From: Membranipora membranacea
Taxonomy: Eukaryota > Bryozoa > Gymnolaemata > Cheilostomatida > Membraniporidae
DNA: 64,000 bases
Reading direction: 5' to 3'
NCBI GenBank assembly: GCA_914767715.1
Contig: OU612072.1
Coordinates: 6,820,001-6,884,000, forward strand
The notes beneath the pieces were generated by a model, which saw nothing but the letters and a program-made list of their open reading frames with translations, did no database searches and was not told the DNA's origin. The position numbers were made by a program, and so were the translations under genes. Positions 1 through 64,000 of this stretch are shown one piece after another. How positions within the stretch are numbered: the first letter of the stretch is position 1; each line of letters begins with the position of its first letter.

Positions 1-75
1 CATTTTCTGATGATTGACATATAATATATTACATCGAATAATCAACCTTGTCTTAGGACATTAACAAAACCTCAT

Positions 76-89
76 GTTACCATGGTGAT
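76..89 (+). promoter_or_regulatory. X-box-like site upstream of gene 1
   Basis: GTTACCATGGTGAT matches the RFX X-box consensus RYYNYYATRRNRAC at 13 of 14 positions (last base T instead of C). It lies 137 bp before the ATG at 213. The same palindrome recurs at similar distance upstream of most family members. The binding factor is inferred. Confidence 0.6.
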
Positions 90-212
90 TCGATGTGTTA
101 AATATGTTGCCTCATTGACCAGTCATTACAAGGTTGTCGCTTCATACTGCAGGTCAACTTTCTATTCATTTTGCTGCTCATTTTGTGACTCACTACTATC
201 AACTGACCGATC

Positions 213-920
213 ATGAGGATTGTTCAAGTCACATTAGCACTTTTAGGCGCTGCTGTAACATCTTCTCTCGCACAAAGTTTAGGTAAGAACCCTCATCATG
301 TTTTGCCGGATGTCCTCTTTGTGTAATGTACAGTAATACATGAACGTGTATCAATCAGGGATCAAGCTTGTGATTTCTCTTATAGATAGTTATGAAAGTT
401 GTTGGAAATTCCTTTTTCTACATATATTAATACAAGACAAAACAAAGAGCTGTCTTGTCAGCACTCAGAACTCTGCAGAGTTTTAGACTTCCTCATCGAA
501 AGATCCTTGCCGATATATATTGATGTTGATTTCGGCTTGAGATGTCTATGTCATGCTCATCTTAGATATCTTTTTTTTTCCAGTAGCTGCACTGTGTCTG
601 AGTCAAACCCAACCATGTAAGTACATCACTGAGTTGATAAATACATTTATGCATTGTACAATGTGTACACATATATATATATAACTTTATTGGCGACCAA
701 AGTCGTCTCAATGGAAGTGTTATGCACTCAGTGCCAGAAATAAAAATAGAATCAAAAAAACGGCTGAATGACCATTTCAAAGAGAAATGAGCTTGTTTGA
801 GCGAATAAATCCCTAATGGTATCGAAAATATGTTACACCTCATTAAATAGCCAGCATGTGGAATGTTTCTTAATTTTGTTCTTTTTTCTTATTATTATAG
901 GCAATATAATAGTGTCGTGA
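213..920 (+). CDS. secreted two-Cys micro-peptide, gene 1 (3 exons)
   Basis: Exons are 213-282, 584-616 and 901-920 (stop TGA 918-920). Introns are GT-AG and phase 1, and the joined length is 123 nt, giving 40 residues. Exon 1 encodes a signal peptide, MRIVQVTLALLGAAVTSSLA, with an SLA cleavage site. The predicted mature peptide begins with Gln (possible pyroglutamate) and reads QSLVAALCLSQTQPCNIIVS, with two cysteines seven residues apart. This could form a single disulfide loop, unlike the four-Cys majority of the family. An AATAAA lies at 1044-1049. An X-box-like element is at 76-89. The start is the family ATG-AGG context. No known family is recognised; secretion is inferred from the signal peptide and function is unknown. 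Confidence 0.75.
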
Positions 921-1043
921 CAGCATGAAGCGACGGTGTCAGACCATTTCTACATTATTTCTGTTGGGCAGCAGCAGCAGGTCTATGATATGTTTTTGTT
1001 ATTAGTACAATCTGTATACTATGGTTAATGGATAAATCAATTT

Positions 1044-1049
1044 AATAAA
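1044..1049 (+). terminator. polyadenylation signal of gene 1
   Basis: AATAAA lies 124 nt after the stop codon at 918-920. Confidence 0.6.
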
Positions 1050-1440
1050 CCACTTACTACACAGTAACTGTTCTTCCACTCATGAGTTTTTTTTTCATAT
1101 AATTAAATACACTGCCTCATCTCAAATAAATACATTACCCATGGCCAAGTATCAATAGTAGGGAGTATCAGTTTACAAAGCTGACTGCTTACACTACTGG
1201 GTAATTATGGTCATTTCCGAGATATAGCAAACATCAAGCGTATATTTTTTTATGCTATTAGCGAGACAGTAATTAAGCATATCCTGTCATCCTATGGCAT
1301 TATAGGTAGAAGTATTCTGCAATAGCTGTGAAGCATCATGAACTGATGAAGGTTGTATTGCAGTTCCCATGTTCCCATGTCGCTTTGGACAAAAGAAGGA
1401 TTTCAGCTGCAACTATACGATTATCTGCAGCTTGAATGTA

Positions 1441-1690
1441 GTAGGAGGTAGCTCAGTTGGTTAGAGCGCCAGACCTTTAACGCGCAAGCGTTTGAGGTCC
1501 TGGGTTCGAATCCCGCTGCAGTCTACTGACTACTGGGCTCAAATGACGCCCCAGATGTGCTTCAACCTGCCTGCAAACTGAGAGCAACTTGGCTTGATAT
1601 TTCTCAGTCCTCGGACGGAGACAACACTTCGGGTTTTAACCCAAATTTAATTGGCAACTGCTTAGAATGAACTCTGTCTCAATGTGATCA
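1441..1690 (+). mobile_element. tRNA-derived SINE
   Basis: The head resembles a tRNA, with a pol III A box (TAGCTCAGTTGG) and B box (GGGTTCGAATCCC). A non-tRNA body follows (CTACTGACTACTGGGCTCAAA and onward). The post-head sequence is shared with the copies at about 10931 and 18073 (gactact, gtgcttcaacctgcctgcaaactgagagcaa), so this is a dispersed repeat and not a tRNA gene. The 3' limit is approximate. Confidence 0.75.
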
Positions 1691-1938
1691 AGAAAAATGG
1701 TAACCACCTACAAAACACTTAGTATTACTTAATGACTGGACAACGATATTGAAAGTCTCACCTGCCAACTGTAACTATAACGATATAACTGAAGAAAGAG
1801 CTGCTAAGGCTACCTATCGCAAGGAATCAGCTTGGGCATAGAATAGCAGTTTTGCTAAATTATTTCCAAATTTTGCTAAATTAATTTATTCAAATATTAT
1901 GCAAATAATCCACAAATAGAAAGAGTGCATCAAATTGA

Positions 1939-3543
1939 GATGTTGGATTCAGAGAAGAATATTCCCTAAAAATCCAACAGCATTTAGCCAGTGATCCTGC
2001 AAACGCTTGGAACGACATTAAAAAAATTAGCGGACTTCCAACCAGCAACTCCAAGTCACAACCAGATATTAACTTCCAACCCGAAGAACTCAACAACTTC
2101 TTTGCCAGATTTGAGAAACAAGACACTCAGCCACCACAACCTGCTTACGAAAACCTAACTGCTCCTCCCTGCATAATAGATGAAAAATCAGTTCTGATAC
2201 AACTCAAACGCCTCAACTCTAGAAAGGGTGCTGGACCTGATGGTCTGATACCAAGAGCATTAAAACTCTGTGCTGACCAACTAGCGCCTGTAATTACGGA
2301 TATATTCAACTTCTCTCTAGACTCTCAAACAACTCCTAATATATGGAAATCGGCCATCATCAAACCACTGCCAAAAACTGACAAGCCAAATCAACTTAAA
2401 CACTTCCGACCAATAGCCCTGACAAGCTGCTTATGTAAAACAATGGAACGTCTGCTGAAAAGCTATATAGTTAAAAACACTCCTCTCGACAATCACCAAT
2501 TTGCCTACCGAGCTAAAAGATCAACCCAGGATGCAGTATTATGCCTTATTACCACAATAACTAGTTACATAGACCTTCAAGCTGCCAACTATGCAAGATG
2601 CCTATTTCTCGACTTCTCGTCTGCATTTAACACCATCAGTGTCAGTAATCTCCTCACAGAACTGCAACATCTAGACTCCAGAGTTACAAACTGGGTGTCG
2701 AGTTTCCTGACAGGCAGAACACAAAGAACAATAGTAAACAATATTCTCTCAACATCAATCACCACCAACACAGGAACACCCCAGGGTTCTGTCCTCAGTC
2801 CTCTATTATTCTCAGTGTATACAAATAGGATTAGGTCAGAACAGAGCAATATAACTATTTTAAAATATGCTGATGACACTTGTATTGTTGGTTGCATCTC
2901 TGATAATAATGACTTGTCTAATTATTTTAATGAGATCAATAGAATCTCTGGTCTATGCAAAGAACTCGACTTATTACTTAATCCTTCTAAAACCCAAGAG
3001 ATGCTTTTCTCCACTAAGAGAGATAAACCTGACAGTCCTACTCTCGAATTAAATGGTGTAAATATAGATTTTTGTGACAATGTTAAATATTTGGGAGTTC
3101 TCTTTGATAACAAATTACGTTTCGAAGATCATGTCAATAATGTTGTATCCAAAGCAAATCAGAGAATGTTTGTCGTCAGAACCTTTAATTATCAGAGTAC
3201 AAAGCCTTTAGCCTGCATGTTATTTAAAAGTTTTATTGTATCCATTCTAACCTACTGCCTACCTATTTTGTTCACTAGTATTTATTCACGAGACAAGAAA
3301 GCTCTGAGAAAGTTTTTTAAGCAAGGCGACAGACTAGGTCTTGATATTGGGGATCTAGATTCAGTCATATCAAAACGTACAAAGAACCTGGCCCTGCAGA
3401 TAATACATGATGACGAACATTTTTTAAACAATTTTCTTGAGAAACTCCCCTCAGGCAGATATCGCAGCCTTAAATACAGAACTGCCTGGGGTAAAGACTC
3501 ATTCCTCAGACACTTGATTTTGATATTGCAAGATATTTTTTAA
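1939..3543 (+). CDS. reverse transcriptase ORF fragment of LINE 1
   Basis: The frame is open from 1939 (after a TGA at 1936) to TAA at 3541-3543, about 534 codons. The first ATG at 2443 is internal and not a true start. Motifs in order are GAGPDGLIPRALK (finger), HFRPIALTSCLCKTMERLL, FLDFSSAFNTIS (first catalytic Asp), GTPQGSVLSPLLFSVYTN, and YADDT at 2866-2880 (catalytic Asp pair), then a thumb-like region. RT would copy the element's RNA at a nicked target. There is no endonuclease, so the copy is not autonomous, though the RT domain has no internal stop. It is unrelated to the peptide genes beyond sitting between genes 1 and 2. Confidence 0.85.
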   Translation, partial: DVGFREEYSLKIQQHLASDPANAWNDIKKISGLPTSNSKSQPDINFQPEELNNFFARFEKQDTQPPQPAYENLTAPPCIIDEKSVLIQLKRLNSRKGAGPDGLIPRALKLCADQLAPVITDIFNFSLDSQTTPNIWKSAIIKPLPKTDKPNQLKHFRPIALTSCLCKTMERLLKSYIVKNTPLDNHQFAYRAKRSTQDAVLCLITTITSYIDLQAANYARCLFLDFSSAFNTISVSNLLTELQHLDSRVTNWVSSFLTGRTQRTIVNNILSTSITTNTGTPQGSVLSPLLFSVYTNRIRSEQSNITILKYADDTCIVGCISDNNDLSNYFNEINRISGLCKELDLLLNPSKTQEMLFSTKRDKPDSPTLELNGVNIDFCDNVKYLGVLFDNKLRFEDHVNNVVSKANQRMFVVRTFNYQSTKPLACMLFKSFIVSILTYCLPILFTSIYSRDKKALRKFFKQGDRLGLDIGDLDSVISKRTKNLALQIIHDDEHFLNNFLEKLPSGRYRSLKYRTAWGKDSFLRHLILILQDIF

Positions 3544-3662
3544 TCCACTAGAAGTCAGACTTTACTTTACTCATTTTGTTTATGTTTCTTTTTGGTATTC
3601 CCTACTCATGTAACAGTATAAACACTCAATCTCGCAGCATACCTAATGTTTGTGAGAAAATA

Positions 3663-3688
3663 AACCAACCAACCAACCAACCAACCAA
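3663..3688 (+). repeat. (AACC)n tail of LINE 1
   Basis: About six tandem AACC units follow AAAATAA at the end of the LINE. This is interpreted as the element's 3' simple-repeat tail. Confidence 0.8.
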
Positions 3689-3689
3689 T

Positions 3690-4884
3690 TCATATTATAA
3701 TACATGTATGTTACAGTTACAGCTACAATACAGCTAACAAACTGAAGATCGATGGATTCGGCCTGCCATTCTTCCTTGCCATCAGCAATGATTCAACCCA
3801 AAACCGCATCCAAGTGTGTGATTTTACATTCAGGATCAAAGTTAAATCAACATATTAAGGTGCCATACCAATAGTCGGTCCAAATACAAGTACAAGTACA
3901 TGTCACTATACATTAAGAGTAGGCTCTTGACTGCATCAATGACACATGCCGACCTATCAAACTGGTGGTGGAGGGATATATCAACCCAAGATTGTTGAGC
4001 CCAACCCAAAATCTTCCCAGCCAATGATAAAGGCTTACTGCTAGTAACATTTGACATGTTTGCAAGATCAGAGACCTCTCCTGAAAATATCATTCAAAAC
4101 CTGCCTTATCCTACATTTACAGAGACTGAACAGATTTTTGTCAGTTCGTTAGAATCAATGGCTGCGGGCACTGATATATATGAATTTACATCAATGTTTG
4201 CAGGTTAGTTCTGCTACCTAGTGAGAACGTTGTCGGCAGCTCTCCTGATGGTATAATCTGCCATCAGTCAGGTAAAGGCACAGTACCATTACTTACGAGG
4301 TTGAATAAACAACACCACAAAACTGGCTGATACTTGGCTGACAGAAGATGATGCCATCAGGTCCAAAAACAATGACTCCCTTTTTTCTTTAGATGCGAAT
4401 GGAAAGTGTGCTCTCAAGGCATATCATACATTCCACTATCAGGTACCAGGTGTAGTGGCTGCCCATGTGCTTCCGAATGAAGCAGTTGTATGGGTAACCT
4501 TACAAAATCATCTCTTTCCTAGCTCCACCTCTTAACTATACAAGAATGAATTGTACTTGGCTTCAAGCTTGAACCCCAATAGACTTCTACAATCATGCAG
4601 TTTTTCTCTCTACCATCTACCATCAGTATATCGAACAAACTGTAAACAATAATTTGAACACTCATTGTCTTTGTTTCACAAAGTAGGGTGGCTAAACTCG
4701 ACTGAGACTAACATCCCTTTCATTGGCTATAGCGCTGATGTTTGACTGTCTATACGAAAATTTGGTAACACTTCTCTGTCGACAAAAGACAGCGCGTACT
4801 TCACATGATAGTAACACTGTGTTTTGCCGTTGTTTTTTTAACTTCTGTCAGGTTTCCCGACAACATCACAGTAATTCTGCTGCA
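3690..4884. other. intergenic, no gene seen
   Basis: I see no family exon, tRNA-like head or long reading frame here. Short frames look accidental. It may contain old repeat debris. Confidence 0.5.
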
Positions 4885-5004
4885 TCACTCATCCGATTTT
4901 TGAGAAAGATCTGTAGCTTTGGGGTGAGGGGCTTGGCTAAATATATCAACATGTCATTCCTGTCTAACAGAGAGCAATATGTAATGGATAGGGCGTTTTT
5001 CTAG
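4885..5004 (+). mobile_element. small LINE reverse-transcriptase fragment
   Basis: The frame reads ICSFGVRGLAKYINMSFLSN, then REQYV, before a stop. This resembles IYSFGIRGSAYNIIMSFLSQ, then REQFV, in the minus-strand LINE at 54.6-58.4 kb (about position 55000). It is a short relic of that or a related family. Confidence 0.6.
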
Positions 5005-5561
5005 GCTTCCTCAGGGTTCATATTCTAGATATTAACATATGACATGCTGAATTACAGTTGAATTGAATCCCCATTTGATATTAAACATTTATTGACGAAT
5101 CTGAAATTAGTCCAGAAAAACCATATGTTCCTTGTTGAGGTTTTGTTACAACTTTATTTTGATTGTATATATACCTATACATCGGTGTACGTTGGTATCA
5201 CATCTCTGGATTTTTAAATTATAGCATTTTCCTGTCATTTCAAGACCTGACACCTCTAACTGTCATGTTAACAAGCAACAAATATATTAATTGCAATTTG
5301 AAGATATTTTCATATAAAATATAAAATTGCAGAGAGCTGTAGCTCTATACCAAAGATCTAGTTGACACATATTTTTGAATAATTGACATATATATGGAAA
5401 AACAATTCTTGTCATAAACCTAGGACATCAACGAATTATCATGTTGTGTTTTAAATTTTCACCTCATTGACCAGTCATTACAAGGAAGTCGATTCATACT
5501 TCAGGTCCACTTCCTATTCATTTTGCTGCTTTTTTTGACTTACTAGCGGACCTCACCGATC

Positions 5562-7062
5562 ATGAGGATTCTTCTTTTAAATGTAGCCCTTTCAAGCGCA
5601 CTTCTGACATCTTCTGTTGCAAAAGGTTATGGTAAGAACCCACATATTTACCCAGACCGCCTGTTTGTTTCATGTCCATTGATAGTAAACTTATAGTTAT
5701 GTACTTGTATTGCACAATCAAGCTAACAATTTAAATATTTACATTTGTTTGAATGTTACATTTTTTTTATAGCTATGAGCACAAGCTAACACTTGAGGCT
5801 TTCCTCAGAGGTCATTACAATCTTCACAGTTTATTGTAGCAGTTCATTAAGTAAACTCCCCCATTGAGCTTGCCTTGTATAAGTTATTTTGATATTTAAT
5901 TCAGCTTTATTTGTCGAAGTCCACTTGTTAGTCACTGAAGTTCAAATAAGCCTCATGGCCTTTTGCCAGTCAGATATTAAAATTGAAACATCTTGATTTC
6001 AAACACAATAAGTGTTTACATCTTGTCTGTAAACTAAACATAGAGAAGTTTATGACCTTGTACTGAAGAGCCGACAATAAATTGGTAATTGCTCTACAAA
6101 ATTATAAACACATCCCAACATAACCATATCGACAGATCTGAAGTCCTCAAAATAATTCAAGCTAACAATAAAAAGGATGGGGAAGGTCCTTGTTGTACAT
6201 AGGAGTCAAACTTTATAGCTTGAACCCTTTGGAGGATTGGACAGGATTTGTGACCAATAGCATGTATGGTCCGGATGACCGCCTTTGAGTCTATGCTCCA
6301 TATCAGGTGCTGTGTGACTCTACTTAAACTTATTAACCTGTGCTTGTACTTTTTTTTTGTGTCATTCGGGAGCGCTTGGACTTCAGACTATATATATATT
6401 TATCAAACACTAGTTAAGGATCTTAATTTATAGCAAAAACAATAAAACAGGCAACTTCAAATATATGTATCAGCTAATTGTCACGTTGTAAAGCAGAGAA
6501 GCTGCCTTTTGACCCTGGCTATCTCTCAGTAAGATCGTCTCTTGTATGAATGTTGAAGATCATTTCAACGCAATGCTTATCTCTGATTCTGTTTTTTCTT
6601 GCTTTTAGATTTTGAGAGTCGGTGTTTTGTCAATGGGAACAGATGTGACGAAAATGGTGAGACTATTCCCTGCAGCTTAAAAGCATTATGCATAGTCCTA
6701 CGCTTAAAATATAAAAACAGAATGAATAACAAAATTAATGAAAGTTTGTTATCTTAAATTGAAATGATAATCCTCTGCATTTCATCCATGGTATTTCTTA
6801 GTGGCTATCTCTCTAATAAGACCTATTTGGAGATCTAGGTTTGAAGGCATGCTTGTGACATTCAGGTGTGGCCAAACAAAACTGGCAAGCAATACAAAAC
6901 AACAATGATAATGTGTTCAAACCAAAATAAAAATCTTAATAGTAGGCCTACCTAGCAGTAGGCATATTTAATTCCAAAACACTTTGAAGTACAACCATCT
7001 ATTATTTTGTCTCAATCTTTTCTCCTTTTTTTCAATTTGTAGGATTTGTAATATCATCATGA
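5562..7062 (+). CDS. secreted two-Cys micro-peptide, gene 2 (3 exons)
   Basis: Exons are 5562-5631, 6609-6656 and 7043-7062 (stop TGA 7060-7062). All introns are phase 1; 138 nt joined gives 45 residues. The signal peptide is MRILLLNVALSSALLTSSVA. The mature part begins KGYDFESRCFVNGNRCDEN and ends with GFVISS from exon 3. Its two cysteines are six residues apart, the same spacing as gene 13 at 45478. The exon 3 acceptor carries the family's TTTTTTTCAATTTGTAG motif. Its 5' flank is paralogous to that of gene 1 but lacks 16 nt including the X-box. No AATAAA follows closely; ATTAAA near 7150 is a possible signal. Function is unknown. Confidence 0.72.
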
Positions 7063-7169
7063 AGAAATTCCATCTGATCCCGTCATCATTGTCTGTTATA
7101 TTGAGCTGTATAATTATGATTTTTTTATAAAATGATGACAACTTTGTCTTATTAAACAAATATAACACG

Positions 7170-7880
7170 CAAAAACTTGAGGAATGCTCAAAACTATAGT
7201 TTCTCCTAATATGTGGTACATCGCATATACATGTGTAACATCATAACTGGCCAAAGCCATGCACGTGACCCTGGTACTCAGTATTCTTACTACATTCCTG
7301 AAACTTGTTCGGTACTTTTAATGCTACATCTTATCTTATGCAAGTATAAGTTTGTGTGAATGCTTATGTTGCCGGTATCCTGGCTGTAGTACTATATTGT
7401 GGTCATTTTTTCCACACTCATTTTTGAATTCTTCTACATTTACATGCCACATAGAACTACAATGGTTGTGTGGTAATTATGAGTTTGCTTTGCTTTGGTG
7501 ACTCAATTAAATTTCATTTTCTAGCATCTTCCAGTTTCTTTGGATGTGGATGTATACTTGCAGATCTTGGGTGGAACAAAGCTAAGTGGGGTGGTATTTG
7601 AAAATCTCTTGGTACCTGGTACCTATGTACCTGTTGTTGTCTCCATGTTTTCATACCAGGCCATTTCATGTCAGGTGCCATCAGGTCCTGTTCTTGTCGT
7701 GTCACCATTTCCCACCCACATTCCAAAATATCAATAATAATAGGTTCTAAAATGCAATCTGCAATCAGTCCTATATTGAAGATTCATGACAATGCATATT
7801 TTCTTATTGTTGAATCTTACCGAGAGGAATAGAACATCACTAAAGGAACAACCACATATCAATTGCTTGGATGTGTGGAA
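7170..7880. other. intergenic between genes 2 and 3
   Basis: I see no exon, RNA gene or transposon end. Short open frames near 7520-7740 on both strands are not conserved elsewhere in the window. Confidence 0.45.
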
Positions 7881-7889
7881 AAATCTGAT

Positions 7890-7903
7890 ATTGCTATGGT
7901 GAT
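7890..7903 (+). promoter_or_regulatory. X-box-like site upstream of gene 3
   Basis: ATTGCTATGGTGAT lies 125 bp before the ATG at 8015 and matches RYYNYYATRRNRAC at 13 of 14 positions. Confidence 0.55.
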
Positions 7904-8014
7904 ATATTGTTCTTCATTCTTTGCCTACCAGTCAAGTCATCACTAGGTAGTTGATGGCTGATAGAGGTTGTACTGCTATAGTCTTCCGTTTTGACTTACC
8001 CCTGTTCACCGATC

Positions 8015-8896
8015 ATGAGGGTTCTTATAGTCACTGTAGCCCTTTTAGGTGTTTTTATATCACATTCTCTTGCACAAGGTATAGGGAAGTATTGAAACAA
8101 CTGAAGACATTTTTATTTGATAGCAGCAGTTTTGTTGAGGCGAACTCAACGAAGCTTTTTTGGCCTTCATCTAAGCGTCATTGAAATACCTTGCCATAGT
8201 TTTCAGGCGGTATCAGTATTGCCACCCAGGGGGTCATTCAATTAGAAACATTCAAAATTGCAATCAGATGAGTGAGTGAGCAAGACCTGCTAGGCTCTCA
8301 CTTTCAAATTGCTCACTCAATGATACAACTATATAAATTCTGAATGAGTGATCTGGGAGCATATTTGTCTAATTGAAAGAGCAGGTGAGTGATCACTTTG
8401 AGCAATGCGATAGTGAAAATTCGTTTGAGTTAAACATTACTCATTCTATTTGAAAGACCTGTCTGTTTAGTATATAAATAATATGCGCAGAAAATTATCA
8501 ATTCAGTTGTTACCCTTGAGTGAAATGCATCTGTTTGTTCAACTGTTATCATAATAAGAAATACAGAAAATAACAAATGTCTTGCCATCACTCTGCACGC
8601 TCTATATAATACTGAGTATATGATAATTCATAAAATACCCTCTGTCATTGGATGATGCCGCCTATATATTGATGTTATTCCCGCCTATATATGTCAACGC
8701 AGTGTTTATCTTAGGTTTATTCCTTTCTTTCTAGCAGCTTCAATCTGTGAGTGTCCACAAAACTTGTGTCTCTGTGACGGTTAGTGTATTTACTGGTGTG
8801 TAGAAGACCATACTAGATACAAAATCTGCTGCACCACAGCTCAGTATTTATTTTGCAGTAGGAATCGTAGTTAATAGGAGTGGACAAAATGGTTAA
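8015..8896 (+). CDS. secreted four-Cys micro-peptide, gene 3 (exon 3 uncertain)
   Basis: Exon 1 (8015-8078) encodes MRVLIVTVALLGVFISHSLA plus Gln. Exon 2 (8735-8779) encodes AASICECPQNLCLCD with the C-X-C-X4-C-X-C core. Both boundaries are phase 1. The exon 2 acceptor is a tandem CTAG/CAG (NAGNAG), so one Ala may be optionally spliced out. A candidate exon 3 (8859-8896, acceptor TTTTGCAG) gives VGIVVNRSGQNG and a stop after a 79-nt intron. Its frame is kept in the duplicate at 16011, but the usual TTTTTCAATTTGTAG acceptor is absent. Splicing to the exon 3 at 10365 is also phase-compatible. The breakpoint of the 7-kb tandem duplication falls right after exon 1. Confidence 0.55.
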
Positions 8897-9422
8897 GGTG
8901 TGCTCGTTATCTGTGCTGATTTACGGGAGATAATTCCTCTGAAGAATTTAGCCACGTTCACATTTTGTTATCAGATCTGAATTAAATATCTCCAAACCGA
9001 TTCAGACCCAGATCTTGGGATGTGAAACCTTTTTTAATGTTTGCCATGCTTGATGATATTTATGATTTTCTGGGAATGAGTGTTTTCAGATTTCAGGTAA
9101 AAGATAGGTGGTATATATAGCATTGGAAAAACTGTTGCAATCTTATTAGAAGCAATGTAACACTTGATCTGTGTTCTGTACTTGACATAGTGCACATCTC
9201 CTAACGGTCCCATAAAATGCCATATCATGTTAGGTGTCTTTATGTCCTGGTCATGTCATTGCATCATTTCCCAAAAACTATATTAAGAACAATTGTGATT
9301 AGAAAAAAAATAGTGTGGGTACCTTCTAAAATCACAATCATCAATAACCCCTAAAACCAAGCTATATGATGACAATGCCAATTTTCTGAAATAAGTTTGT
9401 GAAAATTTGGTCAAATAATAAT

Positions 9423-9436
9423 GTTGCCATGGTGAT
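9423..9436 (+). promoter_or_regulatory. X-box-like site upstream of gene 4
   Basis: GTTGCCATGGTGAT lies 144 bp before the ATG at 9567. Thirteen of 14 positions match the X-box consensus. Confidence 0.6.
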
Positions 9437-9566
9437 ACATTTCGAGCAAACATTGTTTGCCTCATCGATAGCAATTATGAAACTGTACAAACTAGAGGTA
9501 AGTTTGCAAATAATATATATGATTTTTTCACCTCCACTCATTCACGATTCTAACTGAACACTAATC

Positions 9567-10375
9567 ATGAGGATCCTTATAATCACTGTAGCTCTGTTAA
9601 GTGCTTTTGTAGCATATTCACTTGCAGGTGGGTGCATAGGATATCATATCTCGATAGGAATAATATTTCTGGACATTAGCTTGTTCTCTGCCTGAGCATA
9701 ATCAATATTGAAATACAATATAAAAATAGTTTTTTATGAAATTATATATCATGTAAAGAAAAAAATGAGTACAATGTTCCTAAGACTTTGTACCACATAG
9801 CCAAGGATCAAGGCAGTAGTTACTCCAGCAAACAACTAAGGGATTCTATGCATCCACCGAGCAAAATCCACAGTATCATGGTGTAATAAATAATTGATGA
9901 AATACTACATGCTTTATCTAAATCTACTCGATCCTGTCCTAGAATTCAACACTATCAATTCTTAGAACCTCCTTTTTTTGTTTTCAGGTGTACCATGTAT
10001 GTGTTCAATAACCTCATGTCCCTGTGGAGGTATGTATATTATCTCAAGGCTAATGAGATCAACTGAATATATCTATGTGTAGTTTTCAACACTCACAGAC
10101 AGATAAAGTGTTTGGGAAAATAATGTATTGTTGTAACTTGTCTGTCAAAGAAAATTTATTACGAGATCTAGATTTGTCAGGGCCTATTTTCCCATTGTTT
10201 AGGGCCACGAGACTTACCAAATAATACAACTTTGTGATCAGATAAGGAGCATACGATCAAATTACTTATAAACCCATTAGCCTTGAGCAGACTCACGCAG
10301 CTCTCACACCCAATAACATCATAAGTGATTTCTCTCAAATTGTCTCCCCTTTTTCAATTTGTAGACATAGAATAA
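9567..10375 (+). CDS. secreted four-Cys micro-peptide, gene 4 (3 exons)
   Basis: Exons are 9567-9627, 9988-10029 and 10365-10375 (stop TAA 10373-10375). All introns are phase 1; 114 nt joined gives 37 residues. The signal peptide is MRILIITVALLSAFVAYSLA. The whole predicted mature peptide is GVPCMCSITSCPCGDIE, only 17 residues, with the strict C-X-C-X4-C-X-C core. There is no pro-region. The exon 3 acceptor is the family motif TTTTTCAATTTGTAG. AATAAA is at 10487-10492. The duplicate at 16716 keeps all splice sites but has a nonsense codon in the signal peptide. Two disulfides or CXC metal chelation are both possible; function is unknown. Confidence 0.8.
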
Positions 10376-10486
10376 CGTCATAGAGCAGCGGGAGTAATAA
10401 CAGCTCATCCTCTGTTGTACAACAACTATTTGAACAGCAAGACAAGATGAGATGATTCATTATGATTTGTGTGAACAAAATGACTC

Positions 10487-10492
10487 AATAAA
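10487..10492 (+). terminator. polyadenylation signal of gene 4
   Basis: AATAAA lies 112 nt after the stop codon and is conserved in the duplicate at 17635-17640. Confidence 0.6.
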
Positions 10493-10930
10493 CTGTTCTG
10501 ACACCCAAAAACAAAGTTATGCTGACAAAACACTGAATGCATTGCCAGTTTATGTCCTAAAAGCCAATGAAATATTCTCAAAGTAATGTTTACAAGAACA
10601 GACAAAGCAAGATAGATGTAACTCGTACCATATAACCTTCGGTATCATAGGTGATAGCATTATAATTCTGCAATTTCAAGTTATCAAAGAAATTAATTGT
10701 AGTTTTGGAAATTTTCAGATTAAACTTAACAATCACATTTAATATTTTGCTTGTTTTTGTTGCTCTGCCCTTTTACCCACATAGCTGAGCACAAGATATT
10801 ATAAGACATTTAAGTCATATGATCAAGAAAAAAAAGCAGCCAAGATCATTCATATTATATGACACGATCAATTTTGGTGGGATGATGAAATTTTTGACAT
10901 TCATGATATCTACTAGTAGTACTAGGAGTA

Positions 10931-11190
10931 GGAGGTGGCTCAGTGGTTAGAGCGCCGGTCCTTCACCATGTAAAGGTTGAAGGCGGTGGGTTCGAACCCC
11001 ACTGGAGTCCACTGACTACTTGGAGTTGTTGGACCCCCAAGTGTGCTCCAACCTGCCTATAAACAGAGAGCAAATTGGAGCAGACATTGCAGCCTCGCCC
11101 TCAAGGCACACTATTTCACCGCCACGATGTGGTTAGTGACTTAGCATTGGGATTTTAAACAACATTTTTTAAGCAACATAGTCATACTTA
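10931..11190 (+). mobile_element. tRNA-derived SINE, copy in duplication unit 1
   Basis: A box GTGGCTCAGTGG and B box GGGTTCGAACCCC are followed by a body ending near GCCGCGATGTGG-like sequence (accgccacgatgtgg). It is co-duplicated with the copy at 18073. The body is shared with fragments at 37605-37800. Limits are approximate. Confidence 0.75.
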
Positions 11191-11199
11191 GAGTTGGGC

Positions 11200-12590
11200 T
11201 GCCAGGCAGAGAACTCAAACAAGCCACAACCACCATAGTACATGAGGCAGAAAGTGTATTTGCATGGATTTTGCGACAGCACTGTGTTAGAACAAAGGCT
11301 AAGTAATCCTATTGCTAAGTAACACACTCACTTTGCCAGCTTTTAATTTCTTTATTTATAATCCTTGTAAGGATTAGATTGAGGGGATTAGGCATGATTA
11401 GCAAACGGCTCAGGTAGAATGCGAAGTGAATATCACATTAAAGTGAGTTTGAGCTTGACCCACGCATAAAAGGCAGACAGAGCAAAATAGTAATCATAAT
11501 CAGTCCATAGCTGTAGCGCAAACAAGTCAACTCTGTGACTTGTGTATGAGTTGTATGATGCTCAATGTAGTGAATTTGAGTAGTGGGCTATAGCACGAGT
11601 GACAAGTGCCTTGAAAGTAAATGTGACATTTGGGTAAAATGAGTGGCCCGGCCATGCCGATGTGGCCCTATACTAGGATACTTCAACTGTTTCCTGTGAG
11701 TTTAATGCTTTTAATGTTTCAAGCTCCAACCCTCCGCAATTCAAGATCTCTCCTCTCATACGAAGCAGTGCACTGATCACACAAAACTATCTTCTGGCAT
11801 CTTACGTTATCATATAGTTGGTTAGGAAAAGTTTTTCAGTAGTGAAGAAATAAAATGTAACAAACACCCTTATGATAATTTTTGAGGCATCTCAAACTAG
11901 AGTGCACAGTTCATGATAAAATCTTCATTGATCTTGTCATTTTCATGCCCCATATAATAAACGTCAGGTTTCCCTGTTCTTGTCATGTCACCATGTTACC
12001 AGAATATGAAACAATGCACTGATCACACAAAACTATCTTCTGGCATCTTACGTTACCATATAGTTGGTTGGGAAAAGTTTCATGCCCCATATAATAAACG
12101 TCAGGTTTCCCTGTTTTTGTCATGTCACCATGTTACCAGAATATCCGAAGATTGAAATCATGAGGATTTCCATAATCTAGAATAATGGCAGTTTTACAAA
12201 TAGATTGTTTGCACCCTCTCAAAGCATGGCTATCAATAAGCCCTACAAACACCACCTATGACAATGCATATTTAAGGAGATGCAAAAAGAGTTTGAAGGC
12301 GGTGTTATGTTATACTGCGCAAATCTCTCAATTTAATTTTAATTTATCATGTTTCATGTTTGATATTTTACCATATCATGTTAGATTTCATCATCTCCTG
12401 TTCATGCCATGTCTTGTCATTGTTTTGAAATTTGAAAGAACTTTGGTGGTACCAGTTCAATCAGAATCATCAAAGAGCCTGTAAACTAGATTCATGATGA
12501 TACCTATCTCCTGGTGCTGTAAGATTATAAAAAGGTGGCCTTGTTAAAGGACAAACAACTTTGCATTCGCTTGATGACTATGTGAAATTT
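11200..12590. other. intergenic inside duplication copy 1
   Basis: No exon seen. It holds 5' flank of gene 5 related to the flanks at 38220-38700 and 45040-45320, plus a local tandem duplication of two blocks (11772-12145). An ATGAGGATT at 12152 runs straight into a stop codon and is not a signal exon. Confidence 0.5.
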
Positions 12591-12596
12591 TTTGAT

Positions 12597-12610
12597 GTTG
12601 TCATGGTGAT
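12597..12610 (+). promoter_or_regulatory. X-box-like site upstream of gene 5
   Basis: GTTGTCATGGTGAT lies 155 bp before the ATG at 12752 and about 90 bp before a TATATATT at 12688-12695. Thirteen of 14 positions match the consensus. Confidence 0.6.
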
Positions 12611-12687
12611 ATTTTTCGACGAAATCATTGTTTTCCTCAAAGAAAAGCTGTCACATCATAGCCTTCGTTTACAACAGGTTTCCTTGC

Positions 12688-12695
12688 TATATATT
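12688..12695 (+). promoter_or_regulatory. TATA-like box of gene 5
   Basis: TATATATT lies 57-64 bp before the ATG. The solo LTR inserted exactly here in the duplicate gene at 20861. Confidence 0.5.
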
Positions 12696-12751
12696 TTTTT
12701 GTTTTTGCGACTTCTATTCATTTCTTTACCAATCTCAACAGCTCACCAGTC

Positions 12752-13406
12752 ATGAGGATTGTCCTATTCACTGTAGCCCTTTTGGGTGCTTTGGTATCAT
12801 CATCTCTTGCACAAAACTTTAGTAAGTATCCTTAACTACATAAACAGTATAGTTTGTAGCAACAGTGTTGTTGGACACTAACTCAAAACTGATGATTCGC
12901 CTGAAGAATATAATTATTGACTCAGGCCAGATATATTTTTCCATATTGTTTATCAATTTCATGCGTATAAATTTGATAGCTGTACAGCCAGGGATCATTC
13001 GCCTTATAACTTTAAGTTTAGAAGATGCTTATCCAAATACTTTGCACAATCCTTATAGTTTTGTGTAGAAAGATTCTGTTTTGTCGTATTTCCAGATATA
13101 CCATGTCTCTGTGTAACAAGCCCGTGCCCTTGTGCTGGTGAGTATATTCTGAGCAGCTTGAAAGCATCTGCTAAATATCATTATTTTACATAGATCGACT
13201 TTTACAAAGGTTTTTAAATAAATAATTCAATGATTGTGCGGCAGGTTTTCATGAATGATTTTGAATCGTATTCAAGGCATAGTCATAACCAACGAAGAAG
13301 CAGCTACGAAGCATCATTTCAAAGCGCCGACTGGCAAACCTCATGATCACCATCACATATAAATTTCTCTGTTTTAAAACATCCTCTTTTTCAATTTGAA
13401 GGTTAG
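12752..13406 (+). CDS. secreted four-Cys micro-peptide, gene 5 (3 exons)
   Basis: Exons are 12752-12821, 13096-13137 and 13402-13406 (stop TAG 13404-13406). All introns are phase 1; 117 nt joined gives 38 residues. The signal peptide is MRIVLFTVALLGALVSSSLA. The predicted mature peptide is QNFNIPCLCVTSPCPCAG, with the C-X-C-X4-C-X-C core, an N-terminal Gln (possible pyroglutamate) and a C-terminal Gly right before the stop (possible amidation donor). The exon 3 acceptor is AAG where paralogs have TAG (TTTTTCAATTTGAAG), which may weaken splicing. Its duplicate at 20861 extends instead to LIG and a stop. AATAAA is at 13514-13519. Both terminal modifications are inferences. Confidence 0.75.
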
Positions 13407-13513
13407 ATTGGATAAGATCATGGAGCCGTCGCCCATCGTTCAATGATAACTCTCACCAAAACACATCTACAATTATTTCTTTACTTTGGACAAACTTATG
13501 ATGAAATTGAGGC

Positions 13514-13519
13514 AATAAA
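13514..13519 (+). terminator. polyadenylation signal of gene 5
   Basis: AATAAA lies 108 nt after the stop and is conserved at 21585-21590 in the duplicate. Confidence 0.55.
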
Positions 13520-15228
13520 CTCTTACAAAACACCAACAATATTGTACTGCTTTCAAAAATTGTTTTCATACTTTCTGATACATTGCCAATTTTCATGAGA
13601 ACGTTAATGCAAAATGCCCATGCCATGTGTTCTAAGCAGCACCAGTTACCAATATGATCTACCAATCTTCAGTGAGTAATTTGTGATAATCAACAGCTGT
13701 GACCAACAATAAACTCAGGGATGTTTTTATCCTTCCTGTCAGCAAGAAAGTTTGTGCTAGCATGTCACCTTAACTTGTCATAGGAAGGAAAGTATAGTAA
13801 TTTCAGACAGCCATGAAAAGCAAGAAGCAAAGAAACCATATCTCAGTCTCCATTGTTTTCTTTGCGAATGGAGTAACAGAACAGTCTTTGAGGTCAATCA
13901 AAGATATATCAGACTTCCTATGTTCTGAGCTCCATTCATTCCCTTTGGAGAACAAGATTAATATCAAACGTGAATTTAGATTATCTTGCCCATTTTCTGT
14001 TCAGTAAAACTTAAAAAGGACCTTGAATTTTCTATTGACCTGCTTCAGCAAAAAATATACTTTAAATTCTTTAAAATGTATACAAATAAGATTGTCATTT
14101 GTTTCAATAATCAGTGTCCAATAATACATGCAGTACTTTGAGCCAAACTAATATCATTTGGGGAAGTTGTGGTTGTCATGATCACTTATTAGCATACATT
14201 TCTTAGCAGCTATCAATGATGGTAGGGCATTGACATGTTTAAGGCGCTTGCTTCGATATGAGAATCACGAGTTGTTTGGATCTTGTATATTACAATCAAA
14301 GTGAGTAATAAAACTAACTTCAAAGCACTCTCTTGACATCAACCAAACTTATTTGTATTTCTGACAACTCACCCTACCTGGCAGCGTGATGTCATATTTA
14401 ATTGTCATGGGTTTGAAAAGGCATGATAGGGACATAGCAAGCAGTGGTACAATCAGTACACATAACCTCTCATTGTCTCAGGTTATGCTGTTCTCCACAC
14501 CAATAATACAAGAATCAGCACAGGCTTTAAGCCAATCAATGACACACTTTATTAAGTTTGCATTCACAGAGCACCAATCATTCCTTTTGGTAACCAGGAT
14601 AATGATCAACGTGTGAAATAAGATCATGCGCCTGATTCCTTAAGCAGGAAGTCAAACTATCATTGGACCTTCTTCATCAACTGTTGCAGGCAACAAGAGA
14701 TCTAGAAAATTATCAGATTGAACCAATTATCAACCTCACTCCATATTTGTCGGTTGTTTCTTGATGTGATTATATACAAATAAAGCTTAGCCAGCAGTAT
14801 CTAGCTCTCAGCCTGCTGTAGCATGAAAGTCAGTTATATCGATCAAGTTCCATAGAGTAACTAAATGTACTGACAAAAGGCAGTTAAGCCTCAGCGAGCT
14901 CATAACTCAAGACACAAAAACTATAACCCCACTGAAAACAGCACCCAAACTAGCTAAAACAAACAGAAAATATTAAGTGGGGTGAGAATGTACATCGGTA
15001 GCCAAGATTGCACATTATGAAGCAATCAATGTTGGTGAGACAATGGTTTTGCATTCACGCTATGTACTGATCACACGAAATTGAATTCCTGGCACCTTTG
15101 CAAATAGCTGGTCACGAAAAGTTTTGTAAGCAGTGAAGAAGAAAGATGTATCAAACAACTTAACATATTTATTGAGCCTCTCAAACTAGAGGATAGAGGT
15201 GCCTTGGTAGTACATTTAACTTTTACAG
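13520..15228. other. 3' flank of gene 5, non-coding
   Basis: No gene seen. The sequence is paralogous to 21590-22094 plus 25342-26635 (duplication copy 2), to 39800-40850 (after the gene-9 pseudogene) and, more loosely, to 58970-59520. It is part of the ancestral repeat unit and not an independent gene. Confidence 0.6.
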
Positions 15229-15886
15229 GGTATAGGTAAATATTAAAACAGCTGAAGACTTTTTTATTTGATAGCAGCAGTATTGTTGGAGACGAACTCA
15301 ATGAAGCTTTTTTGGCCTCCATCTAAGCGTCATTGAAATACCTTGCCATAGTTTTCAGGCGGTATCAGTATTGCCACCCAGGGGGTCTTTCAATTAGAAA
15401 CATTCGAAATTGCAATCAGATGAGTGAATAAGCAAGACCTGCTAGGCTCTCACTTTCAAATTGCTCACTCAATGATACAACTAGATACATTCTGAATGAG
15501 TGATCTGGGAGCATATTTGTCTTATTGAAAGAGCAGGTGAGTGATCACTTTGAGCAGAGCGATAGTGAAAATTCGCTTGAGTTAAACATTACTCATTCTA
15601 TTTGAAAGACCTGTCTGTTTAGTATATAAAAAATATGCACAGAAAATTATCAATCCAGTTGTTACCCTTGAGTGAAATGCATCTGTTTGTTCAACTGTTA
15701 TCATAATAAGAAATACAGAAAATAACAAATGCCTTGCCATCACTCTGCACGCTCTATATAATACTGAGTATATGATAATTCATAAAATACCCTCTGTCAT
15801 TGGATGATGCCGCCTATATATTGATGTTATTCCCGCCTGTATGTGTCAACGCAGTGTTTATCTTAAGTTTATCCCTTTCTTTCTAG

Positions 15887-15931
15887 CAGCTTCAATCTGC
15901 GAGTGTCCACAAAACCTGTGTCTCTGTGACG
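15887..15931 (+). pseudogene. orphan exon 2 of duplicated gene 3
   Basis: The acceptor TTCTAG/CAG and donor GGTTAGTG flank a 45-nt phase 1-1 exon encoding the same AASICECPQNLCLCD as gene 3. The duplication breakpoint lies inside intron 1, so no signal exon precedes it in this copy. A candidate last exon at 16011 (VGTVVSRSGQNG then stop) also survives. It could only be expressed by splicing to another gene's exon 1, for example 12752-12821, which is phase-compatible. More likely it is a dead fragment. Confidence 0.6.
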
Positions 15932-16570
15932 GTTAGTGTATTTACTGGTGTGTAGAAGACCAGACTAGATACAAAATCTGCTGCACCACAGCTTAGTATT
16001 TATTTTGCAGTAGGAACCGTAGTTAGTAGGAGTGGACAAAATGGTTAAGGTGTGATCATTATCTGTGCTGCTTTACGGGAGATATTTCCTCTGAAGAATT
16101 TAGCCACGTTCACATTTTGTTATCGGATCTGAATTAAATATCTCCAAACCAATTCAGACCCAGATCTTGGGATGTGAAACCTTTTTTAATGTTGCCATGC
16201 TTGATGATATTTATGATTTTCTGGGAATGAGTGTTTTCAGATTTCAGGTAAAAGATAGGCGGTATATATAGCATTGGAAAAACTGTTGCCATCTTATTAG
16301 AAGCAATGTAACACTTGATCTGTGTTCTGTACTTGACATAGTGCACATCTCCTAACGGTCCCATAAAATGCCATATCATGTTAGGTGTCTTCATGTCCTG
16401 ATCATGTCATTGCATCATTTCCCAAAAACTATATTAAGAACAAGTGATTAGAAAAAAATAGTGTTGGTACCTTCTGAAATCACAATCATCAATAACCCCT
16501 AAAACCAAGCTATATGATGACAATGTCAATTTTCTAAAATAAGTTTGTGGATATTTGGTCAAATAATAAT

Positions 16571-16584
16571 GTTGCCATGGTGAT
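16571..16584 (+). promoter_or_regulatory. X-box-like site upstream of the 16716 gene copy
   Basis: GTTGCCATGGTGAT is identical to the site of gene 4 and lies 145 bp before the ATG. Confidence 0.5.
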
Positions 16585-16715
16585 ACATTTTGAGCAAACA
16601 TTGTTTGCCTCATCGATAGCAATTATAAAACTGTACAAACTAGAGGTAAATTTGCTAAATAATATATATGATTGTGTGACCTCCACTCATTCACGATTCT
16701 AACTGAACAACAATC

Positions 16716-17523
16716 ATGAGGATCCTTATAATCACTGTAGCTCTGTTAAGTGCTTTTGTAGCATAATCACTTGCAGGTGGGTGCATAGGATATCATAATT
16801 CGATAGGAATAATATTTCTGGACATTAGCTTGTTCTCTGCCTGAGCATAATCAATATCGAAATACAATATAAAAATAGTTTTTATGAAATTATATATCAT
16901 GTAAAGAAAAAAATGAATACAATGTTCCTAAGACTTTGTACCACATAGCCAAGGATCAAGGCAGTAGTTACTCCAGCAAACAACTAAGGGATTCTATGCA
17001 TCCACCGAGCAAAATCCACAGTATCATGGTGTAATAAATAATTGATAAAATACTACATGCTTTATCTAAATCTACTCGATCCTGTCCTAGAATTCAACAC
17101 TATCAATTCTTAAAACTTCCTTTTTTTGTTTTCAGGTGTACCATGTATGTGTTCAATAACCTCATGTCCCTGTGGAGGTATGTATATTATCTCAAGGCTA
17201 ATGAGATCAACTGAATATATCTACGTGTAGTTTTCAACACTCGCAGACAGATAAAATGTTTGGAAAAATAATGTATTGTTGTAACTTGTATGTCAAAGAA
17301 AATTTATTACGAGATCTAGATTTGTCAGGGCCTATTTTCCCATTGTTTGTGGCCACGAGACTTACCAAATAATACAACTTTGTGATCAGATAAGGAGCAT
17401 ACGATCAAATTACTTATAAACCCATTAGCCTTGAGCAGACTCACGCAGCTCTCACACCCAATAACATCATAAGTTATTTGTCTCAAATTGTCTCCCCTTT
17501 TTCAATTTGTAGACATAGAATAA
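16716..17523 (+). pseudogene. duplicate of gene 4 with nonsense codon in the signal peptide
   Basis: Exons are 16716-16776, 17136-17177 and 17513-17523. All splice sites, the CMCSITSCPCG core and the AATAAA (17635-17640) are preserved. Codon 17 of the signal peptide (16764-16766) is TAA where gene 4 has TAT. Translation would stop after 16 residues, so no mature peptide would be made. The rest is almost identical to gene 4, so inactivation is recent, or the stop could be polymorphic or an assembly error. Confidence 0.8.
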
Positions 17524-18072
17524 CGTCATAGAGCAATGGGAGTAATAACAGCTCATCCTCTGTTGTACAACAACTATATGAACAGCAAGACAAGATGAGA
17601 TGATTCATTATGATTTGTGTGAACAAAATGACTCAATAAACTGTTCTGACACCCAAAAACAAAGTTATGCTGACAAAACACCGAATGCATTGCCAGTTTA
17701 TGTCCTAAAAGCCAATGAAATATTCTCAAAGTAATGTTTACAAGAACAGACAAAGCAAGATAGATGTAACTCGTACCATATAACATTCGGTATGATAGGT
17801 GATAGCATTATAATTCTGCAATTTCAAGTTATCAAAGAAATTAATTGTAGTTTTGGAAATTTTCAGATTAAACTTAACAATCACATTTAATATTTTGCTT
17901 GTTTTTGTTGCTCTGCCCTTTTACCCACATAGCTGAGCACAAAATATTATGAGACATTTAAGTCATATGATCAAGAAAAAAAGCAGCCAAGATCATTCAT
18001 CTTATATGAAACGATCAATCTTGGTGGGGATGATGAAATTTTTGACATTCATGATATCTACTAGTAGTACTA

Positions 18073-18330
18073 GGAGTAGGAGGTGGCTCAGTGGTTAGAG
18101 CGCCGGTCCTTCACCATGTAAAGGTTGAAGGTCGTGGGATCGAATCCCACTGGAGTCCACTGACTACTTGGAGTTGTTGGACCCCCAAGTGTGCTCCAAC
18201 CTGCCTATAAACTGAGAGCAAATTGGAGCAGACATTGCAGCCTCGCCCTTAAGGCACACCATTTCATCGCCACGATGTAGTGAGTGACTTAGCATTGGGA
18301 TTTAAAACAACATTTTTTAGGCAACATAGT
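18073..18330 (+). mobile_element. tRNA-derived SINE, copy in duplication unit 2
   Basis: This is the counterpart of the copy at 10931, duplicated together with its flanks. The pol III boxes are retained (GTGGCTCAGTGG, GGGATCGAATCCC). Confidence 0.75.
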
Positions 18331-18339
18331 CATACTAAG

Positions 18340-19620
18340 AGTTGGGCTGCCAGGCAGAGAACTCAAACAAGCCACAACCACCATAGTACATGAGGCAGAA
18401 AGTGCATTTGCATGGATTTTGCGACAGCACTGTGTTAGAACAAAGGCTAAGTAATCCTATTGCTAAGTAACACACTCACTTTGCCAGCGTTTAATTTCTT
18501 TATTTATAATCCTTGTAAGGATTAGATTGAGGGGATTAGGCGATGATTAGCAAACGGCTCAGGTAGAATGCGAAGTGAAGATCACATTAAAGTGAGTTTA
18601 AGCTTGACCAACGCATAAAAGGCAGACAGAGCAAAATAGGAGATCATAATCAGTCCATAGCTGTCGCGCAAACAAGTCAACTGTGTGACTTGTGTATGAG
18701 TTGTATGATGCTCAATGTAGTGAATTTGAGTAGTGGGCTGTGGCACGAGTGACGGGTGCCTTGACAGTAAATGTGACGTTTGGGTAAAATGAGTGGCCCG
18801 CCATGCCGATGTGGCCCTATACTAGGATACTTCAACTACTTCCTGTGAGTTTAATGCTTTTAATGATTTAAGCTCCCACCCTCCGCAATCCAAGATCTCT
18901 CCTCTCATATGAAACAATGCACTGATCACACAAAACTATCTTCTGGCATCTTACGTTAGCATTTAGTTGGTTAGGAATAGTTTTTCAGTAGTGAAGAAAT
19001 AAAATGTAACAAACACCCTTATGATGATATTTGAGGCATCTCAAACTAGAGTGCACAGTTCATGATAGAATCTTCATTGATCTTGTCATTTTAATGCCCC
19101 ATAATAAAAGTCAGGTTTCCCTGTTCTTGTCATGTCACTATGTTACCAGAATATCCGAAGATTGAAATCATGAGGATTTGCATAATCTAGAATAATGGCA
19201 GTTTTACAAATAGATTGTTTGCACCCTCTCAAAGCATGGCTATCAATAAGCCCTACAAACACCACCTATGACAATGCATATTTAACGAGATGAAACCTAT
19301 AAAAAAGAGTTTGAAGGTGGTATTATGTTATACTGCACAAATCTCACAATTTAATTTTAATTTATCATGTTATCGTGTTATCATGTTTCATGTTTCATAT
19401 TTTACCATATCATGTTAGATTTCATCATCTCCTGTTCATGCCATGTCTTGTCATTGTTTTGAATTTTGGAAGAATTTTGGTGGTACCAGTTCAATCAGAA
19501 TCATCAAAGAGCCTATAAACTAGATTTATGATGATACAGATTTCCTGGTGGTGTAAGATTATAAATAAGGTGGCCTTGTTAAAGGACAAACAACTTTGCA
19601 TTCGCTGGATGACTATGCGA
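18340..19620. other. intergenic inside duplication copy 2
   Basis: This is the counterpart of 11200-12590 without the local tandem duplication. No exon or RNA gene seen. Confidence 0.5.
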
Positions 19621-19631
19621 AATTTTGTGAT

Positions 19632-19645
19632 GTTGTTATGGGGAT
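19632..19645 (+). promoter_or_regulatory. X-box-like site now separated from its gene by an LTR
   Basis: GTTGTTATGGGGAT corresponds to the site at 12597 in copy 1. The 1,069-bp LTR inserted between it and the start codon, so it now lies 1.23 kb upstream of the ATG at 20861 instead of about 155 bp. Confidence 0.55.
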
Positions 19646-19828
19646 ATGTGTCGAGGAAATCATTGTTTTCCTCAAAGACAAGCTGTTACATGATAGCCTT
19701 CGTTTACAACAGGTTTCCTTGCTATTGTGAGAACTCAAGTTCCCACAGCTCAGGAGATTTCAGATAAAGAGAATGGAGCCAGGTGATACCAGACGACGTC
19801 AACCACTTCAAAATAATGTATATAATTA

Positions 19829-20190
19829 AAGTCCAACCTCCGCCTTTTTGGAGGGTTCAAACGCTGACATTTGAATAATATATATAATTAAAACCTTTTT
19901 ATTAGACATAAATTAAAGCCCAACCTCCGTCTTTTTGGAGGGTTCAAACGCTGACATTTGAATAATATATATAATTAAAACCTTTTTATTAGACATAAAT
20001 TAAAGCCCAACCTCCGTCTTTTTGGAGGGTTCAAACGCAGACATTTGAATAATATATATAATTAAAACCTTTTTATTAGACATAAATTAAAGTCCAATCT
20101 CCGTCTTTTTGGAGGGTTCGAACGCAAACATTTAAATGATATAGATAATTAAAACCTTTTTATCAGACACAAAATCTAAATCAAATCTCC
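19829..20190 (+). repeat. 87-bp tandem repeats in the LTR U3 region
   Basis: The CCTCCG landmark recurs at 19837, 19924, 20011 and 20098 with exact 87-bp spacing, then degenerates at about 20186. Each unit contains a small hairpin (CCTCCGTCTTTTTGGAGG). Placement upstream of the TATA box suggests enhancer-type U3 repeats. Confidence 0.85.
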
Positions 20191-20266
20191 GCTTTGGTCA
20201 AGAGGATGGGCAAATGCAATCTCCGGTTTTTGGCCATGCGCACCCGCCGTGGTGAACCCCTGTGCA

Positions 20267-20274
20267 TATAAAAA
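20267..20274 (+). promoter_or_regulatory. TATA box of the solo LTR
   Basis: TATAAAAA sits in a GC-richer stretch between the U3 repeats and the AATAAA signals. It is a candidate LTR promoter pointing towards the gene at 20861. Confidence 0.6.
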
Positions 20275-20525
20275 CCGGGGGAACATCAAGGCGAGTCAGT
20301 TCTTTTTGGAGAGCCCTCAGCAGCATATCACTCTGCAATATTTTGGTATTACCATTATTTTGGAGCGTATTACTATTATTTTGGAGCGTATTACCATTTC
20401 GGAGCATACTACGACTTACTGTTTTGGAGTTGACCTATTCTGACCTTTTGCACAGGAAACTTTGACGGTATGATAGAGCATGGTTTATTTTTTACGATGA
20501 CTGTTTAAACTTATTTCCATCAGTT

Positions 20526-20537
20526 AATAAAAATAAA
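20526..20537 (+). terminator. double polyadenylation signal of the LTR
   Basis: Two abutting AATAAA hexamers lie about 260 bp after the TATA box, as expected at the R/U5 boundary. Confidence 0.6.
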
Positions 20538-20661
20538 GTCTTATTTTAATGTCGAAAGGCATCTCAACTATGAGTCATTAGTAAATTGAACTAATATCTG
20601 CTTGTGACAAAATTCTAAAGAACAATGTTGTGGATAAATTTGATTAGGTAAACAAAACACT

Positions 20662-20715
20662 TTTTGTATGGAGTTGCCTTCTTCCTCAACCGGAAGAAGT
20701 TAACTCCATACAAAA
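20662..20715. repeat. 24-bp-stem hairpin inside the LTR
   Basis: Arms 20662-20685 and 20692-20715 pair at 22 of 24 positions around a 6-nt loop (TCAACC). A second smaller palindrome lies near 20761-20790. They may be LTR secondary structure or a nested small insertion. Confidence 0.7.
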
Positions 20716-20860
20716 TAAACATGAGCAAAATGAATGAAATAGTGGTATCTGTTCTGTCCGGGTATTCGGCCCCAAGTGGGTCGAATATGCGACACTATAT
20801 ATTTCTTTTGTTTTTGCGACTTCTATTCATTTCTTTACCAATCTCAAGAGCCCACCAGTC

Positions 20861-21523
20861 ATGAGGATTGTCCTATTCACTGTAGCTCTTTTAGGCGCTT
20901 TTGTATCATCATCTCTTGCACAAAACTATAGTAAGTATCCTTAACTACATAAACAGTATAGTTTGTAGCAACAGTGTTGTTGGACACTAACTCAAAACTG
21001 ATGATTCGCCTGAAGAATATAATGATTGACTCAGGCCAGATATATTTTTCATATTGTTTATCAATTTCATGCGTATAAATTTGATAGCTGTACAGCCAGG
21101 GATCATTCGCCTTATAACTTTAAGTTAAGAAGATGATTATCTAAATACTTTGCACAATCCTTATAGTTTTGTGTACAAAGATTCTGTTTTGTCGTATTTC
21201 CAGATATACCATGTCTCTGTGTAACAAGCCCGTGCCCTTGTGCTGGTGAGTATATTCTGAGCAGCTTGAAAGCATCTGCTAAATATCATTATTTTACATA
21301 GATCAATTTTCACAAAGGTGTTTAAAAAAATAATTCAATGATTGTGAGGCAGGTTTTCATGAATGATTTTGAATCGTATTCAAGGCATTGTCATAACCAA
21401 CGAAGAAGCAGCTACGAAGCATCATTTCAAAGCGCCGACTGGCAAACCTCATTATCACCATCACATATTATTTTTTCTGTTTTAAAACATCCTCTTTTTC
21501 AATTTGTAGGTTTGATTGGATAA
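20861..21523 (+). CDS. secreted four-Cys micro-peptide, duplicate of gene 5
   Basis: Exons are 20861-20930, 21204-21245 and 21510-21523 (stop TAA 21521-21523). All introns are phase 1; 126 nt joined gives 41 residues. The signal peptide is MRIVLFTVALLGAFVSSSLA. The mature part starts QNYNIPCLCVTSPCPCAG and continues LIG, because the paralog's TAG is TTG here. The exon 3 acceptor is the intact TTTTTCAATTTGTAG. AATAAA is at 21585-21590. The frame is fully open, but the promoter was split by the solo LTR, so expression may be lost or driven by the LTR. The Gly-stop end of gene 5 is absent, although a C-terminal Gly is again last. Confidence 0.75.
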
Positions 21524-22094
21524 GATCATGGAGCCATCTACAGTTATTTCTTTACTTTGGACAAACTTATGATGAAATTGACGCAATAAACTCTTACAAA
21601 CACCAACAATATTGTACTGCTTTCAAAAACTGTTTTTCATACTTCCTGATACATTGCCAATTTTCATGAGAATGTTAATACGAAATGACCATGCCCTGTG
21701 TTCGAAGCAGCACCAGTTACCAATATGATTTACCAATCTTCAGTGAGTAATTTGTGATAATCAACAGCTGTGACCAACAATAAACTCAGGGATGTTTATA
21801 TCCTTCCTGTCAGCAAGAAAGTTTGCGATAGCATGTCACCTTAACTTGTCATAGGAAGGAAAGTATAGTAATTTCAGACAGCCATGAACAGCAAGAAGCA
21901 AAGAAACCATTTCTCAGTCTCCATTTTTTTCTTTGCGAATGGACCAACAGAACAGTCTTTGAGGTCAATCTAAGATTCATCAGACTTCCTATGTTCTGAG
22001 CACCATTCATTCTCTTTGGGGAACCGGATTAATATCAAACATGAATTTAGATTATCTTGGTCATTTTCTGTTCAGTGAAACTTAAAAAGGACCA

Positions 22095-25000
22095 CTCAGT
22101 TCATTAAAAGTATTGGCTGAATTTAGTGATTATCTCCTCCTGACCAAACTTTGAGCTTCACTCTAGGGAAGTGTATTTATCATAGGTGAATTAGACCCAC
22201 ATGTAATTATGCATTATACCAATATAAACCCAATGAGCAACAATAATATTTAAAACAATATTATTTCTCAAAGAAATCTACAAAAAACAGCCTTTACTAA
22301 CAAGGTAATGCATCGCAACCCTACTTCCAATAGTCTGATTTCTTCCAAATTTTTTTTGGTCATTTAGAATAGGGCTGTCCAAAAATGACGATTTTTGCAT
22401 CATTGTAAATTGCATACAAGCAAAATGTAACTTGTATATCTATTTTTTAAAAGTATGCCTGATGTATGTTAACGATTGCGCAATACGCCAGAGACCTTAG
22501 CCTTTGATATACTCTCTTTGTCTAAACAAAGCCCCATCTATAACAAGCGTTCAATTCAATCAATGTATGAGGCACAATAATCCTTTGTCCCAAATGCCAC
22601 AAGTACACTTATAATCCACTACAGTTTGCCTAATACTGTTAATACTAAAGATTATAAATTTTTAATACTACATTTTACAAAATATTCTGATTATAAAATA
22701 AATTATTGAAGGTGCTGATTCAAATCGAGTAATTTAGCAGAAACTCTCATCATTCAACATCAAATGTTGAAATGAGTCTTGGGCACAATTGGTCTTGTTT
22801 GGTTTCCCATCTTATTTCAATGTTTAACATCTCAACAAGATTCTCTATTCATGTGTAGTTAAGTTGTAATTTCCATGTATATATAGGTTAGCTCACCTTT
22901 GTCAAACAACAGATTGTCGGGGAAAGTGCATGAGTTTTATACTATTCAATTGACTTGCTCCACGACCAGTAGAGCCTCCCTGAGCCAAGCATAGCAAGCC
23001 AGTGAAACCATGACGTGAATGGTTATTAATATTATTATAATCTCATATGACACATGCCTCCACAATATACTGACTCTGTCAGTCCGAAAAGATCTTCCTT
23101 GTACTTTTGTGATGGCTTATTTAGTCAAACGGCAATGCATCTTTAAATTTAGAAATCGTGGCTATTAGATTATATTTTAGTTGCTTCGATTATTTATTAA
23201 TGCAGAAAGAGTGCTAAGAAGAATGAAATTGATTTAAGAGTTGGTGGTATACACTAAGAGTGTCAGTCGCTAAGCACGCATGTATTGAAGGTCATGGGTT
23301 TGGTTAGTCCCCAGGGCTTGACAATAGGCAGGCATGGGTAACTCTTTGATTACAGATTTTTGCAAGAAACTTATCTATGAATACTGAATTGCAATCTATC
23401 TATTATGATAAAGGGAAGGTTACCAAAATATGTGCATGTCTTGGTACTGAGCATAGGGATTCATAAGTTAAAATTGAGATAGGAGCTGGAAAATATTTAA
23501 CACAGCATAATTTATTATTCTAGCAATTTCAATTGTAAGCAGAGGCATTCTTCTCATATAGGGTTATCATGTGCTGCTTTTCATAATGATGTGTAATTGT
23601 GTGGCTAATTAAGATTGTTTTAAAAACAGGCGTTTGAGCTATTGTTTGGTGACAAGATTAAGTGGACATAATCTCATAATTGTGTTGGTTTGCGTTGTCG
23701 CAATGTCTCTCTGTTTAGTCCTACAATCAAATGATTTGCTATGTAGTGCTCTCATATTTACAGGTAGGCATACCAGGAGGGATTGCTGGCATTAGGCTTA
23801 CAAAACAATGACTAATAATTTAGGCTAGCGCAATATAATTTTGAATATAATCATGGGCTGGGACTCCTGTAACTAGTGCTGTCACAATACGATTCATATC
23901 CGGAATACCTAATCGATCACACCTCATTATCGCGATTTAATAAGGTGACAGCTGAAGTTGATTGCACAGCGGTAAATTTATTGTCACGGTTACTATGGTC
24001 GATATATGGTTATTAAGATTCCTCTTTTCATTCACACAATACCTTATCACACCTTATCACAATACCATATATTGATACCTAAAATCGAAAATACCGATAA
24101 GGAGAAATCGAAAATCGAAATTGGGACAAGGGTTGGTTGAAAGCGAAGGTGTAAAATCGAAAAATCGAAATCGGGAAAATCGATGCCACAATCAGAATCG
24201 AGGCAGTCCTAGCCAAATACAAAATCGTGACAGCGCCACCTGTAACTCCTTGCTCTCTGTATGGCATCACAGACCTCAACACAGTGAACAATAATAACCT
24301 CATGACAGGTAGATACCATAGTAAATACCTTTCATACTGTGATTTATCTGGATACCCAACTAACCATAATGACTTCAAGCTGTTGATGGCATATGGCCAA
24401 GTAGCGATTGGTGACTGCATTTGGGAATATTCTAGCTCAAATTAAACTGCAAAATGAAATCCCTCTCATGCCTTCTCTGGTGTTTACCTGATCATAATCG
24501 AATCGTAACTAGAAAGTATTTTATATCTGATATAATATGCCTCTATAATATCAATACTACTACTATTAGGGGTTCTTTGAGGGAAGGATTTGGGATTTGA
24601 AACGTGACACTTATTTTTGCTCAAATCAGAAGCACTGCCCAATCTACTCTCAAACATTTTGCTTGAAAGACAGTAATTTATTTTTGAAACAACCCTGTTA
24701 AACTTCACTAATTTTTAATTGACATTGTTTCCTCAATTAATCCTTGTTTGAAATGTGATAGTGTCAGGCCTTGTTGTGTATTTCGTAGGATTAAACTATT
24801 TTATAAAATTGTTTGATGGGTATCCCTGGCTCAAACTTTGTTCATATCACTGGTTAAGGTGGGTTGATTCAAGTACCAGTAGATGAATTATGCGACCTCA
24901 TTTAATCCAACCGCTCAAAAACTATTACCCAGTCCAGCAAAAATTAAAAGCAGTAGTATTGAATTTGGATTGAAAATTGTAAATCAAATATCTATTGCTA

Positions 25001-25341
25001 TCTATTCTATTATTATCTTGCAAGTATAAGGGTTTATGGAGATTTTTTTAACGACAATAACACAATTGATTGTTCTGCTTGGTGCTTGGAGTTTGAAATA
25101 ATACCTGTATACAGGAAGAACTTGTATGTTGATAAAATTTCTAATGTTTGGAGACATTTAATTTTCGATCCTAGATTCTTCTTCTGTAAAGAATTCTCTA
25201 TGTTTAGCCGGATACAAGGACGGGATATGAAAAATTGGGCAAAGTGGGATAACTTCTAGTTCATAATAAGAACAAAATTGTATGAAAATGAGAAGATAAC
25301 TCTACAGCAACTTGAAGCTAAAATACATTTAATGAACTGAG
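22095..25341. mobile_element. 3.25-kb element with terminal inverted repeats
   Basis: The left end CTCAGTTCATTAAAAGTATT (22095) and the right end, whose reverse complement reads CTCAGTTCATTAAATGTATT (ending 25341), match at 19 of 20 positions. The element is absent from duplication copy 1 at the equivalent site near 14023. A CA duplication may be the target repeat. About 95 bp of the same end, inverted, occurs at 49230-49325, so it is a dispersed family. I see no transposase; the largest frame (24079-24420, minus) is featureless. It is likely a non-autonomous DNA transposon, possibly with nested insertions. Confidence 0.75.
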
Positions 25342-26639
25342 CATGAATTTTCTATTGACCTGCTTCAGCAAAAAATTCAGATTTGTTGGTGTTCAGTTGC
25401 AGTTGTCTAGACAAAACGAATTGGAACCACAGTAAAAACCCTTCCCAAAGCGAAAACTATACTTTAAATTCTTTAAAATGTATACAAATAAGATTGTCAT
25501 TTGTTTCAATAATCAGTGTCCAATAATACATGCAGTACTTTAAGCCAAACTATTAACATTTGGGGAAGTTGTGGTTGTCATGATCACTTATTAGCATACA
25601 TCTCTCAGCAGCTATCAATGATGGTAGGGCATTGACATGTTTAAGGGGCTTGCTTTGATGTGAGAATCACAAGTTGTTTGGATCTTGTATATTACAATCA
25701 AAGTGAGTAAGAAAACTAACTTCAAAGCACTCTCTTTACATCAACCAAACTTATTTGTATTTCTGACAACTCATCCTACCTGGCAGCGTGATGCCATATT
25801 TAATTGTCATGGGTTTGATAAGGTATGATAGGGACATAGCAAGCAGTGGTACAATCAGTACACATAACCTCTCATTGTCTAAGGTTATGCTGTTCTCCAC
25901 ACCAATAGTACAAGAATCAGCACAGGCTTTATCAACCAATCAATGACACACTTTATTAAGTTTGCATTTACCGAGCACCAGTCATTCCTTTTGGTAACCA
26001 GGATAATGTTCGACGTGTGAAATAAGATCATGCGCCTGATTCCTTCTGCAGGAAGTCAAACTATGATTGGACCTTCTCCATTAACTGTTGCAGGCAACAA
26101 GCGATCTAGAAAATTATCAGATTGAACCAATTATCAACCTCACTCCATATTTGTTGGTTGTTTCTTGATGTGAATATATACAAATATAGCTAAGCCAGCA
26201 GTATCTAGCTCTCAGCTTGCTGTAGCATGAAAGTCAGTTATATCGATCAAGTTCCATAGAGTAACTAAATGTATTGACAAAAAGTAGTTAAGCCTCAGTG
26301 AGTTCATAACTCAAGACACAAAAACTATACCCCCACTGAAAATGGCACCCAAACTAGCTAAAACATACCCAAGAAAATATTAAGTGGGGTGAGAATGAAC
26401 ATCGGTAGCCAAGATTGCACGTTATGAAGCAATCAATGTTGGTGAGACAATGGTTTTACATTCATGCTATGTACTGATCACATGAAATTAAATTTCTGGC
26501 ACCTTTGCAAATAGCTGGTTATGAAAAGTTTTGTAAGCAGTGAAGAAGAAAGATGTATTAGAAACAACTTAACATATTTATTGAGCCACGCAAACTAGAG
26601 GATAGAGGTGCCTTGGTAGTATATTTATCTTAGTTCACA

Positions 26640-26954
26640 ACTCCCGATAGAATCTTAATTTACCATGTTCATCGGACCTCAAATGCTCCTGCGCCAAACA
26701 TCAAGGTTTCTTACACGGTATCACAAGGTATAGAGACTGTAAATGAAGTAAGTGAAGTTTTTTTATCATGTTCCCATATTCTGCCATATCATATCAGGTT
26801 TCCCTGTTCGTGTTATGTCACTATTTGCCAGAAGTTCCACAAAATCTTTGAATTCAGAATAATGAAAATTTTCTTAAACAATTGGTTGCACCCTCTCAAA
26901 TCATGACCATCACCTTTGTTTTGCAGATCAAGTTATGTAAATCAATGCTTTTAA
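26640..26954. other. intergenic remnant of a gene 5-type 5' flank
   Basis: Sequence such as ATATCATATCAGGTTTCCCT and TTGCACCCTCTCAAATCATG is paralogous to the upstream regions of genes 5 and 9, but it ends at the MITE pair. No exon follows, so this flank has lost its gene. Confidence 0.5.
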
Positions 26955-27331
26955 AGGGCAACCAAGGTTTCAAACAACTTTTCACTGATGGCCATTGATT
27001 AATTGCAGATTGCACCTTTTGCATGGGGAAAAAGACAAAATATAATTCGGATGATTATTCAGCCAGAATTCTTGTGAAACATTTCTTCCATCAGGCACTC
27101 AAACTCAGCTAAAACAGAATACCACGGAGCAGTTTCCTGTTCCTGTTATTATTTAGCCTGTGCTCTATCATCATTACAGCAATGTCTTGGAACCTCCCCT
27201 AAACCGAAGTGTTACCCAGCTTAGAGTCAGCAACTAGTTTGAGTTTTGCATCGCGTAATGCACAAAGCTGATACTGCCTAGCACATTATTTACTACCCAT
27301 TAATGCATTGCTGCGAAACCTTGGTTGCCCT
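26955..27331. mobile_element. MITE with TTAA target sites, first of a pair
   Basis: The ends AGGGCAACCAAGGTTTC and GAAACCTTGGTTGCCCT are inverted repeats bordered by TTAA on both sides (26951-26954, 27332-27335). TTAA target duplication is typical of piggyBac-type transposons. There is no coding capacity. Confidence 0.7.
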
Positions 27332-27335
27332 TTAA

Positions 27336-27497
27336 AGGGCAACCAAGGTTTGAGTACCTGATGGATGAAATGTTTCAGAAGAATTCTGGCTGAATAATCA
27401 TCCGAATTAGATTTTGTCTTTTTCCCTCTGCAGAAGGTGCAATCTACTATTAATCAATGAGGGCCAATGAGAAGTTGTTTGAAACCCTGGTTGCCCT
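27336..27497. mobile_element. shorter MITE in opposite orientation, abutting the first
   Basis: It shares the AGGGCAACC/GGTTGCCCT ends, and its interior is the reverse complement of 26955-27120. It is bounded by TTAA at 27332-27335 and 27498-27501. The pair forms a large foldback. Confidence 0.7.
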
Positions 27498-27779
27498 TTA
27501 ACACTATTGTAAAGAAATATAGTCAATAAAACAATTCCCACAAACAAAGACTAATACAATGTTAATAAACAGTCACTCTCCTGTTTTCAAATATACTGCG
27601 ACATTTTTACTTGAATTAGCCATGCAATCTAAACGTCAAACAATGCTCATTTTCTGATGATTTAATCTTATATGAATCAAGGGGGTGACACGAAATTACA
27701 TTACATCACAAGATGGTGCATAGTATGGGTTGGGCTGACTTCCAAATTTTTGCGACTTCTATTTATCCTTTATTTTAGC

Positions 27780-27840
27780 AGAGCACCAATCATGAGGTAC
27801 CCCCCTTCCAGTTTCATCCTGCATATTTAGGTCATGACAT
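27780..27840 (+). pseudogene. remnant of a family 5'UTR and start
   Basis: GCACCAATCATGAGG matches the start context of the family but continues into TACCCCCC, with no signal peptide coding. The same remnant recurs near 30405 and 52000, and inverted near 41380. These are decayed leader fragments carried by segmental copying. Confidence 0.5.
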
Positions 27841-28032
27841 AGGATTATATTTCGAGTCAGGCTGTATCAATAAGTGTTCATTTCGTTCAACCACTTTTCA
27901 AATATGACCTGTCATAACAACTTCATTAATAATGATAAGAATTTGAAAATAATAAGGTGGCAGCTACTTAATTTGTAGACATTATATGATTGAACTAGAA
28001 ACTGGAAGTAACAAGGACAAGGAAATATTCAT

Positions 28033-28046
28033 GTTGCTATGGTGAT
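28033..28046 (+). promoter_or_regulatory. X-box-like site upstream of gene 6
   Basis: GTTGCTATGGTGAT lies 145 bp before the ATG at 28178. Thirteen of 14 positions match the consensus. Confidence 0.6.
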
Positions 28047-28177
28047 ATATATTGTAACCCATTGCTTGCCGCAGACTGATAACAGTCTTTACAAAGGTAG
28101 TGGCTGCATAGGACAGGTTACTTAGTATCTTGCCGTTTTTGCTCCTTTCACCGATAAGCCGAAGCTGAACACAAATC

Positions 28178-30071
28178 ATGAGATTGCTTCTAGTCACTGC
28201 TGCCCTAATAGGCGTTTTGATATCATATTCTCTTGCACAAGGTAAGTATCTACAACTCATATTGACATAGGACTAATATTGCCGGACAGGAATTCATAAT
28301 ACTTACATTTTGGTTCAAAGGCAACGGTTTGGAAATTGGTCTGTCAAGCTAGTGTACCTTCTGTACAGCCCTGCAAATGATCAAACTCAATAAACATTAT
28401 TGTGATGATGAGTAAAATATATATTAGTTTTTTGGTTTTGTTAGTGCATGTCAAAACAAAAAATTTGGGTTTTATGCTGCCACCAATCAAAATCCATTGT
28501 TTTGTGCAGGAAGTGCTGAGGCTGAAAGTCGTATCCCCGCCCTGGTGTGTCATTTATGTAAATCATAAATTTTTATTCAGCTTCCTACATCAACATATGA
28601 GGGCATTATGAGGACTGAATAAACTTTTTTAACAAATGAAATTCTTTATTATTCTCATAAACATTGTTCCGGATACTTTCAAATACACATTTCCTAGAGA
28701 TTGCGCATATCTAAAAATGCCATGGTCTCACAAGCTGAAAGGTCTCAGGTTCCATTGTTAATTGTCTACTACATAATAGTTCGAGACATTTTAGAGACAA
28801 GGAACGCAAAGCCTGTTTATATCCCTGGAGAGGGATAGTAATCGCACTTTGCATGTCACTCTTGGTATCACAGGCAAAGTACTGTGGATGGACTAGCTGG
28901 ATCACAGTACGCCTAACATATTTTACATCTCCAGATGTGGACTGCAAACAGGCGTTGGCCACAACAAATGAAGAATCAGTGCATTAGCAGCTGACGTGTA
29001 ATACGAAAGCTTTCACCAAGCAGTCATTAGGTATACAAAAGATGTGAATAATTGACAATTTTTGGTGTAGAGACTGTCTTTCTTTGAAAAGAACATAACA
29101 TGCTAATAACTATCCCTCTAAAACAGCCACTTTCTCAAAAAAAAACATTTGTTTCTTCTTCCATGTTTTTGTAATTATGGGTGCCAGAGAGGATGGATTC
29201 GCCTACAATATTGAAGGAAAATTCATGTGAATACAAGTCAGGTTAGGCTTAGGTTATATCAATTAATGTTCACATCATGTAACCACTTTTCATATATGAA
29301 GTGTCATAACACATAATAGAAAATAATTTGATGAAATTGCTCTCATAACCCCATAAGCAACAAGCCAAAAGCCTTTGCATTACCGCAAGGATCTGTGTAT
29401 CACTTTTGTTAAGGTGATTGACATTTATATGAGTGAACAAGAAACTATATGATAAGCAGCAAATAGAAAAACATCCTTTTTCTATGGTGATATATTTTTT
29501 GAGACCATTGTTTGCCTCATATTAGACCCATAACAGTTATTACTATGGTAGTTGCTGCATACTACTAGTTGGTCAGTATATTGCTGTTTATTCCATTTCA
29601 ACTGACTGCAAGCTGAACACAGGTGCTTTTGGAACAGCCAGCATCAAATAGTGCAAACCATGGTGGCAGCTTATTTAAAATTAATTGAATGAGGAAATGT
29701 TAGCTAGGAACTAATTTCACTATCAAAAGTAGTTGCAGAGAGTTTAAGTTGTCCTGCTGAGTCATAACTTTATTTTGGCTATTTGGTTGTCAATGTCAGG
29801 CTCATCTTTACCTCTTTTCATGCTTTCAGGTTCATGTGTGTGTACAACAAACCCGTGCCCATGTGCCAGCGCCGGTAAGTACTTTTCCTGTACCATACAA
29901 ATTAGCCTATAATGCTGACTGAAAAGATAAGATCAGCGATTGAGTGAAGTCAGTCATTTATGCAGATTATGAAATTATTCTCCATACACACACTTTCTAC
30001 TGATATCATATTTTGTGTTACTTGGTCACAACTTCTTTTTTCAATTTGTAGGAACCATCAACTTGTTGTAG
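28178..30071 (+). CDS. secreted four-Cys micro-peptide, gene 6 (likely chimeric)
   Basis: Exons are 28178-28241, 29830-29874 and 30052-30071 (stop TAG 30069-30071). All are phase 1; 129 nt joined gives 42 residues. The signal peptide is MRLLLVTAALIGVLISYSLA plus Gln. Exon 2 encodes GSCVCTTNPCPCASA with the C-X-C-X4-C-X-C core; exon 3 adds GTINLL. The 1.6-kb intron 1 is a mosaic. Around 28590-28625 it switches to a 3'UTR-like sequence with AATAAA, and then to a second family 5' flank whose own signal exon is deleted (junction near 29612). The locus therefore joins the signal exon of one copy with the mature exons of another. Read-through of the internal poly(A) site is needed. AATAAA is at 30156-30161. 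Confidence 0.6.
28616..28624 (+). terminator. internal poly(A) signal from a deleted gene copy
   Basis: GAGGACTGAATAAAC is the same 3' end found at 36818 and 49671, here stranded between exons 1 and 2 of gene 6. It may truncate gene 6 transcripts. Confidence 0.5.
28620..30060 (+). repeat. segment paralogous to 49670-51700
   Basis: The two stretches share 3'UTR end, spacer, decayed X-box, leader, exon-1 deletion junction (CTGAACACAGGTGCTTTTG) and exons 2 and 3. The 50-kb copy has extra insertions. The shared deletion junction shows that the signal exon was lost before the copies separated. Confidence 0.75.
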
Positions 30072-30633
30072 CTCCGCAGAGCAATTCATCAGATCGTTCC
30101 ATCCTCAACTGGTGGTCAGGTTATGTTAATTGATACTTTCAACATTTTAGTGAGAAATAAAATCAATAAAGCAATTCCAACACGCAAGGACTAATGCATT
30201 GTCTTCTCTTGCTCTCAATAACGCTGCAAAACTTGGAAATCTGAATCAGCCATACAGCCAAGACCTAAAACAATCCATATTTTCTGATGATGTACTCTCA
30301 TATGCATGGAGAGAGCAACGTGGCAAGTCAACACAATATTGTGCTTAGTATAGGTTGACTTCCTTGTTTTTTTTTACTTCTATATATTCTTGATCGTAAC
30401 TGAGAACCAATCACAAGCAATCTTCATTCAGGTCATGACATGTGATTGTATGTCTAGTCAGGTCGTATTAACAAGTTTTCTCATCATTTAACCACTTTTC
30501 AAATATGAAGTGTCATAACAACTTCATTAATAATGATAATAATTAGAGAATAATAACATGGCAGCTACTTAATTCATGGACATTATAGGATTGAAATGGG
30601 AACTGTAAATAACAACAATAAGGAAATATTTAT

Positions 30634-30647
30634 GTTACTATGGTGAC
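30634..30647 (+). promoter_or_regulatory. perfect X-box upstream of gene 7
   Basis: GTTACTATGGTGAC fits RYYNYYATRRNRAC at all 14 positions and lies 153 bp before the ATG at 30787. Confidence 0.65.
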
Positions 30648-30786
30648 ATATTTTGTAACCCATTGTTTGCCACAGACCGATAACAGTCACTACAAAGGTA
30701 GTAGCTGCATAGGACAGGTTACTTAGTATCTTGCTGTTTTTGATCCTTTCACCGACAAGCCGTAAGCCACAAGCTGAACACAAATC

Positions 30787-32080
30787 ATGAGATTGCTTCT
30801 AGTCACTGTAGCCCTAATAGGCGTTTTGATATCATATTCTCTTGCACAAGGTAAGTATCTACAACTCATATTGACTTAGGACTAATGTTGCCGGACAGAA
30901 ATTCATAATACTTACATTTGGGTTCGAAGCTAACGGTTTGCAACTTGGTCTGTCAAGCTAGTGCACCTTCTGTAAAGTCCTGCAAATGATCAAACTCAAC
31001 AAACATATTGTGATAATGTGATAATGTATAGACAGTTTTCAAAGTTCTGATTTAGGCCTCAATTTGGAATTGTCCTCTCTCCAGTTTGGTACTCTTAACC
31101 CTGAAAAGAGGGTTATCTTGAAAACCGCTTATAATAGGATAAAAATTGTTTTTGATCCAGAATCTGCAACATTGAAAACTCATAATGGACATAATTTGGT
31201 ATATAATCTTAGTATTTGGATAGTCAATTATAGCATTTTCTGCCAGTTTTGCGGACAATTTGGCAGAATCTTTCATGAGTTTCGTCTGTAGAATTAAGAT
31301 TTATCAACAGTCAAGCCTCCAATGATTTGGAAACCCTGTCTCCCGGGGTTTTCAATGGTGCAGACTCTGAATCAAAAATCATTTTTATCCTAGCATCAGC
31401 GGTTTTCAATATAACCCTCTTTCAGCAGGTTTTTCCTATGCGGCGTGGGTTAAAAGTACCAAACTGGAGAGAGGACAGCTCCGAATTGAGGCATAAATAA
31501 GAGCTCAGAATACTGTCCATTGTGAAATATATTAGGTTTTTTGGTTTTGTTAGTCAAAACAAAAAATTTGGGTTTGAAGCTGCCACCAATCGATATCCAT
31601 AGTTTTGTGCAGGAAGTGCTGAGGCTGAAAGTCATATCCCTGCCCTGGTGTGTCATTCATGTGAATCATAAATTTTTATTCAGCTTCCTACATCAACATG
31701 AAGCATAACTTATAATTTCTTTTTTGTTTAGTTAAATCAATATGTCTGTGTGCGATAGGCGACTGCTCCTGCGACGGTAAGTTTATTCACTGTAGCTTAT
31801 TGCAATCAGCTCATTAGGATGGCACAGTAATACAATGCCTGCAACAAAGCTGAAATAAAAGCTCACAAAGCAATTTAGTATAATAACTTGCCAACAGATA
31901 ATTGGGTAACTTTTCTGACCTCCGATTGTTACCGATATAATACCATTGCAATCAACACAACGTTAAGGAGACAATGGACACATGTGATGAAAAATGTTAA
32001 AAATGTGTCATCTGACTCAAGTATTCTCTATTTTTCAATTTGTAGGCGATAACTCACTCCATAATATCATACCACCATAG
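30787..32080 (+). CDS. secreted four-Cys micro-peptide, gene 7 (3 exons)
   Basis: Exons are 30787-30850, 31732-31776 and 32046-32080 (stop TAG 32078-32080). All introns are phase 1; 144 nt joined gives 47 residues. The signal peptide is MRLLLVTVALIGVLISYSLA. The mature part starts QVKSICLCAIGDCSCDG and has a longer tail from exon 3, DNSLHNIIPP. The core C-X-C-X4-C-X-C is intact. The exon 3 acceptor is TTTTTCAATTTGTAG. AATAAA is at 32199-32204. Intron 1 contains a 439-bp MITE (31055-31493). Gene 16 at 52388 is its closest relative (AIGQCSC core, DLPFGITIVS tail). A perfect X-box lies upstream. Function unknown. Confidence 0.8.
31055..31493. mobile_element. MITE with about 150-bp inverted repeats in intron 1 of gene 7
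   Basis: The left arm starts GGCCTCAATTTGGAATTGTC. The reverse complement of the right arm starts TGCCTCAATTCGGAGCTGTC. Similarity extends over roughly 150 bp (CTCTCTCCAGTTTGGTAC, GAGGGTTAT, AACCGCT). Flanking TA on both sides suggests a TA target duplication, as in Tc1/mariner MITEs. No coding capacity. Confidence 0.75.
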
Positions 32081-32198
32081 AGCAGTGATATTACACCTCT
32101 TCATCCTTGTCTCCCTCGCACGACAAGTATATTCACAGCATGTCAAGAACCAGTATGATTTCACATCTTGTTTGTAATAATAAGGATGACAATTTACT

Positions 32199-32204
32199 AA
32201 TAAA
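32199..32204 (+). terminator. polyadenylation signal of gene 7
   Basis: AATAAA lies 119 nt after the stop and is shared in position with gene 16 (53540-53545). Confidence 0.55.
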
Positions 32205-32209
32205 CTATT

Positions 32210-33050
32210 CAAACACAGAACAGCCATTGTAATGCTCTTGAATATTTTTGTAAATACTTTCAGATCAATTTCCAATTTCACAGTGATGCTGAATTCACAT
32301 TCATTATTAGACCGAACACTGCATTGTGGAGTGGCATGGGAACCACCTATTACACTTATTGAAAAATTGGGGATATCTAAAGTAATTAAAAAACAATTTT
32401 TTTCTATCTTACAGGCCAGTTACTAAAACATTTTGTTGAATAGGAAGTAGCCACATGACTCTGCAATGGCTGAAATGCAACTCACAGTGATGAAATCAGT
32501 AATCTATGTATCATGAAGCAATGCAGAGGCCACTATGAGGAAAATACGCATTTAATAACGTTTATATTGCCGCTGTTGAGAAAAATATGAATGACCTACC
32601 TAACATCAATTGTTGGTAATTACCTGCTTAGGAAGTTAGTGACGCTTGTTGCTGACTACGAGGAAATATAAAGAGCAATGTCTTGCCATATTCAGAGCAA
32701 TAAATTTCCTAACAATAATTTGAACCAAGATGATGCCAACTATGATGTTGAGATCCAGACAAAGTAATAAAGACCAATTCTGAGTGACTCAAGATAAGCC
32801 TATATTGCTAAAAAAACGTATAAGAGTTTCATCATAATATCATGTTCGTATCATGAAAGCACTTCTATAATAATATTTATGATAACAATCAATATTAAGA
32901 ATAGTAACGATAAGAAAATAATTGGATCTCACCATAACATTTATGCCTTAGCCTCACGCAAATGGTTCCATAGGCCGTATGACAGATGACAACGGTGATG
33001 GACATTACATGAGTGAAAGAGAAACTAAAGGGGAAAACGATGAGGTATTG
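32210..33050. other. intergenic, no gene seen
   Basis: The first 300 bp are paralogous to 53550-53850, after gene 16. No exon or RNA gene recognised. Confidence 0.5.
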
Positions 33051-33063
33051 TTCATGTTGCTAT

Positions 33064-33077
33064 GTCGCTATGGTGAT
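33064..33077 (+). promoter_or_regulatory. X-box-like site upstream of pseudogene 8
   Basis: GTCGCTATGGTGAT fits 13 of 14 positions. The preceding GTTGCTAT is a partial duplicate of the same element. Confidence 0.45.
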
Positions 33078-33227
33078 ATATATCAATGTAACCATTGACT
33101 GCCACATAGACCAATAACCAAAAATATTTATATGAATGATTGATGCTCCATACTACAGTTTACTTGGCATCTTACTGCTTATATCAGTTCAATTTACTAC
33201 CATCTGATAGCAAGCTGAACTCCAATC

Positions 33228-33853
33228 TTGAGATTACTTCCAGTCACTGTAGCACTTACAGGGGTTTTTGTACTGTCTTCTCTCGCACAAAGTGTCTACA
33301 ACATTGACATTGGCATTATCATTTGACAGGAGCATTTTTGCAATCAAAGAAGCTCATCAATTTATCAAATTGTCATGGATTACAGGTAAGATGGATGCTG
33401 ATGTTGTGTCTTCTAATTTAAATTGTAATGAACATCTTTGGGATCAATCTAGTAATAACTCTAATTTAGCTTTTGTAATTTGTTAGTTGTTTTGCATCCT
33501 GAAAACAAGCCAAACTGGTCATTTAGCTTAAACCAAATTACCTAGAGAGCAAAGTAGCAGCTTTAGTATAGTGAGGTTGTAGCTAAATGTCAGCTTGCAT
33601 TAAGTTTGGCAAGCTCAGGTTAGGGATCACATTATGTAAAGATGATGAGAAGATGTTAGCTGGCAGTTGATGTCCCTACTTTACACTATTGCAAAAAGGC
33701 AATGAGTTTTCCCCATGCTCACACTATAGTCATATATGGTAGTTTTCAATATGAAGTTTTGATGTGGACTTTTCATTTATGACCCTGCTTTTATCTTGCT
33801 TCAATATTTCCAGAGTCTGTGTATAACAGGAGAGAAGGGCTGCGGCATTAACA
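33228..33853 (+). pseudogene. family pseudogene 8: start codon lost
   Basis: The former signal exon (33228-33292) still reads LRLLPVTVALTGVFVLSSLA, but ATG has become TTG and the donor after CACAAAG is TGTCTA instead of GTAAGT. A decayed exon 2 (33814-33853) has an AG acceptor and GTAAGT donor and reads SLCITGEKGCGIN in one frame, but its entry phase does not match phase 1. No exon 3 with a stop in frame was found. The leader AAGCTGAACTCCAATC and X-box confirm its origin. Confidence 0.7.
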
Positions 33854-34019
33854 GTAAGTATATTAGTGGTAGTATAAAGTGACATATTATGTAGTATTTT
33901 GCATAGAGAAATGATTACAAAGACGAGGAATGAGCTGAAGTCCTAATGTCACATTCAAAAGTAAAAGTATTTTATTTAGTTCATCTTCATGTTTTGTTCA
34001 CTTTTTATATAGGCCCTTT

Positions 34020-34690
34020 AGTTTCTTCTCTTTACAAAGCATGTGGGAGCAGCTATGTATTGGGCTGTTGCAGAAATTGAAAAACGTACACTTAAAAGAC
34101 AGAGCCTGGAAACATTTTTTCCGATTATCCCTTTTCCCTACACTTAGGCCATTCCAAATTAATACCTTGATCTAAATGAACGCCCGTCACCTTGTCAGAG
34201 CCCTGATAAAATCAAAATGCCACCAGACGCCAGTTGGAAATAGTCATAAAAAAATTAATATTTTGCAAAATGGATTTTTTAGACTGAAATTATTGTATAT
34301 TTTGGAGTTGGCCCTCCTTAATTCACAGACCCCCCCCTCCCGATATGTGTGTCTGTAATAGTGCACAGTCCATGTAGACTAGTGTCTAAAAATTTAATTT
34401 GAAGTCTTGTATGTGATCCTGATCCTGATATTGATGTGCAAAGGTCATTACCTTCCTTTCATTGCTTTACCTCTGATCAAGTGACAGTGGAGCTCAGAAT
34501 ATTGAAAAATGTAAATATAACTCTTGGCTAAACTAAGACTTGGTAGTTTAATGACAGTTTTACTATGTTGAGCTAAGCAACAGTAATGGTAGTTGCCTTA
34601 ATGAAGGCACTGAGAGGAAAGAAGACTGACACACTGACTGGGTGATTCTCAAATCATCGAACATAGGAATGTGACTGATTCTCAAACGTC
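34020..34690. other. intergenic, no gene seen
   Basis: No family exon or transposon end recognised. Confidence 0.45.
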
Positions 34691-34774
34691 ATCTGTTGAA
34701 TCTAAATGATATCAATTCTCTTCTGGAATATCATGATAAGACCTGCAAACGCAGTATACGTATATCTGATGCTA

Positions 34775-34817
34775 CTCCTCCTCCTCCTCTTCCTCCTCCT
34801 CCTCCTCCTCCTCCTCC
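34775..34817 (+). repeat. (CTC)n microsatellite
   Basis: About 14 CTC/TCC units with one interruption. It creates a spurious arginine-rich frame on the minus strand. Confidence 0.9.
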
Positions 34818-34819
34818 AG

Positions 34820-36640
34820 CTGTTCACCAATATGAGTTGTGATGTTATAGTGAACACACCTTTATTTTCACAATTACTGAGAATTAATTTGTCACAGCTG
34901 GGGTGAATTATTTTTAATAAAAAATGATGACATGTTACTGAAATGTTTTGACGTGTTTTACAAGTAAATACCTGACTCAAATGATGAAGTTGCAGCCCGT
35001 TGATTGGTTGTGCAGCAATAAATGACAGGAGAAAAAAAATTTTCATCTTCTGGTCAATTGACCAAGTAAAAGATAAAACATATACCCCTAAACGCCTGTC
35101 AATTCCCTTTGTATATACATGGTATGCATGATATATAATTCTATTACCTGCGGTGAGTGGTGACTCAACATGAAGAGAACAAAAAATATAAGATGAAAAT
35201 AAAACTACAATTTCTCTCTCCTTCATTGTCCATCGTTGATTTTACAGTTTACAGTTTTTTCAGCTGTTTTACAGAGCTAAGATGTAAAATAAAAAAACAC
35301 CTCCCTCCACCTACAAATCTTCACATGTCATCTAGATCAAGGTATTAATTTGGAGTGGCCATGTGAGAGCCCCAATTACATTTTTAACATGGCCAGGAGA
35401 GTTAGATTATGCTATTTGCGGTTAGAATTATATATTTGTTTGTATCTGCATAGTGAATATTCTTGAAGAGGTAAGATGAAAGATAACTTGTGAAGCTTCA
35501 GATATTTCAATTTGTCTATAAGAAAATAATCAACAGATAAGGTAAGGAATACAGTTGGCTACTTTTCATGGGTGCAAAAAAATAAGATTAATCCCACACC
35601 TCAAGGGTAATAGACCGTCAATGCATGAGAATATTGCGATAAACACACCGTGATTTGAATTTTAATCCACCATCTACTTCCATACCACATGATATATATT
35701 GTAAGAACACGTATAACATAACACTATCCAGTATCAATTCTGTTCTGAACACATGCTCAATCTGTGGATGTGATGCTCAGTATGCTAACTCTTCTCTCAA
35801 AGGGTCCCCTTCCAAATTTCTAATTATTTGTACCCACTGCACGGCTATCAGAACATAAAGTACCTCACAAAAACTCGGAATGGTTTAACCTCTTTATATA
35901 CTCCTATCACGCTCAATCCTGTTTAATGGTGCTTCAGAGGAAAGCCAAATATAATTGATCATTGTTCAATATATTATATGTAAATCAACACATTTCTATT
36001 AGGAACAGGAAAAGGGGTTCCTGCTATTTTTTGAATGTGTGAATCAGTTGCTAGGAGTTATTTATTTAATATTTAAATATGTTTACTGAGAAAGTGACAA
36101 ATCACACGGCACAAATCATCACAGCAGACTTAATGGAACAAAATATTCTTGAAAGATCAATTTCAAAAAGATTAATTTCCTATGGCGGTGTGGATAACTA
36201 GCTACCTATACCTGAACACTCAGCAAACCGAATAGTACGAGTCCAACATGAATCAAAGCAAGGAGAGAATTGATCAATTTGCAATTGATTAATTCATTTG
36301 GATATGCAATGCATAACTTTGAAATGTTGCAATGTATAAGAAAGTATTAGAAACAGTATTTGTGAGATTAACAAAATAGTTCTTGTCTGTTAGAATTGTT
36401 TATTAAATCAAATTCTTCATCAAACATTAAAGATAAGCTAAAATGATTAAATGAAAGAATAACAAAGCAGTTTTATATAACCATCACTGTAACATGAAGT
36501 CCCTTGTGACTTCCCTGAGCGACCCCTAAGGATAGTCCAAACAGAACAAAATCTTGAGAAAGAATAACGGTGAACTTTGATCAAATTTATCCTGACGAAA
36601 ATTGTATTGAAAATGTTTTCAATTTCCAAAATTGTATTAT
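34820..36640. other. intergenic, no gene seen
   Basis: No supported exon. The last 150 bp resemble intron 2 of genes 13 and 14 and lead to the orphan exon 3 at 36715. A CSICGCD stretch near 35757 lacks proper splice context. Confidence 0.45.
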
Positions 36641-36714
36641 TATCGAACACACATACACCCAGTTACACTTCATTGTAACGCAATTATACTGCTTTATGTT
36701 TCTTTTTGTTGTAG

Positions 36715-36731
36715 ATTTAATTGTCTCATAA
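36715..36731 (+). pseudogene. orphan family exon 3 with poly(A) signal
   Basis: The acceptor TTTTTGTTGTAG is followed by a phase-1 exon encoding (G|AT)D-L-I-V-S and TAA, then CAGAGAGCAGCC. It is paralogous to exon 3 of gene 14 (D-V-I-A-Q-stop, CAGAGGGCAAC). AATAAA follows at 36818-36823. No exon 1 or 2 of the matching type was found upstream to 33.9 kb, so this is the tail of a lost gene. Confidence 0.55.
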
Positions 36732-37139
36732 TGTCAGAGAGCAGCCATCAACTATTTTCCTAACCATCTATTAGGTTATAAATATTCTCACAGCAAGACT
36801 ATCCATTATGAGGACTGAATAAACTATTAAAACAAATAAAAAAACTCTGTTATGCTGATAATCGTTGCTTTTCATTCATTTTGTTATGACTGCACACATT
36901 CCTAGGTGGACTAGGCTGGCATGGAAATGGTTCTAGGTTCTAAAAACCATTTGTTTACTACAGGAAAAGTGGGAGTATTTCACAGACAGAACACTGAGCA
37001 TGTTAATTTTTGGTATTATCGATAATGTACTATTATCAGTCAGCGAATGGCATTGCGAGCGAAAGATTTCATTTGTGACTATTATAATGGTTGCAGCTGA
37101 AAGAAATTGATTGGCCATTGCTTGAGAGATGAGGGAATG

Positions 37140-37604
37140 TTGTCATCGTGTAACTCCCTGCTTAGACCAAAAGGAATGATTGATGATGACTAGCAAAGAG
37201 CTTTTTTTATAGCTTTTAATGCACCAAATTAATATACTTAGATGATTATTGCAAAAAAATAGTTGAATATAAAAGGACAAGGGAAAACCAGATAGCCAGT
37301 TAAAGGCTTGTGTGAAGGCTGCCAAGCTCAGGTTTTCCTCCCCTACCACACAATCCCGTTGACAAGTCAGGAAGCATCCCAAACCGGCCGCCACCAACAG
37401 CCGTCTTAGAAGACCTGCAAGGGCAACAGGCAGAGAAGTAACCTCATATCCCAAAAGGTACCAGCAGTCTATACCACTACACGACAATGAACGTCTACCT
37501 CTCTTGTTGTTGGTTTTAATTGGGTCCCGCTTAGTTGATCGATTATGATAGCTGAGAGTTGTCGCAGCGTTGCTACAGTGCAGCGAGAATTGTATTACAG
37601 AGGT
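37140..37604. other. unidentified, GC-richer stretch
   Basis: A 164-residue minus-strand open frame (37143-37637) crosses into SINE sequence and has no recognisable domain, so I do not call it a gene. The stretch may be an unknown repeat. Confidence 0.35.
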
Positions 37605-37800
37605 TAAATGTTGGTTAAAATCGTTGGTTGAAATCACAAGGGTCAGTCACTCACAACACCGTGGCGGTAAAATAGTGTGTGCCTTCAGGGCGAGGCTGCA
37701 ATGACTGCGCCAGTTTGCTCTCAGTTTGTAGGCACTATTTCGCCGCCACGATGTGGTGGGTGACTAACCATTGGGATTTTAATCAACATTTCAACCAACA
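37605..37800. mobile_element. two SINE 3' fragments head to head
   Basis: 37605-37730 is the reverse complement of the SINE body (TGCAGCCTCGCCCT and CTCTCAGTTTGTAGG blocks). 37731-37800 is the same body forwards (CGCCGCCACGATGTGGTGGG, ATTGGGATTTTAA). Together they form a long imperfect hairpin. Confidence 0.65.
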
Positions 37801-37809
37801 TATTCTCTG

Positions 37810-38690
37810 CAGGCCAATGACTGGTTGAAAATCTGGTGAAGTTGATCAATGGCTGAGCGTTTGACTTTGTATCAATTGACCCCTAACCAACAGCTTTATA
37901 AACGTAAACATAAAGTTTGAAATTTGAATATTCATGTGATTTTTTTACAGTAAATTCCAGATTCACATTCAAACCATCAAACAGTGTATGATTGGAACAA
38001 GCGTTTAGGATACCTGCTTGCAGTTATCTAATAAAAATTCACAATAAGAACTATGTAGAACAATGCAGAATAAACTAACAAATAATATTTCATATTTTTG
38101 CTGTGTTCTGTGTTTTTTTATTATCATAGCTGACTTTGTGTCTAATTCTTACCCTGATTGCACCTGAGTTATTCACCTGAGATCTTCTTTTGGGGGGGGG
38201 GCGGTGCAAGCTCCCAACGAGGCTTTTTTTGTACTTGGTAAGAAAAGGTTTGTCAGCAGCAAAGAAGAATGATGTATCAAATACACACTGGTTATAATTA
38301 TTGAGCTTCTCAAGCTAGAGGATGGAGGTACCTTGGTGGAACACTTAACTGATGAAGCCTTTATTTATCATTTCATTTAGATGTTTCCATATCATGTCAA
38401 GTTTCCCTGTTAATGCCTTAACACCATTTAACAGAAGATCCAAGAAATGAAATCTTGAAAATAAAGCATCATCTAGAATACTAAAAAATTTTTAAAAAAT
38501 GTATTGTTGGCACTCTCTCAAATCATGGCGACCGATAAGCCTCACATGTCCCATGATAATGCATATTTTCTGACACAAAATCATCATATATCCTGAAAAC
38601 AACCTTCATGATGATGCATTTTTTCTGACAATGGAAGAATATATGAACATGAACAACAATTTTGCATTTGCTTGATGACTTGGTGAAAAA
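37810..38690. other. intergenic flank of pseudogene 9
   Basis: The second half is paralogous to the upstream region of gene 5. No gene seen. Confidence 0.5.
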
Positions 38691-38698
38691 ATCTACAT

Positions 38699-38712
38699 CT
38701 TGCTATGGTGAT
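38699..38712 (+). promoter_or_regulatory. X-box-like site upstream of pseudogene 9
   Basis: CTTGCTATGGTGAT matches 12 of 14 positions, with the first base changed. Confidence 0.4.
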
Positions 38713-38851
38713 GTATTTAGTGAAATCATGGTTTCCCTCAGAGACGAGCCATTGCGAGATAATCACTGCCTACAAGAGGTTGCCTTGCTATATGGTTTGC
38801 TCTCTTTGTGACTTCTATTTATTCCTTTCCGATCTCAGCAGCTGACCAGTC

Positions 38852-39714
38852 AGAGGGTTCTTCTTGTCGCTGTAGCCCTTTTAGGTGCTTTTGCATCATC
38901 CTCTCTTGCTCAAGATTTATGTATGTATCCTTAACTGCATCAAAAGCATAACAGTAGCAACAGTATTGTTAGAAACAAACTCAAAACTGAAGATTACAAT
39001 TATTGAACTGGGCGAGAGATCTTTTTTTTCCATTTTTTTGTTAACTTCATGTGCATAGAGTTGAAAAATGTTTAGCCAAGGATCATTCACGTAATAACTC
39101 TAAGTCTAGAAGATGATAATCCAAATATTTTTATAGCTTGGGTATATCTATGTTACCTAAAACATAAACTTTTGAATTTACTGTTGTCACTCGGCACACA
39201 CCTTTTAGTTTTGTCTACAAATATTATCTTTCGTCATATTTTCAGATATACAATGTCTCTGTATAACAGACCCGTGCCCCTGTGCTGGTGAGAATATTCA
39301 GAGTAGAATGAAAGCATCTGCCAAATATAATTGTATTACATATTTCACTGCTTACAAAGCTTACAATGTTAGGAGTTAAAATAAATGATCAATGATTGAA
39401 AGGCAAATTTCGCAAATAAGTACATTTAAGCCTGTGTTAGTATATTGAATTTGAAGTGATAATCTCTCCAAAGAGATGTTGAAATTTGGTTTTGCTTTAC
39501 CCCTTTTTGTGCCAAGCAGTACAAAACATCCTTGAGAACATCGGATAATTGATTTTGAAATTGTATTTAAAGCATAGTCATAACCAACAAAGAACCGGCT
39601 ACTAGGCATAATTTTCAAAAACACCACCTCGTATCGTCAACACATATCATTATATAAATTAAATTAAATTAATCTATCTGTTTCAAAGTATCCTTGTTTC
39701 AATTTGTAGGTTAG
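38852..39714 (+). pseudogene. family member 9: start codon deleted, rest intact
   Basis: The signal exon (38852-38920) has lost one T of the ATG (CCAGTCAGAGGGTT instead of CCAGTCATGAGGATT). The remainder reads RVLLVAVALLGAFASSSLA. Exon 2 (39246-39287) encodes YIQCLCITDPCPCA, and exon 3 (39710-39714) gives Gly and TAG. Splice sites are intact, including TTTCAATTTGTAG. The usual downstream AATAAA has decayed to AGCGAA. No in-frame ATG replaces the start. Loss of start and poly(A) signal argues for a pseudogene, despite an intact core and the same Gly-stop end as gene 5. Confidence 0.75.
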
Positions 39715-39719
39715 ACTGG

Positions 39720-40950
39720 ATAAGATCATGGAGTCATGTCATGAGATAATTTCATCATTGCCCATCTTTCAATGATTACTCTCACTTAAACACAACTAGT
39801 TTTATTTTTATGCTGGACAAACTAATGATTAAGTTGACTCAGCGAAATCTTATACAACATCAGAATTATTGTAATGCTTCCAAAAATCGTTTCTCATACT
39901 TCCAGACACATTGCAAATTTTTGAGTGAATGTGAATACCAATTCCAAATGACAATGTCCGGTGTTTGAAGCAGCACAAGTTTTCGATCTGTGATAATCCA
40001 CAGATGGGATCAACAATAATGACAGGAATGTTTATATCCTTCCTGTCAGCAAGAAAGTTTGTGCGCCTAGCACCTAACCTTAGCTTGTAACAGGAAGGAA
40101 AATATCGTAAGTTCAGGCAGGCATGAACAGCAAGAACCAAAGAAAGTATATCTCAGGGAAATTTGTGAATTTTTGTATTTTCATACCATAGACTAAAAGA
40201 ACAGTGTTTGAAGTCAATTTATGATTCACCAGACTTACATTGTATGTACTGACCGTCATTCATTCCCTATGGCAACCAGGATTGAGGTGTGAATTTAGAT
40301 TATCTTGCTAATTTCTTGTTCGGTAGAATTTAAAAAGGACCATTCATTTACTGATACCTGCTGTAGCATCAAAGTCAGATGTGTTGGTATTCAGTTGCAG
40401 TTGTAGTTGTCTAGACAAAACGAAGTAAAACCTCGGAAAAAACCCAATCCGAAGTAAAAACTATACTTTAAATACTTTTGAATGTATACAAATAAAATTG
40501 GAATTTGTGTCAATAATCACTGCCCAATAATACACAAAGTCGTTAAACAGCCAAACTAATCACATCTGGAGTAGTGCCGGTAGTCATGATCACTTATTTG
40601 CATACATCTCTGACGTAGCTTACAATGATGATAGTGGATTGAAATGTTTCATGTTCTTGCTACAGTGTGATAATCAAAAGTTGATCGAATATTGTATATT
40701 ACAATCAAAGTCAGTAAGAAAGTTAACTTCAAAGCGCTCTCTAAGCATCTACAATACTTATTTATATTGTTGACAACTTTTCCTCCCTGGCAACGTGATG
40801 TCAACTTTCACTTTCATGGATTTGAAAAGGTATGACATGAAAGCACCACCTGAGAACTTGTTGATACCCATCTTAATTTCCTGTTCAAAATGACAGTTTT
40901 GCTAAAAAATAATATATACTAAGATAAACTATGGAACATTGAAATTCAAA
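39720..40950. other. 3' flank of pseudogene 9
   Basis: Paralogous to 13520-15228 at lower identity. No gene seen. Confidence 0.55.
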
Positions 40951-40952
40951 CA

Positions 40953-41012
40953 TCAATTTCTACCTAAGATTAAAGCACCTAAAGTGGCTATATTTACTAG
41001 AAGTAACCTCAT
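40953..41012 (-). pseudogene. truncated signal exon, minus strand
   Basis: Reading on the minus strand from 41012, the frame starts MRLLLVNIATLGALI and then runs into unrelated codons and a stop, with no donor. An X-box-like site lies upstream at 41132-41145. The flank up to 41640 is an inverted copy of 27500-28170. It is a broken member. Confidence 0.6.
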
Positions 41013-41131
41013 GATTTGTGTTCAGCTTTGCAATCCATTGTCGGTAAAAGGAACATAAACCTGTCCTTTGCAGCTACTACATTTGTAATGACTGTAATTG
41101 GTCTGTGGCAAACGATGGGTTCACAAACTAT

Positions 41132-41145
41132 ATCACCATAGTAAC
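41132..41145 (-). promoter_or_regulatory. X-box-like site of the broken minus-strand exon
   Basis: On the minus strand this reads GTTACTATGGTGAT, 13 of 14 positions, about 120 bp upstream of the remnant ATG. Confidence 0.45.
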
Positions 41146-41719
41146 ATGAGTATTTCCTCGTTGTTGTTACTTATAGTTTCTATGCCAGTCACATAATGTC
41201 TATGAATTGAATAGCTGCCATCTTGTTATTTTCTAATTATTTTCATTATAAACAAAGTAGTTATGACACTTTGAAAAGTGGTTAAATGAGTGAAAATTAA
41301 TTGATACAACCTGACTTGACATACAATCGCTTGTCATGACCTAGACTTGAAATATGAAACTAGAGCAGAGTCCTCATAATTGGTGCTCTTCAAGAATAAA
41401 GGATAAATAAAACCCATACTATGCACAATCTTGTAACCTTATGTTATGTCATGTCACCCCCTTGATTCATTTAAGATTTATTCATCAGGAAATATGCATT
41501 GTTGTACGTTTTGGTTGCATGGCTAATTCAAGTAAAAATGTTGCAGTGTATTTGAACGTAGGAGAGTGACTGTTTATTAGCATTGAATAAGTCTTTGTTT
41601 GTGGGAATTAATTTATTGACTTTATTTCTTTACGATAGTGTTAAATGTATTGATTTACATACCCTGACTTGCACAACAGACAACGATGAAGTGCTCTGAT
41701 GACTCGCTCTGCAGGGTTA

Positions 41720-42596
41720 CTAAAAGATGGTGTTTCCTACAAATTAAAAAAAGGAGTTGAGACAAAGTTACACAGATATGAGATGCTTTCAAGGACCCAG
41801 GCTGTCTCACTCAGAATACCTTTTGTTACACACAAAAATCACAAAGATGCCTAAAAATCTTGACCTGTTAATATTCATGATGTAGAGATGGTCACTTACA
41901 AGTTACCATACTTATGGATTTAAGGCATCTCATCTATATATGACAGACTTCATTTGATCGTGAATTTTAACTGCTTTGCCAGCATTATTGGCTAATTTGC
42001 ATAATATCACCATATAGATGCCTTTATGGTACAGGAAATGTACCTACTGCTAAGGTCACATTGGCAGGGGTCTGTTATACATGCACACAAACCTGAAAGC
42101 ATGAAAAATGGTAAAGAGCCTGAAATTGACAACGATAGCCAAAGCAACTACTTGAAATGGAAAATTGATCGCTAGCTTTCATTTACTCATTCTTTCAGAT
42201 TTATTCTATTTGATGCTACCAGGTCGTCTCAATTAGTTTTTAGCTTCTGTTGAATTAAGCCAAGAATGGCTTCGGATCGTAAATGTAGAAAAACAGAAAA
42301 ACTAACAGATTTTGTTATATAAATAAGATATATTACTGGATCCTTAGATCTGCCTTGCTCTGACCTGCCTGTGAAGCTAACTGTGGTTCATTTTCCCCTG
42401 TCACAAGCCAGCTATAAGTACCCAACAATGAGTGGACATCATGCTTGCAATATGAGGGCAAGGCATGAATCAATCCTTATCAACTTAACATGCAAGACAT
42501 ATTAATGATCATAATATAATGTGTTCACTTACTTTGTGCAAGAGAAGACATTACAAAAGTCCCTAGTAGGGCTATAGTGGCTAGAAGAATCCTCAT
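41720..42596 (-). CDS. secreted four-Cys micro-peptide, gene 11 (3 exons, minus)
   Basis: Minus-strand exons are 42596-42533, 42092-42048 and 41736-41720 (stop TAG ends at 41720). All introns are phase 1; 126 nt joined gives 41 residues. The signal peptide is MRILLATIALLGTFVMSSLA. The mature peptide begins QSLCACITDPCQCDLS and ends RNTIF. The C-X-C-X4-C-X-C core is intact. The exon 3 acceptor is TTTTTTTAATTTGTAG. AATAAA signals lie near 41630 on the minus strand. An X-box is at 42726-42739. The closest relative is the signal-less locus at 51440 (ITDPCHC core, NTIFL tail). This is the only complete minus-strand member of the main type. Confidence 0.78.
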
Positions 42597-42725
42597 GATT
42601 GGTGTTCAACTCGCAATCACTTGATGGCAAGCGGCTAGATGCTAAGCAACCTATAGTCTTCAGCAACTACCTCTGTAATGTCTGTCATGGGTTAACATGG
42701 CAAACGCTTGTCTCACTATATATAT

Positions 42726-42739
42726 ATCACCATGATAAC
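42726..42739 (-). promoter_or_regulatory. X-box-like site upstream of gene 11
   Basis: On the minus strand, GTTATCATGGTGAT lies about 143 bp before the ATG; 13 of 14 positions match. Confidence 0.6.
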
Positions 42740-42779
42740 ATAAAGACTCGCCCGTTGAAGCTCCTCAGAGTTGCACATG

Positions 42780-44285
42780 TGTTCTTATAAATTTCAATCA
42801 CATTATACTAAGTGATATCAACATCCTTGTGGTAATGCAAAGGCTTTCGGTTTGTGGCTTATGGAATTGTTTTCTAATTATTTTCTTTCTAGCTATTGTG
42901 CGTTATGACATTCCGTATTTGGGAAGCGGTTACATGATATGAACATTAATTAATATAACCTGACTTGACATGTATTCACATGTCTTATGAAAGATGATTT
43001 GTGATGTCAAACCTTTCTTTCATCCAAAATTAATTGGAACCACCTAAACATCCAAAAGTATATAAGCATTGTTCAATGGATCTTGAATGACTTGCACAGT
43101 ATGAGCAGAATAAGATTTTGGTATCGGCGCAGCCCTAAAACCAGGAAAAATCGCAAATAGTTTTAATATATATTTTCCATAGTTTGTGCATAACTCTAAA
43201 AAGTCCCCTTCATGAGTAAGTGTCTGGAAAGATTTGGTCAAGAACTGGTGTGCTTATCTGGAGCAGGACTGGAAATAATTGAAAGAAAAAAATCATACAT
43301 GTTAACCATTGCCAATGATAGCGCATTTAATATACTGTGTGTTCTTTTTCTACAAAGGAATCACATTCTTATTACACATTTTAAATATTGACATTAATTT
43401 ATTGGCAATTGTTGTATTCGTATCGTCTCTTTGGTGAAAGCATTCATATACCATGTCATATGCATGCAACTTGCTAGTGCAATGTTTATTCTTAGTTTGA
43501 GACAAACACTGTACAAAATCCACATCTGGAATTGTGAAGTATAAGGGTATTGTGTTCCAGTTCATTCGAGCAAGCATATCGGTCATTAGCAGGATTTAGA
43601 TATTGATGTTACATTCTCGCCATCAACAAAATTAGCTTAGATTAGATTAGCTCATAAAGTCCTCATAGTAGAGAGTATACATATTGTGATACTTATATCA
43701 TTACATATAGCATGTTCTTGATTTGTTTCGAGAATATTTATTTTATTGTATCATAGATATTGAGGATGATATCTGATGACATTCCCTCCAACGTCATGAG
43801 ACAAATTCTTCTACAAAACAAAAAAAGATCTCTTTTACCAAGAATATATAATGGTGATGGGAGGAATTTTAAGATATTGATTTGATTTGATAATAACAAT
43901 TATTTATGTGTTATCACCATTTTGAATTGGATTGAATAGCATTTGTTTCTTGTCGAATCCTCTCAAAGTTTTGTTTTGATTGGTATATCCTTGGAAGCCC
44001 TCAGGGATGCACTGCACTGCACTGCACTATACTATGCATCCTATCAATTATTTTTATTTTCATTTCATTGAGGACATGTTGCTTGTACTTATGAATAAAG
44101 AAGAAAAAGTTAGCCTAAATAAATCTTGACAATTTGAAAAATTATTATCAGCTTTCCAAGGCAATCAATCAAGTGGTGCATTTGCGGCGCAGTGTTAGTA
44201 AGCCATAAATCTGAGCTCTTAAACTTGGCAGAGATGGCAAAACGCATCCTTCCTGCAAACTCAAAGGTTGTGACATGATAATAAT
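42780..44285. other. inverted flank and unrelated insert
   Basis: 42840-43020 is an inverted copy of the 5' flank near 29260-29440. 44150-44290 is an inverted copy of intron 1 of gene 14 type (near 48000-48100). The middle part shows no gene; GCACTGCACTGCACTGCACT at 44009-44030 is a short simple repeat. Confidence 0.5.
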
Positions 44286-44291
44286 ACTAAC

Positions 44292-44352
44292 TTGCGAGTG
44301 TAGATGTAACTAAAGCACTCATAAGAGCTACAGTGAATAGAAGAATCCTCAT
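44292..44352 (-). pseudogene. orphan signal exon, minus strand (gene 12)
   Basis: The minus-strand exon 44352-44292 encodes MRILLFTVALMSALVTSTLA and ends phase 1 at a GTTAGT donor. It is almost the same as exon 1 of gene 13. The X-box is at 44492-44505. I found no matching exon 2 or 3 on the minus strand down to 42.6 kb, where gene 11 begins. Either exons were lost to an insertion, or it splices to gene 11's exons (phase-compatible, but skipping that gene's own exon 1). It is treated as incomplete. Confidence 0.6.
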
Positions 44353-44491
44353 GGCTGGTGAGCTGTTGTGATCGGAAAAGAATAAATAGAAGTCTCAAAG
44401 ATAGCCAATGATATAGCAAGGCAACTTGTTGTGGGCAGTGACAATCTCAAAATAGCTTGCATTTCAGGAATTTGATCATTTCATCAAACAT

Positions 44492-44505
44492 ATCACCATA
44501 GCAAC
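44492..44505 (-). promoter_or_regulatory. X-box-like site upstream of gene 12
   Basis: On the minus strand, GTTGCTATGGTGAT lies about 153 bp before the ATG at 44352. Confidence 0.55.
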
Positions 44506-45324
44506 ATGAATATCGTTCACGTAGTCATCAAGCAAATGAGAAAATATTATTCTTTTAACAGCGCACCTTCCGTAGGATCTTCCATTGTCAGAAAATACGC
44601 ATCATCATGAGTGTTGCTATTAGGATAATTCATGATTCTGTGTCAACAGGTACCACCAAATATTTTCAGATTTCAAAACAACTAGTTGACATGACATGAA
44701 CATGAGATGATGAAACCTTGCATGATATGGTAAAATATGAAACAAAAATGTCTGAAATGTTACTACTGCACCCCTGTCACAAAAGAATAAAATTATATAC
44801 AGACATGTACACAGCCAAATCAATCATCATGTCACATATATTCACAAGATTAGTTCACCCAGTATTTCTGTTGAGCTGATGTTTCTTGCAACATACAATG
44901 TTTTTTACACATGAAACTGTTTTAGATACTCTGGTTCCAATTCTATACCTTTGAGTTTGTGTAAAATGTGGCCATTTTCAGAAAAAGGTTGCCCAACAAT
45001 GACCCATATAAGGGACTCTGAAAACAAATTGTTTGCTCACTCAAAAACCATTGCTATCAATATGCCCTACAACCATGACCTATGACGATGCATATTTTCT
45101 GAGATGTATCCTACCAAAATGGGGTTTGAAAGTGTATCCGTGTAATACTGTGCTAATCAATTGATGGAATCGTCATTTATCATGTTTCATATTCAACCAT
45201 AACATGCCATGTTTCATCATCTCCTGTTCATGTCATTTCTTGTCGCTGTCTCAAAAATTGACATTTGAAAAACATTTTGTGACGCCTTGTTAAAATAACT
45301 GATGACTAAGTGAAACATATCCAT

Positions 45325-45338
45325 GTTGCTATGGTAAT
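45325..45338 (+). promoter_or_regulatory. X-box-like site upstream of gene 13
   Basis: GTTGCTATGGTAAT lies 153 bp before the ATG at 45478; 13 of 14 positions match. Confidence 0.6.
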
Positions 45339-45477
45339 ATGTTTCCTGAAATAATAGTTATCCTCAAAGACCAGCCATAACTAGTTAGACGCTGCTCACA
45401 ACAGGTTGTCTTGCCATATAATTTCCTATCTTTGTGACATATATTTATTCTTTTCCAATCACAGCAGCTCACCAGTC

Positions 45478-46364
45478 ATGAGGATTCTTCTATTCACTGT
45501 AGCTCTTTTAAGTGCTTTAGTAACATCTTCTCTCGCAAGTAAGTATTGTTAATATGTCACAACATTTGAGTTTGTTGGCAGGATGCGTTTTGCCATCTCT
45601 ATCAAGTTAAGAAGGTGATCACAAGTTGTTTAATTGTCTGGATTTAGTAAATTTGAATTGGTTTCCTATAATCATAGGTACTAGCAACATCTGCAAAGTA
45701 TTATGATTTCTTTTTATCACACCACAAAATGCTTTTAGATTTATTTTGATTTAAAACATGATGAAGTGATAAAAACGTCTCATGCTTGTCCCACCTCACC
45801 AATATATAAAAATGCATTTCATCACTACAATGCTAATTTAAGATTTTTTTTTTAGCAAAACCTTGTATTGGGTCAGCGGAAGTATGTTTCTCAGGTATGT
45901 ATATGAATGAATGAATGAATGAATGAATGAATGAATGAATGAATGAATGAATGAATGAATGAATGAATGAATGAATGAATGAATGAATTAACAAACGAAC
46001 GAACGAACGAACGAACGAACGAACGAACGAACGAACGAATGAATGGATGAATGAATGAAAGGATGAATGAATGAATATTGTAGCAATCCTAATTAAGTAT
46101 TAAGTAACTCTGTAACTCTGTAACTCTGTAACTCTGTAATGATTGATTGCTTCTATGTGACATCCCTGAGGATCCCAAGTATATTCCAATCAAAACATAC
46201 CTTGAGAATAATTATTGTGAGACAAAATTAACTCTGATCAAAAGTTAAATTCAAAATGGTATATTATTGTTATCAAATCACATGCACTATTTTAAACTTC
46301 CTCCCATCACTATTAAATATTATTGATTATAATGTTTCTTTTTGCAGAAGAATTCGCCTCATGA
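45478..46364 (+). CDS. secreted two-Cys micro-peptide, gene 13 (3 exons)
   Basis: Exons are 45478-45538, 45856-45894 and 46348-46364 (stop TGA 46362-46364). All introns are phase 1; 117 nt joined gives 38 residues. The signal peptide is MRILLFTVALLSALVTSSLA. The mature peptide reads TKPCIGSAEVCFSEEFAS, 18 residues with cysteines six apart (C-X6-C), as in gene 2. The signal exon is near-identical to those of four-Cys genes, so diversity is concentrated in exon 2. Intron 2 starts with a long GAAT/CGAA microsatellite only 8 bp after the donor. AATAAA is at 46506-46511. Function unknown. Confidence 0.75.
45903..46075 (+). repeat. (GAAT)n/(CGAA)n compound microsatellite
   Basis: Tandem tetranucleotides, first TGAA then CGAA then TGAA again, lie inside intron 2 of gene 13 directly after the 5' splice site. 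Confidence 0.95.
46105..46138 (+). repeat. 8-bp tandem repeat TAACTCTG
   Basis: Four tandem copies of TAACTCTG in intron 2 of gene 13. Confidence 0.9.
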
Positions 46365-46505
46365 TGTTGAAGGGAATGCCATCAGATATCTTCCTCATTA
46401 TCTGTCAATAAACAATAATAATAAGTGTTCTCACAACAAATCAATGAAGTGCTATATGTAATGCTATAAATTATCCAACATGTATACAATCTAGTGTGAG
46501 GACTT

Positions 46506-46511
46506 AATAAA
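46506..46511 (+). terminator. polyadenylation signal of gene 13
   Basis: AATAAA lies 142 nt after the stop codon, in the conserved GAGGACTtAATAAAC context. Confidence 0.55.
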
Positions 46512-46676
46512 CTATTCTTACAAATAAACACATTTGATATGCTCATAAACATCGATCAATATACTTTATTATACACATTTCCTATGGACTGCCCACATTT
46601 CTAGGTAACTCAGCCTTGCATAGAAAGTAGTAATAGTTCTTGTGATAATATCCTGTGAGTTGAATTGTTGTTGAAT

Positions 46677-46822
46677 GTTGTTGATGACCAATCAGGTGTC
46701 TTTAAAATCTAGCTGAGTTCAAACATTTTTATTATTGGTTATTTATTTATTTGATTATTTATAGAGGTTTTCTTGTTGGATCTCAGCCAGATTGTAAAGG
46801 CACCTGATTGGTCAACAACAAC
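46677..46822. mobile_element. foldback/MITE with 41-bp arms
   Basis: Arms 46677-46717 and 46782-46822 are inverted repeats sharing GACCAATCAGGTG and the flanking GTTGTTG and CTGAG blocks, with about five mismatches. There is no coding capacity. Confidence 0.7.
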
Positions 46823-46829
46823 ATTTTTA

Positions 46830-47770
46830 GAGCACATATAACTCCATTCAAAGCTACTGGCTAGAAGTTTTGATGCCACAACTCTCTATTTAAATTTTTG
46901 ACTGGTGGCCGTGCTGGGCAAATCCCAGCTGTGGCAGCAGTGGTTTAAATCTTAACAAAAGGTATGACTGCATCGTAAGAGATCAGCCTTTGTTCCAAAT
47001 CAATATCTATTAAAGTATATTGGCCAAGGCACTAAGGCTCTAACAGTTTGTTTTGAAAGATGGAGGGAGAAAATCTTTTATGTGGATTGAGGATTGCAAA
47101 ATAATGGCCAGAAAAATCCAAATTAGTTGGGTTGGTAATTGGACATATTATTTGTGTCATCATTCACTGCTGGCTTTCATACTACTTCCAAGGAGAAGAA
47201 TAGGCATGAATCTAGTATGATTTCCAGTTGGATGGGCAACACTGCAGGTCTTTGTTGTGTGATAGGGTTCAGATTTGACTGTTTGCCAGCCTAGAGCTGA
47301 AAAGGCCCTATTGGAGCTAAAACTGGCCTAATGCTATGTTACCTTATACCACTTCACCACTATCGTGTATCCGCTGGGTGATTCCAAATAATTAGCCGTA
47401 CAACCGACACCTATGACAATGCAAATTTACTGAGATGGAACCTATCTGAACAGAGTTTGAAGGTGCATTTGTGTCACACAGTACAACTATCTTGATGCAA
47501 TTGTCATTTATCATGTCTTCTTCATGTCATTTTACCAGATGATGTCAGGCTTCATCATCTCCTGTTCATGTCATGTCTTGTCATTGTTTTGAAAATTAAA
47601 ATCTCACAAGCACCACGTGGAATGCCTGCGATTTGACAAAAAATCGGTGGCACCTGTTGAAATAAAATCCTTGTTTACCTGTTAAACATGATTCATGACA
47701 ATGCACATTTCTGATGCTGTAATTTTATACCAATAACACAACTCCATTTGATTGATGACTATGTGAACAA
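46830..47770. other. intergenic flank of gene 14
   Basis: The second half (47390-47770) is paralogous to the upstream flanks of genes 5 and 13. No gene seen. Confidence 0.5.
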
Positions 47771-47778
47771 ATCTTCAT

Positions 47779-47792
47779 GTTGCTATGGTGAT
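47779..47792 (+). promoter_or_regulatory. X-box-like site upstream of gene 14
   Basis: GTTGCTATGGTGAT lies 109 bp before the ATG at 47888, the shortest spacing in the cluster. Confidence 0.6.
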
Positions 47793-47887
47793 ATATTTCG
47801 TGTCATCATTGGTTTCCTCAAAGACAAGCCATTTCAAGATAGTTGCTGCCAACAACAGGTTGTTTTGCTATTTACTGCTCACCAGTC

Positions 47888-49540
47888 ATGAGGATTCTTT
47901 TACTAACCATAGCTATATTAAGTGCTCTCGTAACATCTTCTCTTGCGTGTAAGTACTATTAGCATGTAACAACATTTAGTTTGCAGGCAGTATGTTTTTT
48001 GCCAACTCTCCTTAGTTTAAGAGCTCAAATTTATGGCTTACTATCACTGTGTGGCATATGTATCGTTTGTATCATTGATTGCCTTGGATAACTGATGATA
48101 ATTTTGTTTGATCGTCCGGGTTAAGTAAGTCCTAAATAATCTTCCTGTTATCATAAGTAGAAGCAAAATTTGAGATTTCCGCTCATCACTTCAAAGGTTG
48201 CTTTTGGATTAATTTAGATTGAAAATGCGATGAACTAAAACCTCTGATGCTTGTCCTACCTTTCCTTTATTTTGTAACTTATCTCAGCTCTGTGATGCTC
48301 ACCGTAAGGTCGCCTATTGTAACCACGCGGCTTGTTGGTGAACAGGCCTGGATTAATTTAGGAAACAAAACACATATTTTAGCCATGTCACACCAGCAAG
48401 CCCACTGTCATTGAACCACAATATTTTGCTGCCCAGGCAATATAATGATCAAGGAATGTGCACACTATATGTTACATGCTAATGCCCTCCCACCACACTG
48501 CACAGACATGACCACATCCCACAGCTGTCCTACTAACTTCTTCAAAACAAAACATTATGATACATTTCTGCCTGCCATAATAATATGAATTTGCATCGAC
48601 TGATGAAGAAGAAGAAGAATCCTGATTGGTTAACTATTGGTCAGATTGTTTCTAATTGGATGATAATTTTAGATGGTTTTGTAACAAGTCAAACAACCTT
48701 AACCTTGACATGGTCTATACATTGAGCTCAACAATTTTATATGTCTCTTCTGAGGTTCGATATTGTTAATAAAAATAAGAGATATATAGTCATTGCTAGC
48801 GTGTTACAACTGAGTTAGTATGTATTTGGAAACGATGCCCTTATTATAACCGCAGTATGCTTGACTAAGTTTTTACCACTCATGGACATTAACCACGCGG
48901 CTACAATACGCGACCTTACGGTATTCAATATTCCCCTTTTTCTTTTCCCTAGGCGAACTGTGTGACGGAACTGTGGAGGCATGTCAATCTGGTTAGTGTA
49001 TCCACCATATATTAAGAAGCTGTACAAAAAACCTCAATGAATAAATAAATATGATGATTTATGGTATCAAATCATTACTAATAAGTTGAAATGAATAATG
49101 GAACCAGGTACCAATCTAAATTACAAATATTTAACTCTAGATCTAGAATTGAATGCTTCTTTGTGACTTTCCTGCAGGTTCCAAGGGATGTACCAGGCAA
49201 AACAAATTAATGATTATATGTGGGTTTCATTTACGATTGATGAACACACTTCCCTAGAATGAATTACAAAGTTTGGTCAGGAGGAGATAATCACTAAATT
49301 CAGAAAATACTTTTAATGAACTGAGTATTGATAATAATGATCATATATTAGCCGTAACCATTCTTAATAGAACTTTTGTCTGGATTTTTATATCGACAAA
49401 ATTTCTATTAAAAATGGTTTCGGCTGATATATTATCATCATTATCGAAACACATTCACTCGGTTCAACCTGCTCCTGTCACCATCACAAATTAATCTTTA
49501 TCATGTTATTTTTTGTTCTGTAGATGTCATCGCCCAATAA
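47888..49540 (+). CDS. secreted three-Cys micro-peptide, gene 14 (3 exons)
   Basis: Exons are 47888-47948, 48953-48991 and 49524-49540 (stop TAA 49538-49540). All introns are phase 1; 117 nt joined gives 38 residues. The signal peptide is MRILLLTIAILSALVTSSLA. The mature peptide reads CELCDGTVEACQSDVIAQ. It has three cysteines, the first created by the exon 1/2 junction codon T|GC at the predicted cleavage site. The odd number leaves one free thiol or allows dimerisation. Intron 1 carries a 622-bp TIR element (48301-48922). Intron 2 carries a transposon end (to 49325) and a hairpin (49330-49445). AATAAA is at 49638-49643 and 49671-49676. Confidence 0.72.
48301..48922. mobile_element. 622-bp TIR element in intron 1 of gene 14
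   Basis: The left end ACCGTAAGGTCGCCTATTGT and the right end, whose reverse complement is ACCGTAAGGTCGCGTATTGT, continue as inverted repeats to about 31 bp (CCACGCGG against CCGCGTGG). No transposase is seen, so it is a probable MITE. The flanks show no clear target duplication. Confidence 0.75.
49230..49325 (-). mobile_element. end fragment of the 3.25-kb TIR element family
   Basis: The reverse complement starts CTCAGTTCATTAAAAGTATT and then follows the left end of the element at 22095 for about 95 bp (ATTATCTCCTCCTGACCAAA). The other end is not present nearby. Confidence 0.75.
49330..49445. repeat. large hairpin (51-bp arms)
   Basis: Arms 49330-49380 and 49395-49445 are inverted repeats at about 43 of 51 positions around a 14-nt loop. 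It sits in intron 2 of gene 14. The right arm resembles intron 2 of gene 13 (AAATGGTATATTATTGTTATC), so the left arm may have arisen by inverted duplication. Confidence 0.7.
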
Positions 49541-49670
49541 TGTCAGAGGGCAACACCATAAGATTGTTTCCTTACCATAGGTCAGGCAATTAATATTTAC
49601 ACAGAAATACGAGGATATGCATACACTAAGTGATACAATAAAAATGTAGACTAGTCATTATGAGGACTGA

Positions 49671-49676
49671 ATAAAC
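49671..49676 (+). terminator. distal polyadenylation signal of gene 14
   Basis: AATAAA in the GAGGACTGAATAAAC context shared with 28616 and 36818. Confidence 0.55.
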
Positions 49677-49679
49677 TTT

Positions 49680-51430
49680 TCTAACCAATGAGAACCTTTG
49701 TTATTCTCATAAACATTGTTCCGGGTATTTTCCTACTACTACATAATAGTTTGGGACATTTTAAAGACAAGGAACGCAAAGCCTGTTTAAATCCCTTGAG
49801 AGGGATAGTAATTGCACTTTGCATGTCACCCTTGGTATAACAGGCAAAGTACTATTAATAGTTCACAAACATGTTGAAGGCATTGATTGGCCACTTACTC
49901 ATGTCCATTTTTTGCATGCTGCTCAGACCAAAAGGGACAATTGTTAATGACTAGCAGATAATATTCAGATCTATGTCCTGCTTGTTGATTGATGAACTAG
50001 CTGGATCATAGTACCCTTAACTTATTTTACATCTCCAGATGTGGCTTGCAAACAGTTGTTGGCCACAACAAATGAAGAATCAGTGCATTAGCAGCTTAAC
50101 GTGTAAGACAAAAGCTTTCACCAAGCAGTCATTAGGTATACAACAGATATAAACAATTGACCATTTTTGGAGTAGAGATTGTCTTTCTTTCAAAAGAACA
50201 TAACATGCTAATAACTATCCCTCTAAAACAGTCACTTTTTCAAAAAAAACATTTGATTCTTCATCCATTTTTGCCTATTTTGGCTGCACCGACTAATCAT
50301 GGGTGACGGAAAGGATGGATTCACCTATCATATTGAAGGACTTTTCATGTCAATACACGTCAGGTTAGGCTTATGTTGTATTAATTAATGTTGACATCAT
50401 GTAACCACTTGCCAAACAAGTCATAACACCTAATAGAAAATCATTTGAAAATATTTTGATGAAATTGCTTTCATAACGGCCACAACCCAAAAGCCTTTGC
50501 ATTACCACAAGGATCTGTATATCACTTTTGTTAAGGTGATTAATATTTATATGAGTGAACAAGAAACTATATGATAAGCATCAAATAGAAAATCATCCTG
50601 TCTCTATTGTGATATATTTTGTGAGACCATTGTTTGCCTCATATTAAACCCATAACAGTTATTACTATGGTAGTTGCTGCATACTACTAGTGGGTCAGTA
50701 TATTGCTGTTTATTCCATTTCAACTGACTGCAAGCTGAACACAGGTGCTTTTGTAACAGCCAGCATCAAATAGTGCAAACCATGGTGGCAGCTTTTTTTA
50801 AATTAAGTGAATGAGTAAATGTTGAATGTTGAGCTGTTGAGGATTGATTTTTGCTGTTGTCTGCAATCCTTCGTCTTGTGATCATGATGATCAAATGCTA
50901 TTTGGTACTCCCAGATTGATTTTGTGACCAATAAACAAATAAATATAACAATAAACACACAATTATTTGTATGTTCATGGTCACACCAGTCCAAGTTCAG
51001 CATACATTGTCACAATGGGATGATTGATAGGGGAAAATGAGCCTCAGTTAACCTTATGTGCAGGTCGTTCAATGCAGTCCTAAGGACCAATCCAGTAATA
51101 TATCTTATTTATGTAACAAAATCTGTTTGTTGTTCTGTTTATCTACACATAAAACAAAACCATAATTTCGGGATTTCTTGGCGCAACTCAAAAGAAGCTG
51201 AATACTAACTAGCGTTAAGTCAAGCTGATTTGGTAGTGACTAAATGACGGCTAGCATCAAATAGTGCAAACCATGGTGGCAGCTTATTTAAAATCAAGTG
51301 AATGAGTAAATGTTAGCAAGGAACTAATTTCACTATTTAAAGTAGTTGCAAAAAGGTTAAGCTGTCCTGCTGATTCCTAACTTTATTTTGGCTATGGCTG
51401 TCAATGTCAGGCTCATCCTTACCTTTTTCA
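49680..51430. other. spacer and signal-exon-less 5' region
   Basis: Paralogous to 28620-29820 with added insertions. The X-box has decayed (TGTCTCTATTGTGAT near 50600). The leader ends CTGAACACAGGTGCTTTTG at 50737-50755 instead of continuing to an ATG. A 65-bp direct repeat (AGCATCAAATAGTGCAAACC and onward) flanks 50830-51245, which partly matches intron 1 of gene 11. Confidence 0.55.
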
Positions 51431-51439
51431 TGCTTTCAG

Positions 51440-51704
51440 GTTTATGTGTGTGTATAACAGACCCCTGCCACTGTGACAGCAACGGTAATTACTTTTCTTG
51501 TACCATAAAGGCATCTACATGGTGATATTATGCAAATTAGCCATTAATGCTGACTGAATAGATAAGATCAGCGATTGAGTGAAGTCAGTCATATGCAGAT
51601 CATGCAATTATTCTCCATACACACACTTTCTACTCATATCATATTATGTGTAACTTGGTCACAACTTATTTTTTCAATTTGTAGGAAACACCATTTTTTT
51701 GTAG
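51440..51704 (+). pseudogene. four-Cys mature and tail exons without a signal exon (locus 15)
   Basis: Exon 2 (51440-51484, phase 1-1) encodes GLCVCITDPCHCDSN. Exon 3 (51685-51704) adds GNTIFL and TAG (51702-51704). Splice sites, including TTTTTTCAATTTGTAG, are intact, and AATAAA is at 51794-51799. No signal exon lies between 49680 and here. The leader is joined to intron sequence, as at 29612. Expression would need splicing from another gene's exon 1 (for example 47888-47948, phase-compatible). The core is fully open, so loss of function is recent or the exon is still used. Confidence 0.6.
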
Positions 51705-51804
51705 CTCCGCAGAGCACTTCATCAGATATTTCCATCCTCAATTGGTGTGCAAGTCAGATTATGTAAATTGATACTATGAATTTTTTAGTGAGAAATAAAA
51801 TCTC

Positions 51805-52235
51805 CTCTTACTTTCAATAACACTGCAAAATTTACAAATTTGAATAAGCCATACAGCCAAGACCTACAACAATGCATATTTTCTGATGATGAAATCTTAT
51901 ATGCATGAAGGGAGCGACGTGGCATTACAAGATTGTGCATGGGATGGGTTGACTTCCTTGTTTTGCGACCTCGATATATTCTTTTTTCTAACTGAGGACC
52001 AATCACGAGTATTCTCTAGTTTCATCCTTCATATTTAGGTCATGAAATGTGATTGTATGTCGAGTCAGGTTGTATCAATAAGTTTTCATTTCATTTAACC
52101 ACTTTTCAAATATGAAGTGTCATAACAACTTCATTAGAATGATAATAATTAGAAAATAATAAGATGGCAGCTACTTAATTCATAGACATTATACGATTGA
52201 ACTGGGAACTGTAAATAACAACAATTAGGAAATAT
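51805..52235. other. intergenic flank of gene 16
   Basis: Paralogous to 30195-30630 before gene 7. No gene seen beyond the decayed leader near 52000. Confidence 0.5.
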
Positions 52236-52239
52236 TCAT

Positions 52240-52253
52240 GTTGCTTTGGTGAT
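52240..52253 (+). promoter_or_regulatory. X-box-like site upstream of gene 16
   Basis: GTTGCTTTGGTGAT lies 148 bp before the ATG at 52388; 12 of 14 positions match. Confidence 0.5.
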
Positions 52254-52387
52254 ATAGTTTGTGAACCCATTGTTTGCCACAAACCGATAACAGTCAGTAC
52301 AAAGGTTGTAGCTGCATAGGACAGGTTACTTAGTATTCTGCGGTTTATGTTCATTTTAAAGACAACAGATTGCAAAGAACACTAATC

Positions 52388-53425
52388 ATGAGGTTGCTTC
52401 TAGTCACTGTAGCCCTAATAGGTGCTTTGGTAACATCTTCTCTGGCATGTAAGTATCTACAATTCTCATCAACGTAAGAAAGCACAAATTTGCATACTTA
52501 CGATCGGCATGCCATGGTTGGCGGCTTCATGAGTCAAGCTAATGTACTTTCCAGCCAAGGATCTAATCGGTTATTTATTTGAATACTGCAGAAGGACAAA
52601 AGCAATATAAAGTCTGGCAGTGAGTTCTGCAGTAGTTATGCGATTTCTTCACTTGGAAAAATCTCATACCTCTTCCGGCTAAAAAGCCAAATTATGTAGA
52701 GTAAGAAATTATCCCCCTTTCTCAACTATGCTAATCAAAAAACCAAAACCCATCTATTCTAGATAACTACTGCTAAGGTATATGAATTGAGTTATCTACC
52801 ATTTTGCCATGTGATTGACGATGAAGACATATTGGTTTTTATTTTATGAGGGGAAAATTAGTAACTTGTAAACCCTGGGATTGGAAACTTGGGCTGGTAC
52901 AGGACTAGGCTTTAAAGCCTCATAGATGAGCCTAGATGACAATGACAATGCAATAATTTTACCAAGCATTGCTGTGATTTTTTTCCACGGTTTTACAATG
53001 AATGCTAACTCATCATAGTATAAGATAAGATAGCTCTAGTTCATCTAAGTCGCAATGTTAAAAGGAGCTTCAATATCAAGCTTATCAAAGATTTGCTTTT
53101 TTTTAGTACCATTGGTTCCATGTCTGTGTGCGATTGGCCAGTGCTCCTGCAACGGTAAGTGAATTCACTGTAGATTAAAACAATCAGCTCAATAGGATGT
53201 AGTATATTAACTTTAAACTATTCATCTCGCCAACAGATACTTCGATTAGTAGGATCCTTTCTGAGCTCCAATTGTGACCGAAATAATATCTTTGCAGCCA
53301 ACACAACGTTAAGGACACAGTGGACAGATGTGATAAAAAATGTTAAAATGTGTCTTCTGACTCACGTTTCCTCTGTTTTTCAATTTACAGGCGATCTCCC
53401 GTTTGGTATTACCATAGTATCATAG
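52388..53425 (+). CDS. secreted four-Cys micro-peptide, gene 16 (3 exons)
   Basis: Exons are 52388-52448, 53107-53154 and 53391-53425 (stop TAG 53423-53425). All introns are phase 1; 144 nt joined gives 47 residues. The signal peptide is MRLLLVTVALIGALVTSSLA. The mature part begins LPLVPCLCAIGQCSCNG and ends DLPFGITIVS. The C-X-C-X4-C-X-C core is intact. The exon 3 acceptor is TTTTTCAATTTACAG. AATAAA is at 53540-53545. It is the closest relative of gene 7. Unlike gene 7, no Gln follows SLA because the exon 1/2 junction differs. Function unknown. Confidence 0.8.
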
Positions 53426-53539
53426 AGCGATGCCATTACATCTCTACATCGTTGTCTCCCTCACACAATAAGTAAACACAGGAGGTCAAGAAGCAGTATG
53501 ATTTTACAAGTATTGTAATAATAATGATAATGGTTTACT

Positions 53540-53545
53540 AATAAA
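53540..53545 (+). terminator. polyadenylation signal of gene 16
   Basis: AATAAA lies 115 nt after the stop. Confidence 0.55.
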
Positions 53546-54099
53546 CTATTCAAACACATTAAAACCATTGTAATGATCTTGTATATTTGTGCTCATACTT
53601 TCAGATCAATTACCAATCTCACAGTGATGCTAAATAGACACTCGTTATTAGCCCGAGTACTGCATTGTGGAGAGGTATGGAAACCTGTGGTTACCCTTAT
53701 CGAATAATTGAGGATATCCCAAGCCATTATATAATTGTAATATAGTATCCTAGAGTCCAGTTACTTAAACCTTTGGTGTCATAGGAATTATTTAAATGAC
53801 TCTGAGTGTTGAAATTAGAATCAAATGTATCATAAAGCAATGCAAAGGCCAATCACAACATGTTAGCTGCAACTATGATAAAAAAAAGCAGGTAATGTCA
53901 TAAATATGGTCACTGCTGAGAAATTATGAATGACAGTTCTGGAAATAACTTTGATCAGACACATTGGTAACCTCCTGCTAAGGGCTGGTGCCACTGTTGC
54001 TGGGAGTTGTGCTCTTGCCGAGACACCCTGCATGTGAGCACCACGAGGCCTGTGTTTAGGTCCTAGACTGATGTTATCCCCCAAGAGATACTGAAATCG

Positions 54100-54246
54100 G
54101 AATTAGGCTTGGAATTGATAGCTATATATGGTCAGACTCCAAATTAATGCAGGGGTATAGCAATAATGACTCGGAAATATTTCAGACCTTAGTAGCTAAT
54201 CGTATCAATGAGTTATCATCTAAGACTCAGTCGGATTATGTTATCA
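54100..54246 (+). mobile_element. possible BEL/Pao-type pol fragment
   Basis: One frame reads LGIDSYIWSDSKLMQGYSNN, then DSEIFQTLVANRINELSSKT. The W-[ST]-D-S and F-V-A-N-R-[VI] spacing resembles the RNase H end of BEL/Pao retrotransposon polyproteins. It is short and followed by stops, so it is a relic at best. Family assignment is tentative. Confidence 0.4.
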
Positions 54247-54660
54247 TACCAATCCGACGACACAGACTCTCGAATTGTAGGTACTGTAGTGTGTTTCAAC
54301 CAATCTATCTGGTTTCATGACCCACAAATTATATGAGGGTAGGATGGTCCTGGTACTGGCTAGCTAGCTGGCTAGCTGAACTAAGGCAAGATTTTAAATA
54401 TTTCTTCGGCCACCTAGCCACTTTATCTGCTCGCTTGAACTGCCGCTGGTCAGGACCTGCCCATTTTCCTGAGAGATCGGTGATGATGATTCATTCAATC
54501 AGTCAATACAGAAACGACATTTCTGGAGCAATACCAGACTGGAACTCACAGTTTTGCAAATGTGCTGAATATGGTCAGTCCACCCAGGAGTATCGCGTAA
54601 ATGAAATCCTAAAAGTTTAGCCTTTGATTCCCTGGCAAGTACAGTACCCCGGAGAAAAGA

Positions 54661-56724
54661 TTAAAAGTTTGTGTCTTTGAAGAATTGCATAGTAGGAAAT
54701 GTGAGTTTTTTCATATTGATGGTCATTCTATTTAAAAGGCACCGAGATTTGATGCAAGCCAAATCGTTATTGCATTGTCTTTCTAAATAATAGATATTCA
54801 GGTCTTTGGCAAGAAATGTTGTGTCATCTGCATAGGCAAATGAGGTTGAATTTAATGGTAATTTTAGGAGATCATTTACGAATATCAAAAACAGTGTAGG
54901 GGCTAAAATGGACCCTCAAAACTCCAACACTAATTGGTAAAGTTTCAGAGAAACTTTCACGGACCTTCACAAATTGCTCGCGCTGTGACAGAAAAGACAT
55001 AATGATATTATAAGCTGAGCCTCTTATGCCGAAACTGTAGATTTTTTTCAGAAGTATCTGATGATTGACACAGTCAGATGCCTTTTTAAAATCTAAAAAG
55101 ATAAGTGATATGAAGAAGCCTTGTACTTTGGAGTTCATACATTCTTAAATGATTTTGTGAATTGCATCCGAAGATGAAAATCCAGGCCTATATCCGGTTT
55201 GCAGAGGGTGAAGTAAGTTGTTTTTATCAAGGTAGCAATATATGTGTGAATTTATATGCTTTTCTAATAATTTTGATAAAATCGGAAGTACAGAAATTGG
55301 TCTGTAATTAGCCATGCCCTTGGTATCACCCCCCTTAAAATTGGGTGTCACACATGCTAGTTTCCATTCGCATGGGAATTTACCCTCAATTAAAATCCTG
55401 TTGAGCATGTCAGTGAGTATATTTTTGATGTATGGAAAAGTTATTTTCAGTATCATTACAGAAATTCCATCAGATCCTGTGGCCTTATTGTAAGAAATAC
55501 TATTTGAGTATTTGAGGCAATCTATTGGAGTGATATTGGGTATTGAACTTAGGCGTTTGGTTGTTTGATCAGGTATTGAAAACTGAGACTGCGGAATGGC
55601 CTCCTCGAATTTTCCAGCCGCCGTAGCAAAATAGGTGTTGAATGAATGTGAGGGGATGTCTATGTCCTTAGTTTTTTGGACAGATTTCTTTACATTAAGA
55701 GCATCCCATATTGGCTTAGTGTTGCCACCTTTAGATATATCTGTGACATGATTTCTATTCACTCTGCACAGATCACATATTTTCTGTGACTTAAGAGTGT
55801 CTCTTTCTTTCATAGCTCGTTGTACCTCGTTGTCGATCCACACAGGCAAAGTTTGAGATTTTACAAATTTGGTTTTTCTTTTTATGACTTGTGACACAAG
55901 AAATTGATATAAATCACTGAACTTATACACCACAGAGCCTACGTTGTCTTCCCAAAGAATGTGATCCCAGGAGACAGTTTTGTTACGTTTAAAGGACTCA
56001 ATTTTGAATAATCATGATATGCCATTTTGATTCGTTCAGTATGTTTTCGAATTTTGTAATTTTTGTAAGCAAAGATCAAAAAATGGCCACTCAATGAGTA
56101 CTCCATAACACCACTTGAAGAACAAAATATAGATTTTGTGACTTATATATGAAATATTAATGTAACTGTCTTTTCGGTGACCAGGGTAGGGGCATCAATC
56201 GATTGGTGTAAAGAATATTGTGATAAAACGTTACGACTCCACCTACTTTTGGTTTTCCTACCAAGCAAATTAATATTAAAGTCCCCCAATATTGTGATAT
56301 CCTCTGTGTGACCCAAACACTGTTCAATGTAATCACAGAATAAGTCATTCCAGGAAACTGTCTTGTTGGGTGGTCTGTTTATCAGAGAAACTATAAAGGG
56401 TTTACGGAAATTAGGTTTGATTAGAAGTGTGATACTCTCTGGAATCCAGAACAGTTAGGTGCTCATAAGAAACTCCATTCTGTACGTAACAGAGAAGCCC
56501 TCCCCCTGAACTACCTGTTCTGCTTCTTTTAACCATCACATAACCTGGTATCTCAAAAAGTTGTCTTCATCAAATTCATTCGAAAATGTTTCAGATAAAC
56601 AAAAAACGGGATATTTATTTTCCAACAAAATAGCTTTCACTTGATCAGACTTACTTGTCAGACCTCGAATATCTAAGTGAGAAATTGAAAATAAATTATT
56701 CTTGCCCATCATTGATCTTTTCAA
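54661..56724 (-). pseudogene. LINE 2 ORF2 remnants (endonuclease and RT)
   Basis: Endonuclease N-terminus at 56724-56540 (FSISHLDIRGLTSKSDQVKA, SETF). Further endonuclease debris lies at 56350-56160. RT finger and palm are at 55933-55145 (KATGSDGISV, NYRPISVLPILSKLLEK). The next piece, 55138-54872, carries FLDFKKASDCVNHQILL. Then 54888-54661 carries FAYADDTTFLAK with the catalytic YADD. Frames shift between these pieces (for example within the GSILAP motif near 54910), so no active enzyme is encoded. Confidence 0.8.
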
Positions 56725-57358
56725 AATATGATACTATGTGGTCAGAACTAATAGGTAGACCATTTGAATGAAGCGCTGATTGGTACTGCTCTTCGCTAAA
56801 AAATTCAACCCTAAACATTCTGAGCTTTTTTCCCTGTTTTAAAATCCTTGTGCATACTGCACCTGGATAATGAAGATTGATATCGAGCTGTAGAGCCTTT
56901 TCCTCTGTGTCAAGGGGTACACCATTTAACATTGCAATATTCATCTTAAGCGAACAAGGGTCAATGGTCTTCCTAGCAGATGACCCTCCAAAGGAGTCTT
57001 TCTTCCAATCAGAAAGAAGTTTTGTAGCTGACACATCACTATCCAGTTTGATCATTAATATAGGAGAGTCAGATCTGAAATTGTATTTGTTCACTTTTTT
57101 GATGATGGTTGGACCATGGATTTTATTCAAGTCCCTTTTGATGGTGTCTATGTTGAAGTCTTTAAAGACAGCAGAGGTCGTGGTGATATTTACCACTATG
57201 GATTTTTCAGGGTTGAAGTTGGGGTCACACTTTTCTTTTTTATCTTGTTTAACTTTTTTATCTGTTGACTTGTGCCTGGACATATTATGATGTTGGCGAT
57301 CCGATGGAGTTTGTTTAACTCTATTTAAACCTTGGTCATGCCATGGTGTAACTTCCAT
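56696..57358 (-). pseudogene. LINE 2 ORF1, C-terminal RRM-like part
   Basis: 220 residues, in frame with the previous part. The region KSIVVNITTTSAVFKDFNID then PILMIKLDSDVSATKLLSDW, with a second alpha/beta segment (KMNIAMLNGVPLDTEEKALQ), resembles the paired RRM-like folds of LINE ORF1 proteins. It overlaps the start of ORF2 by about 29 nt. Not an independent host gene. Confidence 0.55.
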
Positions 57359-57430
57359 AGCTGAGGATTGCCCAGCATCATGATGATTGATAATATTTGC
57401 ATTTGGCAGAGTGTCTTTGTTGGTAGTGAG

Positions 57431-58327
57431 TTAAGTTTGATTGTTAAACGTCGTGACGATGCGTTCTGATTGAAATGCCAATCTACTATCCATAGTAGAC
57501 TCAATCCATTTAGTCAGCGCGGTGAATTCACCATGTACATGGTCATGAATGGCATTTTCAGTTTTAGTCAGTCGATTGAGTAAATCGGATTGACTCTTCT
57601 CAATTTCGCCAATCTTATATAGTAGGTTATTGATGGTGTTAGAAAGAAGGTGACAGTTATTACAATCACAGGTGTTTGAGTCTATGTGATTGCCTGTTAG
57701 TGATGTGTTGCTGGTTGTTGAGCAATTTTCGGCTGGTGAGAGATCGCTTAATAGTAGTGAGGTATTAGGGATAGAACTCGTTGAAGAATTCTTCATATTG
57801 AGAGCAGCTTCGCACTGCTCCTGGATTGCGCTATTTATTGTGTTGGTTAGAGTGGTTGGGATATTGTCAATGACTAGCGAGTAATATTGCAAAAATGACT
57901 TTACATGTTTAATTCTATTGACAAGAATACGTGATGTTGTGTTGTAGAAATTGACAGTAAATGATTCTTTGTTGTCTTGATCATCAACTGCTAGAACAGA
58001 GCTGACACGAGCACCAGTTTGTTCGCTATTATTTTTCACACGGAGTTTAAGATTTGCCGCAGAAAGTTGTTTTGGCAGAACATTCTTCAAAATTTCATAT
58101 CTGGCAGTATCCAGACTGATGACAACTTGTGGGTTACTCACCGAGCCTTTTATTTCAATCACCGACTCCTTTCGGTATGAGCTGTCAAGTTTTTTCTGAA
58201 TTGCTTTCATCCTTTTAAGCACATATTGCGGAGTTTCAGAGCTCTCTTCTATTTCTTGCAAGCTGCAGGATGACTCACTGCTATCATTAGAGTTCTGCAT
58301 GGACTTCTTGCGCTTTCGTTTAGACAT
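57431..58327 (-). pseudogene. LINE 2 ORF1, N-terminal part
   Basis: A 298-residue minus-strand frame. The N-terminus is basic (MSKRKRKKS) and Ser-rich, the middle is rich in Asn/Ser/Thr, and there is a short coiled-coil-like stretch (NNLLYKIGEIEKSQSDLLNR) near its end. It ends at a single TAA (57433-57431). The same frame is open again for 24 codons before the next ATG, so one stop codon splits a roughly 540-residue ORF1. Nucleic-acid chaperone activity is known for LINE ORF1 proteins; here it is inferred. Confidence 0.6.
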
Positions 58328-58410
58328 ATTTTCAGCAATTTAGGCAAAATTTCAGAGAGAACTTTTGTTGAGCACCTAAGCTGCTTGGCGTCACGCTCAA
58401 CAATCAAATT

Positions 58411-58838
58411 CTTCTCGCTGTAGCATTCTTTTGTGCTTTTGTAGCATCATCTCTTGCAGGAAGTAAGTATCCCTACCGCAATTAAACATAACTTGATGGT
58501 AGTAGTATTGTTGTCCACTAACTCAAAACTGATGTTTCACCTAAAGAGTGTCATTGTTGAATCATTGTTATTTTCATTTATATGAAATTGATTACTGTTG
58601 TCTTCATGCACAATCACCAGTACACAAATTATCCTTTCTCATATTTTCAGGTATACAATGTCTCTGTGTAACAGACCCTTGCCCCTGTGCTGGTGAGTAT
58701 ATTCAGAGTAGATTGAAGGCCACTTCTAAACAATGCTATAAATGGTTTAATGCTCGAAAAGGTGTTTAAATAAAATAAATAGGTTTCTCTCTTTTTTGAA
58801 ACCATCTTCTTTTTCAATTTGTAGATACGATTGGATAA
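58411..58838 (+). pseudogene. family member 17: start codon lost next to LINE 2
   Basis: The signal exon remnant (58411-58462) reads ILLAVAFFCAFVASSLAG, but ATG-AGG is missing (CAATCAAATTCTT instead of CAATCATGAGGATTCTT). Upstream is LINE 2, and a TGA precedes any ATG in frame. Exon 2 (58651-58692) encodes SIQCLCVTDPCPCA; exon 3 (58825-58838) adds DTIG and TAA. Splice sites are intact, including TTTTTCAATTTGTAG, and AATAAA is at 58947-58952. The mature region is undamaged but there is no translation start, so it is called a pseudogene. It is closest to locus 9 and gene 5. Confidence 0.7.
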
Positions 58839-58959
58839 GATCAATGAGCCACAACGGATTTTCTCGTCATCTACCAATGTTCAATGAACTTTCTCACCAA
58901 AACGAAACAACATAAATATTAGACATACCAATAATGAAAGTCACCCAATAAACTCTAAT

Positions 58960-61310
58960 AAAACATCAGAAGTAAAAAAAAAATGTCTCATACTTCCAGA
59001 TACATTGTCATTTTTTGAGTTGATGTAAATGCGAATTTAAATTTCTTATGGACCAAGGCCTGTGTTCAAAGCAGCACCAGTTTCCAATCAAAACCATCGA
59101 TCTCCAGTGAGTCATTTGTGAAATTTTGTAGCTATAAAAAAAATGACAGGGTCAGTTTATATCCTTCCTTGTAAGCAAGAAAGTTTGTACACATAACGTG
59201 CCCCCTTAGGTATCAAAGGTAGTAAACTAGTAAACTTGTAAAAGAGGAAGGAAGGCGTTGTGATTTAAGGCAGGCAAGAACAGCAAAATTCAAAGAAAAT
59301 ATGTTTTATGTCTACACCTCAGACCAATGACTCACCAGACTTACCTTGTATGTACTGAGCACCATTTATTTCTTTTGGTAACCAGGATTGAGAGTAAAAT
59401 GAGAGAGATTACATTTGCTTATTTCTTCTACAGGAAAGTTAGTGTCATACAATGAAGGATTGGACCATTCATTTACTGTTATCCCGCTGTAGCATAAATG
59501 TCAGATGTGTCGGTATTCAGTTGCAGTTTTATTTTAAATCGAAACGGAACCTCAAAAAACTCAACTCAAAGCAAAAAAATATATACTACAGTGTCTCCCA
59601 GGACATTAGTAGTGTTAAGAAGCATGGAAGTGACAAAAAGTAGTAGCTTACTCCCCACCCTAACCTTGGTGATCATAGCCTTCATAATCATATGCCGCAT
59701 AAGTTGAGTAAACAAATATGTAAACTTGATAATATATCAATAATTGTTATTATTATTTATTCTCATTAATAAACATGATTTAATTTACATAATTGTTTAC
59801 AAGTTCTCTTTTGATAGTTCTGTCTGTTGCCTGATTTAGAAGTCCAAGCCAATGGACTACATAGGATGACCACAAACGAAAATGCACATGATCAAAGGTT
59901 TACATGGCGCACTTTACTAGCTGGTTCCGATGAGTGTGTGTTTGTCATGCATACAGTGTAAGGTTGTTAATATGAATTTTGAATAAGCTAAGAGAATGTC
60001 ATAAAGGCCTTATCAAAGAGCTATGGCCTGATGAAAACTAAAACACACAAGGTAGGCTTAGATTCTTACATAGAGATATGTGAGGGGATATTTAGGGGGA
60101 GGGGAAGAAATGTATTCCATTAATAGACTGAGTACTGTCCCACCATTTATACTCACCAGGACAAGTTGAAGCCAGTAAAAACTGTATGCAGAGATTCCAT
60201 ATTACAATAAAGTTGCGACAGTAGTTACTGATCTACGCACTATGATTAAAGAGAAACAGCACACAGACAGTGCATACTATGTGTATGTTTTTTTCAGCCC
60301 TCAGAACCTCTATACTACCTAACTGCAATACCCTTCAGCAATAAAAGCCTCAGAGTGCTCCTCGAGGAGGCATCTCCTGTCACTGAGGCTATAGAATCAG
60401 CAGGTACGTTTAGAATCTGTTGAAAGAGGCTACATAGCCAATTATAATAATATGTATACTGGAAAGTACTTTTTAATACCAGGGACTAAAGAGTCCAAAA
60501 TTGATCGTAACTATGAATGTGTGGTGAGTTTGAGTAGTGGAATTTTGCACGAATGGTGGGTGCCTTGACGATAGGGACCCTGCGCCGATGAGTTGATGGA
60601 AAGCAAACTTCCCTGCACGTGTTTGGCTTAGAGTACAAGCATGTGAGTGAATGGGCAAACATTGTTGCAACGAAACAATGACTAGTTGGCAGCATCCAAG
60701 GTTGCGCAACAGCGTAAGCACACTGATATGTCGAAACACCGAAACTGATAATATGCACTGATGGCTTGATGAGATGGATTGAGAAGCTCAGCAACACATA
60801 GGGCTGGCTTCCTGCTGCTGGGCCCAGTCATGAGGAGGTTGTACTAGGGAATGCCTTAAAACAGCACTTGAAGGCAGTAAAGTTTTAAGGGGGAACACAA
60901 ATACATACATACATAGATGTAACATAATAGTTCAACTACAGGAAAACTGCCTGTGCACCAAGAAATTTTGCTACATGTACCATAGGTCGATCCGATTAAA
61001 ACCACAAAGATTAACTATACCCTGGAAAGGGTTATTTTGTAGGAATATTGTTAATCAGTCAATCCGTAATTTGGCAACTGTACATATAAGCCACACAACA
61101 TTATGATGATTGGCTAGTCTCATCGAATTGTATGACAATCAATCTGGATCATTCAGGACTGACAAGGAAAATGAGATTAATCTATGCAAATCGACCCATT
61201 CCTATGCATATTAATTGGTTTCACAACAATAAAATGAGACTCCCTTTCGACACGTTTTTTGTTGTTTAAATTAAAGTCACTGGGTATTTTCTGAATGTAT
61301 CGCAATAATT
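58960..61310. other. 3' flank of locus 17, then intergenic
   Basis: 58970-59520 is paralogous to the 3' flanks of genes 5 and 9. The rest holds no recognisable gene. 60490-60840 shares a block (GAGTTTGAGTAGTGG, GGTGCCTTGA) with 11570-11660 and looks repetitive. Confidence 0.5.
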
Positions 61311-61317
61311 TTCTAGT

Positions 61318-61649
61318 AAAAGTGACAGTCCTATTAGAAAAGTGGATATATTACCCCAGTAAATCGGATATTGTGAGTTCACAGGGCAATTAAAAATAAT
61401 AAAAAAATGAAAATTGTGGAAAATAGCGTTTAGTTTTTTTTTAATATTTTAGCCTGGATCATAGTGGATCATAGTGATTTATTGCCTCCCCCTGACCACT
61501 ATTATCCACTATGATTGCAATTTTCAGACTTTCCAGCAGTTTTACTGCAACGAGGTTCACAGGCTGTTTTATTTCATATGCCCTAACAACTTTTCAGCCT
61601 GAGATCTCTAAAACCATACCAAACATGGCCTAGTAGGACTGTCACTTTA
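61318..61649. mobile_element. candidate MITE with AAGTGACAGTCCTA ends
   Basis: The left AAAAGTGACAGTCCTATTAG and the reverse complement of the right end, TAAAGTGACAGTCCTACTAG, are inverted repeats about 310 bp apart. The interior has a small palindromic zone (GGATCATAGTGGATC ... ATCCACTATGAT). No frame. Confidence 0.6.
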
Positions 61650-62029
61650 ATAATATTCAGTTTTCAGGAGTGTAAACCTTAGTCATGAATGTATGTGTGT
61701 ATGAATGCGTCAAATTTGATGACTTAGCAATGATCAGCCAAATGTTACCACGATCAGATCAATTTTCAACAAACAGATTTGGAGAGACACTCATAAATGT
61801 TTTGCATATGTTTTACCAAGAACGGGTCAGGTTTGGATTCATTACAATGAAACTTGCATAACTACAGCAGCAATAAATCAACTATTAAATACTTTGGCCT
61901 GTGTCTCATCTTTATTAAGCAATGCAGAGAATTCAAGCTAAACAAAAAATTGAAGTGTATAGATTTTTCGAATGAAGCAATTCAATGCAGAATTTAAATT
62001 TTAAATTTTGTTGTATATATAGAAAACAA

Positions 62030-62035
62030 TTTATT
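62030..62035 (-). terminator. polyadenylation signal of gene 18
   Basis: TTTATT on the plus strand, AATAAA on the minus strand, 86 nt after the stop of gene 18. Confidence 0.5.
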
Positions 62036-62120
62036 TATATTTTTGACGAAACAAAACTCGATTTTAGTGTTCACTACTACAAAAGATGCACAAACTGCTC
62101 TATTACAAATGTGGACTCTA

Positions 62121-62871
62121 TCATGGGATTCCTTGTCTGCCACCACCTGTAATTGAAATCAAACAACAATAGAGGAGTGTCCAACCATTGAGAGAATGTG
62201 TGGATCACCATTATTACTGAACAAGGGATGGCGCAAGTCTTGTTAACTATGTTTTTAATAAAAGACAAATCTTGTTAAATTCCAAGTGTTTTATGCGAGC
62301 AACTTCAGACCAATCAATATGATTAAAGGTTAAAAATTCAAACTCATAAACAAGGTGTCAAAAGAAAGTGGTATATGAACGCCAACTATTAAGCAGAGGA
62401 TACTGTGGTACAAATTGACCTACTACCGTTCACCAATGTCTGAAAAAGGTGTATCTCTGAAATGCTTGTGTTTACTTCGTAAAGATTTGATGGCTAAATA
62501 ATTTACTTACCGCTGCAGGGGCAAGGCGCTCTCACACAGTTGCAAGGTATGTCAAATGGTCCTAAAAATGCGGAAAAAAACAACTTCAATATTTCAAGAG
62601 ACATTCAACATTTTATCTATCAACCACCTTTCACAAGAGATGACCTTAGCAATCACAAACAATGACATAATACATTTATTGTTTATGTTATGCATTCTCT
62701 GACAATACATGTAGAGCGCAGACTCCTGCTAATTAAATATTATAGTGATAGATAATTTCACTCACCAGGTTGGCCAGAACTGCCAGGATTGCCAGGGCCG
62801 CCATAATACCAAGCAGATGTTGGTGAGGCCAGAGCGCAAAGCACTAATACAGCAAGATAGAGAATATTCAT
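62121..62871 (-). CDS. divergent secreted four-Cys peptide with Gly/Pro spacer, gene 18
   Basis: Minus-strand exons are 62871-62766, 62561-62511 and 62146-62121 (stop TGA 62123-62121). Both introns are phase 1; 183 nt joined gives 60 residues. The signal peptide MNILYLAVLVLCALASPTSA differs from the rest of the cluster. Exon 1 also encodes a collagen-like spacer, WYYGGPGNPGSSGQP. Exon 2 gives GPFDIPCNCVRAPCPCS with the same C-X-C-X4-C-X-C core. Exon 3 gives GGGRQGIP through the acceptor TTTCAATTACAG. Shared core, phases and acceptor motif make it a true but older relative. I saw no X-box upstream. Function unknown. Confidence 0.75.
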
Positions 62872-62879
62872 GGTGAGTT

Positions 62880-64000
62880 ATCAGTCTCAGCTTCAACACA
62901 AATCTGAACTCAGACTGATTAGACTTCCGAATTTATATCCATTAACAGCATGCAAGATGATTAATGACGCTTGTGCTATCTCATCTGTGAAATCAGTTGG
63001 CAATAGTCAGGTCAAGGAGTTCAAGACTTGACTCTATAACTCCTTGGTCTGATATTATTTGATTATTTATGTAATGACAGAGTCACTCCAGTTGGCTGAA
63101 ATTTGCTTATAATCATGGAATGAAACAGATAATTTGAAGCTATAGAGGTGGCCAGTGTTACATACATATAATAAATGTTCTACGCAAACACCATTTGTAT
63201 TTTGAGCTTGCTACTTACTAATACTGCAAAGTGGCTACAGCTTCTTATTGCAACTTAAGTGGACAAAAAACGCAGCCAAAGAGAACACTTTCAGAGCAGT
63301 AGTAAGACAAGCGTTCCAGATTGGAGAGGGCTCTGAATAAGACAATGAACAAATGCATACTGTAAGGATGATGAAGACCGGAGAGGGGGAAACATCTTTA
63401 TTGTCAAGTACATTCTCGACATACTGTTGCTAGTATAATTTTTGTTTTATGATATTTTGTGGCAGCTGTATGAACCACAAGACCTATTAATCAAGACTAC
63501 GATACCACATTGCCATTCTCAGCTAGTGCTTAACCACTCTGTTATCCATCAAGATGCATCCTGACACCAACATGGACGTGTGCCTTTCTTGCCGAAGTGT
63601 TGAAGTATAGTATCAAGCAGTGACTTATACTGAAGGTTTGCATCAATTTTACAACTTTTCAAGTAATGAATCGTTCAATATTTGGTGTTGGTATAATTTA
63701 GAGTGAGAAAATGACTAACTTCAATCAATATTTCAAAATTTATGGCTAGTTTCCCTAGTTTAAATATAGCAGACATCAGCACTTTTTATCATACCTTACT
63801 TTTTTAGGATCATGGGAGTAAGGACTTCAATCAGTGGGTATTTGGCTGGATAATAATGAGATGGCGTTGGAGAGAAGTATCAGCAACAAAGGGGTAAATA
63901 CATGGCTTGTGGTAACAAATCATGAGGGATAAACAATTACGACCCTTGATAATCTTCAATGACAGTTTAAGGTAATCTGTCGTTTGTATAAAGTGACCTA
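62880..64000. other. upstream region of gene 18, no further gene seen
   Basis: No signal-exon-like sequence or X-box was found on either strand to the end of the window. ATGAGGGATAAAC at about 63924 is followed by a stop. Confidence 0.45.

Follow-up and report, generated by a model that had tools for sequence, protein, structure and literature searches.

Does the stretch analysed here (the window; 64,000 nucleotides of the bryozoan Membranipora membranacea, contig OU612072.1) hold a cluster of genes for secreted micro-peptides with a cysteine core, as an earlier note on this DNA proposed, and what might such peptides do? The array of tiny three-exon genes is confirmed as an observation, and the claim of a cluster of secreted-peptide genes is well supported by the reading frames, the intron phases, the promoter and splice blocks, the conservation of the signal exon and the retention of cysteines. 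We regard it, with a probability of about 0.62, as an array of protein-coding genes under birth-and-death evolution, whose products would be tiny secreted, disulfide-looped peptides and likely outward-facing effectors.

Three-exon units and their signals

Rebuilding the whole window gave 12 three-exon precursors of 37–60 aa plus the doubtful locus C, in agreement with the 12 intact precursors listed before at the same coordinates. In all 12 models (A, B, D, E, G, H, I, L, M, N, O and P) the joins are in frame, exon 1 leaves a remainder of 1 on division by three, exon 2 is a multiple of three, the splice sites are canonical GT/AG, and the introns are phase 1 throughout. The core lies in a micro-exon of 33–51 nt, the introns measure about 0.2–1.6 kb, and exon 3 contributes a few residues.

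Four of the models have a two-cysteine core, all on the plus strand: gene A (213..920; exons 213–282, 584–616 and 901–920; MRIVQVTLALLGAAVTSSLA and QSLVAALCLSQTQPCNIIVS), gene B (5562..7062; exons 5562–5631, 6609–6656 and 7043–7062), gene M (45478..46364; exons 45478–45538, 45856–45894 and 46348–46364) and gene N (47888..49540; exons 47888–47948, 48953–48991 and 49524–49540), the last with a third Cys after the predicted cleavage site. Four-Cys genes on the same strand are D (9567..10375; exons 9567–9627, 9988–10029 and 10365–10375), E (12752..13406; exons 12752–12821, 13096–13137 and 13402–13406), G (20861..21523; exons 20861–20930, 21204–21245 and 21510–21523), H (28178..30071; exons 28178–28241, 29830–29874 and 30052–30071), I (30787..32080; exons 30787–30850, 31732–31776 and 32046–32080) and O (52388..53425; exons 52388–52448, 53107–53154 and 53391–53425). 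On the minus strand lie the four-Cys genes L (41720..42596; exons 42533–42596, 42048–42092 and 41720–41736) and P (62121..62871; exons 62766–62871, 62511–62561 and 62121–62146). P encodes the longest precursor, 60 aa, with a Gly-x-y-like stretch after the signal. The precursor reported with an uncertain last exon is the four-Cys locus C (8015..8779, plus strand; ICECPQNLCLC), where exon 2 (8735–8779) is present, the usual donor of exon 1 (8015–8078) has been changed to an unusual one, and no family-type exon 3 follows.

The units share more than their exons. A promoter block, for instance TGTTGCTATGGTGATATATTT at 7889..7909 on the plus strand, has 15 matches in the window against 0.01 expected, the others starting at 9422, 12596, 16570, 28032, 29477, 30633, 33063, 38698, 41126 (minus), 44486 (minus), 45324, 47778, 50599 and 52239. 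All 15 precede a unit or a relic in matching orientation. Genome-wide, with up to 2 mismatches, 21 of 32 matches fall inside the array, and the reversed control gave 0. Similarly, a 3′ splice-site block has 12 matches against 1.0 expected, and a poly-A signal is found in most units. Similar short tails (NIIVS, GGTIVS, GGVIVS, GGTIIS, GSLIVS) end distant members, by eye in 8 of the 19 complete models.

The coordinates given for the cluster hold for the loci within the window, but they cover only part of the array, which runs beyond the window and extends over about 137 kb in total. At least 7 further genes in the flanks are complete, and in some of them the signal is followed by a short segment of Gly-x-Pro type, so that with the 12 of the window there are at least 19 complete models. 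Searching the genome for the family gave no further locus besides the array and a copied piece on one other contig, and the traces on that chromosome sit within the copied piece. Retrotransposons lie close to the array; a nearby one has close matches in metagenomes, and its distant matches are mostly from fish. A single cellulose-synthase model (PF03552), applied as a probe for tunicate ancestry, had no match, a result without weight because the model detected bacterial controls only.

Pfam gave no family at a meaningful E-value for the predicted peptides, and scans of viral contigs and genome contigs gave no match. No homologue was found in the protein collections searched, which contain few animal proteins, and a literature search found no paper printing six of the cores. 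These results agree with the view that the family has not been described, as far as collections poor in animal proteins can tell. On our reading of the sequences, the secreted disulfide peptides would make up a new family that evolves rapidly, in a way that resembles conotoxin genes.

Damaged units and possible exchange of exons

Between the intact genes lie units in various states of ruin. C2 (15887..15931, plus strand) is an orphan exon 2, duplicated from locus C without exon 1, and F (16716..17523, plus) is a broken duplicate of D with an in-frame stop within exon 1. The start codon is lost in K (38728..39859, plus) and in S (58395..58965, plus), while exon 2 (39246–39287 and 58651–58692, respectively) and the exon 3 region are retained. 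J (33228..36830, plus), a broken two-Cys unit, has lost its start codon and donor; it keeps an exon 2-like segment at 33814–33853 (SLCITGEKGCGIN) and a possible exon 3 near 36715. R (40969..41116, minus) is a truncated exon 1 relic with its promoter block, and in T (43640..44506, minus) exon 1 is intact and the exon 3 region resembles that of M, with no recognisable exon 2. A promoter remnant of G lies near 19662–19726, with about 1.07 kb of other sequence before G exon 1. Several units are dead, so some of the intact frames may be recent pseudogenes.

Gene H is a composite: its exon 1, from a unit without exons 2 and 3, is joined across 1.6 kb to exons 2 and 3 of the next, damaged unit, in which exon 1 is deleted. 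Q (50599..51796, plus), which has a promoter block, exon 2 (51440–51484) and an exon 3 region, lost exon 1 by a deletion at the same place as in the downstream unit of H. Since all introns are phase 1, exons of different units are able to join in frame. The exon 1 and exon 3 trees disagree. The promoter/exon 1 tree suggests three places for the two-Cys genes, while in the exon 3/3′UTR tree J, N, M and T form one group (94), with A close to it (74). A threefold independent origin of the two-Cys genes was dropped on this grouping, and for J exon exchange is the simpler account because the exon 3/3′UTR tree places it with N, M and T. The idea can be carried further, although we hold the whole of it to be doubtful: in an undescribed animal family, the row of phase-1 exons would be a combinatorial kit to which damaged units lend exons, with H a working chimera and Q-type orphan exon 2s perhaps in use, and the products would adopt a new fold in which two bridges form overlapping C-x6-C rings, and would act outwards in defence or in a venom-like way.

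The cysteine core and the constraint upon it

All eight four-Cys cores quoted earlier are present, in nine loci. When the whole window was scanned for Cys micro-exons bounded by phase-1 introns, 17 of the 18 distinct ones were family exons; the scan does not catch the exon of A, where the second Cys straddles a junction, or that of the broken J. C-x-C-x4-C-x-C micro-exons in the family frame number 14 in the window against 0 in 30 dinucleotide shuffles, a count to be read with the duplication of the array copies in mind, which makes them not independent observations. The same shuffles gave a mean of 0.57 C-x6-C exons each in the family frame. The other two frames of the window hold 1 more four-Cys exon and 13 C-x6-C exons (2 and 11); these are probably for the most part the same TGT-rich exons misread, the frame used for exon 2 being set by the exon 1 junction.

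The cluster was first described by its fixed four-Cys core. That core marks one of two classes, since A, B, M, N and the broken J carry C-x6-C instead. Its fixed spacing holds within the window; in the flanks, however, one copy reads C-x2-C-x4-C-x-C, another carries three Cys, and a two-Cys copy has x7. Over the 264 kb examined, 19 of 31 named exon 2 copies have C-x-C-x4-C-x-C, and in nine of ten two-Cys exons the spacing is exactly x6. That x6 is also the distance from C1 to C3 and from C2 to C4 in the four-Cys core, so the C-x6-C class fits four-Cys bridges joining C1 to C3 and C2 to C4, as judged from spacing.

Two other interpretations of the core meet this evidence less well. Protegrin has the C-x-C-x4-C-x-C spacing and ladder bridges C1–C4 and C2–C3. 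Peptides of the protegrin kind, that is, beta-hairpin antimicrobial peptides, would account for the spacing and the small size, and multi-copy immune genes are common. Nevertheless, loss of one rung from such a ladder would leave x8 or x4 and not C-x6-C, so the two-Cys relatives suggest another pairing; the array precursors differ and have no long pro-domain; and the peptides are not cationic. Of 13 predicted mature peptides, counting C despite its uncertain last exon, 12 have a net charge between 0 and −4, and P has +1. Such an identity is quite unlikely, and the proposal of a defence role is weakened in its classical cationic antimicrobial form. Beta-hairpin antimicrobial peptides are described as two-disulfide hairpins (PMC7761999).

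Metal binding through CXC thiolates had also been suggested, and secreted peptides working in this way, like the copper sites of yeast Mac1, are the least probable of the alternatives. Secreted cysteines usually oxidise, which speaks against it, and it is weakened by paralogues of the same gene structure whose C-x6-C core is without two of the four ligands. The first four Cys are spaced as in Mac1, whose copper sites are given as CXCX4CXCX2CX2H (PMC4992176), but the further CX2CX2H ligands are absent from all 13 peptides.

Rates of change differ between the exons. In six pairs the signal exon shows 22/384 differences against 503/3707 in noncoding sequence (5.7 vs 13.6%, P 3e-6), less than half the noncoding rate; in the pair E/G its conservation does not exceed that of the flanks (5/70 vs 21/686). 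Exon 2 as a whole has diverged as fast as noncoding sequence (44/390 vs 657/5604), yet over nine pairs about 10 nonsynonymous Cys changes were expected and 0 were seen (P 4e-5), although exon 2s were partly recognised by their cysteines and lack of stops, so that copies losing a Cys may be under-counted. All 14 exon 2 copies matched by a DNA profile at E < 0.01 are stop-free. The proposed comparison of exon 2 with the introns thus comes out both ways, no cysteine being lost and those 14 copies being free of stops while the overall rate equals that of noncoding DNA. Codon omega is 0.44–0.58 for exon 1 and 0.72–1.22 for the core without Cys, estimates that rest on 8–20 codons and saturated trees with some broken units included. 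Exon 2 changes faster than neutral only between H and Q (Fisher P 0.014), a pair picked after looking; we do not use this excess as proof of positive selection.

It is conceivable that the array is a repeat family in decay, its frames being remnants that are no longer translated. The broken units F, J, K, Q, R, S, T and C2, the retrotransposons nearby and the noncoding rate of exon 2 would be in keeping with this. The conserved signal exon, the zero loss of cysteines, the retained promoter and splice blocks and the at least 19 complete models make it unlikely.

Possible role and likeness to known systems

For a birth-and-death array of protein-coding genes, the following sequence of events may be pictured. 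Each unit would be driven by the common promoter block and would join exon 1, with its signal-like peptide, to the core micro-exon 2 and the short exon 3. The signal would be cut after Ala-20, as judged by eye, freeing a peptide of about 17–40 residues with either a single C-x6-C loop or two that overlap (C1–C3, C2–C4). Such bridges could keep the loop in shape, whereas its surface would be varied by selection, duplication and exon exchange in the manner of conotoxin genes. A varied set of extracellular effectors, for defence or venom-like use, might then be released from gland, epithelial or blood cells. This outward-facing role is a guess made from the mode of evolution.

Alternatively, the same genes might encode signals within the species, such as a waterborne attractant or a cue for mating or recognition, with diversity serving partner matching. 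This we consider possible, but well short of probable. The peptides are small and neutral to acidic, with positive mean hydropathy in most and no clustered positive charge, and between array copies the loop diverges while the frame is kept, as would suit such signals; copy number and wrecked units, however, fit either role.

If the array is transcribed, an entire family would come to light whose secreted peptides, of about 17–40 residues, are easily overlooked by standard annotation because the core exons have 33–51 nt and the last exons only a few codons. Peptide chemists would gain a library from nature in which the loop varies and the two-bridge frame stays the same, and the array would be a clear case of signal, core and tail exons swapped within one locus outside the well-studied cone snails.

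Conotoxin genes are a close comparison. They are built of three exons, of which the signal exon is conserved and the mature exon evolves fast within a fixed cysteine frame; exon recombination has been proposed for them, introns 1 and 2 are phase 1 in the T superfamily, and I2 precursors pass from the signal straight to the mature peptide (PMC3862624). The array likewise has a conserved signal exon, a variable core and a fixed Cys pattern, with the caveat that its exon 2 evolves at the noncoding rate overall and clearly faster in one pair only. Unlike in conotoxins, the core sits in a 33–51 nt micro-exon and the introns are of about 0.2–1.6 kb, against more than 3 kb there. In short-type precursors the signal leads almost directly to the core, without the propeptide that conotoxins other than I2 possess; a Gly/Pro/Ser-rich stretch occurs only in P-type genes. 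The likeness drawn here concerns gene layout and mode of evolution.

P-type precursors, in which a brief Gly-x-y-like segment adjoins a small Cys region, recall cnidarian minicollagens, which have 12–16 Gly-X-Y repeats, a number that is lower in some myxozoans, together with CRDs of the form C...C...C...C...CC (PMC7981951). P-type genes, however, have about 3–8 Gly-led triplets, counted by eye, and the CRD Cys pattern is absent. Mytilus CRP-I genes have C-C-CC-C-C knottin arrays, a propeptide and four exons (PMC10138031); the array studied here is alike in its multi-copy secreted Cys peptide genes and pseudogenes, but has neither that pattern nor four exons. Schistosome micro-exon genes (MEGs) carry most of their coding region in many symmetric micro-exons (PMC4350168). 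They share with the array genes a small symmetric exon, a signal peptide and a fast mature part, whereas each array gene has one symmetric micro-exon and variety comes from gene copies.

Gene models and extent of the array

Twelve loci in the window (A, B, D, E, G, H, I, L, M, N, O and P) join by ordinary splicing into complete precursors of 37–60 residues, with a signal exon 1, a cysteine-core micro-exon 2 and a short tail exon 3, and every intron in the models is in phase 1. The earlier note had claimed 12 such precursors, one with an uncertain last exon, and its observation holds; the uncertain locus, C, is without the usual donor and without a family-type exon 3. Profile searches from two seed units gave 25 promoter or exon-1 matches in the window (E up to 4e-4), many partial. 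A mechanical scan of the window for AG-exon-GT micro-exons of phase 1/1 with two spaced cysteines found 18 distinct sites, namely 17 family exons and an unrelated one (44267–44305), and missed A and the broken unit J. By the same scan, 14 four-cysteine exons occur in the window versus none in 30 dinucleotide shuffles. The two other frames give one four-cysteine and 13 C-x6-C exons, probably mostly family exons misread; the frame used for family exons is set by exon 1.

When 100 kb on each side are included (stretch position + 6,720,000 gives the C8 position), exon-1 profile matches run from C8:6,779,124 to 6,916,394 (E up to 1e-3), an array of about 137 kb. Seven further complete models lie in the flanks, their first exons beginning at stretch positions 90716 and 97354 (+) and 174968, 178366, 184315, 188956 and 196272 (−); at 90716, 97354 and 184315 several last exons are possible, and the family-like one was chosen. 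Units at 69789 (−), 74715 (+) and 93341 (+) have exons 1 and 2 without a clear exon 3. On the right side, genes like P carry Gly/Pro/Ser-rich stretches after the signal, e.g., GSPGSSGSPGFPGSPG. Genome-wide match counts are lower bounds: of at least 18 matches to a DNA query, 16 fall in the array, and the remaining two, both exon-1 units, are on chromosome C2 within a copied array piece where no core exon was recognised. A search with protein P reached E < 0.01 on C8 only; its weaker matches were again on C8, apart from a single one on C7 (E 0.18). The four-cysteine DNA pattern matched at least 23 times; 7 of these matches lie in the array, leaving 16 elsewhere against 19 in a reversed control.

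The host genome comprises 339 Mb in 18 contigs, and the window (G000:C8:6820001-6884000; GC 34.5–37.7% in 4-kb steps) has animal-type features: introns, poly-A signals and a non-LTR retrotransposon. The reverse-transcriptase frame of the latter (1939–3543, +; RVT_1, E 1e-32) is followed by an (AACC)n tract at 3663–3688. Its best protein matches are metagenome records, one with 99% identity across 58% of the query, and from these DNA of the source or a near species seems to be present in public metagenomes; named matches, among those listed, are mostly from fish (33–42% identity). A second, interrupted retrotransposon-like frame set (55145–58339, −) has an RVT_1 match below Pfam's cut-off (E 3e-5), and none of the three frames upstream of it matches a Pfam family. 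Three tRNA-like stretches with a following tail (1441–1530, 10927–11010 and 18078–18160) look SINE-like by eye; ARAGORN and Rfam reported no gene there. Intron 2 of gene M contains an (ATGA)n repeat of about 43 copies (45903–46076).

Shared promoter and splice blocks

A block close to TGTTGCTATGGTGATATATTT lies upstream of 15 units or relics, correctly oriented in all 15 (0.01 expected); up to three mismatches, A, B, G, L, P and S gave no match. We take it to resemble a TATA region, and presumably it is also half a match to the RFX X-box. In gene G, by comparison with E, about 1.07 kb (19727–20794), including an 87-bp tandem repeat in four copies, lies between a promoter remnant and exon 1. 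Genome-wide, at up to 2 mismatches, the block matches at least 32 times, 21 in the array (control 0); of the 11 matches outside, five are identical near-copies (TGGTGCTATGGTTATATATTT) scattered across 360 kb of a different chromosome (G000:C6:2546479-2908210, −). The exon-3 acceptor TTTTTCAATTTGTAG matches 12 times versus 1.0 expected, each time preceding an exon 3. Most units have AATAAA after exon 3; it is absent there in B and K.

Held signal, held cysteines and probable exon exchange

The signal exon has 22/384 differences versus 503/3707 in noncoding flanks (Fisher P 3e-6) over six pairs: L/97k, M/91k, 189k/184k, M/T, H1/I and E/G, where numbers denote the flank models at 97354, 90716, 188956 and 184315, H1 is exon 1 of H, and M/T and H1/I have a broken member. 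E/G alone runs the opposite way (5/70 vs 21/686); D/F (1/61 vs 27/986) was excluded, F being broken. Codon models on very short alignments give omega of 0.44–0.58 for exon 1. Judged from these comparisons, the signal is held.

The comparison of exon 2 with noncoding DNA that the earlier note proposed came out divided. Exon 2 overall changes at the noncoding rate, 44/390 versus 657/5604 (44 differences seen, 48.6 expected), in nine pairs (E/G, C/C2, K/S, H/Q, L/97k, M/91k, 189k/184k, I/O and D/F; C2 here is an orphan duplicate of C's exon 2, and D/F, C/C2, K/S and H/Q have a broken member). Yet no nonsynonymous cysteine change was seen where about 10 were expected (P 4e-5), a retention partly biased by the recognition of exons through their cysteines. 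A pure filter effect is argued against by the 14 exon-2 copies found by DNA profile at E < 0.01, all of them open with cysteines kept. E/K, E/S, H/L and Q/L, omitted from the totals as overlapping pairs, have no cysteine change either. Omega is 0.54–0.80 for the core and 0.72–1.22 without cysteines (very short alignments). Exon 2 is faster than its flanks in H/Q (9/45 vs 37/459, P 0.014) and slower in K/S (3/42 vs 85/342, P 0.003). By these sequence counts, the cysteines are held while the intervening residues drift or diversify.

The C-x-C-x4-C-x-C core, earlier described as fixed, is found in 19 of the 31 exon-2 copies named in 264 kb, broken units included; nine have C-x6-C, and C-x7-C, C-x2-C-x4-C-x-C and a three-cysteine form occur once each. 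N has an additional cysteine directly after the predicted signal cleavage site. In the four-cysteine core six residues span both C1–C3 and C2–C4, so that losing one linked pair would yield C-x6-C if the core is so bridged; under the ladder pairing C1–C4, C2–C3, pair loss would leave x8 or x4. We infer bridges C1–C3 and C2–C4 from the C-x6-C class.

Exon-1 and exon-3 trees conflict, which points to exchange of exons between units. The clearest case is H, where an exon 1 without its own exons 2–3 stands ahead of a unit missing exon 1; the broken unit Q has the same exon-1 deletion as this downstream unit.

Comparison with known systems

The earlier failure to recognise a described family was repeated in wider searches: no Pfam family reached a meaningful E-value (best 0.25), solved structures gave nothing at E < 0.9, and no match came from 5.8 billion proteins, a collection mostly microbial and metagenomic. 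Literature matches listed for the motif as text concern mainly unrelated proteins, transcription factors and metallothioneins among them; one paper on plant nodule defensins (PMC3756986) reportedly prints C-X-C-X4-C. None of six exact cores was found in print, where thin coverage of subscription papers leaves absence unproven. The predicted mature peptides, delimited by eye with a cut after residue 20, have a net charge of 0 to −4 in 12 of 13 (P, +1), and cationic antimicrobials were therefore rejected. Minicollagens, CRP-I and micro-exon genes were each rejected on a defining feature failing in the array genes. The Mac1 copper motif shares its spacing with the four-cysteine core; Mac1 has further ligands (PMC4992176).

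In conotoxin genes the signal exon stays constant, the mature exon varies on a fixed cysteine frame, and recombination among exons is proposed (PMC3862624). The array evolves in the same mode, which favours peptides acting as outward-facing effectors that gland, epithelial or blood cells would produce. The main rival is that the peptides are signals between individuals; outward-facing effectors are favoured over it by the likeness to conotoxin genes.
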